A stretch of 64,000 bases of DNA from Pomacea canaliculata (taxonomy: Eukaryota > Mollusca > Gastropoda > Architaenioglossa > Ampullariidae): assembly GCF_003073045.1 (NCBI RefSeq), contig NC_037592.1, forward strand, positions 10,692,007 to 10,756,006, read 5' to 3'. The stretch's first letter is position 1; each line of letters opens with the position of its first letter. The notes under the pieces were generated by a model, which worked only from the letters and a program-made list of their open reading frames with translations, had not been told where the DNA came from and made no database searches. The position numbers were made by a program, and so were the translations under genes. Shown here one piece after another: positions 1 to 64,000 of the stretch.

Positions 1-3000
1 ACTTACACTGTTTTAATTGAATGCGGAAGCTCAAGTATTAATTAACAAATTAAAGGAACTGACATTTTGGGGGAATCTGAACACAACTGTTTCTTTTTAA
101 CAAAGCACGTTTATGGGATTCTGCCCACAGCTGTTTGACAAATCAGAGAATCGAATAAAGGAAACGATACAAGTGCATTTAGCTGATTATCACAGGTAAG
201 ATGAGACCAATATTCAGTAGTATTATTTACTTCACTTCCCAATATTGACATTTACAGAGTGCAACTAGTGTAACATCGCTCCTCCCGCTTACCTTTCCCT
301 GTTCTCAAACTCAGGAGTTGTCCTTCTTCGCGGTCAAAGTAAGACAAGTAAACAAACTAACAACCCATTATTGAAAAACCATAAATTTGTTAAATAAACA
401 GTTTAACAGAAAAATGGCAAACAACATAAACAAATTTTAAAACGAAGCAAGAAGGACAAACCGCACCATTCGGAAGAGACTCTGAAGTCATTTCACTCAG
501 CCTTCTGTCTTCTCCACACTGTTGCTCGTTTTCGAAGTCCCCGAATGGGTTCTGAACGGGCGACACGAATATCCCCGCTCGGTGCTACAGCAATTTTTCT
601 GTCTCAAAGAAACCTCTGCGCACACAAGATCGAAACGACTTCATAAGCTCCAGGGAGTCAGGAGAAATAACCGCCGAACAAGTTCGATTGAGAGTCGGGG
701 TATGTAGGAGATACAAAGGCTGCTGTTCATCTGCAACACAACCCGACGACCTTTCAATATCCGAGTCTTTTCAAGTCCAGCACCACACCGAGGCTTGAGG
801 GAAAGTGGGTTTTTATTGTAACTCTTTCACTGAGGGGTTGGCGTAGGTTCTGTGAATGTACCCGCAGTCGTTTTTTGAAGTTGAAAACTTCTTAAAGTGA
901 CGAGAATGTTTTTCTATTCACAACAAACCTCGCCTGTTCACCTCGATTTCTTTGGTTTCATGAAGTGTAGCCTTTTGTAGTCCAAAATTTCGGAACGAAA
1001 GTCGTCATGGGGAGCTTTTAATGGCAGACGAAAAGGTTCCTCTGTGCAAGACAATATTACAGAAATCAGCTACCCTATCAGCACCTTTTACTAACCACCC
1101 CTTTGTGAAGGAAGGTGGGGGGGGGGGTGAAGGAATCAGCTGTCCCAGATTTCTCGCTCGATCACTTCTTGGCCGGTAAGTTGCTTTCACGCTCGATGTC
1201 AGAACAACTCAAAATTGATGAGTTTTGCAAAATGAGGCGAAAGTGGTCGTGCAATGGCTGACAGTCAACTGAGCAGCGGCTGTCCACCCTGATGGACTGA
1301 CGAGTCTCTCTCCCAACTGTTCCACCCGGACAAGCGATCGAGCGACTCACACAAGTATCGTTACACCAGGTGGCAGGACGAGGACGCTTGGCATCGTGAT
1401 CAGGGGTAAGGGCGGGTGGAGCGCAACTCTTTCCTTCCGCAGTCACGTGACAGCTTCTCTGGCCAGTGTGGCTGTAAGGGTGGGGGAGGAACTGGGACGG
1501 GTGGGACTGCTTCTCCGTCATCTACGGCAAGAAACGTCCGCGATGAGGTCCTTCGTCAACAGCCGCAGCCCCCAAATGTCTTCCACGATTCTCTGAGTTT
1601 GCACTCTCACCTCGCATCAATAGTGCACGCGCTTTTCGCAGCTGGGTTAGAATTCCGCCTGGTGCACGAAAAAGACACCCGACTAGAATACAATGAAGAA
1701 GTGAAGGTAACAGCCGCGACTGTGACAGTCGGGTGTTGTCTGCCCTCAGCGACCAGCGCGCGGCAAAGTGCAGGTCGAGAAAATGTGTCACTGTGACCTA
1801 GTAAATCCTTGCTGAACTCAAGCCCCGAGGGTCAGCAGTTCCAAATCATGGACTCCACACCAGTGGGTATGCAGTGCATCATTGTTTTTCGGACTAGAAT
1901 GGTTTTTTTCTGTCCTTCCTCGCGAACCTCATTCCCACTAAACTTGCATGTAACACACTGCCTATTCTATTTTGCAACATCCTTTTTCGTTCCTTCCTGT
2001 CTATTCAAAATTTTACTTGTATCGTCCCATCGCTTACGAGAGTTATCAAAATATATCTTTTTTTTTCTTTCTTGAAAATTCTAGACAGTATGTCTCCCTC
2101 ACTAAAGAGAATTACCGCTATCTCCTCTCTCTCTTACAACCTCTACTAGTAACTTCCTCTCTCTTAACAATGTTACCACGGACATGTATAGGTGGACTGC
2201 TGTCTGCCGAGACAAACGCTTAGCCTCTTGGGAAGTTCTCCCTCGATAGTCCTGGCGAGCCTAAACAATGACTGTGACTACACCAACCTCGTTCTAGTAA
2301 TTATGCTGAAACGTGACTAAACCGGAAGCTTTGTATACACTAGCCTCGTTTTAGTAGTCAATTGGAAAAAAATCGTCTGCAAGCAGTTTGATAATACAAG
2401 TTCGTGGTGTTACCAATATCTTCCTGTCTCTTGAAAGATTTACCAGACACTTCCTGTCTCTTAACAATACATGTATTACCAATCTCTGTCTTCATACCTC
2501 CTAAAACACTAGTACTATCTTCCTCTCTCTAAAACTCTTGTTTGGGGTCAGTATTAATTTTGAAATGCCGCTGGCACAAATAAAGACCACACTACTACGT
2601 TCAAGGTAAAAAGCAAAAAAAAACTTTATACTGGTTCATCTTTGTGCACACTACCCTCGTCGAAGTCACGTGTCAGAAGATATTTTTAGCGTGCTAGCAC
2701 CTCCCGATCTTTAACACGAATCGACCAATACTCTTTGTTCCTAACCGGCATCAAAGGCAATATCTACTATGACCGACAAACACAGTCTCTCAGAAGCAGT
2801 GCACCTGGTTGAGAGATCACCGCCCGCCAACCAGCCGACCGAACTCGCTGATCTCTGAGTCAGTCAAGTGGAACGCATCGATCTCGGACCGATCCAGTGG
2901 AACCAGGATAAAATCTTATCGGGGGAATGTGTTTAGGCACGCAGCAGTTATCATTACCTGCAATAGGTGTGGTTGACGATACACCTGAAGATGCATTTGT

Positions 3001-3037
3001 GGCGCATTTATTGCATTTGTACGGCTACAAATAGTTG

Positions 3038-3141
3038 GTTTTTTTTTTTTTTGTTTTGTTTTTTGTTTGTTTTGTTGTTGTTTTTTGTTTTGTTTTTTTT
3101 TTTTTGTTTTGTTTTTTTTTTTTTTTTTTTTTTGTTTTGTT
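3038..3141. repeat. T-rich low-complexity tract with interspersed G
   Basis: About 100 bases made almost only of T runs separated by single G or GTTTTG blocks. The long Phe/Leu/Val-rich open frame across it is a translation artefact. Confidence 0.9.
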
Positions 3142-4120
3142 TGAAGTTTTTAAACTCGACAGCAAAGTGTGCCATTATTTATGCATCATTTCGCTTTTAA
3201 TTAATATTTAAAGGATCCCGGTTTGGCCGTGACCTCATGATATTTATGGAGTTCACTCTAGCGTGACCAAGCTGTGGCACAGGTGCAGACTGGAGATACG
3301 CAGACGCAGACAAGTCTGACACACACGATCGGCAAGAATTGTAATCTGCTTCTGCTTGGATCCTTGGCCTGCTAGTCACTACTTGGATGGTCAGATGGTA
3401 GGTTGTCTGTACTATAATATATGTAATATAACAAATTTTGCTTCTTCATTAATTACGCCTACAATGGCTCGTGTTTCACAAAAAGCGGCAATAAAGGATC
3501 ACGAACCCATGCTTGATGCAAAAAGGAAACAATGTGTTTAATTCTATGCACCAACAGCAAGCCAGTGAGTTTTATAGTCTAAGTGGTTCTTGAGATCACT
3601 ATACCATCGACACTACTATCTACAAAACCATACCCATGAGCTAGTCGCACTTGTCTGAGCGAAAATGTTTTTAAACTAAGCGTGAGTCGTTTTCAGCCAT
3701 TAAGCAAGACGAGCTACTTCGCCTCCAGATTTTGATGAAAGTTCTCTAAAGGACTACTGGCATGCAAATTTTTTATGGTGGGGTCAAGCTCAGTGCAAGA
3801 TAATATTTGTCTAAATCTGAGTGAATACCCACTGCCATTCTCAAGATACACACCTACAAAATTACATGCACAGAAAGAGGTGAGGTCATGATATGCCTAA
3901 TTAACATATGTTCCCAGGTGTCTGAGACTTTTATTACAGTCCATGCACTACCCTGGGGTCATGTGTGTGTGTAGGTGTGTGCCTCGAGAATGGAAAGCGG
4001 GTATTCACGCAATTTTGGGGAAATGAGGTTTTGATCTTTGCAGTTTTAGGGGAAATGCACCCTACTTGACCTTTAAGTCCAAACACATCTTACGTTCATT
4101 GCCATGTCATTTTACAGTTC

Positions 4121-4140
4121 TTTTTTTTTTTTTTTTTTTT
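4121..4140. repeat. Poly-T run (20 T)
   Basis: Uninterrupted T run followed by a G-rich stretch. It could be the reverse-strand poly-A tail of a retroposed element, but I cannot identify a body next to it. Confidence 0.8.
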
Positions 4141-6594
4141 GGTGGGAGGGGGCGGAGTGGATCAGGAATGGAAGAGGGTGGTTGAACAGATCTTGTCTTT
4201 TCTGCCCCGTTGCACACCTTCGGCCTGACCTGATATATGTTCGAACCTCGTTCTTGTTTAAGGTTTTCACCAGTCCCAAACCGCCGTAGACATGTAATCT
4301 TTTCTGCCACAGGAACCCGAAACCGAGTTCAGTGAACACAGCGACGTGTACAGTCACGGCACACTGAAACAAGGACTGGAGCTCCAATGTTTCATCGTCT
4401 CCACACCCCGGACCCCCAGACCCCCGCACCCTGACTCCTCCGTCAGCCAACGAAAAGGAAATTCTAGTAAATACAATCTGCCTGTTATCTTGAAGTCTAC
4501 ACATTTCACTCAAGTCATAAATATACGAAATACTATACCCAAAATGAAACAACTATTTTTGAAACTTTTTAGGTTGAGTCGAGATCTTTAAAATTAAGTC
4601 CAGAAATTCAGATTGTTTATACTGGGCACAATGGCCGTCCAGTGTGACCTCAAGGTCTCAGTCTTTGATGATCTTAAAACACAGGGCGAGACTGGATGGC
4701 CGCCTGTTGCTGCTGAAGGACTTGAAGGCAGGTTTGATATTTTGCCACAGAAAAACTGTAGACAGACCTTTTAAAGATTTACATTGACTATTGTCCTCGC
4801 TCGCTCTGCAGATTACATGGGCACTGAATTGTTCTTGCGGGACTCATTGTAAAAAATTTTAATTAGCGACCTAAGTGGAGAACCTTTCGCTTTGATTCTA
4901 AGCACGAACACATTTGCATTGAAATGCCGAAGAGAAAGAGAGAGATATGAAATCACACACATACACACACAGATATGAAATGCAACAGAGAGAGAGAAAG
5001 AACAATTGTCCTAAAACACTTCACGGGTGTGTGGCTCCATATTATTTGCATCCGATTCTCTAAACTCGGTGAACTCTCGTCATTACCACCGTAAACAAAG
5101 AAGGAAAAGATCAAAGAGTCGGTGCCGCTACAACTTGCTTGTCGCAATCACAGACACAAGTGGCCTTGTCTACGGACATCACAAGGACAGAAACTAGTCT
5201 CTCAGCCCAGCAAGCATTGTTACTTCTCAGTCCTTTCAATATGTGGTCTAATAACCTCAAACAATAAAGTATATAACAACTGTCAATCAATGACAACAAG
5301 CATATATCTGGGGATAAACTAAAAGCCGAATAATCCTTAACAAGATGAGCAAAGTTCACGCGCATATTATTCAAGTCATGTCTACAGAGGATATACACCA
5401 TTTATGCCAGTGTTTCATATTATCTATAGATTTTAAATTTTAAAGTGTTTTTTTTTTAATAAAAGACCGCAGCTTTCTCATGTATACTTTTCTACTCCAT
5501 CTTTGTTAGTACGATGTCAGTGACGGGTTCTGTATTTTGTCCTGCAACATGGAATCGTTTCAACAAGAAAGAGTCTATCTTTTGTCTCACCCTATAACAC
5601 CTGGAATGTGTAACAACATGGAACTACTCAGTCCGGGAACCCTTGACAGCTCAATTATAATTATTCCTCAGCAGCTGTGTATCAGACCTTGTAATTCCCC
5701 TCCTTCCAAACTAAAAACCACTTTGGAAGCTTTTCTAACAAAATGAAAGAATCTAACAGACAACTATATTGTCAGACTTACATAACTGTCGGCTTACCTG
5801 TCAAACAGAAGCGACAGACGTCAGGTGAGGTTTAGCCACAGTGAGCGGCCAGGTGTGTCAAGATACATGTTATAAAGACAACACAGCGGATCAATCAGGC
5901 GCGGCAGCCGCGGGTTAAGATTACGTGTGTTCCGAACAGGTATTCGCAACGACCTGACCTCTGACCTTTTCGTGTCTTGAATGAAACCAGTCTTGTGCAC
6001 AGAGCAACGGCGTACGGCTTCACGCACGCACAGGCAATCAGATTACACGGGACTGGGACTGTTCACATCGACTAGTGGTCCTGTGGGATTTTAATGGAGC
6101 TGAAATATTCCTACCGCCTAGTGACATCATCATCATAATAATAATAGGATTCGTATAGCACATTTCCCCACATGGAGGCGAGCTTGATCCTTTTCTCAAG
6201 AGACAAGGGGCAGTGGAGGAAGAGGCCCCCCTCTCATACCCACTGACTAGTCCCATCCCCACTCCTTTAATTATTTTCTTCGAGCAAAGGGGGAATTTTC
6301 GAGTCGATTGAGCAAGAGGCACACAAAGCATAGACTGACAAGAAACATGGGCACAAGATTCATTCATGCAAATAATAGAAACGAAAAATACCGCACAGAA
6401 TTTTAATATTTTTGTTTATTCCTCTTCTGAGCACTCTAGGGCCAGGTTGCACGAGCCATACATAAAACTGGTCATAAAGTTTTAAAGGGTGAGGTGGTCT
6501 TAAAAGGCACGTTCACGTCTCGATAAAAACTTTCGAACCCTGGCACAAACCGCTCCATTTACTTTAAGAGGACATTAATTTTTCAGCATGTATA

Positions 6595-6712
6595 TGCAGA
6601 AAGACATGGCTGATTGGAGTGTAGCGCGAGACGAGAACTGAACGAGATCTTGCTTCCTGGCTGTCGTGGTACCAAGCGAGTGCTAGACCACTGCGCTACC
6701 GAGTGTGCAAAA
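6595..6712 (-). mobile_element. Possible tRNA-derived SINE fragment
   Basis: On the minus strand this reads like a tRNA 5' half: an A-box-like TAGCGCAGTGG is followed about 50 bases later by a degenerate B-box-like GTTCAGTTCTCGT. No full cloverleaf can be folded by eye, so it is more likely a SINE head or a tRNA pseudogene than a working tRNA. A short CT-rich microsatellite lies just to its right. Confidence 0.4.
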
Positions 6713-7870
6713 ACATAAAAGAAGAAGAGAAAGTCTCTCTCTCTCTTTCTGAAGTAGGTTAATTGATTGACACAAGGCCACGTCCATGTTTTTATAGTGA
6801 GTAGACATGTAATAGAGAATCTGCCCGGCATACATCGACTGTTAGAGTTAGTAACAGACTTGTCAGGAAAATTTACAGAAAAAAGGTAATTTATGCTGAA
6901 AAAAAGGTGCTTTGACAGTCAGACTGACTTCAGAGTCTTCAGGTAGACAGTCATGCTCTCATGTGCAAACGAAACAATAAGACTTGCTGGATCACGTGAC
7001 CTGGGTCAGTAAAGTTCGTGGGAAGTTCATTTCTTTCGTGGTGTCATGCGTCTGATGATGACATCCCTCTCTCGCGTCTGTTCGTTCGTTCGTCTGAGTT
7101 AGGACGAATTAACACAGTGCAAGTTATTGGTTGGCTGCTCGGTGTTTAAACAAAGGGTCAGCATCAAAGGCTCTACAGATAAATAGATATACAGAAGATG
7201 GTCAAAATAACTGCATACAATTTAATTGAAAGGATAAGTGGGTTTGAATAAGAAGGAGCTATCAGAAAGCGCCAGCAGGTTGCAGCCAACTTGTTGCCAA
7301 GTTGCTATGTAACCAATCAGACGAATCCATCGATAAGACGAGGAGGAAAGGTCACATCCACCCGGTCACACAGCTCTGACACACACCTCGGTGTAGGCCA
7401 CCCTTGCGGACAATGGCGAGTAAAGCATGGGAGAGATTTGCATAGAAATCCTGCTTTGTCATATCTGACAAGAATTATTGGTGTGGCCTGTTAATAACTT
7501 CGTGATCATGAGAGCCTTGAATTATTTAAAATGACCGATCATACCTGCTTCTGGGACTGAAACTAGCGACCGTGTCACATAAACAACTTTTTCAATTATC
7601 TTTAGAACAAAGAGCGGGTCACTTAAAAGCGTAAATAACACAATTGCCTGGTATTCACAGTTGAGCAAAACAAAAAGGTGATAAATAATTATCTAAGGGA
7701 AAAACAAAACTGACGCATCTTTTTTAAAGTCGACAAACACTGACCTCAACCCTATGTTGTCTGTGTTCCAACTATGGCAATCAGTGTCAAATGTCTTGCA
7801 CACAGACGTCGGGGGGATATAAGGAGTGAAAACTTACAGATGGGAGTCAGGGAAAAAATTTTAAAAAACC

Positions 7871-7893
7871 AAAAAAAAAAAAAAAAAAAAAAA
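7871..7893. repeat. Poly-A run (23 A)
   Basis: Uninterrupted A run, preceded by TTAAAAAACC. Possible retroposon tail; no body recognised. Confidence 0.8.
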
Positions 7894-8221
7894 TGCCGTT
7901 AACGGAACTTTCACCTAGCATCGTGATATCCGGAAGATTCAGCCCATTTGAGTAAATGCTCAATTAAATTCTGTGAGATTAATTAAGCTGAGATGTGTGG
8001 TCTTCGCTCTAAGGTTCTAAAAAAAACTATTAAAAAATTAACATGAAGTAAGGTAGCTTGTGCATAATGTATGTGAAAGTACACTCCAACTGTCGCCAGC
8101 TTTACAATATTTTTTCCTTCCCCCTACCCTCCTTCCAAATACCTACCTGTTAGTCCTACCCGACTGTCGTCAGAAACACGGGTGTGACAGCAGGTGCCAC
8201 AAGTCTGACGGGAGGCAGTAG

Positions 8222-8398
8222 AGCGCCCCACCACCCCGGGTGTCATCGTCGACACACTACCTCCACCTGGTGCAGGTAAATCACTGCGTCACCTCCCACA
8301 CCTACTGCACGACACCTTGGCAGGGCAGCGTGCAGGCGCGTGTCTACCTGCACAGGTGTGCACACCTTGCCGAGCTCAACTACCTTTACAACACAAAG
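8222..8398 (+). CDS. Candidate isolated exon, unknown protein
   Basis: A 177-bp, 59-codon open segment is bounded by a TAG acceptor-like dinucleotide and an AAG|GTGAGC donor. It is clearly more GC-rich than its surroundings. The translation is Cys/His-rich (motifs NHCVTSHTYC, RVYLHRCAHLAELNYLY) and resembles real protein more than noise, but I do not recognise the family. The polypyrimidine tract before the acceptor is weak. No partner exons were found on either side, so a CpG-rich non-coding stretch is an equally good explanation. Confidence 0.22.
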
Positions 8399-11300
8399 GT
8401 GAGCATTGCTGTGAACGACTCCAGGCTTTGTGAACGGACACAGGGTGGTTAGACGGGCAAGGAGCTGTAGACTCGATACTATTTACAGTCTGGTTGTCGT
8501 TAGAAAGGCCATTGCGAGACTTAAAGGTAAAAGCAAGTCAAATGGTAAGTTGGGAGAGATTTTGAGGAGTAACATCCTATCAAGATTTCCGGTTACAAAA
8601 CGATCGTTTACTTACAATGGACACCGTGGTGACATGTTTTTCTCTATTCCTGAACTTCGGCCATTGGGCTGTGCAGTCCTCAGGGCAAGTTGCCGTTGTT
8701 ATTACTTCATTTATCTCCATATTATTTTTTAAATGATAAAGGATTAAATTCTTTGTGTTGTCTTTTCTCCCGACATCGTGAAAACAGCCGCATTATCATC
8801 ACTGGGGTCAAAGGTTATAATCTTCATCGTGTAAGCAGGTGTAAGAGATGCAGTCAATACCCAAAATTTGGAATAGAAGCGATTCAGCACATCAGTATTT
8901 ATCCTTTAAATTCAACTCCATTTCACTTGCCTTTTCCTTTAAGTATAAATGCAATGAATCATCTGGCTTTATAGAAAAACTAGCGTTTACATGATTACTG
9001 ACCTACGACAAGTGTATCGTTCTGAACAATAATTATAAACTGTAAACTATTATAAATTTAGTTTTATAAAAAAAAACTAATAATTACACTTCGCCAACAC
9101 GTGTTATTACCCTTAAAGACTCTGGCAGTAGAGAATGGAGGTGTCACGGGTATTGTTCTGTTCTAGAATTTCTGGTAACATGTCTATGACTGCTCAACCT
9201 CGCGGTTGAGGATTCAGTGCATTCTTTATGGAGCTTAAAAGTGTATGGAGCTGTAAAAACCAGTAAACTACGAAAACAAACATAATGCTTTTTACTCACT
9301 TTCACTCATTCAGTCACCCATTTCACTCACTGAGTGAAAGAATAAACATTAATCCATTATTAAATCTAGGAATTCAATATTATATTTTTGTTTATCTGTG
9401 ATAAATATTCTGTAACGACTTAAGCTCACCTACCTTTGAAACAAATAAAGATCTGTCAATGAAAACGTTGATATCTTGCGGAGGAGCTTCCCCAAACGTT
9501 GTCCGTGCTGTCTGCCTCTAACCACTCACAGTCTGTGTAGAAAGAAGGAAAGACCAAACAAATATTCCAACATGTTTCCAACTTGACTGCCAGTGTCTGG
9601 CGCCGTCAATGGAGTTCTCGTGCATGGCACAATGGCGGCCTTTGACAGTAAGACAGGTCCTGTACACCAGTGTTTTGCTCGACAAAAATGTTTGTGATTC
9701 GCATTCATTGAGGACAAACTGTATTCTCTGTATTCTTCACAACTCTTTTATTCCTTCACAAGTCTTTTACTTTCCCGCCTTCGCTCTCGACGACTCCTCC
9801 CCTCGTTGACTCAAACTTTTTCAGAGGCAATATCCCTCTAACAGAAGAAGTTAAAAAATATTCCAGCCATGACTAATATAATGTTTTGTGTCAAGTTTAT
9901 GCTTGAAAAAGTTTACTGCGATCCAGTGTCATGAAATCTGTCTTTACGAGGCGTTTTGTTCCATCGTGACAGCCAGGTTAATAAATATATTTTTAAGCCG
10001 TTGCACGGATGTATATTACGGATATACACAAACTGAAGTTCACTTCTTGGGGAAAACGAGAGAAGAGGTGAATAAACTAAAATACTGTAGTATTTATCTT
10101 CAAAAGGTTGATCTTAATGTAAAATTTAAATAAACGTCATCATTCAGATTTGGGGAAATAAAATTTTACCAGCAAGATTTACCCAGTTGTTGGAGTTGGA
10201 AAAATGCACCTGATTAGACCGTTAAGCATTCGTGTCTTCACATTTGCCGTAATACAGCTTTTGATACGGCCATCCCGTCTTCCGATGACTCGATGAAGGA
10301 AACAAATATCAAATGCTATTGTAGGAAATACATGTCCATTTATGTTCCACACCCAAAGCCTAAAAATATTTCCTTTCAAGCCCCAAGACGCGAGGTCTCT
10401 GACTGGTTTCTCTTGACTGAGTGCAAAAGTGATTGAGTGGGTTCGCCAGGTGACGCCGCTGTCGCCTACAACCTTGCCACCGGTGGTGCGTGGAAAGGCG
10501 GGTTAATGAAGCGTGAAACGTCGACTATGGTGAGATGTTTACGGCCGACCATTCCCCTACCTACTGATTGTCACGGGTGTGCTCGGGCTCACAAGCCGGA
10601 GCCGAAGCTGTTCTTCCGCTGACGGAAGGAGAGAGTAAGACATGGGTGGGTGGGGGATGACAGTTGGGTAAACAAGTGTGGCCGTTACTAATGAAGGCTG
10701 AAGGTAAACATACTGACAATCACTGGGAGAAACTAAGAATGACATCTAATCGATTTTGACTTGTGAACTCGACACAGAGGTCAACTGGCCATGGTGCAAG
10801 GTGATGATAATGAATGTAAATGGATCCATCTGGTACTTTCTTGACATTCCTACAATGGACATGCCACCGATTTAAAAGCGATCATTACTTCAGGCCAATA
10901 CTTGACTCTCAGTGTCAAATATGAGAAATAAAGTTTTTATAACCATCAACAGCTACAACGATGTCTCAGAAAATATTTCCCATCATCGCAAAATGAGCTC
11001 ATTCAACATGCGATTTTACAGCTGCAGTACTTTTACAACAATTTTAAAGCAGAAGTATTTTAACAACAGACTATGAGAAGCCTTGTCAAGTTTAGATATT
11101 TGTACTTTACGAGAATCTGGGAGCTATCGTTAAGTTGATTTAAGTCAACAAACTACAGATCTTGATTACAAACCTTTATTAGTAAGCATTGCATTCAAGA
11201 CAGTTATTTCCCTTTTCATGGCACGCACAACTTAACAAACACATGCACTTATCTTCTAGTGGAAGACAACAGATTATTGTCACAGTATGTTCTAAAAAGG

Positions 11301-12122
11301 ATTTCACAGGGATCTACTGAATCCCACTACACTTATCAAAAATGCTGACACTTATCACAGAATGCTGTCTCCAGAAGGCACCAATAAGAAATACTGCAGA
11401 GAATTACCACAAAACAATTTGAATTCCGATGTTCTTTCAATCACTGACAAAAATTACTGCTGTTACTGCATGAAACTCATTTACATCAGTTCATGTTCTG
11501 ACATCTTGTGATGCCATGTCTGATGGTAGCCATAACTTGGCAGAGATACAGTGAAATTTTAACACTAGAGTGAACTTTTCTCAACACTCCAGTCCATTTT
11601 AACTCTTTACAGCTGTCAAACATGAACAGATGAAAAGCCACATTTACTCTGTGAATGAGCAAGAAACCCCTAATTGTAAAGAGTTAAACAGACTAAAGCT
11701 GGTAAAAATCTAAAATCACTTAAATTCTTTACATCTGATCCCATCTGTGACATATTTAAAAGAATACAAAGTCGAAGAAATTAACAATCCTTGAAGCACA
11801 CACACCTGCATGCAATTTTCACGCTGCTATCATGCATGCAAGAGGTTTCTAAAATGTGGGTATCACCTCATGTATAAATTTATGTACATGTGCACAAATT
11901 ATATTTACATATCAACACACATTTACAGGCACATGATCACAAATTTTAAAGGCACCTTATACAATCTGAAATCTATTTCTGGACAAATTACTGTCAAAAG
12001 AGATTCCTTAGCATCCCGTGGCAATGCTATTTTTCCCTCCTGCTCTTTTCCTACATGGGTATGTGACATAGCAAATTCACCAGGAAAAAAAAATGTTGTG
12101 ATTATTATTCTACAAAAACATG
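8399..12122. other. Non-coding stretch upstream of the BORA 3' end
   Basis: No gene seen. The part from about 11.1 to 12.1 kb may include distal 3' UTR of BORA if a downstream poly-A site is used; a TTTATT near 11,174 would be AATAAA on the minus strand. Confidence 0.4.
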
Positions 12123-12168
12123 TTTATTTACTGCATGATAAAATAAATTACCTCTATCTTACTTTATT
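12123..12168 (-). terminator. Candidate BORA polyadenylation signals
   Basis: TTTATT at 12,123-12,128 and at 12,163-12,168 gives two AATAAA hexamers on the minus strand, about 600 bases after the BORA stop codon. Which one is used cannot be told from sequence alone. Confidence 0.4.
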
Positions 12169-12760
12169 TCCCTGAAATATGTGCACTATATTCAAGTAAC
12201 TCTCAAAATTGTTAACAGCAGGAAGAGTTTTTAATGTATGTTCTTATTCAGATTTGGCCCCATCACTTTAGTGTTACTTTTTACACTGACTGTTCAGAAT
12301 TACCAGGAGGATTTTCTTCACAAAGAAATCTTAAACCTTAAGAGCAAAAAGATATTTGTAAAGATTACGAGCTACAAAAGAAAGGTTTAGTTTGCTTTCA
12401 TGGCAGCAGATGTGAGCTAGGATTAAATTAAAACACTGCATATATGGAATCCCCTGCTGCTTGTGACTGTCCAAGAACATGTACCAAGGGTTACTAGATG
12501 ACCACAGTCTAGATACAAGTGTGTAAATGCTTCCTATTAAAAATCTGAAAAATCCAGTACATGTTGACCCTGCTTTGTCATGTTACAGCTTTGATGTAGC
12601 ATACTACTGATGCATATTTTGTCACTAAAGGGGACAACTACACACTGGAGTTTACCGGAAATGGCTCTCACACACAAACACACTTTCTCGGTTTTGCACA
12701 GTCATGGACAAGCACAAATACACACTTATACATTAGAATATGAATTTCCACAAACTGTTC

Positions 12761-12840
12761 TTAACTATCTGGCAAGCAAATGTTTCGGCATTGCTTCAAT
12801 TCCTCTTCTGCTCTTCGAATAATTTCCATGGCTACTTGGC
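12761..12840 (-). CDS. BORA: BORA terminal coding exon
   Basis: It follows a good acceptor (GTTTTGTTTCAG) and encodes 26 codons including the stop; the end reads QVAMEIIRRAEEELKQC then a short tail. Its phase (two bases completing a codon begun by A) matches exon 12 exactly, which supports the junction over read-through into the poly-A stretch beyond exon 12. Confidence 0.75.
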
Positions 12841-15800
12841 CTGAAACAAAACAAAATATAGAAATTTATAAGTGATCATTAGTTTTAGAACCTTCAGCGC
12901 AAAAAGTATGCCAAAAATATAGACTCAAAACTGAGAAAGTAAGTCAGAATAATGATATTTTATTTGTTTTAAATATATTCCATTCTGTCCTCACAGGTAT
13001 CTCTTGGATACTGAATGCGCACACACTTCAGCATGGCCAAATAAGGGGTAGGTGGGGTGAAACTAGTCAAACACAAATTCTATAAACAGAACAGTGCCAT
13101 AAGTATTTGCAACACAATGCAACCACTTTTTTTCCATAGATCCCATTTACCTAACAATAATGATACCCACCGTCACTGGTCACATTCTTTATGTAGGCCA
13201 TAGTACAAGACTGAACAAGAGTAGCAGCTGAAGGGAAGAGACTGCTGTCACGAGTGTCAACATATTTATGGTCTATTTCACGTTCTCTCCCTTTAACAAC
13301 GCCACCGTTTTAAGAACGTTCCACCCACAGTAAATTAAAAACTAAACCCTAAGAGGCTCATAACACTGCTCAGACTTATTGTTGATTATAAATCTGCTTC
13401 TAGATTTACACAATAAACTGAAAAGGACATCTACATAAGAACAATTTACATGATAAACTGTCTTGAACTACTTTGCCTTAATATTAGAAAGATATTTGTT
13501 TAAAATTTTGTGCCTTGATGCTTTTCACACTTAATAAATCTGTTCACTTGCTCTCATTCATATAGATTTCCTACAGCCCCAATCCTGCGCCCACACCACA
13601 CAAAAATATACGTTTCGAAGTTTTACATCTGAAAAATCAGAAAATTTCCTTGTAAATTGATATTACCCGACAATCCAACTACTAAATCAGGGGATACAGC
13701 TGCTCTTTAACCAAACAAAATTACTGCCCTGGCTGCTAGAGACTTTTATATTCCCGATCTTTGGCACAAGTAAATCTAAACAACTAATTTATAAGCATTA
13801 AAGACACAAAATCTGTTTATTTATAGTTATGAGACCAACATGATTCACACTAATCCATTCACTTGCATACAGCAGCACCTCAAAAACAAAAGCAACATTA
13901 AAAAAAAAAACTCACTAGCCAGAGTAGGACTGCCCTGTTCTCCAACACCTGGCGACAAGAGATCTCTTGCCAAGTCTCCCATCATCCTCTTCCTTGGTGT
14001 GGATGATGATTCAAGTGGTCTTGTGGGCGTTTGGACAGTACTGACAGACTTTGTTATCACTTCCTTCTCATAGCTTGACCCTTCAGGGAAGTCTGAACCC
14101 TTAGACTCTGCACTAAAACCACTATTCAGTGCCAAATATTTTCTTGCTCGATCCAACACATTGTCATCACTGTCTCTCCCAAAGAAGTCTTCTATATTGT
14201 TGTGTCTGGTTGTGGAATCAGTCAAGCCTTGTGAGGAGTTATGATTTCCTGATTTAGCAACCAGGAAACTGTCTTGATATTCAGGCACTTTCTTCTGAAG
14301 AGTGTCTGCAACCTGTTCCAAAAATCTGACATGTTTGTCATGCAAACCTTTATCTCCTGTTACAGATCTGATATCATCTTGCCTTCTTACTTTCTCTTCA
14401 GAATGATTTACACCTATATTTTGTCTTTTTATTCTCCCTTCAGCTGTGGGCTCCTCTTCACAGTCACTCCCTTTAAAAATATCTGTGTCCCATTTGACAT
14501 TTCTGAAATCTCTCTGTTCATCTCTGAGACCCTCAAATTCAAAGTGCGGTGGTCTACCATTACCTACTGACCTCATGCTAACATCCAGCTCGCATCCATC
14601 AACACTTGTTTCAGATCGCAAGGGGATGCTCATAAACTGACTCGTCAGGTTGGTATACAGCCCACCACCTTCCAGCCCTGCCGCAGAACTCACACCACTG
14701 TCTTGTGTCAAGCCATCTCCAGTGCTGGAGGTGTTCAATGACTGCACACCTGACTTGCTGTCACGGTATTGCAGCTTGGACTCAAGCGATGCAAACAGGT
14801 TGCTGGCATCTGAGAAACAATTACCAGCACTGGATGCCTGGAGCCCTGTCTCTTGTTGTGTCAGCTGAAGGCTGCCACTTCCACTAGCTGTATGGTAGCC
14901 AGCATCCACGTTAGATGAGGTGCTGCGATGCTGAAACATGTCCACGCTACTGGCTCCATCCAAATCCCCAGCATCTGTCACTGACATCTCTTTCATACTG
15001 TGGCCTTGATCACGTTGAGCACCTCCTGGAAATGTGTCTGCTTCCATGGAGACCTTAATCCTCTGAGCCGTAGAGTTTTTGATGTAGTCAGAGAAAGGCT
15101 GAGGTACAGTAGGTGAATGCTTGGGACTACATTGCAGTGTTTTGGCACTTGATGATAAGGAGCCATCACCTGCCACAGATCGGGTCTTCAGCAGGGTGCT
15201 GCCATCTGTAACAATGCAAACATTCCACCAAACATTCTGCAAGCACTTTCTGTTTATCTATTCTACTGCACTGAATCACAATTTTAAAATGTAAATGATA
15301 TTAATATCAATGTCTCTGCACTGCTATTCTCTATTATACTGTCTTCGGTGCTAGAGTGCCAGAGAGTTTATCACAACAGGACCAGAAATAACCAAAAACT
15401 AATAAAATAATCCCCATCAACCCCCTCCCTCCCCACAATAACCCCAAATTTTTTAACGCAAAAGAGTTAAGACTCACCAGTTCGTGAGAAGGCAATAGGT
15501 GACATGTCAGGACTTTGAAGACTGGGCTTTGGAGAACACCCTGCACAGTGCTCCAAAGGAAGACATTGCTTGACACTCCGACCAAATACCTCGTCATCTG
15601 AATGTCCTGTGTTATCACTCTCCACTGTAGAAAACAGTTTAATGGCCTTGTTTTTGCCTGAAGAGGGCAGATCATTATTTAATAACATTTTAAGGATTCC
15701 AAATGATAAAAATTACTGACTAAATCAAATTTAATTTGATGCAAAATGTAGTATGCAGAGCTATTTTTGCATTGCATAGTGTGATTAATTACTACCTGCT

Positions 15801-18800
15801 TTGCTGTTTGCTTTCATTTTCCAATACATTCTTATGTTACAAATAAATAATTACCTGATTTTTTCAGAGGAATTGGTGACAGCTCTGGGGATGCAAGGTT
15901 CCTACTTTCTGAGAATGAAGTCATACGACACGCTCTGTCATCACCAAAGAGACCACGGATTGGACTAGAGGAAAATTGGACCTACGCAGTCAGGGAAAGA
16001 AAAAAAAGGCACCGTAGCCAATATTAACACACTTACTGAATAGACTGCAAAATGGGCTACATGTTTATTAGCTAACAACTATTTATATCACTCAAACTTC
16101 TATTCAGTTAACTGTGAACAAATGTTTGAGACTGAAAGTTGACAATTTGATCTTAATTTTTTATTTCTGGCAAGACATAATGCTTGTCTTTAAAATCACA
16201 AATGTCCAGCAACTGACAGAAGGAGTATGAACTGGCGATGCCGGCTCCCACTCAGGTGTCCCTTTTTCCAAAAGATTGTGTGGGGAAGGAGACCGCAGTG
16301 CTGCCGCCAAGTGGTCTGGGGATTCTACTCCAGCCCTGCAACCAGAGCCAAGATAATGTGTCTGGTTCTTTATAGATTTGATGATCTGAAATTTTAAGCA
16401 TAACTCACTCTAATACCTGTAATCAAAATTACTCTTTCAGTAGCCATACTGTCTCTCACTCACTCTCTGTGCTACCTACTGCTATACTACGTTCTAGATA
16501 TGGTGCTTTTTTTTCAATAGGTACAGATAATTATGGCAACTGTATGTAACTTACCTCACAGGACTAAGTACAGAACTGGTGTCAGCATTAAAGAATAGTT
16601 TTCTGCGCAGAGATGATGTACTCATACCATCGCTGTTGCTTTTCTCTTGTTCCTGGTATGTCATGTGATCTCCTGTAGCATGATTCTATCAGTATCACCA
16701 ACAATTTTCAAATATCAAATGTACCTCAAAATAAAAGTGTAGGCAGCATAAACCTGCTTCTAAAGTCAAATCAGGTTACCTTAAAGTGATGCTTGGAGTT
16801 AACCGTTTTTACAAACAAAAACTCTGTGCCCAAGTAATAAATGTTCATGGTTAATGCCAAAGAATTAAAAGCTTTACTCCAAACCTTTTGCCTGTTGTTA
16901 ATTTTTAATCAATGAAACTATAGTTAGAAGTGGTATTCCCTTGATATTATGGCATACTATTTGTAAGTTATCATTTCAAAACTTCCAGTAAACAAAAGAA
17001 AGCCTAGAAATATTGTCTACTAAGATAAGGAAAAACACAAAGCAAAAGTATCAATGACAGTAATGATGAAATAACTCTCACCAAAAACACTCTGTATATC
17101 AAAATCAACTGGCAATGTAAGAGCTGTTTGAGATGCACCTACACACACAAAGATATTACATTAACATGTTGTTCAGTCCTAGAAGGACAAACACTAACAA
17201 AAAGAATCCAAGCAACAATAAGCACACATGCAAATGTCAGAAGTTGCTAGTTGACATCTAGATATTTTGTTCAGTAATCACAGCACACACATATGGACTC
17301 ATTCCTATGTTACTTTATAAATTAAAACCATCATAACCTAAACTCACATCGAACAATAATGTAAAACAGACTACATATTTACAATCCTTACACTCTTGAG
17401 TCTTTTTGTTTCTCCCAAGATCTTTTTAGATGCTCCACAGATTTCATCAGGAGTGGATATCAGATATTCTGCACAAATCAGTTTCATGTAGCATAATTGA
17501 TCTGTTCAAATTTATCATCTAGAACAGAATTTCAAATGCTTTTATCTGACCCCTTTTCTCAACCAAAACCTGTGGTATTAACGTAGATATACTCACTCTC
17601 AACAACATCATGCATAAATTAAGCCCAACTGGTTGGCAATTTAAAAGCTCCTACCGCTGGCATACACAGGTGTGGCAGGTAGCACATGGGGAGGAGGTGG
17701 TTCTGCCCATGGAGAGGGAACCACCATATGATTGGTGAAGTAGTAGTCTATGGCTTTTTGTGCTCTCTCTTCCAGCTCACTGTCTGGGCTGTGCATGTAA
17801 CTGAATGTTAAACTTTTATACACTAAAACACAGGCAACTAAGAGAAAATAACAGGTGTGATAGACTATGAATAATCCCTTTTATTCTATTTCTTAGACTG
17901 TGGTTTCTCATTTTGGCTAATTTAACCACAGGTCATGGTGATACCATAGGTTATGATTACTTTTGCACTCACTATTATGTGTAACATTATGCAGTCTCTT
18001 TCTCAGACTCACACACACACATGCTCAGAGAGAGTACCTGGGCAAACAGTAGAATGCATATTTATGACAGTAACTTTATTAATATGCTTTCTTGCTAACC
18101 TTTCATAGTCATAATTGTGACGTTATAACTTAATTCCTTAATTACAATTTAATTGTGTCACTGCTAGCAGTATTCATTTATAAAACAACTTAATAACTAA
18201 GTTGCTAACTTGTAGTTGTAGTCATCCTTAGCCTGAAGATTACCTATATCTAGCAAGCTGTCGTTTGATGTCCTTCTCATCAATGTGTACTGGTCGCAAT
18301 TCAGCAAGGTGTTCAATATTCCATCTGAATGACCCTCCCTTTTGAAAGCATTTTAGTTTGATGAAAAATGTTTTTAAAGCACAAAAATCTGAAAGGTAAT
18401 TATTACATTATATGCTACATTTTTGTGTAAGCAACACAACACATTGATAAGCTATCTGTAAATAAAAATCAGATTTCACTAAAGCTTTCATTCAGACATT
18501 TGCTCATTGCATTATCTGGCTTCTCTGTGAAATAAAAATATAAAAAATGAAACTGACAGCATCTGATTATAATGCCTACTTGTGGACCAACAGTAAATGT
18601 ACATATCCCCTAGAAGACGCCATTCAGAAAATATATAGACCACTATCACTACACAAACTTTCATTACTCAAGATTTGCTATCTAAACCTAACATTTTGAT
18701 TGCTTAATATGGCTAAAGATGTAGGTCCTGTGAATGTTTATGAAAAAGACATTATGCTCAAATCAAATAATTCAATTAAAGCGGCAGCAACCTCATCAAA

Positions 18801-20746
18801 GACTCCTTCAATAGTCTTGACCTATGTTTTTAAAGATCAAATCCTTCTGACCTCAGTACTTGATGGTGTGGATACTGTGTGAAGCAATCCAGGACTGAAC
18901 ATGGGGAAATGTAGGCGATCAGATCCTATTTCAAATGGGTTATGTGAGTAGTGACGACTCCGAGAGCTGCTGTCAGATGACACTGATGAGGGTGGAGACA
19001 TCTCATGATTTGGTCTATACTTCTGCTGTATAGTCTCTTCTCTCCTAATATTTTACAAAGGAAGTTGGAAAGAATAACAAATATTTATACATCACCATTC
19101 ACATATCTGCTTACATGTCCACAAACAATAAATATCATACAGATGTTCTTTCTCAATTCATTTATACTGTTGTTGTAACAACAAGACCCCAGCTGGTAAA
19201 GACAATACAGCCCTATGGTACTTGTACACAGAGTAAATAATAAACCCTTTTGTACAAATGCCATCAAAGGTTCAAACATTTCTCACCTTATTGGTGTCTT
19301 AAAAATCTCATGCCTAGAAGTCTCTCCATACTTCACATGGCTTGTACCATCATCTTTTTTTAAGAAATCTGTAGTCCTAACATTTGCTACATATGGACTG
19401 GCAGCCATCATGTTATTTGTACCATCTTTAGAACTTGAAAACAATGTATCTTTTGTCCTTCTGGTGTAAGGACTGGTAAGAGCTTGTCGAAGGTATGCAT
19501 CAGAACGCAGACTGCTTCCACAATTCAGAAGACCGTGGGGCACTTGCCTGGGGCTCGGATGGTACGCCCCTTCTTTTATACCAAGTCTGGATAATGTCCT
19601 GATACCTTCAGCACTGTGGCTCTGAGCATGTACATTCAAAGGAAGAGGATGGACATCATCTGGTGAAGCAGGCATCTTTCTTCCTGCCAACTGTTGTTGT
19701 TTTGCATCACCATGAGGGAAGGGACTAGGATCAAAAACAGAGTCTAAACACACATCTTTCAAAGACATCTTTGACTGATGTTTGTTCATCATGGATGTTC
19801 TCAAGGGAGTATTTTGATTCTGAAAGTAGTTTGAGTGACCAAGTGTCAGCTCATCATTACCCTCTTCAAGTGGCGGTCTTTTTCCTGCTGTTTTCACATC
19901 TGCATGCTAAATAATGCTGCTGCCCTTCTGTCCATCAAGGATACATTCTGAACTTTGAATCCAAAATTTTCTCTTCTCCCACTATAAGCTTCATTTTTAG
20001 TCCCCTTGGATTCTGCAAAAGAATTATAACAAAATTATGTTTAAAATTTGTTTAATCTAAAATCATCCATAATTTTGTGGTTCAATATTTTAATTCTGTG
20101 ACAATGGAGTGATCTAGCTTTCTTTTTTATTTTGGACTGATTCTTGAAACTTTTGAGGTTCACTGACTTGAATGCAAAACCAGTGAATTCCATTCACACA
20201 CATTCTACTTTCCCCTCTAGCTTATCACTGTCTCAGTGGAAGAAATACATTCATCTACTGCTCTATTTCTGCTATGCCATTCCCTGAAAAATAATGAACA
20301 ACAAACATGGCTGTTTACATCAATTTTTACATAACTCCTAAACTGAGGCATAATAATAATAAACACAAAATTTGTAAAGCGAATACTCACACTCCTAAGA
20401 AAGCATGCACACCCCCATACAGGAAACTATCAACCATAAAGTAACAAGCAGAACTGCATGAGTTAAAATGGTTAAATCTATTACTAATAAACACTGTAAT
20501 CAGAAATTAATTTAAAATCCAAGCATCAAAACTATAAACACCATGCTCAGTGGGTAATTGCTCATGCATCTAATACTTGTTTCTTAACGCATTTCCTTCT
20601 GGACTTTAGATTCTGATTACGATGATACATCAGCAAGTAAAGAAACACTGTTATCGAAATGAGATGTCTGATTAAAACAGGAATGAGGAGATTTAAACTC
20701 TACTTACACTAACACTTTGACTGACACGCACATTCAAACGATTCAT
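12761..20746 (-). CDS. BORA: Protein aurora borealis (Bora), spliced gene, 13 coding exons
   Basis: Bora is the mitotic cofactor that lets Aurora A activate Polo-like kinase 1 at mitotic entry. Exons phased by eye: 20746-20708, 19906-19287, 19044-18852, 18338-18244, 17788-17655, 17468-17394, 17138-17082, 16672-16555, 16335-16218, 15981-15855, 15657-15478, 15205-13916, 12840-12761. They sum to 3126 nt, which is 1041 codons plus TAA, and every junction keeps phase. Family landmarks in order: HNPFEIGSDRLHFPMFSP, FRWNIEHLAELRPVHI, QKAIDYYFTNHMVVPSPW, LTLPVDFDIQSVF, SSLRRKLFFNADTSSVLSP and VQFSSSPIRGLF, each matching the human Bora block order as I remember it. The protein is nearly twice the human length because of an N-terminal extension (exon 2) and a very long Ser/Thr-rich exon 12. 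The exon 1 to exon 2 junction is the least certain: the exon 2 acceptor (TTTAG) has a poor pyrimidine tract. Confidence 0.9.
13916..15205 (-). CDS. BORA: BORA exon 12, long Ser/Thr-rich C-terminal region
   Basis: A single 1290-bp exon of about 430 residues, acidic and rich in Ser, Thr and Gly with many SP/TP sites. It carries a canonical beta-TrCP-type degron DSGVSS (codons at 14,702-14,685) and a second site DAGYHT (14,906-14,889) that resembles the human Bora degron DSGYNT but with Ala at the first phospho-serine. The donor is GGCTA|GTGAGT. The open frame runs on past the donor into a hydrophobic low-complexity tail that I take to be intron. Confidence 0.85.
17655..17788 (-). CDS. BORA: BORA exon 5, conserved core
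   Basis: It encodes SPDSELEER then QKAIDYYFTNHMVVPSPW, the most diagnostic Bora block (human: RQKAIEEFFTKDVIVPSPW). With exon 4 (18,338-18,244; FRWNIEHLAELRPVHI) it forms the N-terminal core that binds and activates Aurora A/Plk1 in studied species. Confidence 0.92.
18852..19044 (-). CDS. BORA: BORA exon 3, NPFE block
   Basis: 193 bp entering in phase 2 and leaving in phase 0. It contains HNPFEIGSDRLHFPMFSP, equivalent to the NPFE...FASPSVF segment near the N terminus of vertebrate Bora. In this species the block lies some 220 residues further in. Confidence 0.92.
19287..19906 (-). CDS. BORA: BORA exon 2, N-terminal extension
   Basis: An open segment of about 206 codons ending HEIFKTPIR before the donor AATAAG|GTGAGA. 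I find no vertebrate counterpart. The sequence just upstream (20,012-19,907), after a good TTTTGCAG acceptor, is open in another frame for about 34 codons (NFGFKVQNVSLMDRR) and then stops. So either the acceptor at 19,907 is right, or there is an additional exon arrangement I have not resolved, or translation starts at an internal Met in exon 2. Confidence 0.7.
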
Positions 20747-21506
20747 TGTCTTCACAATGACAAATGTATTTTCAAAAGTTTCCGTCTAGCAATGAACAGC
20801 AAGCAAGGCATGATCGACGACTCGAAAAACAATCGATAAACATTTGATTCCTTAAATATTTTAAGTCTCAGCACACTGATTCAGTTAAATCCCTACTTTT
20901 CTTCCTCATGTTCTGTATATGATATGTGCCCCAACTTGCTTTGAGAGGAGTAACTCCATTCGTTCAGACCGCCGATTTCAACTCAATCTACGTCACTTCC
21001 GTTCGCCTGTGATGTACAGCGACAAGATTCGAGATTACTTTCAAAGATTGTTTTTAATAAATAAATAATTTGATAGAGATATATATATGTAGAATATAAT
21101 TAATATATTAGAACCTTACTTTTATGAAGAGGACAATAATCAAACAATTTAGCATTGAGGAATATTTCTTGAGCTCGTCAGTCATAAACAAAAACGGCAG
21201 AAGCTGGAGGGAAGCCCAAAGTATCGAATGCCAGAGAAACATTAGACAGTACGCTCCTTCCTTCTTTTCATAAATAAATATATCTTTTACTTTGCATGTA
21301 ACTCTCAAAATGTGTATTGTTTTCGGCACAAAAGTAATGGTTCTGTGTTTACATTTTTTTGCCTGACGTTTGGTTACCGTCTGCCTACGATCCATTTAGT
21401 TCGTAGTGTCGCGCAGTACCAAACCAACAACAACCTGTACACAAAGTTTCCATTCATATTACTCTAAACATTAATCAGCGAAAATGTTGCTTTTTGATCT
21501 TTGCAG
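20747..21506. promoter_or_regulatory. Bidirectional BORA/MZT1 promoter region
   Basis: About 760 bases separate the BORA start codon (minus) from the recognised MZT1 exon (plus). At 20,989-21,001 lies TACGTCACTTCCG, an abutting CRE half-site and ETS site (minus strand CGGAAGTGACGTA), a composite common in housekeeping and bidirectional promoters. The same motif is kept in the inverted second copy at 51,492-51,504. The first MZT1 coding exon should lie here but I could not identify it. Confidence 0.6.
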
Positions 21507-21652
21507 TCCTTGCCAAAATATCCAAATTGTTGAACACCGGCTTGGACACAGATACCCTAGCCCTGTGTGTCAGATTGTGTGAGAATGGCATCAATCCTGA
21601 GGCTTTGGCGCTGGTTATTCAAGAGTTGAGGCGAGAATCGGCTGCAATTAAA
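21507..21652 (+). CDS. MZT1: MZT1 (MOZART1) core exon
   Basis: A 146-bp exon with acceptor CTTTGCAG and donor AAA|GTATGT. The translation [17 protein letters not shown] and [17 protein letters not shown] matches the MOZART1 family, small proteins that recruit and activate the gamma-tubulin ring complex through the GCP N termini. It covers most of the usual ~80-residue protein. The residue before ISK is Lys (AKIS), whereas human has Glu (LEIS) and the second copy in this window also has Glu. The N-terminal exon, expected to end ...MDV in phase 1, was not found. Confidence 0.88.
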
Positions 21653-23465
21653 GTATGTACCTAGTCTATTTCATATTTAACAGCGGCGGCACTACAGTGA
21701 TGCAAAGTCTTTCATAATAATGCATGAGATCAAGTTAATCTTAATTAAATAATTTTGTTTAGATTAAATTTATTAAAATGTTTATGATTCTCTCTCTCTG
21801 TGTGTGGTTTTCCATTTCAGCTTTACTTGCCTCTCCAATTTTTTCTTTACAGGCATCTGAGTCATCCAATTTATCATGAAAAAAGGAGAATGCTAAAATA
21901 CCAGAGAAATATATTGTCAGTTTTGCTATTAACTCATTTTTTTTATAAGTTAACGTAATCATATCCCAAGGACCTTTCTTGTAACAGGCTTTTAAATTTA
22001 TATTCTCAGCATGCAAGATCTGGTAAATCTTTATCAATTTGGCACATCAGTATTCCTGTTGTTACATAAATGATTAAGCTACCTGCTTAGATAAGACACC
22101 CTCTGCAGCAATGTGTATAGAATGTACCTGCTTCTATTAAAAAAAAACAAAAAACAAACAAAGCATCATTTTGGAGTGGAAGGCAGTATTCGGTAGCACT
22201 ACTGTGTGTGTGTGTTTATATTTTTTGAAAGAAAGATTGTCACTAGGAACTGGTCCAAGATGACCGTGAGCTGATTGTATGGTTTAAGCTTAACTAGGTG
22301 TTTTGCGAGCACAGATAATCAAAGCCATGTATATTTTCTCTACACCCTTTCTTGCCTTTGACAGGTGGAATATTTTTGACAGATGTGTTTACTGTTTTCT
22401 AATGCATTTGCAGATCAAAAGCCTCTCTTGTGTATGTGGTACGGATGCAAAGGATTGCCTGAAAAGAATCATGCGGCGAATCTTGACCGACGTGGTTTTA
22501 TAACTGTTAAGGCCAAAGAGGAGAAAAGTCTGCTTTCAAGGGGCTTTCAAAGGTGCAGACCATGATATGCAGTAAGTGATGATGTATAAATATTAGTATA
22601 TATTATTATTATTAAGTTACACAGGGGTTCTGCTAAGGCTAAATTCCTTGGGGTCCCAGTGACCCCTTCTTTAGTTTTATAAGGGGTCCCAGGCCAACTC
22701 TAATGGGTCCCTTTACAAAGTGAAAAGAAAATCAACAAATCAACATACTTTGTTCAACTGCCTTTCAGGCACACAAAGCACTGTAATGTCTAGTCATTAA
22801 TTGCGAGATTTCTGTGCCATGAAGTCTGTGCAAGCGTCTGTGATGAGCTTATGGTCACTGTACTTGGGGTGCTCACTTTCTTTCCGTTTCTGAGACGATG
22901 ATTTTAACCACGCTGTCACCGACATCTTGGAAATAGGTTAGTGGAACTCTTCCCGATAAGGGAAAAAAGCTCAATGCAAGGGAAGTTACTCTCACCTTGT
23001 AGCAAACAACAACAATAGATTGGGCTATGATGTCAGACACTAAACTTACCCAGTTTTGTATCTGTTCTTCGCCCAAATTTGCAAGGGTCCTCCGAACTTT
23101 TAATGTGTACTGTATGCAATTTTTTGCGTAAGCAGAAGCCCTGGTTACAGATATATGATTTGTTTTAAAAAAGAGAGGTGCTGAGATAAGTGCTTATTTT
23201 TGTATAATATAAATTGACACTTTTCATCGCTAGCTTCACAGTTCAAAATTTTTTAAAACTCTTGTCAAAATCAATTGTGCTTCCATGTGTGAAACTTAGT
23301 TAAAGACGCCCCGAAAACAGAAAGACATGGGGAAGAAGCAGAAGCACCATAGAACTGAAACAAGATGTGTGGTGTGAGACTTCTTTTAGTCTGTTTTTAA
23401 TCCGTAAGCCTATTAAACTTCTTTAATTTACAAATCCCAATTTTCCCATTTTTTATTATCTTCAG
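21653..23465 (+). other. Presumed MZT1 intron
   Basis: No firm exon seen. A possible small exon starts after TTTGCAG at 22,413 but is not preserved in the second copy and matches no MZT1 sequence. A short self-similar stretch at about 22,640-22,720 repeats GGGGTCCCAG/GGGTCCC words. Confidence 0.4.
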
Positions 23466-23573
23466 AAGCTGTACAGAAGAACAATGGGTGGATGGAGGCT
23501 TCAGATAACATCGAAAAAAGCAGCAGCAGAAAGAGTCGGGGTAGAAAGCAGAGAGAACAAAACTAAATGCTAG
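23466..23573 (+). CDS. MZT1: Candidate MZT1 C-terminal exon
   Basis: An acceptor TTATTATCTTCAG is followed by short open frames ending at TAA (23,564-23,566) or TAG (23,571-23,573), depending on the acceptor used. Joined in phase 0 it would add about 35 residues; an alternative acceptor at GCTGTACAG gives a hydrophilic tail (KNNGWMEASDN...). MOZART1 tails vary between phyla, so homology cannot decide. The segment has a copy at 54,758-54,865. Confidence 0.4.
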   Translation, partial: KLYRRTMGGWRLQITSKKAAAERVGVESRENKTKC

Positions 23574-25269
23574 GATATTTCAAGGAGGTGACAACTGCGT
23601 TTCTGTGGCCTGTGAATTTTCTGGAATTTACTGTATTTTTATGGCAGAATTTTGTAGCTACGTTTCCTCGTTGGAATTTGGCATGCTGAACAGCTGTATA
23701 GATGTTTTATTCATTTTTGGAAAATCACCTTGGATTATCCAGCTTTTTTGCTACACTGTATCAGCCTCTGTATACCAAACTGTGTGCTAATTCCCCCTCC
23801 CTCCCCCCACCCCCCGCAACCAGTTCATCACCTATTTTCTGATGGAAAAAAGAGACTTACAAGAAACTGAAATTAAAAACTGTGACATCGTTATTATCCT
23901 CATCTTCAGTTAAGGGCAGGCAGCTGAGGTAAAAATTTTCTTTTATGTTTTATGGGATAGAGCATATTTTTGCAGTCACCTTAATTTTAAAAAAATTTGG
24001 TCTACACATCTGTACTGCACTAGTTGCCCCTCCGTATTCGCAAAAAATGCACTCTTCTTTCAAAAGGTCTTTAGATATTTATCTCTTTCTTGAACCAGAG
24101 CCTTGATCTTCTAGTATTGTGCATAGCTCTATTTCTCTCTCTCTTTTGAGTGTGAGAGAGAGAGACATGAACTGACTTTTGTATTACACCAAAGAATGGC
24201 TTTAAGGTCTTGCAATTATTATTACTTAGATTTCTAGAAAACTTGGAACATTAACATTAATGGTGTATGTTATCAGCACGTTACAGACTTTTAAAGTTAT
24301 CTAAATACGCCAGATAGGCATCAAAATTAACTCTTTGATTATTTATTACTAGAATAGTAATACATGTATTTCAGAAAATAGAGAAGACCAAAGATTCATA
24401 AATAATACCTCTTTCAGACCGTACATGAGAAAAACTAACGCATTGATGACTATCACTTAGGTCTTACAAATGCATGAAAGGTCTTTACGAGGTCCTTACC
24501 TGGCACCATCCCAAATCAGGCCGCTGTCTGCTAACTGACAATGGCATTGCGACTCCAGAAGCATGGAGGGGATTCGAGTGGGATCCATGTTGATATCTTT
24601 GTCAGTTGCATTCCAGTGACGTTGGGCACAGTTATGTGGCATGCCACTGAAAATCTGTGGCAGACGTCATCATTATATGAGGGCGTTGTACTACTTTAGT
24701 CTGGTTTCCAACCTTTTTTCTTTTATTACAACTTGTTTGTTTGATACATGCACACGGGCACACACACACAAAGGCAGTCTTCTTGTCAATGTGCCCGGTC
24801 TTGTGACTGGAACACTTGTGACGTCACATTTGTGCACAAATATGCCTGTGAGGTCCTGCATGATGCTAAAGAGGTATTGAAGTAGACGGAAGTTGTTTTT
24901 TCTTGTATTTTGATAGCTTCTCCCTCTGGAGCTTGCTTGGGCTGAAAAAAAAAAGATGCAAAAAGACTTCCTACACTCCGTACCTGGTTGTGTTGGTATC
25001 GATCAGTGAAGAAAGAAGACGAAATACGTCAACAGCAAATAATTTACGTCATCCATACACGCATTCTGAAAACGTTCGCTTCTAACTAGAGTTTCCATTA
25101 GAGTATATAGAAGTTATATAAACGTTCTGTATTGTATGTACAGGGCTCCTCTTCTCGTCCCTGACTGTTTCCCCTTGCTCGTCTTATCTCTCTGCAAATA
25201 ATTAAAAAATACTGCTTTTGCCTCCCTTATCTTTTCCAGAGCTAACAGTACTCCCAAGCATGCAAAGTA
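23574..25269 (+). other. Non-coding, probable 3' UTR and flank, duplicated
   Basis: AT-rich sequence with a CT/GA hairpin-like microsatellite near 24,130. Its open frames persist in the second copy only because that copy is nearly identical. From about 24,890 it grades into the transposon-related repeats that dominate the next 14 kb. Confidence 0.5.
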
Positions 25270-26037
25270 AACACAGCCTTCCTCTCCTTGTTTTAAAATT
25301 TATAATGTTTTCAATAGTAGGTTGCCGAAAAGCTTTGCGCTGGGCCTTCTTTCTAGCACGCTAGGCCACCCTACATTTGTGAACCAAGGCACCCGTGGGT
25401 GGTTATTTCAATGCCTCCGTGTAGGGATTATCTCTGATGCGATTTCAGTCAAAATTGAGGTGAAGACTTTGGCAGGATGTAACATAGGATCATTGCCAAA
25501 GTCCCCAACCTCAAAATTAAAAGTGGAGTTTCGGAGAAGGCGGGTGGAGCAGATGGTCTGAAAAGCAGGCCAGTCCGCTTTAGCCAAATTCCACTCGCCG
25601 CTATTAAGATTATTGTCCCGCTCCAGACTATTTTTAAATTTTAAAATTATAGGGAAATGGTCATTGCCGCACTGGTCGTCCTGTACAGCCCAGTTAAAGT
25701 CTAAGAAAAGTGCTGGGCTGACCACTGATAAGTCTATTGCTGACTCTGTGCTATTATAAGGACGGCTAAAGGTGTTAGAACCGTCGTTTAAAATACAAAA
25801 ATTGCTTTCCATAAAAAAAGATTCCAACAACTTTCCTCTGGTGTCAGTCGAGGCCCCACCCCACAAGGGGTGGTGCCCATTAAAGTCCCCTAAAAGAAGG
25901 ACAGGAGCAGGAAGTTGGGTCAAAAGACCCTCAAGGTCCTGTCGGGATATCCGAGCTGAAGGAGAGAGATGAAGACAGCAGATAGTAATAGTCTTGCCCA
26001 GGGAAACTCGGGCAGCAATAGCACTCTCTTTCGTCAT
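25270..26037 (-). mobile_element. LINE fragment, endonuclease domain (Jockey/I-like)
   Basis: The 209-residue frame has apurinic endonuclease motifs LLLGDFNGHHPLWGG, IDLSVVSPAL and GNDHFPIIL, typical of Jockey/I-type LINEs. Beyond its stop the linker toward the reverse transcriptase (HPRVPWFTN, ARKKAQRKAF) can still be traced in shifting frames. It is cut at its 5' side near 26,038, where a repeat begins. No reverse transcriptase remains. Confidence 0.85.
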
Positions 26038-26479
26038 TCACGCTCTTTCATCCGTGGTATTCTACATTGAATATGGATATGGTTGGAATCAATAAATAAA
26101 TAGTATATTTACTTTAGTGTATATATAAGTTATATAAACGTTCTGTATTGTCTTTACAGTTTTCTTTATCTTTACTTGTTCCTGCCAGGTCTTTGGTCTG
26201 GGTCTGCAAATAATTTTAAAAAGTCTTAATTAATGTGTCTAGGCATGCATATGTGTGTGGGGGTACTTTAAATTAACTGAGCCTGATCCTAAAGAAAGAT
26301 TGTTGCACTCGGCTTGTACTTTAAACTGACCAGAAGCCAAGCTTTTTTTTAAAAAAAGAGAAAGACATTATACATGTGCATATTTCAACCTACTAGTATA
26401 AGAATACCCATATAACACAGCAATGATTTAAGGAAGACAAGGAAAGTAGAAAATAAGACTAACAAAATAAAACTGTCAA

Positions 26480-26850
26480 AAAGCAAGCAAAAGCAACATA
26501 AAATGCTTTTCCTGAGCTAACACTACTCCCAAGCATGCTAAGTAAACACAGCCGTCAGGTTTTACAGGGTAAATAAAATCAGAAGAAACAGGAGGGACTT
26601 ACATCATCGTGCCTTTTTTCCTTTTCCTTTCTCTCTTTCTTTATTTTCCATCACTATTTTGAAAAAGGCAAGCAAAAGCAACATAAAATGCTTTTCCTGA
26701 GCTAACACTACTCCCAAGCATGCAAAGTAAACACAGCCGTCAGGTTTTATAGGGTAAATAAAATCAGAAGAAACATGAGGAACTTACCTTTTCTCTACTT
26801 TCCATCTCCCCTCCGCTAGTTTTTTTCCTTCCCTTCCATCACTATTTTGA
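26480..26850. repeat. Direct repeat, two units of ~180 bp
   Basis: The stretch AGGCAAGCAAAAGCAACA ... AACAGGAGGGACTTAC occurs twice in a row with small differences. A third relative with the word CTACTCCCAAGCATGC lies at 28,340, and others near 25,250, 56,530 and 57,005. Confidence 0.8.
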
Positions 26851-26979
26851 AAAAAAACGAGAAAAAAGTCATTTCAAAATGATAAAACATTAGATCTGAA
26901 ACATTTAAGGATTCTTTTTTCCCCTCCAAGGTCATTTTGAAATCTTTAATGTCATTCACAGGGTGTCATTGGTTAAGCT

Positions 26980-27320
26980 TCAGTTTCGCCAATGTGTCTC
27001 AACACTTTTGTCATAGCTAATTAAAGATTTTGTCATTTTATTTTGAACTTGTAAAAACATATTAACATCTTCGGGTTTTCGCTCTCCACAGTACAAGCCA
27101 ATTACAAAAAGGTCAGTTTCGACACTACTACATAGAATAGGCCAAAACTGATTACATGAGAAGTGAAAGAGTGGCAGACCATCAAAATTTACTTGTAGGA
27201 AAATGGAAGGAATGTGATATCCATGATCTGATATTAAGTAGTGCACTAACTGCTGTGATTTAGACAGAGATTCTTTAAGTCCAAAGTGAAAATAATATCC
27301 AGAACTATTTTCTACAGATC
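26980..27320 (-). mobile_element. DNA-transposon ORF fragment (DYMHLVCLGV family), N-terminal part
   Basis: Reads SGYYFHFGLKESL, then VNFDGLPLFH, then LFVIGLYCGERKPEDV. These are the successive N-terminal blocks of a widespread uncharacterised invertebrate transposase-like protein whose later part carries DYMHLVCLGV. I infer a CACTA/KDZ-like DNA transposon from the D-x-MH-type motif; the superfamily assignment is tentative. A better-kept copy of the same segment is at 63,171-63,330. Confidence 0.7.
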
Positions 27321-27668
27321 TGATATTTAACTTTTAAGCGGCTCGTCGCTGTCGCGCTGCAAATAATTAAAAAAAAAGTCTTAATGTGTCTAGCCATGCA
27401 TTTGTGTGTGGGGGTACATTAAATTAACTTAACCTGATCCTAAAGAAAGATTGTTGCACTCGGCTTGTACTTTAAACTGACCAGAAGCCAAGCTTCTTTT
27501 TTTTTTTTAAAAAAGACACTATACATGTGCAAATTTCAACCTACTATAAAGGGTAAATAAAATCAGAAGAAACATGAGGGACTTACTTCATTGTGTCGTC
27601 TTTCTTCTTCCATAATGTCTTATTTTTCTTTCCTTTTGCTATTTTGAAAAAAAAAAAGAGAAGAAAAG

Positions 27669-28215
27669 TCATTCCAGCAGTGCCTTTTCCGTTTTCTTGT
27701 TGAGGAGTAGAGCTACCCCTTCAGAGTGCTGAGCGTCTGATCTTCCTGAGAACAAGATGGTATGTCCTGACGATAGTCTCCTCTTTCCCGTGCCAGTCCA
27801 TCTGACCTCACTGACTCCCAGGATGTCCAAGTTGTAGTTGTCAAACTCCTTGACTAGTTGGTGCATCCTGCCAGTCTGGTACAAGGTCTGGACGTTCCAG
27901 CACCCCACCCTCAACTTTTGCCTCGGCTTCAGTAAATCCGCTGTTGGGGCGCCAGCTCCCTCTCGGGTTTGGCTGTCGTCCGTCATAAGTCCAGTCGCCT
28001 GGTGTGCTTCATTACCTTCGCCATCTGTGACTAATTCTCTGGTTTCAGTTTCTGTAACATGTTTTTTTTTTACATGGTGGGGTTGTTAGCCCTACCACAA
28101 CCTATTTTACCTCTAGGTGAGGTGTCCACCTTAGTCGCCTCTTACGACATGCCTGGCTGGATGGCAGGGACCCTATTCTTGCAATGCTCGCTAGGCAAGC
28201 ATACCCCAGGGTCCC
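27669..28215 (-). mobile_element. LINE 5' fragment, endonuclease (RTE-like)
   Basis: The frame starts LRVGCWNVQTLYQTGRM, then NLDILGVSEVRWTG and EGVALLLNKKTEKALLE, the first endonuclease blocks of the LINE family often mis-annotated as craniofacial development protein 2. The upstream part (28,030-28,215) contains the GTCGCCTCTTACGACATG stretch often found in the 5' region of these elements. Truncated after about 105 codons. Confidence 0.85.
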
Positions 28216-29039
28216 ACAGGGGCTACTAGTATAAGACTACCCATATAACACACCAGTGATTTATGGAAGACAAGTTCAGTAGAAAATAAGACTAACAAAA
28301 TAAAACTGTCACAAAGCAAGCAAAAGCAACATAAAATGCTTTTCCTGAGCTAACACTACTCCCAAGCATGCAAAGTAAACACAGTCGTCAGGATAGGGTA
28401 AATAAAATCAGAAGAAACATGAGGAACTTCTTGTCTTCTTCTTTTCCCTTCCATCACTATTTTGAAAATAAAAGAGAAAAAAGTCACTTCAAAATTATAA
28501 AACATTAGGTCTAAAACATTAAAGAATTTTTAAGGCGGCCAAAGGACCACATATGCATTAAATCCCTGTATCTACACCCCCCCCACACACACACACACAC
28601 ACACAAATGCAATCCATTCATTTTAAAAATAAATGACAATGAAATGAGAACAACTTGAACAAAAATAACATTGAAACTGAAATGAATGGTTACATAAACA
28701 TTAAACTAGAGGCTGAAAAAAAAAGTCACAGGTTCAATACATTGTGACTTTTGCTGTCATTCATTTACCTAAATAATCCATATATGAAGTAACAATTTGC
28801 TTGACTAAACAGTCATCCACCTACCTAAATAACACCGCTTCTTCTGGTAGATCTTCGGTAATCGATCGAAGGTATCTAATCTGCATTGAATTTGGACATG
28901 GTTGGAATTAATAAATAAATAGTATATTTACTTTAGAGTATATATAAGTTATATAAACGTTCTGTATTGTGTATGTACAGGGCTCCTCCTCTCTTCAGGA
29001 CACTTTCATAGCGTGTCTTTTTCTTTATGATGGTTTTAC

Positions 29040-29271
29040 CTTTTCGGCAATTAGAAATTTATTAGTTTCTGTATGGAGAATGAGACTAAGTTTTTAAGAA
29101 GTCCTCCAACGATAATCCTTCAGATATAGTTTGGAGAAAACCAAATAGCTGTTGCACAGCTCGTAACTTTCTTCGGTAACGCTTCAGTTTATGATTAATT
29201 CGAGTCTTTAACACAAAAGATTTAACAAGAGATTTAACACCAAAAACTGGATGACAGCAAGCAGAAGTCAC
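29040..29271 (-). CDS. Exon-module type E, copy 1
   Basis: Most divergent member of the array module: HKLKRYRRKLRAVQQLFGFL then TISEGLSLEDFL, ending at the same AAAG|GTAAA donor. An extra base relative to the second copy (57,697-57,927) breaks its frame near the middle. The function of the module is unknown. Confidence 0.4.
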
Positions 29272-29439
29272 AGGTCATTTCGTGTTTCCTGCTCGGGCTC
29301 CATCTCTTGCGCTGGAGTCTTTTGCTCTGGAGTCTCTTGCGCTGGACTCTGGGAAATGGTAGACCGTTGGTCTGAGAATTTCATCATCTCAATGTTCTAT
29401 ATAAGTGAATTTACAATTTCCAAAAGAAGAAAGACTACT

Positions 29440-29810
29440 TATTCTTCTGGGGACCAAATGTGTTGTAACTAAATATTTCCTTGAGGCTTTGGTTAGTGCG
29501 CATTACTATGGAGCAGAAAGTCACTGATTTGAGGCCAACTTAGACTTGTGGCTGGCCAAGCCCACCGATTATTTCAATCTCAATGTATCTGATAGGGAAA
29601 CGCCAGCACACATTCAAAAGGCCAAGAGACCAAGTCTTTTGATGATAAATGTTGTCATTAATAGCAATCAGTAACTTTTTAAAGAGATGTTTTTGCAACA
29701 GTTTAGAGTTGATTATGAATAAAGATAAATGAATGTCCTGGTTTTAAATTTGATCTCAGGCATGCTGTTTTCATTTTCTGCATGTTTCAACTATTTACAA
29801 AACTTGTTCC
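29440..29810 (-). mobile_element. Fragment of the DYMHLVCLGV transposon family
   Basis: Shares blocks with 58,318-58,690, 59,190-59,580 and 60,480-60,730: pieces reading RTNQSLKEIFSYNTFGPQK and LNVCWRFPIRYIEIE on the minus strand. It lies directly upstream of the type D module at 30,023-29,857 in + coordinates. Confidence 0.55.
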
Positions 29811-29856
29811 TCTATGACCTTAGAGCCTTATAGTTACTGGCTTTATGATGGTTTAC

Positions 29857-30023
29857 CTTTTTATCTGTAAAAAATCGATGCATACGATCGATTAAAATGT
29901 TGCTTAGAGGAAGGATTTCCTCAAACTCAAAAGCCTCTGCAAGTGTGCCAATATAACTCGTTAGGTGATGGATTGCCTTTTTTTTCCTACGATGGGTGGA
30001 ACCCCCTTTTGATGGTTCGGTTG
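29857..30023 (-). CDS. Exon module type D, copy 1
   Basis: A 167-bp exon-like unit, acceptor TTTTTTCAG and donor AAG|GTAAAC, 55 codons entered in phase 1 and left in phase 0. Motifs: HRRKKKAIHHLTSYI and EEILPLSNILIDRM. A basic patch is followed by two amphipathic, probably helical stretches. Upstream on the minus strand (30,161-30,060) an open piece NINYLQFTYSFFTDRYQ ends at a possible donor AACCAG|GTACGG. No known domain recognised. Confidence 0.5.
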
Positions 30024-30306
30024 CTGAAAAAATAAACACGCAAAAAGACTTCTTACACTCCGTACCTGGTTGTGTTGGTATCGATCAGTGAAGAAAGAAT
30101 AGGTGAACTGCAAATAATTTATGTTATCCATACACGCATTCTGAAAACTTTCCTCACTCACTCTCGTTATTCACACTCTTTCATCTGCAACCTTCTCATA
30201 ACTCCAAGACACACTAAATGCATATAATCTAATGGAAACTGTGAAACCATTCCTAAGAGTTCTGAGATACCTTAGAGCCTTAGTTACTGGCTTTATGATG
30301 GTTTAC

Positions 30307-30473
30307 CTTTCCAGCAGCTACGAATCTGTTGATATCATTAATCAGAACAGCACTTAATGGAAGGACTTCTTCCAAACATAGTCCTTCTCCTATAGTTTCG
30401 ATGAACCCAGTGAAATGGTGAATGGCTCTTTTTTTCCTCCGGTGGCGGGAGCCGCCTTTTGAGGTTTCAGTTG
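30307..30473 (-). CDS. Exon module type A (copy 1 of 6)
   Basis: 167 bp, 55 codons, phase 1 in, phase 0 out, acceptor TTTTTTCAG, donor GGAAAG|GTAAAC. Motifs RAIHHFTGFIETIGEGLC and VLPLSAVLINDINRFVA. Other copies: 31902-32068, 33501-33667, 35097-35279 (damaged), 36474-36640, 38096-38269 (indel-rich). Confidence 0.5.
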
Positions 30474-30551
30474 CTGAAAAAATAGACACGCAAAAAGACT
30501 TCTTACACTCCGTACCTTAGAGCCTTAGTTACTGGCTTTATGATGGTTTAC

Positions 30552-30718
30552 CTTTCCAGCAGCTACGAATCTGTTGATATCATTAATCAGAACAGCACTT
30601 AATGGAAGGACTTCTTCCAAAGATAATCCTTCTGCGATTGTTTCGATAAACCCAGTTAGATGATGAATCGCTCTTTTTTTTCTCCGGTGGCGGGAGCCGC
30701 CTTTTGAGGTTTCAGTTG
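30552..30718 (-). CDS. Exon module type B (copy 1 of 5)
   Basis: Same borders, length and phase as type A. It is identical to type A over both flanks and differs only in a central ~60-bp patch (RAIHHLTGFIETIAEGLS). Other copies: 32147-32313, 33746-33911 (one base short), 36719-36886, 38350-38521 (indel-rich). Absent from unit 4. Confidence 0.5.
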
Positions 30719-31379
30719 CTGAAAAAATAGACACGCAAAAAGACTTCTTACACTCCGTACCTTAGAGCCTTAGTTACTGGCTTTATGATGGTTTACCTTT
30801 CCAGCACTTACGAAGCTGTTCATATCATTTATTAGAATTGCACTCAAAGGTAAGACCTCTTCCAAGGTCAGGCTTTCAGCCACTGTTTGAATGAACCAGC
30901 TAAGTGCTGAATGGCTATCTTTTTCCTACGGTGGATGGAGCCCCTTTTGATGGTTCGGTTGCTGAAAAATAAACACGCAAAAGACTTCTTACACAGTGAA
31001 GAAAGAATAGGTGAACTGCAAATAATTTATGCTATCCATACACGCATTCTGAAAACTTTCCTCACTCACTCTCGTTATTCACGCTCTTTCATCTGTTTTT
31101 TTAATTATTTTCTCGCTCTAGCTATAAACTTCAATTTTTTTTAAATTATAAAATGCGAATGAAAAATATCCCCCCCCCCCCAGCGTCCCATATATAATGC
31201 CTTATCCAACTTGGTTGAGTGGCGCGAACATCAAACAACTGCCACACGCAAACTCATTACTAATTTCATTACTAATAAAATGAAATATTGAATTTGGACA
31301 TGGAATTAATAAATAAGTATTATATTTACTTTAGAGTATATATAAGTTAAATAAACGTTCTGTATTGTACGTACATGCT

Positions 31380-31435
31380 GTATCTCTTTGAGGTGAGCCT
31401 CGATCCTCACTGCCGTCGCTATCAGACTGCAACTA
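31380..31435 (-). CDS. Acidic mini-exon candidate, repeated in each unit
   Basis: After an acceptor-like TGCAG the minus strand encodes SDSDGSEDRGSPQRDTA. Same piece in every unit (about 32,990; 34,580; 35,960; 37,575), a variant YDSDGSVDDRGSPERA near 61,390-61,440, and a shorter relative (RDSDEPLK) near 27,345. Acidic SDSD-type segments are known near the N terminus of the DYMHLVCLGV-type proteins, so this may be part of that ORF. Confidence 0.35.
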
Positions 31436-32391
31436 ATTTTTTAAAAAGCCTTAATTAACGTGTCTAGGCATCCATATGTGTATGCTTAGTAACTACTAAA
31501 CCACTAATTTTAAAAAAAAAAAGACATTATACATGTACATATTTCAACCTATTATATAAGGTAAATAAAATTAGAAGAAACATAAGGAACATACCTCTTC
31601 ATGCAAACGCTTCTTTCCTTTTGCTATTAAAAAAAAAGAGAGAAAAAAAGTCATTTCAAAAATTATAAAACATTAGATCTTAAACATTTAAGAACAGGTG
31701 AACTGCAAATAATTTATGTTATCCATACACACCTTCTGAAAACTTTCCTCACTCACTCTCGTTATTCACGCTCTTTCATCTGCAACCTTCTCATAACTCC
31801 AAGACACACATAATGCATATAATCTAATGGAAACTGTGAAACCATTCCTAAGAGTTCTGAGATACCTTAGAGCCTTAGTTACTGGCTTTATGATGGTTTA
31901 CCTTTCCAGCAGCTACGAATCTGTTGATATCATTAATCAGAACAGCACTTAATGGAAGGACTTCTTCCAAACATAGTCCTTCTCCTATAGTTTCGATGAA
32001 CCCAGTGAAATGGTGAATGGCTCTTTTTTTCCTCCGGTGGCGGGAGCCGCCTTTTGAGGTTTCAGTTGCTGAAAAAATAGACACGCAAAAAGACTTCTTA
32101 CACTCCGTACCTTAGAGCCTTAGTTACTGGCTTTATGATGGTTTACCTTTCCAGCAGCTACGAATCTGTTGATATCATTAATCAGAACAGCACTTAATGG
32201 AAGGACTTCTTCCAAAGATAATCCTTCTGCGATTGTTTCGATAAACCCAGTTAGATGATGAATCGCTCTTTTTTTTCTCCGGTGGCGGGAGCCGCCTTTT
32301 GAGGTTTCAGTTGCTGAAAAAATAGACACGCAAAAAGACTTCTTACACTCCGTACCTTAGAGCCTTAGTTACTGGCTTTATGATGGTTTAC

Positions 32392-32558
32392 CTTTCCAGC
32401 ACTTACGAAGCTGTTCATATCATTTATTAGAATTGCACTCAAAGGTAAGACCTCTTCCAAGGTCAGGCTTTCAGCCACTGTTTGAATGAAACCAGCTAAG
32501 TGCTGAATGGCTATCTTTTTCCTACGGTGGATGGAGCCCCCTTTTGATGGTTCGGTTG
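32392..32558 (-). CDS. Exon module type C (intact copy, unit 2)
   Basis: 167 bp with the same splice borders. Motifs IHRRKKIAIQHLAGFI and LTLEEVLPLSAILIND. Other copies: 30797-30961 (two bases short, in homopolymers), 33990-34155, 35359-35526, 36966-37132 and 38605-38764 (cut by the gap). Most length changes sit in homopolymers and may be sequencing errors. Confidence 0.5.
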
Positions 32559-35500
32559 CTGAAAAAATAAACACGCAAAAAGACTTCTTACACAGTGAAG
32601 AAAGAATAGGTGAACTGCAAATAATTTATGCTATCCATACACGCATTCTGAAAACTTTCCTCACTCACTCTCGTTATTCACGCTCTTTCATCTGTTTTTT
32701 TAATTATTTTCTCGCTCTAGCTATAAACTTCAATTTTTTTAAAATTATAAAATGCGAATGAAAAATATCCCCCCCCCCCCCCAGCGTCCCATATATAATG
32801 CCTTATCCAACTTGGTTGAGTGGCGCGAACATCAAACAACTGCCACACGCAAACTCATTACTAATTTCATTACTAATAAAATGAAATATTGAATTTGGAC
32901 ATGGAATTAATAAATAAGTATTATATTTACTTTAGAGTATATATAAGTTAAATAAACGTTCTGTATTGTACGTACATGCTGTATCTCTTTGAGGTGAGCC
33001 TCGATCCTCACTGCCGTCGCTATCAGACTGCAACTAATTTTTTAAAAAGCCTTAATTAACGTGTCTAGGCATCCATATTGTGTATGCTTAGTAAACTACT
33101 AAACCACTAATTTAAAAAAAAAGACATTATACATGTACATATTTCAACCTATTATATAAGGTAAATAAAATTAGAAGAAACATAAGGAACATACCTCTTC
33201 ACATGCAAACGCTTCTTTCCTTTTGCTATTAAAAAAAAAGAGAGAAAAAAAGTCATTTCAAAAATTATAAAACATTAGATCTTAAACATTTAAGAACAGG
33301 TGAACTGCAAATAATTTATGTTATCCATACACACCTTCTGAAAACTTTCCTCACTCATCTCGTTATTCACGCTCTTTCATCTGCAACCTTCTCATAACTC
33401 CAAGACACACATAATGCATATAATCTAATGGAAACTGTGAAACCATTCCTAAGAGTTCTGAGATACCTTAGAGCTTAGTTACTGCTTTATGATGGTTTAC
33501 CTTTCCAGCAGCTACGAATCTGTTGATATCATTAATCAGAACAGCACTTAATGGAAGGACTTCTTCCAAACATAGTCCTTCTCCTATAGTTTCGATGAAC
33601 CCAGTGAAATGGTGAATGGCTCTTTTTTTCCTCCGGTGGCGGGAGCCGCCTTTTGAGGTTTCAGTTGCTGAAAAAATAGACACGCAAAAAGACTTCTTAC
33701 ACTCCGTACCTTAGAGCCTTAGTTACTGGCTTTATGATGGTTTACCTTTCCAGCAGCTACGAATCTGTTGATATCATTAATCAGAACAGCACTTAATGGA
33801 AGGACTTCTTCCAAAGATAATCCTTCTGCGATTGTTTCGATAAACCCAGTTAGATGATGAATCGCTCTTTTTTTTCTCCGGTGGCGGGAGCCGCCTTTTG
33901 AGGTTCAGTTGCTGAAAAAATAGACACGCAAAAAGACTTCTTACACTCCGTACCTTAGAGCCTTAGTTACTGGCTTTATGATGGTTTACCTTTCCAGCAC
34001 TTACGAAGCTGTTCATATCATTTATTAGAATTGCACTCAAAGGTAAGACCTCTTCCAAGGTCAGGCTTTCAGCCACTGTTGAATGAAACCAGCTAAGTGC
34101 TGAATGGCTATCTTTTTTCCTACGGTGGATGGAGCCCCTTTTGATGGTTCGGTTGCTGAAAAATAAACACGCAAAAAGACTTCTTACACAGTGAAGAAAG
34201 AATAGGTGAACTGCAAATAATTTATGCTATCCATACACGCATTCTGAAAACTTTCCTCACTCACTCTCGTTATTCACGCTCTTTCATCTGTTTTTTTAAT
34301 TATTTTCTCGCTCTAGCTATAAACTTCAATTTTTTTAAAATTATAAAATGCGAATGAAAAATATCCCCCCCCCCCAGCGTCCCATATATAATGCCTTATC
34401 CAACTTGGTTGAGTGGCGCGAACATCAAACAACTGCCACACGCAAACTCATTACTAATTTCATTACTAATAAAATGAAATATTGAATTTGGACATGGAAT
34501 TAATAAATAAGTATTATATTTACTTTAGAGTATATATAAGTTAAATAAACGTTCTGTATTGTACGTACATGCTGTATCTCTTTGAGGTGAGCCTCGATCC
34601 TCACTGCCGTCGCTATCAGACTGCAACTAATTTTTTAAAAAGCCTTAATTAACGTGTCTAGGCATCCATATGTGTATGCTTAGTAACTACTAAACCACTA
34701 ATTTTTAAAAAAAAAAGACATTATACATGTACATATTTCAACCTATTATATAAGGTAAATAAAATTAGAAGAAACATAAGGAACATACCTCTTCATGCAA
34801 ACGCTTCTTTCCTTTTTGCTATTAAAAAAAAAGAGAGAAAAAAGTCATTTCAAAAATTATAAAACATTAGATCTTAAACATTTAAGAACAGGTGAACTGC
34901 AAATAATTTATGTTATCCATACACACCTTCTGAAAACTTTCCTCACTCACTCTCGTTATTCACGCTCTTTCATCTGCAACCTTCTCATAACTCCAAGACA
35001 CACATAATGCATATAATCTAATGGAAACTGTGAAAACCATTCCTAAGAGTTCTGAGATACCTTAGAGCCTTAGTTACTGGCTTTATGATGGTTTACCTTT
35101 CCAGCAGCTACGAATCTGTTGATATCATTAATCAGAACAGCACTTAATGGAAGGACTTCTTCCAAACATAGTCCTTCTCCTATTAGTTTCGAGTTGCTGA
35201 TGATTCTTAACCAGTGACGAATGGTGAATGGCTCTTTTTTTTCCTCCGGTGGCGGGAGCCGCCTTTTGAGGTTTCAGTGCTGAAAAAATAGACACGCAAA
35301 AAGACTTCTTACACTCCGTACCTTAGAGCCTTAGTTACTGGCTTTTATGATGGTTTACCTTTCCAGCACTTACGAAGCTGTTCATATCATTTATTAGAAT
35401 TGCACTCAAAGGTAAGACCTCTTCCAAGGTCAGGCTTTCAGCCACTGTTTGAATGAAACCAGCTAAGTGCTGAATGGCTATTCTTTTTCCTACGGTGGAT

Positions 35501-37099
35501 GGAGCCCCCTTTTGATGGTTCGGTTGCTGAAAAAATAAACACGCAAAAAGACTTCTTACACAGTGAAGAAAGAATAGGTGAACTGCAAATAATTTATGCT
35601 ATCCATACACGCATTCTGAAAACTTTCCTCACTCACTCTCGTTATTCACGCTCTTTCATCTGTTTTTTTAATTATTTTCTCGCTCTAGCTATAAACTTCA
35701 ATTTTTTTAAAATTATAAAATGCGAATGAAAAATATCCCCCCCCCCCCCCCCAGCGTCCCATATATAATGCCTTATCCAACTTGGTTGAGTGGCGCGAAC
35801 ATCAAACAACTGCCACACGCAAACTCATTACTAATTTCATTACTAATAAAATGAAATATTGAATTTGGACATGGAATTAATAAATAAGTATTATATTTAC
35901 TTTAGAGTATATATAAGTTAAATAAACGTTCTGTATTGTACGTACAGGCTGTAATCTCTTTGAGGTGAGCCTCGATCCTCACTGCCGTCGCTATCAGACT
36001 GCAACTAATTTTTTAAAAAGCCTTAATTAACGTGTCTAGGCATCCATATGTGTATGCTTAGTAACTACTAAACCACTAATTTTAAAAAAAAAAAGACATT
36101 ATACATGTACATATTTCAACCTATTATATAAGGTAAATAAAATTAGAAGAAACATAAGGAACATACCTCTTCATGCAAACGCTTCTTTCCTTTTGCTATT
36201 AAAAAAAAAGAGAGAAAAAAAGTCATTTCAAAAATTATAAAACATTAGATCTTAAACATTTAAGAACAGGTGAACTGCAAATAATTTATGTTATCCATAC
36301 ACACATTCTGAAAACTTTCCTCACTCACTCTCGTTATTCACGCTCTTTCATCTGCAACCTTCTCATAACTCCAAGACACACATAATGCATATAATCTAAT
36401 GGAAACTGTGAAACCATTCCTAAGAGTTCTGAGATACCTTAGAGCCTTAGTTACTGGCTTTATGATGGTTTACCTTTCCAGCAGCTACGAATCTGTTGAT
36501 ATCATTATCAGAACAGCACTTAATGGAAGGACTTCTTCCAACATAGTCCCTTCTCCTATAGTTTCGATGAAACCCAGTGAAATGGTGAATGGCTCTTTTT
36601 TTCCTCCGGTGGCGGGAGCCGCCTTTTGAGGTTTCAGTTGCTGAAAAAATAGACACGCAAAAAGACTTCTTACACTCCGTACCTTAAGCCTTAGTTACTG
36701 GCTTTATGATGGTTTTACCTTTCCAGCAGCTACGAATCTGTTGATATCATTAATCAGAACAGCACTTAATGGAAGGACTTCTTCCAAAGATAATCCTTCT
36801 GCGATTGTTTCGATAAACCCAGTTAGATGATGAATCGCTCTTTTTTTTTCTCCGGTGGCGGGAGCCGCCTTTTGAGGTTTCAGTTGCTGAAAAAATAGAC
36901 ACGCAAAAAGACTTCTTACACTCCGTACCTTAGAGCCTTAGTTACTGGCTTTAATGATGGTTTACCTTTCCAGCACTTACGAAGCTGTTCATATCATTTA
37001 TTAGAATTGCACTCAAAGGTAAGACCTCTTCCAAGGTCAGGCTTTCAGTCCACTGTTTGAATGAAACCAGCTAAGTGCTGATGGCTATCTTTTTTCGCT

Positions 37100-38764
37100 A
37101 CGGTGATTGGAGCCCCTTTTGATGGTTCGTTGCTGAAAAAATAAACACGCAAAAAGATTCTTACACAGTGAAGAAAGAATAGGTGAACTGCAAATATTTA
37201 TCTATCCATACACGCATTTCTGAAAACTTTCCTCACTCCACTCTCGTTATTCACGCTCTTTCATCTGTTTTTTTTAATTATTTTTCTCGCTCTAGCTATA
37301 AACCTTAATTTTTTTTAAAATTATAAAAATGCCCGAATGAAATATCCCCCCCCCCCCGCGTCCCATAATAAGCCTTATCCCACTTTGTTGACGTGGCGCG
37401 AACATCAAACAACTTTGCCACCACGCAAACTCATTACTAATTCATTACTAATTAAATGAAATATTTGAATTTGGAATGAATTAATAAACTAAGTATTATA
37501 TTTACTTTAGAGTATGATATAAGTTAAATAACGTTCTATTGTACGTTACAATGTGTGATCTCTTTGAGGTGAGGCCTCGATCCTCACTGCCGTCGCTATC
37601 ACCCGACTGCAACTAATTTTTTAAAGAGCCTTAATTTACGTGTCTAGGCAAATGCCATGATGTGTATGCTTTAGTAACTACAACCAACTAATTTTAAGAA
37701 AAAAAAGACATATACATTACAATTTCAACGCTATTATATAAGGTAAATAAATTTAGCCAGAAACATAAGGAACATACCGTCTTCCTGCAAACGCTTCTTC
37801 CTTTTGCTATTTAAAACCACAAAGAGAAAAAAAAGTTCATTTCAAAAAATTACTAAAACATTAGATACTTAAACATTAGAACAGGTGAACTGCACATAAT
37901 TTATGTTATCCATACACACTTCTGAAACTTCCCCATCTCACTCTCGTTTATTCACGCTCTTTCAATCTGCAACCTCCTCATAACTCTCAAGACAAACATA
38001 ATGCATATAATATCTAATGGGAAAACTGTGAAACCATTCCTAAGAGTTCTGAGATACCTAGAGCCTTAAGTTTTACTGGCTTTAGTGATGGTTACCTTTC
38101 TCAGCAGCTCCACGAATCTGTTGAATATATTAATCAGAACTAAGCACTTAATGGAAAGACTTCTTCAAACATAGTCCTTTCTCCTATAAGTTTCGTGAAC
38201 CCATGGAAAATGGTGATGGCGTCTTTTTTTCCTCCGGTGGCGGAGCCGCCTTTTTGGAGGTTTCAGTTGCTGAAAAATATAGAACACGCAAAAAGACTTC
38301 TTACACTCCGTACTTGAGCCTTAGTTACTGGCTTTAATGATGGTTTAACCTTTCCAGCAGCTACGAATACTGTTGATATCCATTAATCAGAACCAGCATT
38401 AATGGAAAGGACTTCTTCCAAAGCATAATCCTTCTGTCGATTGTTTCGATAACCCAGTTAGATGATGAATCGCTCTTTTTTTTCCCTCCGGTGGCGGGAG
38501 CCGCCTTTGAGGTTTCAGTTGCTGAAAAATAGACATACCTGGCAAAAAACTTCTTACCTCCCGTACCTTAGAGCTTAGTTTATATGGCTTTATGATCGTT
38601 TAACCTTTCCAGCACTTACGCGAAGCTGTTATATCATTTATTAGAATGCACTCAAAGGGTAAGACCTCTTCCAAGGTCAGGAGCTTTCAGGCACTGTTTG
38701 AATGAAACCAGCTAAGTGCTGAATTGGGCTATCTTTTTCTAACGGTGGATGGAGCCCCCTTTTG
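37100..38764. other. Low-quality assembly stretch before the gap
   Basis: Compared with sister repeat units this stretch has very many one- and two-base insertions and deletions spread evenly over coding-like and non-coding parts alike. That is the pattern of unpolished long-read sequence, not of evolution. Confidence 0.8.
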
Positions 38765-38864
38765 NNNNNNNNNNNNNNNNNNNNNNNNNNNNNNNNNNNN
38801 NNNNNNNNNNNNNNNNNNNNNNNNNNNNNNNNNNNNNNNNNNNNNNNNNNNNNNNNNNNNNNNN
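38765..38864. other. Assembly gap, 100 N
   Basis: Exactly 100 N, the conventional size for a gap of unknown length. The left flank is in module C of the sixth repeat unit; the right flank is unrelated sequence, so the array's true end is not seen. Confidence 0.99.
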
Positions 38865-41800
38865 AAAACAAGTCAAAGCAGGTCGGCTGGACTTGCGGTA
38901 TGTGGAAAGAAAGTAGAAAAACACAGCTCAGTAAAGATTAGACACACACCGACTAACGAAGCTAGATTTTTTTAGTGAAAAATCTCTTGAACTTCCGTCA
39001 TCTCCTGAACAACAAAGAGGAACGACTGGTTTGACTTTAGTAGGTTACGAGTCAGTCAGTCGGCTTAGATGACTTCTCTAACGATTAAGTGTGAGATATG
39101 CTACATTAAATTGATACGTACCGAATTCGTTGTTGTGGCTGTGCGTGCGTCGTGCGTTGTGTCCGCGCTGCTGCGTGCGTGCTGGCTGCGCGTGCGGTGG
39201 TGGTGTGACTATTTTCGTAGCCTATAGCTCAGACAAGAATAAAGTTATCTCAGATGACTCGCGCACACTCGGACCGGACTCTGTAGATGCGGTGACGCTG
39301 TCGTTGCTCGCGACACTGTCCTGTCCTGGCCCAGCTTTGGACCAGAGAAAGGCCCCATGCCTTCTCGGTATACACATCGAGTGGTTTCTGCCGTAATCTT
39401 CATTGATTATTAGTTCATCGTTTCGATTTTATTTAATTTACGTTTCTGGCCATTTTTCCAACTTCCCGTCCGTCTTTTTTCGTTTCCTCTGCCCATCATG
39501 AATTTTTCAGCCAGAACTTGTCCACCGCCCCAGCAGCAGCCATTCTCTCTTCCGTCCTCTTCTCACCTCTTCCAGATCGTAATTTTGGGAATGTCTTGGG
39601 ACTTTTCTCCTGTTTACAAACCATCTCTATTCTCGAGACTGCATACGTCTTCTCCTGACATATGTGACACAGATACATTTTGTGAAAATGTTCAGTAATT
39701 TCGCAACAGATTTCTCCAATATTTCATACATTACCCGAAGCTATTCTGAAGCATGACGCCACGGTGTGACTCCACTGCCAGATGACTGCTCGATGCACCA
39801 GTCAGTTTATGGAATTGACTGCTCCATTAACATCACACACTGCTCTAGTTTACATAACAACTCTCACATTACACACACAACTGCTCAGTTAATCCACACA
39901 ATTGCTCATTACATCACAATTAACTCAGTATTACAGCTGGATGTCAGACCATAGTCTGACCTTTCACCTTGCGTCAGTGAAATTCCTCTCCCTAAATGAC
40001 TGTCCATAAATCCGAGGCCAGTCTGCGTAAACAACTGAATCTAAAATAAATAAATGATGATATCGGCTTTCTTGTTCATGCTGACTTCTTATGTTACCTA
40101 CGTGACTAGCTATGAGAAACTCAGCCTGAATACAGATCTGACCATCTTCGATGCTTCCTCTCCCAATACACCGTGGTAATCTCCCTCAGCAACAATTCAT
40201 CTGTCTCACCTCCATAAATACTATCATCGCAGTGTACACAAAAACGAAACTATGACCGAGGAAATGAGTGTGTGTGAGTGTTGCTGACAGACAGAACCGA
40301 CCTCAATCGAGAAAGACTTTTAATTCTTCCATAACTATTATATATATATTTGCATATGTCAAACACAGAACATAATAAATTATCTCTTATCTTTATTTTG
40401 TTGGTTGGTAAACATTTCGTTATCGAATATGTTGTATTTTTTATCCATTGTTTTGAGCTGTTGAACAATCGTTCGTGCAAGTCTGTAAGTACGAGAAATA
40501 CTGAAGCGAATAAACTTTGCAATAAATATTTTGACGCGGGACAAGCAATGAGTCTGATGATCACCCATACCTAGATTGAGCCCGAACTGTCTTACCATCA
40601 TCACTGAAAGGTCAATATTTTTTAAATTTGCAGATGCTAAAACTCTTCTGCCTTTGACAAGTTTTTTCAGTCCTACCTGCTGAAAAATGCCCCTCAGGTG
40701 AGGAAGAAAGAGGGAGAGTCGAGATGTTGAAGGAGTCAGTGAGAGAGAGAATAGCAGTGGAAGAGTGAGAATGAATGAGTGAGACAATGAGTTTTAGTTA
40801 AACATAAAAAGATATAATAAATAAAAAGCACAAAGATATAAAACAATAAAAAAATGAGAGGAGAAACATTAGAAAATGTTGGAGTTGAAATAGTAAATGT
40901 GAATGAGCAGGCACTATCACAAAGAATTAGCATGGAAGAGAAAGAATAAAACAAGTAAAAGATTCCAGAATAATATTCAAGAAAATTAATATTAAATGTT
41001 TAAAGAGTAATATAAGAGTTTATTCAAACATTCAATATTACTAATATATTAAAATTTAAACAGTATTAAATAGCATCAATATGAATTAATTATCAAACAG
41101 GCAAACTGAAATACAGCAAGGAGTTTCAAAGCATGTATTCATAAAAGACTAGTCTGGTGAAAGATTTTTGTGCTGTGTGTCGTGTGCAGATTTCTCTTCT
41201 CATGTCAAATTCTGTTTACATATATGATCCAGGTGAAAAGTCACCAGTCGAAGAACAATGACTCAGACCCTCAGACTGCCCTCCCTGAGCCAGTGGGGAG
41301 TTAGAGAGAATTTGACTGAACGAGAGAGAGAGAGAAAGGTTGCATCACCGCTTTAATGAGACAAAACACTGACTGTTGTTATAGCTCGAGAAATCACAGA
41401 GTAAAATCAGACATGAACAAAATTTAAAAAAAAATGATGCGATAAGTTATCAGAATGCTGTTCAACTGCCCTTGCCCTGATATGTATATGTAAGACGTTG
41501 TTTTTCTGTGGTTGTACTAACTGTACCTTGACTTGAATAATAAAGTCCCGGTCTGATAAATACTTTTGTTTCTTTTTATTATGAGTGTGTGATACTTATC
41601 GAGTTTATCGAACACAGTGATCCACACATTGACCCCAGGGTAGAAGTAGGCCTCAGGGCCGACTAGACAACTTTCATATTGGCACCTATTAAATAACGAC
41701 GAGAGAGCTGATGATGATAATGATGATGAAAGTGACGATTTATGAATTTGAAGGAATGAGAGAAAGCGGGTTCCGTAAAAATGTTGTTGTCTGCGTTGAC

Positions 41801-43299
41801 TGCATATATATATATTTCGTTTAAGAACAATTAATTATAAATGTGACCGTAAAGTGAACTATATTGTACCATAAAAGAGCGTACATATATTTAAAAATTT
41901 GATTCGTACCTCCATTTTTCCCTTGTTATTAAGGCTAACCTGTCCTCAAAATCAATTTTGTTTACGCTCTTCGACAACTGATTACTAGAGACGCACAAAA
42001 AGATAATAACGAGAGGTATCAGTGGCTTGCTGTATTCACTTCAAACTTTTATTAAGCGCCTGCCAACGGACATTCAATTAGAGTGCAATTGGACTAATTG
42101 TTAGGGAAATGGACAGGAATTGGATCCATCTGTTGCCAGCAAAGTGATGATGATGCCTAGCAATAAACTACTGTTGTTGCTGCTGCTGCATCTATGCTGC
42201 TGCTGCCTACTAATTTTCGTAATCACAAACACTAGTGCGAGAGAGCGCACGATGGTGTATGAGACAATATTTGTGAACATATTGGAGACAAACCACAGAA
42301 GCACGAAGAGATGTTTGCAGTTAGAGGAGATCACACACAGTGGATGCAGCAGCTTTAAAATCGTAAACTTCACATTTCTTCTCTGTTTCCTCTTTGCTTA
42401 GCGAACACACACCACACACACGCATACAATCACTCCCGCCTTCATTCGTTTCCCCAAAGTATAAAGAACTACTACATCGCTGATCTAGACAACTAACAAA
42501 GCATCACAAAGCCGTAGGTTCAACACATCCACCGACCCAACACACAACAAAAATACGTGGACAAAATGAACACATTGGCTGTGTTCGACACTAAGGTACA
42601 ATAAATTTAAGAAGATAAGTATATAACACAGATTACCTGACACTTTATCTATAGCCTTCACTTATATTCTGATTAGAAAATGACACCGGATATATTCCTG
42701 ACGACAACCAACAGCTTGCTGATCTCTAGAACCACAGTTTACACAAATTACCACAATCAAATTACATATTTAGGAAAGTATACCACCAAAATACACAGGT
42801 TTTTTTAATTATTGTTGAGCACAATGTTTATGTGCATGATTTTTACTTAGTGCACCAAACGTGGACAAATTTTTAAAACTTACCTAGGAAATTTGTAAAC
42901 TCGTTCAGTTCAACTTTATGGTTATTGTCCAAGTTTAAGATGTTAAAGAAAGTTCGCAGTTATTTTTATTATTATTAGTTTTTTTGTTTTGTTTGTTTGT
43001 TTGCTAGCTATGTCCGTTTGCAGCCTAAACGTGGCCATTTTGTCAACATCACCATCTGGAGAATGAAATCTGATGTTTGTACTGAATGATGATAATGATG
43101 GCGATACCGATGATGATGTATTTATAGTGAGCTCCTTCCTTTTACCACACACACACTGTAAAATGCTTGTTTATTCTGTGTGTGGAGGGTGGGATGAGGG
43201 AGATTGAAGAGATTTTCGTAATTTCATTTCGGAAAAGCGTTATAAACTTATTCCTTACAATTTTGGTAAGCCAGTACATTTTTCATTAAAGACTCCCTT

Positions 43300-43560
43300 T
43301 ATGGCGAAGTGCCATCAAGAGGATGTGGGTGTACAACTGATATGACTGCAGGTAAGGTGTGAAAAAGTGAGTGACCACCTACAAGCTTCCAGTTAGTTTT
43401 CAAACGCCCACTTCCACGTAAAACAAACGCATCTTGACCTCCAGGTGTGAGAGACTAATTAAATTTTTAGCAGCAACAGCTTGCCAAACTTTTTTTAAAT
43501 TTCAGGCGCATGATTACACACACTGTGTGGAGGCAGGGGCAAGGGGGAGAAGGAGAGTAG
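43300..43560. repeat. Diverged dispersed repeat, copy 1 (copy 2 at 48,610-48,900)
   Basis: The two stretches share words in the same order: GACTGCAGGTA/GACTTGCAGGTA, CCACCTACAAGCTTCCAG/CCACTTACAAGCTACCAG, CTTCCACG and AAATTTCAG. The family is unknown; it looks old. Confidence 0.4.
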
Positions 43561-44224
43561 TGTTCACCAGGTCATCTGTGACTTGATGGCCTACGACCTT
43601 TCTCCATGCACGGATAGAGTTCTCAAAATCGTGATGTTTGTAGATGTGTATCCTCTGGTAGATGTTAGATGTGCTCATCTGGTAAATGCAACGAGTTGTG
43701 ACCAGTTGTGAAACGTTGACGAATAATTTCTTTGCCAAATGAAAACTGTCTACAGAGACTTCTTTCTGAACATCCATGATGAGCCGGGCACTTAACCCAC
43801 GTGACTTTCCGATCTCACGCATGCAATTATTCTGGATGGTGCCCTCCTGGTCTTTCTGGCTTTCTAAGTATGATCAGTAGCCAGCATACCTAGAATACCA
43901 GTTTATGAATAACGGATGTGAGAGCTTATAAGCATTTCGCTTATCATCTACCCGTGCCGTCAAACATTCTCGATTATGGCGATGGCAGAGGGGAAGGTTC
44001 TCTCTTCTACTCACTCTCTCCACAAACTTCATTTCCATCAGTATCCATGCCCCTGTACAAAAATGAAAGGCTGTCTCTGAACATAAAAGGGATCACACTG
44101 TTCACATTTCAAAACTTATTTGTTAACAAGACTTGTGTGCGATTACTGTTTTTTCTCTCTCCATTGGCTATATTTCAACATTCATTCCATAACCCATGGT
44201 CATTAAACCCCGTACTGGATGAAG

Positions 44225-44520
44225 ACTTTACTTTTCTGCTCTTTTAACACAGGAAAATCTGAAAAAGACAGGATTAACGTCAACAAGCGCAGCAGGCGCG
44301 TGGGTTCAAGATCCATACTGACAAGACCCAAGCCAATGAAAGCTGTAGAGAAACAAAGGCACAACAAAAACAAAAACGCGGTAAGGAGTTGGAAGAAGCG
44401 CAGAACTTCAAGTATCTGCAGTTACATCGATAACGACGATATCAGAAAGATCTTTACCAAACTGGTTCTCGCAGCACAAGCTGAAAAAAATGTCTGGAGA
44501 TGACCAGGTATCAACAGAGA
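44225..44520 (+). mobile_element. Decayed LINE fragment, end of reverse transcriptase
   Basis: In shifting frames it reads ...RPKPMKAVEK, then LEEAQNFKYLQ, then SYIDNDD and KLVLAAQA, resembling the NFKYLGSxI...D block near the C-terminal end of LINE reverse transcriptases. At least one frame change is needed, so it is a relic. Confidence 0.5.
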
Positions 44521-44576
44521 AAACAGACAATGGAGTGTTGGCCTAAACGCCATGAAGGAGGAGCAGAACTGAACCG

Positions 44577-44608
44577 TGAGGCGGGGAGGCGGGGGGGGGA
44601 GGCGGCGG
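44577..44608 (+). other. G-rich tract, possible G-quadruplex
   Basis: Runs of four and nine G separated by AGGC-type spacers, isolated in AT-rich surroundings. Confidence 0.5.
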
Positions 44609-45565
44609 CTTGCCCCTGCTCCAGTCGTAACGAAGCTATGATTAACTAAGCCTAACGAAGGATAACAGAACGATTATTCTGGAAACCAATGTGGAGTATT
44701 TTATGGGTATTGATGCACAAATATCCCGCGTCGATATACATATCAGTCATGAGTGTGACCGATCGCAAAAACAGCTGCAGCAGATGGATATTTCGTATAT
44801 CAAAAGTGAGACTGGAGAGTGAAGAGAGAGAAAGTGAGAGACACAGAGAGAGAGAGGTTTATGGTATATGGACTGAGACGACCATAGTTTGGATCTCTCA
44901 ACGATCAACTTCACATACAGCACCGTGGATGGGGAGGCAGCCCCGAGATTCCTTCAATACTAGAACTCACTCGTGCGCAAGTAGCGTCTGCTGTTTCACC
45001 GCCGTAAGTAACGAAACATTTTACCAACAGTCATGACAACATGAATAACAAATGCATGCCACGGATGCGTGCGTGCGTCTGCGTGCGTGCGTGCGAGAGA
45101 GAAATAGTAGAAGTAAATAATGGAGTCTATAAGGAAAAATGCTATGTATGGAGGGGATCTGTAGTTATCATTAGAAGTAAGCGGACAGATACAACAAAGT
45201 ACAAAATCACCCACTGAAAGCAAAGAACGAAACAATAAACGAACAAGATAGCAGGATACAGAGAAATAACATACCCAATTCAAGATGAATCAAGATAAAA
45301 AAAAACAAAAAAAACCAAGAATACCTAGAAATCACAGCTGGTTTAACTTAACATATTAAGCGATGTGGATATTTTTGGTTGCAGTACTGAGTATCAAAGG
45401 ATGATTCTTCTTTCTAGCAGAGTTTCTCTAAAATGTTTCACTTTTACCGAGCTTTGATAGGGGAGTAGTTATTATGTGTCTCACTTTGATTGTTTTCGTT
45501 AATTATATTTATATTGTATGTTGTCTGCATTTCTTCTCCATATCAAATGATTACCAAAACATCAT

Positions 45566-45616
45566 GAACTTTAACACTTTAACTTTAACATTTAACTTTA
45601 ACTTTAACTTTAACAT
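45566..45616. repeat. AACTTT hexamer-type tandem repeat
   Basis: About eight imperfect copies of AACTTT/AACACTTT in 50 bases. Confidence 0.8.
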
Positions 45617-48600
45617 TGTCTAACAAATTCTGCATTGCATCTTCATTATGGCTTTCAATTATTGCTCTCGAAGGAAAGAATGAAAGCTTTAACAAAATTC
45701 TCTATGTTTGGCCATAGCCGTTAATACCACAATACCGAGGCATTTCTCTAATGACTACGAGCGACCCGTACACTGTACCCCCTTATTACACCTACCCACT
45801 TCTTAAATAGGTCTGAAGTAACTATTTTACCTCCATGGCAGAACCCCACGAACTCTTCAAATGTTATAGCTTCATCCATCATCTGAAACAGCTTAAAATG
45901 CACCCTCCTGCATGACAATTGCCTAAAATGATTCTAGCACATAGTAAATTGGCAGTGAATAAATTAAAATCACAGAGCCACGATGACATAATAAAACATA
46001 CCAACACATGAGTGAATGAAATAGTCAGCAAGACGAACAATTACATGATAAATCACCACACTGGCTTGGCACTAGAACAGGAATAATAGTCATTGATGCT
46101 GTGATAAAATATCATAAAAATCTACTCATAGGAACAATCGCTCCAACAATTAGCATTCAGGAATATTATCCTTGCAAAGAAAAATTAAAATAGAAAAGGA
46201 CACAGAAGTGCTAATTTATGCAACAAATGTTTCAAGAATTCTCCAATAAATGTATATCTGGTCCGGTAAATTAGTCTCTTAATATGTAGTCACTTTAAGA
46301 TTCTCTCTCCGATTGTTTCAGCCAGTCCTATCGTAAAGTGTAGTTCGTTGTTTCAGCACAGAAACATGTATACCGTAAGTTTGAAAGAATTATAGGTATA
46401 CAACATCTAACCTGATATAGTTCAGTTATCTGCTAATGATTACAGCAACAGAGGCGGACATCAACCTAAAGTAGTCTAATAACACAAGTGCACAGCCAGA
46501 GAGAAAGTGTGCGGGATGCGAGATCGACTACTGCCTACGAATTACTGTATTAGTGACAAGCGCTTTGAAATTGTGCTACAAGAAAGCTGTTGTTCTACTT
46601 TACAGTCGCTGTCTATAGCCTCGAAGACGGCGGTATCTCTGACTTTCTAAGATGATCTTGGTTAACATCAAACAGTTTGAAGATGTTCCACCCGCTTCTC
46701 ACTCAACTTCACTGCTGCTCTTAGTTGCCTCCGGCTTCACCGAAGTACTTCAGATTCTCACCTGCTGTTAGAACACCAGGACCATCATTTTCACTTTTAT
46801 CGCAGTCTGTTCAAAGTAAGGTTTAAAGAGCGTTTTGACTTGTCGGAGTTGGATAACACAGATATTTTGGATATTTTATTATCTTCAGCATACTTTAAAA
46901 TACATCATACTGAACAGTAACTAATAAAATACAACTGCATATGGCTCTATCGCAACACAAGGTCATACTCTTAGCCAACAAGTACATGAAGTAGTGTGAT
47001 CGGTAGAACAATAAATTTGATAAAACCGAGAACTGTTAAAGAAAACTGACAAAGATAAACATACTATAAATTGAATCTTATAAAGTAAAAATACAGAAAC
47101 GGTTAAGCTGAATTCAAGACGTTCATTACTACCCCACAGATATTCTAGAAAAAAAATGGAGGGAGTAAAATTACCTATTGCATTTAGAAACTCTTGAATT
47201 CAATTTTGTTATTGTTATTTCATAGTCACATAATTAAATAAACGTCGCATTTGACGTCTAAAGTGCCTCCACTCTTGGAAATAGTGTGGCTTCCTTTGTC
47301 GAAGTCAAGATTTGAGAGTGCAATCTGTTTATAACAGTAGATACACATAAAATATACACTAGCGAATACATAAAATGGAGGAACCATACAACAAGCGATA
47401 AATGCGTGCAGGCACACCCGAAACACACACACAACACACCACAAAGCTTATCAGATAGCCACCACCAACAAAACAAAACAATCTCAGGCTCCGACAATCC
47501 CCTTCACCACCATCACATCTCAATTCTTAGTGCGTACAATAATTCACGGCTTACTTTATCCCACAGGGCAGTTGTCTCAGCTCTGTAAGGAAGCAAAGGG
47601 TTTAAAATCACACACAATCAACATCACACCTTCCATAGCCATGACACCAGAGATACCTCCATACGAACACAATTCCGACCCGCATGAATGATCACAACTC
47701 ATTCCCACACGGTGGCAGACGTCGCACGGAGACAGGAGGCACATGGAAGAGACCATCACACACTCCATCCTATCATCTGTGGTTGGTAGATGGCTCTTTG
47801 TGCAAAGTGTTCTCAGTGCAGGTGGCCCGTGGCCCTCCACGATGAGGTAGGTGTGTTGCATCAATTCTCTATACAATGATATCTCAGAACTCGACCGCAA
47901 TCACTTCTGGTAGGCTAGTCGAGTGTCGGGTATAAGAAATAAGGTAAATGTCTTTAACCGGCTCCAGCACCCACCCAAAGCTTACTATCATACACATACC
48001 TTGTATTATTCTCTGTATTCTGAAGCATATGTTTTTTTCAAAATGGTTTGTTTTAAATATGTTTCCTTGAAAAAATACAAGTTAATCATTACAGTACTAT
48101 ACAAACTAAAAACATAAATTAAAAATATGTTACTGCTTTTACTTTTTTCGCCACATCAGCTTCCTATGTTGTCGATGCTGTTGACTCAGCAATGCCATAC
48201 TCAATGGCTGATACTTAAACAAAAAAATTCTGTGTTGTCATTACTGTTCTTAGTGATCGGGTGCCAGGCAAATGTCTGAGCACCGAAACTGATTTCTCTC
48301 TGAAATATCAGTCGAGGACCGACATGGTCGAAATGCACGGAGTGGGTGGAGCGCTGAGATATCCTTGTAATTATTATTGGAAAGCAGTCTACTCACATGA
48401 TCAGTGCCGCCCAGAACAGGAAGGTGCTCCAAGTAATTGTAAAAAAAGCCATTTCCACTTTGTTGCCGGATCTGAACCAGACAGCTGGCAGATGAGGTTC
48501 CTCGTTTATCAACACTGTATAAAGAAACGTCAAATTTACGCTTGTTACAATTTTTGAGTTTTTGGTAAGCAAGAACATTTCTGTCAATTTCTGCATTTGT

Positions 48601-50838
48601 CTCGCCGGCTTTACAGCGGAGGGGCATCAGATGTAGGGTGCACCACTTACCTTACGACTTGCAGGTACCTGTGACAAGGTGTGTGGCCACTTACAAGCTA
48701 CCAGAGTCTGCAAAAGCACACCTTCCACGCGATACAAGAAGCATTTAGGGTTACGTGTGTAAACGACGGATTGGGCGGTTCGCAGTAACAGCTGACGCGG
48801 CAAACGTCCAGCAATTTCGCTCTGTCTGGCTTAAATTTCAGACACACGAGTACACAAACAGTGAGTGTGTGTGCATGAAAGTTGGCGGTGGGGGTGGGGT
48901 GAGTGTTGGCTTGTATGCCTAAAAATGCGATTGTGTTAAACACTGGCATATAACTCAGCCACTGAGAATGACACGAGAAAAAGAAAAGCAGAAAATGTAG
49001 AGACAAGGATAAACTGATGAATATTCTCTCCCTTTAAGATCTGTTGTACATTCCCATTTACTCTGTTTAAAAAAATTTGAAAGACACACGCCTAAATTAC
49101 AAATCACACCAGAAATTAAAAGCATGATTCACAGAGTACCAGCCTATCTCCACTAGTAGTCTTTAGAACTCTATTAATAGTTTCATGAGATACTGCTGGG
49201 TGTGCTGCAATAGATTGTGACTGAAGGGAAAAAAATAGTTATAAAATATCTACAGCAAGATGCTTGCACTTGCCTGCAAACAGTACTGATGGTAATATTT
49301 CACAGCACCAGCGCAACAACTAGCATGGTAAAGATACTTCTTTACAAAGTTACTTATCAATTAGTTTTGTTTAGACTGGTGGCCCATGTTGCCATAAATC
49401 CAATGTCCCATTTGTGTCAGGGGAATGATAAATGTAGAAATGACTTGGATTATTACACTTTGAACGGAGGATAACTTTTTCGCTGACCTGAAAATTATTT
49501 GAAGGTTTCCTCTTGAGTAAAGCTGCTCTAAGCTTTCAAGAATAACAAAACCAAAAAAAAATCAAACTCCAACAGCATTACATCTTTTTATAGAATAATT
49601 TATTTCTTGCATTGGATGCACTAAATAACCTATGAGACTACTAACACAAGCATTCCATCAGGTCTCCATCACAAGTATGAAAAACATATGATCAGTCTCA
49701 CACTGCCATTCTAGATTTATGTTAAAAATAGATATCCAGCATTTCTATAAGCTGAATGCATGTGTGTGTGTGCGCGCATGCACAAGCTAGCAACTAAGAC
49801 TTTTTTTACAGTTCTACAAACAAGTATATGCAGAGAAAAAACAGTATTCCCAAGATGGGATATGAACTCAGGGCAGTTGACTTTTAAAGTCCTGGTAACA
49901 AGTATTTCATTAGTGAAAGTTGACAAAAACACCATCATGTACAGTACCAAAAAAAATGGAAACAGCAATTATAGTCTATTCCACATTATTTTCTCTTTGT
50001 TTTTTTTATGACTACAGTATTTATGAAACATTACAGCATTCCTTTATCAACTTAAAAATTTACTAATTAAAATGTGCATAGATTTCAAACACCAACACTT
50101 ATTAATCACACACATTCATAACAATGAGAAGCAAGAGTTACATTATTTTTTTCTTTTTTGTGGGAGCCTCAAACTATGAGCTTTTTGTTCGGGGTTTGAT
50201 AAGTTTTTCAATCAGCTCAGATCATCTTGGACCAGTTCCTAGTGACAATATTTCTTTCAAAAAATATAAACACACACACACAGATAGTGCTACCAAATAC
50301 TGCCTTCCACTCTAAAATGATGCTTTCTTTGTTGTTTTTTTTATAGAAGCAGGTACATTCTACACACATTGCTGCAGAGGGTGTCTTAGCTAAGCAGGTA
50401 ACTTAATCATTTATGTAACAACAGCAATACTGATGTGCCAAAGTGATAAAGATTACCAGATCTTGCATGCTGAGAATATAAATTCAAAGCCTGTTACAAG
50501 AAAGGTCCTTAGGATATGATTAAGTTAACTTATAAAAAAAAAAATGGGTTAATAACAAAACTGACACTATATTTCTCCTGTATTTTAGCATTCTCCTTTC
50601 TTCATGATAAATTGGATGACTCAGATGCCTGTAAAGAAAAAAATTGGAGAGGCAAATAAAACTGAAATGGAAAACCACTGAGAGAGAGAGAGAAATAAAC
50701 ATTTTAATAAATTTAATCTAAACAAAATTATTTATTTAAGATTAATTTTATCTCATGCATTATTATGAAAGACTTTGCAGCACTGTAGTGATGCATCTAT
50801 GCCGCCGCTGTTAAATATGAAATAGACTAGGTACATAC

Positions 50839-50984
50839 TTTAATTGCAGCAGATTCTCGCCTCAACTCTTGAATAACCAGCGCCAAAGCCTCAGGATTGA
50901 TGCCATTCTCACACAATCTGACACACAGGGCTAGGGTATCTGTGTCCAAGCCGGTGTTCAACAATTTGGATATTTCGGCAAGGA
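50839..50984 (-). pseudogene. MZT1: MZT1 core exon, second copy
   Basis: 146 bp with acceptor CTGTGCAG and donor AAA|GTATG both intact. It differs from the first copy by two bases: one silent, and one that gives Glu in AEISKLL, the residue also found in human MZT1. No N-terminal exon was seen, and the candidate last exon lies on the other strand at 54,758. So as assembled it cannot make the full protein, although the exon itself looks unharmed. Confidence 0.6.
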
Positions 50985-51491
50985 CTGCACAGAACATAAA
51001 GCAAAATTTTCGCTGATTAATGCTAATGTTTAGATGTTTTGAGTAATATGAATGGAAACTTTGTGTATAGGTTGTTGTTGGTTTGGTACTGCGCGACACG
51101 ACAAACTAAATGGATCGTAGGAAGACGGTAACCAAACGTCAAGCAAAAAAATTTAAACACAGAACCATTACTTTTGTGCCGAAAACAATAAACATTTTGA
51201 GAGTTACATGCAAAATAAAAGATATATTTATTTATGAAAAGTAGGAAAGAGCGTACTGTCTAATGTTTCTCTGGCATTCGATACTTTGGGCTTCCCTCCA
51301 GCTTCTGCCATTTTTGTTTATGACTGACGAGCTCAAGAAATATTCTTCTATGCTAAATTTTTATATTATTATCCTCTTTATAAAAGAAAGGCTTTAATAT
51401 ATTAAATATATTCTACATATATATCTATCAAAATTATTATATAATTATATATAAATTATTTCGAATCTTGTCGCTGTACATCACAAGCGAA

Positions 51492-51504
51492 CGGAAGTGA
51501 CGTA
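51492..51504 (-). promoter_or_regulatory. ETS/CRE composite in the second promoter copy
   Basis: CGGAAGTGACGTA, identical over this word to the first copy (reverse complement at 20,989-21,001) although surrounding bases differ. Confidence 0.5.
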
Positions 51505-51748
51505 ATATTGAGTTGCAATCGGCGGTTTGAACGAATGGACGTTACTCCTCTCAAAGCAAGTTGGGGCACATATCATATACAGAACATGAGGAAGAAAAGT
51601 AGGGATTTAACTGAATCAGTGTGCTGAGACTTAAAATATTTAAGGAATCAAATGTTTATCGATTGTTTTTCGAGTCGTCGATCATGCCTTTCTTGCTGTT
51701 CATTGCTAGACGGAAACTTTTGAAAATACATTTGTCATTGTGAAGACA

Positions 51749-54319
51749 ATGAATCGTTTGAATGTGCGTGTCAGTCAAAGTGTTAGTGTAAGTAGAGTTT
51801 AAATCTCCTCATTCCTGTTTTAATCAGACATCTCATTTCGATAACAGTGTTTCTTTACTTGCTGATGTATCATCGTAATCAGAATCTAAAGTCCAGAAGG
51901 GAATGCGTTAAGAAACAAGTATTAGATGCATGAGCAATTACCCACTGAGCGTGGTGTTTATAGTTTTGATGCTTGGATTTTAAATTAATTTCTGATTACA
52001 GTGTTTATTAGTAATAGATTGAACCATTTTAACTCATGCAGTTCTGCTTGTTACTTTATGGTTGATAGTTTCCTGTTTGGGGGTGTGCATGCTTTCTTAG
52101 GAGTGTGAGTATTCGCTTTACAAATTTTGTGTTTATTATTATTATGCCTCAGTTTAGGAGTTATGTAAAAATTGATGTAAACAGCCATGTTTGTTGTTCA
52201 TTATTTTTCAGGGATGGCATAGCAGAAATAGAGCAGTAGATGAATGTATTTCTTCCACTGAGACAGTGATGAGCTAGAGGGGAAAGTAGAATGTGTGTGA
52301 ATGGAATTCACTGGTTTTGCATTCAAGCCAGTGAACCTCAAAAGTTTCAAGAATCAGTCCAAAATTAAAAAAGAAAGCTAGATCACTCCATTGTCACAGA
52401 ATTAAAACATTGAACCACAAAATTATGGATGATTTTAGATTAAACAAATTTTAACAATAATTTTGTTATAATTCTTTTGCAGAATCCAAGTGGACTAAAA
52501 ATGACAGCATATATCTATCTTTCAACATAAATATTTGAGATCAGGTTATTTTGAAGCTTATAGTGGGAGAAGAGAAAATTTTGGATTCAAAGTTCAGAAT
52601 GTATCCTTGATGGGCAGAAGGGCAGCAGCATTATTTAGCATGCAGACGTGAAAACAGCAGGAAAAAGACCGCCCCTTGAAGAGGGTAATGATGAGCTGAC
52701 ACTTGGTCACTCAAACTACTTACTCAGAATCAAAATACTCCCTTGAAAACATCCATGATGAACAAACATCAGTCAAAGATGTCTTTGAAAGATGTGTGTT
52801 TAGACTCTGTTTTTGATCCTAGTCCCTTCCCTCATGGTGATGCAAAACAACAACAGTTGGCAGGAAGAAAGATGCCTGCTTCACCAGATGATGTCCATCC
52901 TCTTCCTTTGAATGTACATGCTCAGAGCCACAGTGCTGAAGGTATCAGGACATTATCCAGACTTGGTATAAAAGAAGGGGCGTACCATCCGAGCCCCAGG
53001 CAAGTGCCCCACAGTCTTCTGAATTGTGGAAGCAGTCTGCATTCTGATGCATACCTTCGACAAGCTCTTACCAGTCCTTACACCAGAAGGACAAAAGATA
53101 CATTGTTTCCAAGTTCTAAAGATGGTACAAATAACATGATGGCTGCCAGTCCATATGTAGCAAATGTTAGGACTACAGGTTTCTTAAAAAAAGATGATGG
53201 AACAAACCATGTGAAGTATGGAGAGACTTCTAGGCATGAGATTTTTAAGACACCAATAAGGTGAGAAATATTTGAATGGCATTTGCACAAAAGGGTTTAT
53301 TATTTACTCTGTGTACAAAGTACCCTTTGGGCTGTATTATCTTTACCAACTAGGGTCTTGTTGTTACAACGACAGTATAAATGAATTGAGAAAGAACATT
53401 ATCTGTATGATATTTATTGTTTGTGTACATGTAAGCAGATATGTGAATGGTGATGTATAAAAATTTGTTATTCTTTCCAACTTCCTTTGTAAAATATTAG
53501 GAAAGAAGAGACTATACAACAGAAGTATAGACCAAATCATGAGATGTCTCCACCCTCATCAGTGTCATCTGACAGCAGCTCTTGGAGTCGTCACTGCTCA
53601 CATAACCCATTTGAAATAGGATCTGATCGCCTACATTTCCCCATGTTCAGTCCTGGATTGCTTCACACAGTATCCACACCATCAAGTACTGAGGTCAGAA
53701 GGATTTGATCGTTAAAAACATAGGTCAAGACTATTGAAGGAGTCTTTGATGAGGTTGCTGCCATTTTAATTGAATTATTTGATTTGAGCATAATGTCTTT
53801 TTCATAAACATTCACAGACCTACATCTTTAGCCATATTTAGCAATCAAAATGTTAGGTTTATATAGCAAAGCTTGAGTAAGGAAATTTGTGTAATGATAG
53901 TGGTCTATATATTTTCTTAATGCTGTCTTCTAGGGGATATGTACATTTACTGTTGGTCCACAAGTAGACATTATAATCAGATGCTGTGCTTCTGTGTCAT
54001 GCTGTCAGTTTCATTTCTTATATTTTTATTTCACAGAGAAGCCAGATAATGCGATGAGCAAATGTCTGAATGAAAGCTTTAATGAAATCTGATTTTTATT
54101 TACAGATAGGTGATCAATCTGTTGTGTTGCTTACATGAAGATGTAGCACATAATGTAATAATTACCTTTTGTATTTTTGTGTGCTTTAAAAACATTTTTC
54201 ATCAAACTAAAATGCTTTCAAAAGGGAGGGTCATTCAGATGGAATATTGAACACCTTGCTGAATTGCGACCAGTACACATTGATGAGAAGGACATCAAAC
54301 GACAGCTTGCAAGATATAG
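51749..54319 (+). pseudogene. BORA: Truncated BORA duplicate, exons 1-4 only
   Basis: Exons 51749-51787, 52639-53260, 53501-53693 and 54225-54319 correspond to exons 1-4 of the full gene, and all splice sites are kept. Exon 2 carries two extra bases (CTTACTCAG against CTTTCAG, near 52,727) that shift the frame and stop translation soon after. By eye, base differences in exon 2 after that point are about six amino-acid-changing to one silent; in exon 3, three to one. A 50-bp insertion lies at 52,505-52,554. Exons 5-13 are missing. Confidence 0.85.
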
Positions 54320-54355
54320 GTAATCTTTAGGCTAATGATGACTACAACTACGTTA

Positions 54356-54627
54356 GCAAACTAAGGGAACTAGCAGAAACTAAGGGAAACTAAAGGAAAC
54401 AAGCAGAAACTAAGGGAAACTAGCAGAAACTAAGGGAATCTAAGGGAAACTGAAGGAAACAAGCAGAAACTAAGGGAAACTAAGAGAAACTAGCAGAAAC
54501 AAAGGGAAACTAGCAGAAACTTAGGGAAACGGAGGTAAACTAGCGGAAACTATAGGAAACTAGCAGAAACTAAGGGAAAATAGCAGAATCTAAGGGAAAC
54601 TAGCAGAAACTTAGGGAAACGAAGAAG
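54356..54627. repeat. Minisatellite, ~20-bp unit
   Basis: Imperfect repeats of GGGAAACTAGCAGAAACTAA, with half-unit shifts, at the exact point where BORA intron 4 homology stops and shortly before the directly duplicated block begins. Confidence 0.92.
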
Positions 54628-54757
54628 ACTGACCGCTGGTACACCATCGTGTACTCCTACCTTCCCTCGCACGGGCGAAACCATTTGAAAACACGCCCAT
54701 TTCGACTTCGGCCTTTAATTTACAAATCCCAATTTTCCCATTTTTTATTATCTTCAG

Positions 54758-54865
54758 AAGCTGTACAGAAGAACAATGGGTGGATGGAGGCTTCAGATAA
54801 CATCATCGAAAAAAGCAGCAGCAGAAAGAGTCGGGGTAGAAAGCAGAGAGAACAAAACTAAATGC
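54758..54865 (+). pseudogene. Copy of the candidate MZT1 C-terminal exon
   Basis: Same acceptor and frames as 23,466-23,573 with a 3-base insertion. It now lies on the opposite strand from, and beyond, the second MZT1 core exon, so it cannot be spliced to it. Confidence 0.5.
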
Positions 54866-56584
54866 TAGGATATTTCAAGGAGGTGACAACTGCGTTTCTG
54901 TGGCCTGTGAATTTTCTGGAATTTACTGTATTATTATGGCAGAATTGTGTAGCTACGTTTCTTCGTTGGAATTTGGCATGCTGAACAGCTGTATAGATGT
55001 TTTATTCATTTTTGGAAAATCACCTTGGATTATCCAGCTTTTTTGCTGCACTGTATCAGCCTCTGTATACCAAACTGTGTGCTAATTCCCCCTCCCTCCC
55101 CCCACCCCCCGCAACCAGTTCATCACCTATTTTCTGATGGAAAAAAGAGACTTACAAGAAACTGAATTTAAAAACTGTGACATCGTTATTATCCTCATCT
55201 TCAGTTAAGGGCAGGCAGCTGAGGTAAAAATTTTCTTTTATGTTTTATGGGATAGAGCATATTTTTGCAGTCACCTTAATTTTAAAAAAATTTGGTCTAC
55301 ACATCTGTACTACACTAGTTGCCCCTCCGTATTCGCAAAAAATGCACTCTTCTTTCAAAAGGTCTTTAGATATTTATCTCTTTCTTGAACCAGAGCCTTG
55401 ATCTTCTAGTATTGTGCATAGCTCTATCTCTCTCTCTTTTGAGTGTGAGAGAGAGAGACATGAACTGACTTTTGTATTACACCAAAGAATGGCTTTAAGG
55501 TCTTGCAATTATTATTACTTAGATTTCTAGAAAACTTGGAACATTAACATTAATGGTGTATGTTATCAGCACGTTACAAACTTTTAAAGTTATCTAAATA
55601 CGCCAGATAGGCATCAAAATTAACTCATTGATTATTTATTACTAGAATAGTAATACATGTATTTCAGAAAATAGAGAAGACCAAAGATTCATAAATAATA
55701 CCTCTTTCAGACCGTACATGAGAAAAACTAACGCATTGATGACTATCACTTAGGTCCTTACAAATGCATGAAAGGTCTTTACGAGGTCCTTACCTGGCAC
55801 CATCCCAAATCAGGCCGCTGTCTGCTAACTGACAATGGCATTGCGACTCCAGAAGCATGGAGGGGATTCGAGTGGGATCCATGTTGATATCTTTGTCAGT
55901 TGCATTCCAGTGACGTTGGGCACAGTTATGTGGCATGCCACTGAAAATCTGTGGCAGACGTCATCATTATATGAGGGCGTTGTACTACTTTAGTCTGGTT
56001 TCCAACCTTTTTTCTTTTATTACAACTTGTTTGTTTGATACATGCACACGGGCACACATACACAAAGGCAGTCTTCTTGTCAATGTGCCCGGTCTTGTGA
56101 CTGGAACACTTGTGACGTCACATTTGTGCACAAATATGCCTGTGAGGTCCTGCATGATGCTAAAGAGGTATTGAAGTAGACGGAAGTTGTTTTTTCTTGT
56201 ATTTTGATAGCTTCTCCCTCTGGAGCTTGCTTGGGCTGAAAAAAAAAAGATGCAAAAAGACTTCCTACACTCCGTACCTGGTTGTGTTGGTATCGATCAG
56301 TGAAGAAAGAATAGGTGAACTGCAAATAATTTATGTTATCCATACACGCATTCTGAAAACGTTCGCTACTAACTAGAGTTTCCATTAGAGTATATAGAAG
56401 TTATATAAACGTTCTGTATTGTATGTACAGGGCTCCTCTTCTCGTCCCTGACTGGTTTCCCCTTGCTCGTCTTATCTCTCTGCAAATAATTAAAAATACT
56501 GCTTTTGCCTCCCTTATCTTTTCCAGAGCTAACAGTACTCCCAAGCATGCAAAGTAAACACAGCCTTCCTCTCCTTGTTTTAAA

Positions 56585-56949
56585 ATTTATAATGTTTTCA
56601 ATAGTAGGTTGCCGAAAAGCTTTGCGCTGGGCCTTCTTTCTAGCGCGCTAGGCCACCCTACATTCCTTTGTGAACCAAGGCACCCGTGGGTGGTTATTTC
56701 AATGCCTCCGTGTAGGGATTGTCTCTGATGCGATTTCAGTCAAAATTGAGGTGAAGACTTTGGCAGGATGTTACATAGGATCATTGCCAAAGTCCCCAAC
56801 CTCAAAATTAAAAGTGGAGTTTCAGAGAAGGCGGGTGCAGCAGATGGTCTGAAAAGCAGGCCAGTCCGCTTTAGCCAAATTCCACTCGCCGCTATTAAGA
56901 TTATTGTCCCGTTCCAGACTATTTTTAAATTTTAAAATTATAGGGAAAT
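56585..56949 (-). mobile_element. LINE endonuclease fragment, second copy
   Basis: Copy of the left end of the Jockey/I-like fragment, carrying only the last third of the endonuclease domain and the linker (HPRVPWFTN). The remaining part and the RTE-like LINE of the first copy are absent. Confidence 0.8.
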
Positions 56950-57696
56950 AAAAAATAAAACTGTCACAAAGCAAGCAAAAGCAACATAAAATGCTTTTCC
57001 TGAGCTAACACTACTCCCAAGCATGCAAAGTAAACACAGTCGTCAGGATAGGGTAAATAAAATCAGAAGAAACATGAGGAACTTACTTCTTTTTCTTCTT
57101 CTTTTCCCTTCCATCACTATTTTGAAAATAAAAGAGAAAAAAGTCACTTCAAAATTATAAAACATTAGGTCTAAAACATTAAAGAATTTTTAAGGCGGCC
57201 AAAGGACCACATATGCATTAAATCCCTGTATCTACACACCCCCCCCCCACACACACACACAAATGCAATCCATTCATTTTGAAAATAAATGACAATGAAA
57301 TGAGAACAACTTGAACAAAAATAACATTGAAACTGAAACGAATGGTTACATAAACATTAAACTAGAGGCTGAAAAAAAAAGTCACAGGTTCAATACATTG
57401 TGACTTTTGCTGTCATTCATTTACCTAAATAATCCATATATGAAGTAACAATTTGCTTGACTAAACAGTCATCCACCTACCTAAATAACACCGCTTCTTC
57501 TGGTAGATCTTCGGTAATCGATCGAAGGTATCTAATCTGCATTGAATTTGGACATGGTTGGAATTAATAAATATATAGTATATTTACTTTAGAGTATATA
57601 TAAGTTATATAAACGTTCTGTATTGTGTATGTACAGGGCTCCTCCTGTCTTCCAGGAAGCTTTCATATCGTGTCTTTTTCTTTATGATGGTTTTAC

Positions 57697-57927
57697 CTTT
57701 TCGGCAATTAGAAATTTATTAGTTTCTGTATGGAGAATGAGACTAAGTTTTAAGAAGTCCTCCAACGATAATCCTTCAGATATAGTTTGGAGAAAACCAA
57801 ATAGCTGTTGCACAGCTCGTAACTTTCTTCGGTAACGCTTCAGTTTATGATTAATTTGAGTCTTTAACACAAAAGATTTAACAAGAGATTTAACACCAAA
57901 AACTGGATGACAGCAAGCAGAAGTCAC
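57697..57927 (-). CDS. Exon module type E, copy 2 (intact)
   Basis: Open version of the most diverged module: SLVKSFVLKTQINHKLKRYR, then AVQQLFGFLQTISEGLSLED, ending NKFLIAEK before AAAG|GTAAAA. It shows that the module pattern (basic patch, then xxF/LxxTIxEGLSLED) is kept across strongly diverged copies. Confidence 0.45.
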
Positions 57928-58740
57928 AGGTCATTTCGTGTTTCCTGCTCGGGCTCCATCTCTTGCGCTGGAGTCTTTTGCTCTGGAGTCTCTTGCGCTG
58001 GACTCTGGGAAATGGTAGACCGTTGGTCTGAGAATTTCATCATCTCAATGTTCTCATATAAGTGAATTTACAATTTCCAAAAGAAGAAAGACTGCTCTTA
58101 TCATGCTCCGTGAGCCGGCCTGCCTGTGGTTGCCTCCTGCCTGTGGTTGCAGGGGGGCAATTTGTCCCTCTTCCTTGTTTGTCCCCCTTCCTTGTTTCTG
58201 GCATCCTTCCTCCGCAGACTCTTGTGCTGGAGTCTGGAAAAATGGTAGACCGTTGGTATGAGAATTTCATAATCTCGATGTTCTCATATAACTGAATTTA
58301 CAATTTCTAAAAGAAGAAAGACTACTTATTCTTCTGGGGACCAAATGTGTTGTAACTAAATATTTCCTTGAGGCTTTGGTTAGTGCGCATTACTATGGAG
58401 CAGAAAGTCACTGATTTGAGGCAACTTAGACTTGGCTGGCCAAGCCACCGATTATTCAATCTCAATGTATCTGATAGGGAAACGCCAGCACACATTCAAA
58501 AGGCCAAGAGACCAAGTCTTTGATGATAAATGTTGTCATTAATAGCAATCAGTAACTTTTTAAAGAGATGTTTTGGCAACAGTTTAGAGTTGATTATGAA
58601 TAAAGATAAATGAATGTCCTGGTTTTAAATTTGATCTCAGGCATGCTGTTTTAATTTTCTGCATGTTTCAACTATTTACAAAACTTGTTCCTCTATGACC
58701 TTAGAGCCTTAAATTAGTTACTGGCTTTATGATGGTTTAC

Positions 58741-58904
58741 CTTTTATCTGTAATAAATCGTGTCATACGATCTATCAGAATATTACTGAGAGGAAGGATT
58801 TCCTCAAACTGCAAGGTTTCTGCCATGGTGGCAATGTACGACGTTAAATGGTGTATTGCCTTTTTCTTTCTTCTATATGTTGAGCCCTTTTGATGGTTCG
58901 GTTG
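58741..58904 (-). CDS. Exon module type D, copy 2 (short by three bases in homopolymers)
   Basis: Same splice borders as D1. Length differs in T and C runs only. Encodes AIHHLTSYIATMAETLQF. Confidence 0.4.
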
Positions 58905-59153
58905 CTGAAAAAAATAAACACGCAAAAAGACTTCTTACACTCCGTACCTGGTTGTGTTGGTATCGATCAGTGAAGAAAGAATAGGTGAACTGCAAATAAT
59001 TTATGTTATCCATACACGCATTGTGAAAACTTTCCTCACTCACTCTCGTTATTCACGCTCTTTCATCTGCAACCTTCTCATAACTCCAAGACACACTAAA
59101 TGCATATAATCTAATGGAAACTGTGAAACCATTCCTAAGAGTTCTGAGAGGAG

Positions 59154-59580
59154 ATTCTCCAGTTTTGTGATTTGAAAAGCACATTTCATCAAATGCTTAT
59201 TCTTCTGGGGACCAAATGTGTTGTAACTAAATATTTCCTTGAGGCTTTGGTTAGTGCGCATTACTATGGAGCAGAAAGTCACTGATTTGAGGCCAACTTA
59301 GACTTGTGGCTGGCCAAGCCCACCGATTATTTCAATCTCAATGTATCTGATAGGGAAACGCCAGCACACATTCAAAAGGCCAAGAGACCAAGTCTTTTGA
59401 TGATAAATGTTGTCATTAATAGCAATCAGTAACTTTTTAAAGAGATGTTTTGGCAACAGTTTAGAGTTGATTATGAATAAAGATAAATGAATGTCCTGGT
59501 TTTAAATTTGATCTCAGGCATGCTGTTTTAATTTTCTGCATGTTTCAACTATTTACAAAACTTGTTCCTCTATGACCTTA
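59154..59580 (-). mobile_element. Transposon-family fragments between modules
   Basis: Minus strand reads MKCAFQITKLENLLSELL, then MVSQFPLDYMHLVCLGVMRRL just left of it (59,049-59,155), preceded by RTNQSLKEIFSYNTFGPQK. Same family as 60,079-60,622. Confidence 0.6.
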
Positions 59581-59614
59581 GAGCCTTATAGTTACTGACT
59601 TTATGATGGTTTAC

Positions 59615-59933
59615 CTTTTTAGATTTGATAAACCTGTCCATGTTTTCAATAAGAAGTAAGCTTAATGGCAGGATGTCTTCTAATGTCAAGCCTGCTGCCA
59701 TAGTTTCAATGAAACCAGTGAGGTGATGGATAGCCTTTCTCTTACGTCTGTGGTGGGAGCCGCCTTTTGATGTTTCGTAAAAAATCGATGCATTCGGTCT
59801 ATTAAGATGTTACTTAGAGGAAGGATTTCCTCAAACTCCAATGCTTCTGCCATGGTGGCAATGTAAGAGGTTAAATGATGTATAGCCTTTTTTTTTCTTC
59901 GATGTGTTGAACCCCCTTTTGATGGTTCAGTTG
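59615..59933 (-). CDS. Fused modules: type D joined to type G
   Basis: The D module (acceptor side at 59,933) loses its last bases near 59,777 and joins directly, without intron, to a new type G (HHRRKRKAIHHLTGFIETMA, LTLEDILPLSLLLIENMDRF) that keeps its donor at 59,615. The join is out of frame. It looks like a deletion between neighbouring modules. Confidence 0.55.
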
Positions 59934-60078
59934 CTGAAAAAATAAACACGCAAAAAGACTTCTTACCTGGTTCGTACCTGGTTGTGTTGGTATCGATCAG
60001 TGAAGAAAGAATAGGTGAACTGCAAATAATTTATGTTATCCATACACGCATTGTGAAAACTTTCCTCACTCACTCTCG

Positions 60079-60622
60079 TTATTCACGCTCTTTCATCTGC
60101 AACCTTCTCATAACTCCAAGACACACTAAATGCATATAATCTAATGGAAACTGTGAAACCATTCCTAAGAGTTCTGAGAGGAGATTCTCCAGTTTTGTGA
60201 TTTGAAAAGCACATTTCATCAAATTGAGCATCCGTTCGAGGGAACAGCCAAGCTCAGGGTAAACAACCTTTCCATCCCAAAATCCTTTTTGTACACACTT
60301 TTCACACGCCATAATATCGTGAATGACCTTTCACTTGCTTTACAAACGCGCAAGCTAGTGCATCACTGATAAAACAAGACAAATTAATCTGTACACACTG
60401 AGGGATACCTTCTTGTGACGGTAAGGGGGTTGTTACCTCTGTAAATGTGGTTATCACCTTTTCCCGTGCATGAGTGAGAATGTGCACCCTCAGTATTTCA
60501 ATCTCAATGTATCTGATAGGGAAACGCCAGCACACATTCAAAAGGCCAAGAGACCAAGTCTTTTGATGATAAATGTTGTCATTAATAGCAATCAGTAACT
60601 TTTTAAAGAGATGTTTTGGCAA
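60079..60622 (-). mobile_element. DYMHLVCLGV transposon ORF, central part
   Basis: Two overlapping frames read, in order: LTHAREKVITT, INLSCFISDALACAFVKQVK, GHSRYYG, CEKCVQKGFWDGKVVYPELG (a Cys-x-x-Cys element), MKCAFQITKLENLLSELL and QFPLDYMHLVCLGVMRRL. This is the block order of the invertebrate transposase-like family. The C-terminal part is missing. Confidence 0.75.
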
Positions 60623-60780
60623 CAGTTTAGAGTTGATTATGAATAAAGATAAATGAATGTCCTGGTTTTAAATTTGATCTCAGGCATGCTGTTTTAATTT
60701 TCTGCATGTTTCAACTATTTACAAAACTTGTTCCTCTATGACCTTAGAGCCTTATAGTTACTGGCTTTATGATGGTTTAC

Positions 60781-60947
60781 CTTTTTATCTGTAATAAATC
60801 GTGTCATACGATCTATCAGAATATTACTGAGAGGAAGGATTTCCTCAAACTGCAAGGTTTCTGCCATGGTGGCAATGTACGACGTTAAATGGTGTATTGC
60901 CTTTTTCTTTCTTCTATATGTTGAGCCCCCTTTTGATGGTTCGGTTG
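60781..60947 (-). CDS. Exon module type D, copy 3 (intact)
   Basis: 167 bp, borders and phase as in the other modules. Encodes YRRKKKAIHHLTSYIATMAE and EEILPLSNILIDRMTRFI. Confidence 0.5.
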
Positions 60948-61902
60948 CTGAAAAAATAAACACGCAAAAAGACTTCTTACACTCCGTACCTGGTTGTGTT
61001 GGTATCGATCAGTGAAGAAAGAATAGGTGAACTGCAAATAATTTATGTTATCCATACACGCATTCTGAAAACTTTCCTCACTCACTCTCGTTATTCACGC
61101 TCTTTCATCTGTTTTTTTAATTATTTTCTCGCTCTAGCTATAAACTTCAATTTTTTAAAATTATAAAATGCGAATGAAAAATATCCCCCCCCCCCCCAGC
61201 GTCCATATATAATGCCTTATCCAACTTGGTTGAGTGGCGCGAACATCAAACAACTGCCACACGCAAACTCATTACTAATTTCATTACTAATAAAATGAAA
61301 TATTGAATTTAGACATGGAATTAATAAATAAGTATTATATTTACTTTAGAGTATATATAAGTTAAATAAACGTTCTGTATTGTACGTACAAGCCCTTTCA
61401 GGTGAGCCTCGATCGTCGACACTGCCGTCGCTATCATACTGCAAATAATTTTTTAAAAAGCCTTAATTAACGTGTATAGGCACCATATGTGTATGCTTAG
61501 TAACTACTAAACCACTAATTTTTTTTATAAAAAAAAGACATTATACATGTACATATTTCAACCTATTATATAAGGTAAATAAAATTAGAAGAAACATAAG
61601 GAACATACCTCTTCGTGCAAACGCTTCTTTCCTTTTGCGATTTAAAAAAAAAAAGAGAAAAAAAGTCATTTCAAAAATTATAAAACATTAGATCTTAAAC
61701 ATTTAAGAATTTTTTTCCTCCAAGGTCATTTTAAAATCTATAATGTCAAATAAACACGCAAAAAGACTTCTTACACTGCGTACCTGGTTTTAAATTTGAT
61801 CTCAGGCATGCTGTTTTCATTTTCTGCATGTTTCAACTATTTACAAAACTTGTTCCTCTATGACCTTAGAGCCTTATAGTTACTGGCTTTATGATGGTTT
61901 AC

Positions 61903-62069
61903 CTTTTTATCTGTAATAAATCGTGTCATACGATCTATCAGAATATTACTGAGAGGAAGGATTTTCTCAAACTGCAAGGTTTCTGCCATGGTGGCAATGT
62001 ACGACGTTAAATGGTGTATTGCCTTTTTCTTTCTTCTATATGTTGAACCCCCTTTTGATGGTTCGGTTG
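61903..62069 (-). CDS. Exon module type D, copy 4 (intact)
   Basis: 167 bp; differs from copy 3 by a Glu to Lys change (EKILPLSN). It sits downstream, on the minus strand, of the transposon-family piece at 62,240-62,621, in the same order as at 60-61 kb. Confidence 0.5.
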
Positions 62070-62239
62070 CTGAAAAAATAAACACGCAAAAAGACTTCTT
62101 ACACTCCGTACCTGGTTGTGTTGGTATCGATCAGTGAAGAAAGAATAGGTGAACTGCAAATAATTTATGTTATCCATACACGCATTGTGAAAACTTTCCT
62201 CACTCACTCTCGTTATTCACGCTCTTTCATCTGCAACCT

Positions 62240-62621
62240 TCTCATAACTCCAAGACACACTAAATGCATATAATCTAATGGAAACTGTGAAACCATTCCT
62301 AAGAGTTCTGAGAGGAGATTCTCCAGTTTTGTGATTTGAAAAGCACATTTCATCAAATTGAGCATCCGTTCGAGGGAACAGCCAAGCTCAGGGTAAACAA
62401 CCTTTCCATCCTAAAATCCTTTTTGTACACACTTTTCACACGCCATAATATCGTGAATGACCTTTCACTTGCTTTACAAATGCGCAAGCTGGTGCATCAC
62501 TGATAAAACAAGACAAATTAATCTGTACACACTGAGGGATACCTTCTTGTGACGGTAAGGGGGTTGTTACCTCTGTAGATGTGGTTATCACCTTTTCCCG
62601 TGCATGAGTGAGAATGTGCAC
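62240..62621 (-). mobile_element. DYMHLVCLGV transposon ORF, central part, second copy
   Basis: Near copy of 60,079-60,500. The Trp codon of GFWDGKVV is a stop here, so it is non-functional. Confidence 0.7.
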
Positions 62622-62639
62622 CCTCAGTATTGTAGGTGC

Positions 62640-63170
62640 TAGCGTGATTTGATGTGCAACCTGAGTATCCTAGCCACTTGACTGTGTTTTCTTGCTGGCT
62701 GTGTCAAATAGTTGACTTGAGTTTTACATTCATAGAGTTCATGCCATGTCAGGATGGTTAACTGCAGTTATGATTATGATTTTTGCCTTATGATTTAGTG
62801 AACAGATAAGTGTGATAACTTGTTGCTGTGTAAAACTGTTATTGTGATTTAAGTTGCAGTTTTGGAACTGCTGTAGACCAGCCTGCGTGCGGTCTTAGTA
62901 TCTGCATTTCATAATATTTGGTGTATGCTAGTGTAACTCTGATATCGTTGTGTACGAGGGAAGTGTATGGTTCAAACTGCTTAATTTGGAAGTTTCGTGT
63001 ATTGCTATTTATTTTTGAAGTTTTGGTGTATAATAATTACTTGGACCTCCCAACCTGAAGTGATCTCGTGTTTTGTTATTGGAAAGAATGCGCATGTCCA
63101 ACTGTTGGTCGTGACACTTCTAGTTGCACAGGCCCTTGCTGTAATTTTGTCATATCCCTTACAAAGTCGT
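62640..63170. other. Unassigned stretch
   Basis: No repeat partner or gene recognised within the window; it separates the transposon-family fragments. Confidence 0.4.
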
Positions 63171-63330
63171 GTAAAAACATATTAACATCTTCGGGTTTTC
63201 TCTCCCCACAGTACAAGCCAATTACAAAAGGGTCAGTTTCTACAGGACTATATTTTCTCCCCAGAATAGGCCAAAACTGATTACATGAGGAGTGAAAGAG
63301 TGGCAGACCATCATATTTACTTGTAGGAAA
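63171..63330 (-). mobile_element. DYMHLVCLGV transposon ORF, N-terminal part
   Basis: Reads SKYDGLPLFHSSCNQFWPIL, GRKYSPVETDPFVIGLYCGE and RKPEDVNMFL without interruption, a better-kept version of 26,980-27,320. Confidence 0.75.
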
Positions 63331-63429
63331 ATGAGCAGCGTTGATCAGTTTAGAACTGGACCTTCAAGGGCCATCTGCAGGGTTAAAATTTAGACCCTTG
63401 AATATTCGCCTTTCGATGCATGAGATGGC

Positions 63430-64000
63430 ATCCTACGATGCTGAGATTGGCTATTTTACTGCACACAGGAGCCAAAAAGCATATGATACTCTAAGAAATA
63501 CAGTATACTTCGCCTTCCAGGGGAATCTACCCTTAGAGATTATAAAAATTTTTATCATCCAAAGCCTGGTTTTCAAACGAACTCGCTGGATGATTTGAAG
63601 AAAAAGCAGAGAGTTTAGTACATCATCAACGCTTTGTCGTCTTGTTGCATGACGAAATGACAATTAAATGTGACCTAGTTTTGATAAACGTTAAGGGGAA
63701 CTTGTTGAGTTTTTGGTAGTCAGGATGTACAGGCATCAACCCCTGCTACCCATGCATTAGTATTTTACATTGTAGGCTTAACTACAAATATCAGTACAAG
63801 CATTGGTTTCTTTGGCGCACAGTTACTGCAGATACTTTGTTCACACTTTTTTGGCAGGCAGTTGGTCTTGTTGAGGAAGCAGGGTTTAAAGTGATATCAT
63901 CCACAAGTGATAAGGCTCACCAAATCAAAGGCTCTATGAAATGCATGGCAGTGGTGCAGATGTTTGCTATAAAACAATAAATCTGTTTGCCAGAGAGAGA
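63430..64000 (+). mobile_element. P-element/THAP9-like transposase relic
   Basis: In several frames: SQKAYDTLRNTVYF, VVLLHDEMTIKCDLVL, FWQAVGLVEEAGFKVISST and VCYKTINLF. These are the ordered blocks of the RNase H-like part of P-element transposases, with DEMTIK bearing a catalytic Asp. Frame changes and stops between the blocks show decay. It runs off the window. Confidence 0.75.

What the first reader, a model, noticed from the sequence alone, without database searches (positions are those of the whole stretch)
28980..62085. Array of at least 25 exon-like 167-bp modules with mutually exclusive geometry
Six sequence types (A-E, G) keep the same length, a TTTTTTCAG acceptor, an AAAG|GTAAA donor and the same open frame despite strong divergence between types. 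Each enters in phase 1 and leaves in phase 0 (2 mod 3 in length), so splicing two copies together breaks the frame while choosing exactly one preserves it. That is the hallmark of mutually exclusive exon clusters such as Dscam. No known domain is evident: a basic patch followed by two likely helices.
Basis: partly seen in the sequence, partly recalled or inferred. Interest (0 to 1): 0.85.

Follow-up and report, generated by a model that had tools for sequence, protein, structure and literature searches.

The report
Diverged coding exons between near-identical introns
An animal genome holds a row of look-alike coding exons whose protein has been kept while their DNA has drifted far apart, yet the introns between them are almost identical, so the exons look as if they were swapped like cassettes; whether the cell picks one exon at a time is not shown.

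Summary
The modules are real, on the minus strand. A profile search finds 25: 19 at 29040-38764 and 6 at 57697-62069, in two contigs joined by a 100-N gap. Ten of 25 are exactly 167 nt and open; nine of these give an undisturbed peptide. Coding is supported: in five types tested only one of six frames is stop-free, and changes there are mostly synonymous. The phase 1-in, 0-out geometry holds. 'Dscam-like' remains unproven: no constant exons, no RNA, no docking site; types B and C recur as identical copies; an exon-4-like stretch might also allow a chain with one module per unit. The strongest new observation is that divergence stops at the exon borders: types differ by 15-39% inside the exon (B-C 7%), but by 0.3-2.1% in 244-773 flanking bases. 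I read this as an old tandem-exon array whose introns are homogenised by recombination while exon types persist. The locus, beside BORA and MZT1, also holds transposase-like and LINE debris, so a decaying exon graveyard is the main rival.

The parts
29857..30023 (-). module type A, 167 nt, intact
30307..30473 (-). module type B, 167 nt, intact (further intact B copies 31902-32068, 33501-33667)
30552..30718 (-). module type C, 167 nt, intact (further intact C copy 32147-32313)
32392..32558 (-). module type D, 167 nt, the only intact copy (30797-30961 and 33990-34155 carry indels)
60781..60947 (-). module type A2, 167 nt, intact (second intact copy 61903-62069; copy with indels 58741-58904)
59615..59933 (-). 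head-to-tail fusion of module A3 (59778-59933) and module G (59615-59777); donor end of A3 and acceptor end of G lost
57697..57902 (-). module type E, intact copy, 206 nt from a TGTCATCCAG acceptor, phase 1 to 0 (other copy 29040-29246 carries a frameshift)
33746..38764 (-). further copies of B, C, D, none undisturbed, ending at the N gap
30307..38101 (-). tandem units of about 1.6 kb (29-nt mini exon, exon 4, D, C, B, transposase-like debris); five spans compared, the first three almost identical, the fourth shorter
31375..31426 (-). putative 'exon 4', 52 nt, phase 0 to 1, SDSDGSEDRGSPQRDTA (same at 32976-33027, 34569-34620; 49-nt variant 61390-61438)
24694..24941 (-). diverged module-like exon F: first half alike, then a different tail to a stop (other copy from 56235 down)
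26983..27333 (-). transposase-like fragment (DGLPLFHFSCNQFWPIL...); related pieces at 63079-63363, 62439-62669, 59052-59297; the name rests on recall, no Pfam match

Best explanation
This is a tandem array of old, homologous coding exons (a 55-residue basic patch plus predicted two-helix hairpin of no known family) in one or more animal genes. Shown: coding constraint, phase 1 in and 0 out, and divergence confined to the exons. Inferred: each transcript uses one module per unit, because two neighbours break the frame. Inferred: unequal crossing-over and short-tract gene conversion keep remaking the array, so the introns stay nearly identical, while distinct exon types persist because conversions that overwrite a useful type are lost. 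Likely traces of such exchange are the tandem 1.6-kb unit, the A3-G fusion, and the B/C pair, which differs only in the middle of the exon.
For:: 25 module matches; omega is 0.09-0.20 in the 11 of 15 type pairs with a finite estimate (dS 0.90-3.43 apart from B-C, 0.23); in the other 4 synonymous sites are saturated; the 25 nt downstream are 96-100% identical in all 15 pairs, the 40 nt upstream 88-100% in the 10 pairs without G; only frame 2 is stop-free in the four pairs tested, with pS 0.59-0.90 and pN 0.10-0.27; A vs A3 has 20 of 25 changes at third codon positions. A vs A2a 35/167 mismatches in the exon, 3/451 outside; D unit vs A2a unit 60/167 and 13/762; G vs A2a 53/155 and 1/287; of 73 mismatches between the D and A2a units 60 are in the module, 5 in exon 4, 2 in the mini-exon span (one is its acceptor base) and 6 elsewhere; leaving out B-C and the same-type pair A2a-A2b, mismatches begin 4-25 nt inside the acceptor and stop 4-14 nt before the donor.
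Against: No RNA, no named species, no relatives in the collections searched, no constant exons found. Identical B and C copies add no diversity. Fifteen of 25 copies are not exact open 167-mers; some may be true decay. The C-D comparison has 8/82 flank mismatches, and A vs A2c 16/773, 12 of them at the far end of the stretch. Ordinary homogenisation would be expected to leave less sharp borders. Units contain transposase-like debris.
Confidence: 0.45

Rival explanations
1. Exon graveyard: the modules are exons of a multi-copy mobile element or of a dead gene family. Their deep synonymous divergence and low omega date from the time when the elements were active; the array itself makes no host transcript.
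For: Transposase-like pieces with stops or frameshifts sit inside the units and LINE endonuclease pieces nearby; exon-4-like sequence runs straight into a transposase-like fragment at about 27340; one mini exon has lost its AG acceptor; the A3-G fusion is broken; 15 of 25 copies are not exact open 167-mers.
Against: Nine copies keep frame and splice sites while the transposase-like pieces are broken; it does not explain why introns are nearly identical between deeply diverged exons.
Confidence: 0.27
2. Repeat-protein gene: exon 4 (phase 0 to 1) and one module (phase 1 to 0) alternate, so that a long transcript strings together one module per unit instead of choosing one in the whole cluster.
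For: Exon-4 variants of 49 and 52 nt, both 1 mod 3, differ by in-frame indels and fit the module phase; by my own count from the sequence a further variant near 26151 is 46 nt.
Against: Only 4 of 7 measured exon-4 copies are 1 mod 3, and three of these four are copies of one sequence; the others are 50, 51 and 53 nt. Exon 4 is open in a second frame too and its donor is unconfirmed. Three adjacent modules per unit still cannot all be used.
Confidence: 0.15
3. Exon-bounded conversion: diverged exons were pasted into near-identical introns using spliced RNA or cDNA of paralogues as template.
For: Divergence begins and ends within a few bases of the splice sites in many type pairs, and exon 4 shows a small excess too.
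Against: No direct trace of a cDNA donor; genomic conversion plus selection gives a similar picture; the mechanism is rare in animals (recalled).
Confidence: 0.08
4. Copy number of the 1.6-kb tandem units is inflated or scrambled by assembly next to the gap.
For: Units 1-3 differ by 0-1 substitutions from consensus, and differences rise toward the gap.
Against: Does not touch the type-to-type divergence or the second array.
Confidence: 0.05

Closest known systems
Dscam-hv mutually exclusive exon clusters (arthropods)
   Same: Tandem homologous exons of which one per cluster is used.
   Different: Dscam-hv has constant exons, clusters coding for parts of Ig domains and one variant per mRNA (passages of PMC3364881). 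Here none of these is shown, some exons recur as identical copies, and introns are more alike than exons.
Tetrahymena LRR genes with arrays of exactly 90-bp exons
   Same: Arrays of exons of fixed length and fixed intron phase, with clonal expansions (passages of PMC6564038).
   Different: Those exons have phase-2 introns on both sides and are used in a row; the present module alone is phase 1 to 0 and had no Pfam match.
Venom genes with conserved introns and variable exons (conotoxins, snake phospholipase A2)
   Same: Introns kept while coding exons vary (conotoxins: passages of PMC3862624; snake phospholipase A2: recalled; the 1993 paper was seen only as a reference in PMC4963849, and is not held).
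   Different: There replacement changes dominate the mature toxin (recalled). Here changes are mostly synonymous, omega 0.09-0.20, and the units are exons in a row, not whole genes.
MHC class II exon 2 against its introns (recalled, from no call)
   Same: Old exon lineages kept by selection amid introns homogenised by recombination.
   Different: MHC exon 2 is under diversifying selection at replacement sites and is allelic; this is a tandem array.

Membership tests
Mutually exclusive exon cluster (Dscam type) | Tandem homologous exons sharing phase and splice sites | tested here: met
   types A, A2, B, C, D; E shares the phase but not the acceptor
Mutually exclusive exon cluster (Dscam type) | Joining two modules breaks the reading frame (true of some such clusters) | tested here: met
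   167 is 2 mod 3; frames 0 and 1 hold 3-8 stops in the five types tested
Mutually exclusive exon cluster (Dscam type) | Constant flanking exons in the same gene | tested here: inconclusive
   none recognised by reading the sequence; the 5' ends of both arrays lie in the gap or outside the window
Mutually exclusive exon cluster (Dscam type) | Docking and selector sequences (in part of such clusters) | tested here: inconclusive
   one 12-nt complement to the shared 78-nt intron, 0.54 expected from shuffles; only exact 12-mers, one intron and this window were tried
Mutually exclusive exon cluster (Dscam type) | Transcripts with exactly one module | not testable with these tools
   no RNA data on hand
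Repeat-protein exon array (Tetrahymena LRR type) | Repeated exon with the same phase on both sides | tested here: not met
   module alone is phase 1 to 0; module plus a 49- or 52-nt exon 4 would be symmetrical
Mobile-element exon family | Dispersed copies in the host genome | not testable with these tools
   no whole genome is held for this window
Mobile-element exon family | Element ends (terminal repeats, target-site duplications) | not tested
   no search for element ends was made
Known protein domain | Match to Pfam or PDB | tested here: not met
   types C, A, D and G no Pfam family at E up to 10, E none at E up to 1; type C no PDB sequence match; hairpin model, pLDDT 83.7, pTM 0.44, no Foldseek match

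The most novel reading that the evidence does not exclude
An exon-swapping system: diverged versions of one coding exon are repeatedly written into near-identical introns by a process that respects exon borders (spliced RNA or cDNA as template), giving a renewable set of alternative exons of which one per unit is used.
Probability: 0.08. Interest if true: 0.9.

Novelty: new variant of a known kind. Interest (0 to 1): 0.56.

Why it matters
In ordinary duplicated genes introns drift faster than exons. Here exon synonymous sites are at or near saturation in most type pairs while the DNA beside them differs by about 2% or less, so recombination with selection, or an exon-bounded copying process, must act at exon scale. 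If transcribed, it would be a new family of alternative exon arrays in animals and a natural test of how exon arrays renew themselves without losing their variants.

Tried and rejected
Chance or non-coding repeat: rejected by profile E-values and the frame test.

Unspliced short genes: module ORFs run 77-90 codons through the putative introns; in the intact B, C and D copies listed there I see no Met before the module. Not pursued.

Direct joining of the FQNACMDNINYLQFTYSFFTDRYQHNQ stretch (minus, just upstream of A-type modules) to a module: by reading the sequence it ends in phase 0 before GTACGG and would put the module out of frame; its relative before F has a different length. Treated as a relic; no call tested it.

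Mobile introns dropped into one long ORF: rejected, because directly concatenated 167-nt modules are not in frame.

Functional constraint as the cause of intron identity: unlikely, since the near-identical flanks run through transposase-like debris (inference).

Relatives elsewhere: four viral-contig scans with module or transposase-like peptides and one with an intron DNA pattern gave nothing, nor did one scan of prokaryote genome contigs. I would expect few animal sequences in these collections, so this says little.

The first sliding comparison misaligned neighbouring modules such as A-B and was replaced.

Paper searches for this pattern: searches returned no paper; some searches returned listings, from which four papers were seen in passages (in 42 only reference-list entries). 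None described this array in what I saw.

Full report
What is there. The modules are on the minus strand. A nucleotide profile from seven window modules finds 25 copies (worst E 6.1e-21) and one chance-level match. Nineteen lie at 29040-38764, up to a 100-N gap (38765-38864); six lie at 57697-62069, in the next contig. Ten of 25 are exactly 167 nt and stop-free in frame 2 between TTTTTTCAG and GTAAA; nine of these give an undisturbed peptide. Of the other 15, ten are 164-183 nt with indels or stops, two are type E (another acceptor, 206 nt in the intact copy), two form the A3-G fusion at 59615-59933 and one is cut by the gap. Near the gap the unit sequence becomes noisy: units 1-3 differ from their consensus by 0-1 substitutions and 4-12 indel columns, unit 4 by 23 substitutions and 270 indel columns, unit 5 by 150 and 61, partly from misalignment. 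I take most indels as consensus errors (inference).

Coding. Of six frames only frame 2 is stop-free in the four type pairs tested (types A, A2, B, C, D), and there synonymous change (pS 0.59-0.90) far exceeds replacement change (pN 0.10-0.27). Over 15 pairs of six types omega is 0.09-0.20 in the 11 pairs with a finite estimate; 4 pairs are saturated at synonymous sites. A and A3 differ at 25 places, 20 of them third codon positions. Types C, A, D and G matched no Pfam family, nor did E, and type C matched no PDB sequence. A model of type C from seven window sequences is a two-helix hairpin (H5-29, H33-54; pLDDT 83.7, pTM 0.44) without a Foldseek match.

Geometry. Module: phase 1 in, phase 0 out. 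Joining two modules puts the second in frame 0, which has 3-8 stops in the five types tested. A 29-nt mini exon has the same phases by my reading; other mini-exon-like stretches differ in length. A further exon-like stretch, 'exon 4' (acceptor TTGCAG, donor GTACGT or GTACAT), was measured in 7 of 10 anchored places: 49, 50, 51, 52, 52, 52 and 53 nt. The 49- and 52-nt versions are phase 0 to 1 and differ by in-frame indels; 50, 51 and 53 do not fit. Exon 4 is open in two frames, so its reading is not secure. If real, exon 4 and module could alternate in one transcript. The geometry thus says 'one module per unit', not necessarily 'one per gene'.

The main surprise. Between types the exon is strongly diverged while the DNA on both sides is nearly the same (mismatches in exon against flank): A vs A2a 35/167 against 3/451; A vs A2b 35/167 against 2/364; A vs A2c 35/164 against 16/773; D unit vs A2a unit 60/167 against 13/762; G vs A2a 53/155 against 1/287; A3 vs A2b 22/149 against 7/562; A3 vs A 25/149 against 5/244. 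Indel columns were set aside (0 to 54 per pair). The two same-type comparisons (A2a vs A2c, A2a vs A2b) show no excess, as expected. Two pairs with short flanks are weaker: B vs C 11/167 against 0/72 and C vs D 41/167 against 8/82. Of 73 mismatches between the D and A2a units, 60 lie in the module, 5 in exon 4, 2 in the mini-exon span (one is its acceptor base) and 6 elsewhere. Of 28 pairs, leaving out B-C and the same-type pair A2a-A2b (A3-G could not be measured, A3 and G only on one side), mismatches start 4-25 nt inside the acceptor and end 4-14 nt before the donor, with identical runs of 11-151 nt upstream and 16-120 nt downstream. At the matching place of the two duplicated arrays one has A and the other A2 (35/164), while two other duplicated stretches differ by only 14/1138 and 21/2228. 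Twelve of the 16 flank mismatches there lie at the far end, 29324-29421. Exons with old divergence therefore sit in young surroundings.

How it most likely works. Recombination within and between the arrays keeps introns alike, and exon types are old lineages that persist under purifying selection on the peptide. The tandem units, the A3-G fusion and the B/C pair (identical ends, different middle) are likely traces of such exchange. Why the borders are so sharp is not explained by this; an exon-bounded, RNA-templated copying process would explain it but has no direct support here. The graveyard reading is fed by transposase-like debris inside the units (DGLPLFHSSCNQFWPILG, FPLDYMHLVCLGVMRRL; family name recalled, no Pfam match), by LINE endonuclease pieces and by broken copies.

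Host. The window holds BORA (Pfam BORA_N, 1.6e-10) and MZT1 (Pfam MOZART1, 8.9e-22), so I take it for an animal genome; species unknown and no whole genome held.

Literature. Dscam-hv (passages), Tetrahymena 90-bp exon arrays (passages) and conotoxin introns (passages) are the closest parallels seen; the snake phospholipase and MHC parallels are recalled. The listings of ten paper searches showed nothing on this array, in a library that lacks most subscription journals.

Noticed in passing
18202-22277 and 50209-54359: Inverted segmental copy of the MZT1 region and part of BORA (BORA assignment of these ORFs partly recalled), 93.3% identical.
   Followed up: partly
23421-25658 and 54713-56949; 28297-29439 and 56952-58096: Direct segmental copies at 98.2% and 97.7% that link the two arrays across the gap.
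   Followed up: partly
25411-26037 and 27672-28085, minus: LINE-type endonuclease pieces; Pfam Exo_endo_phos_2 3.3e-20 in the first, sub-threshold Exo_endo_phos (E 0.0029) in the second.
   Followed up: no
26520-28545, 31560-31700, 57040-57205, 61560-61730, minus: Short A/G-rich mini-exon-like stretches of differing length between conserved AATAG and mostly GTAAGT/GTATGT borders; one copy has lost its AG.
   Followed up: partly
54335-54665: Tandem repeat with a 10-base period (family D2).
   Followed up: no
38765-38864: 100-N scaffold gap; sequence left of it is increasingly rich in indels.
   Followed up: yes
43517-43873, minus: Weak, sub-threshold Pfam match to PanZ (E 0.0004, 20.3 bits against a cut-off of 22), probably chance.
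   Followed up: no
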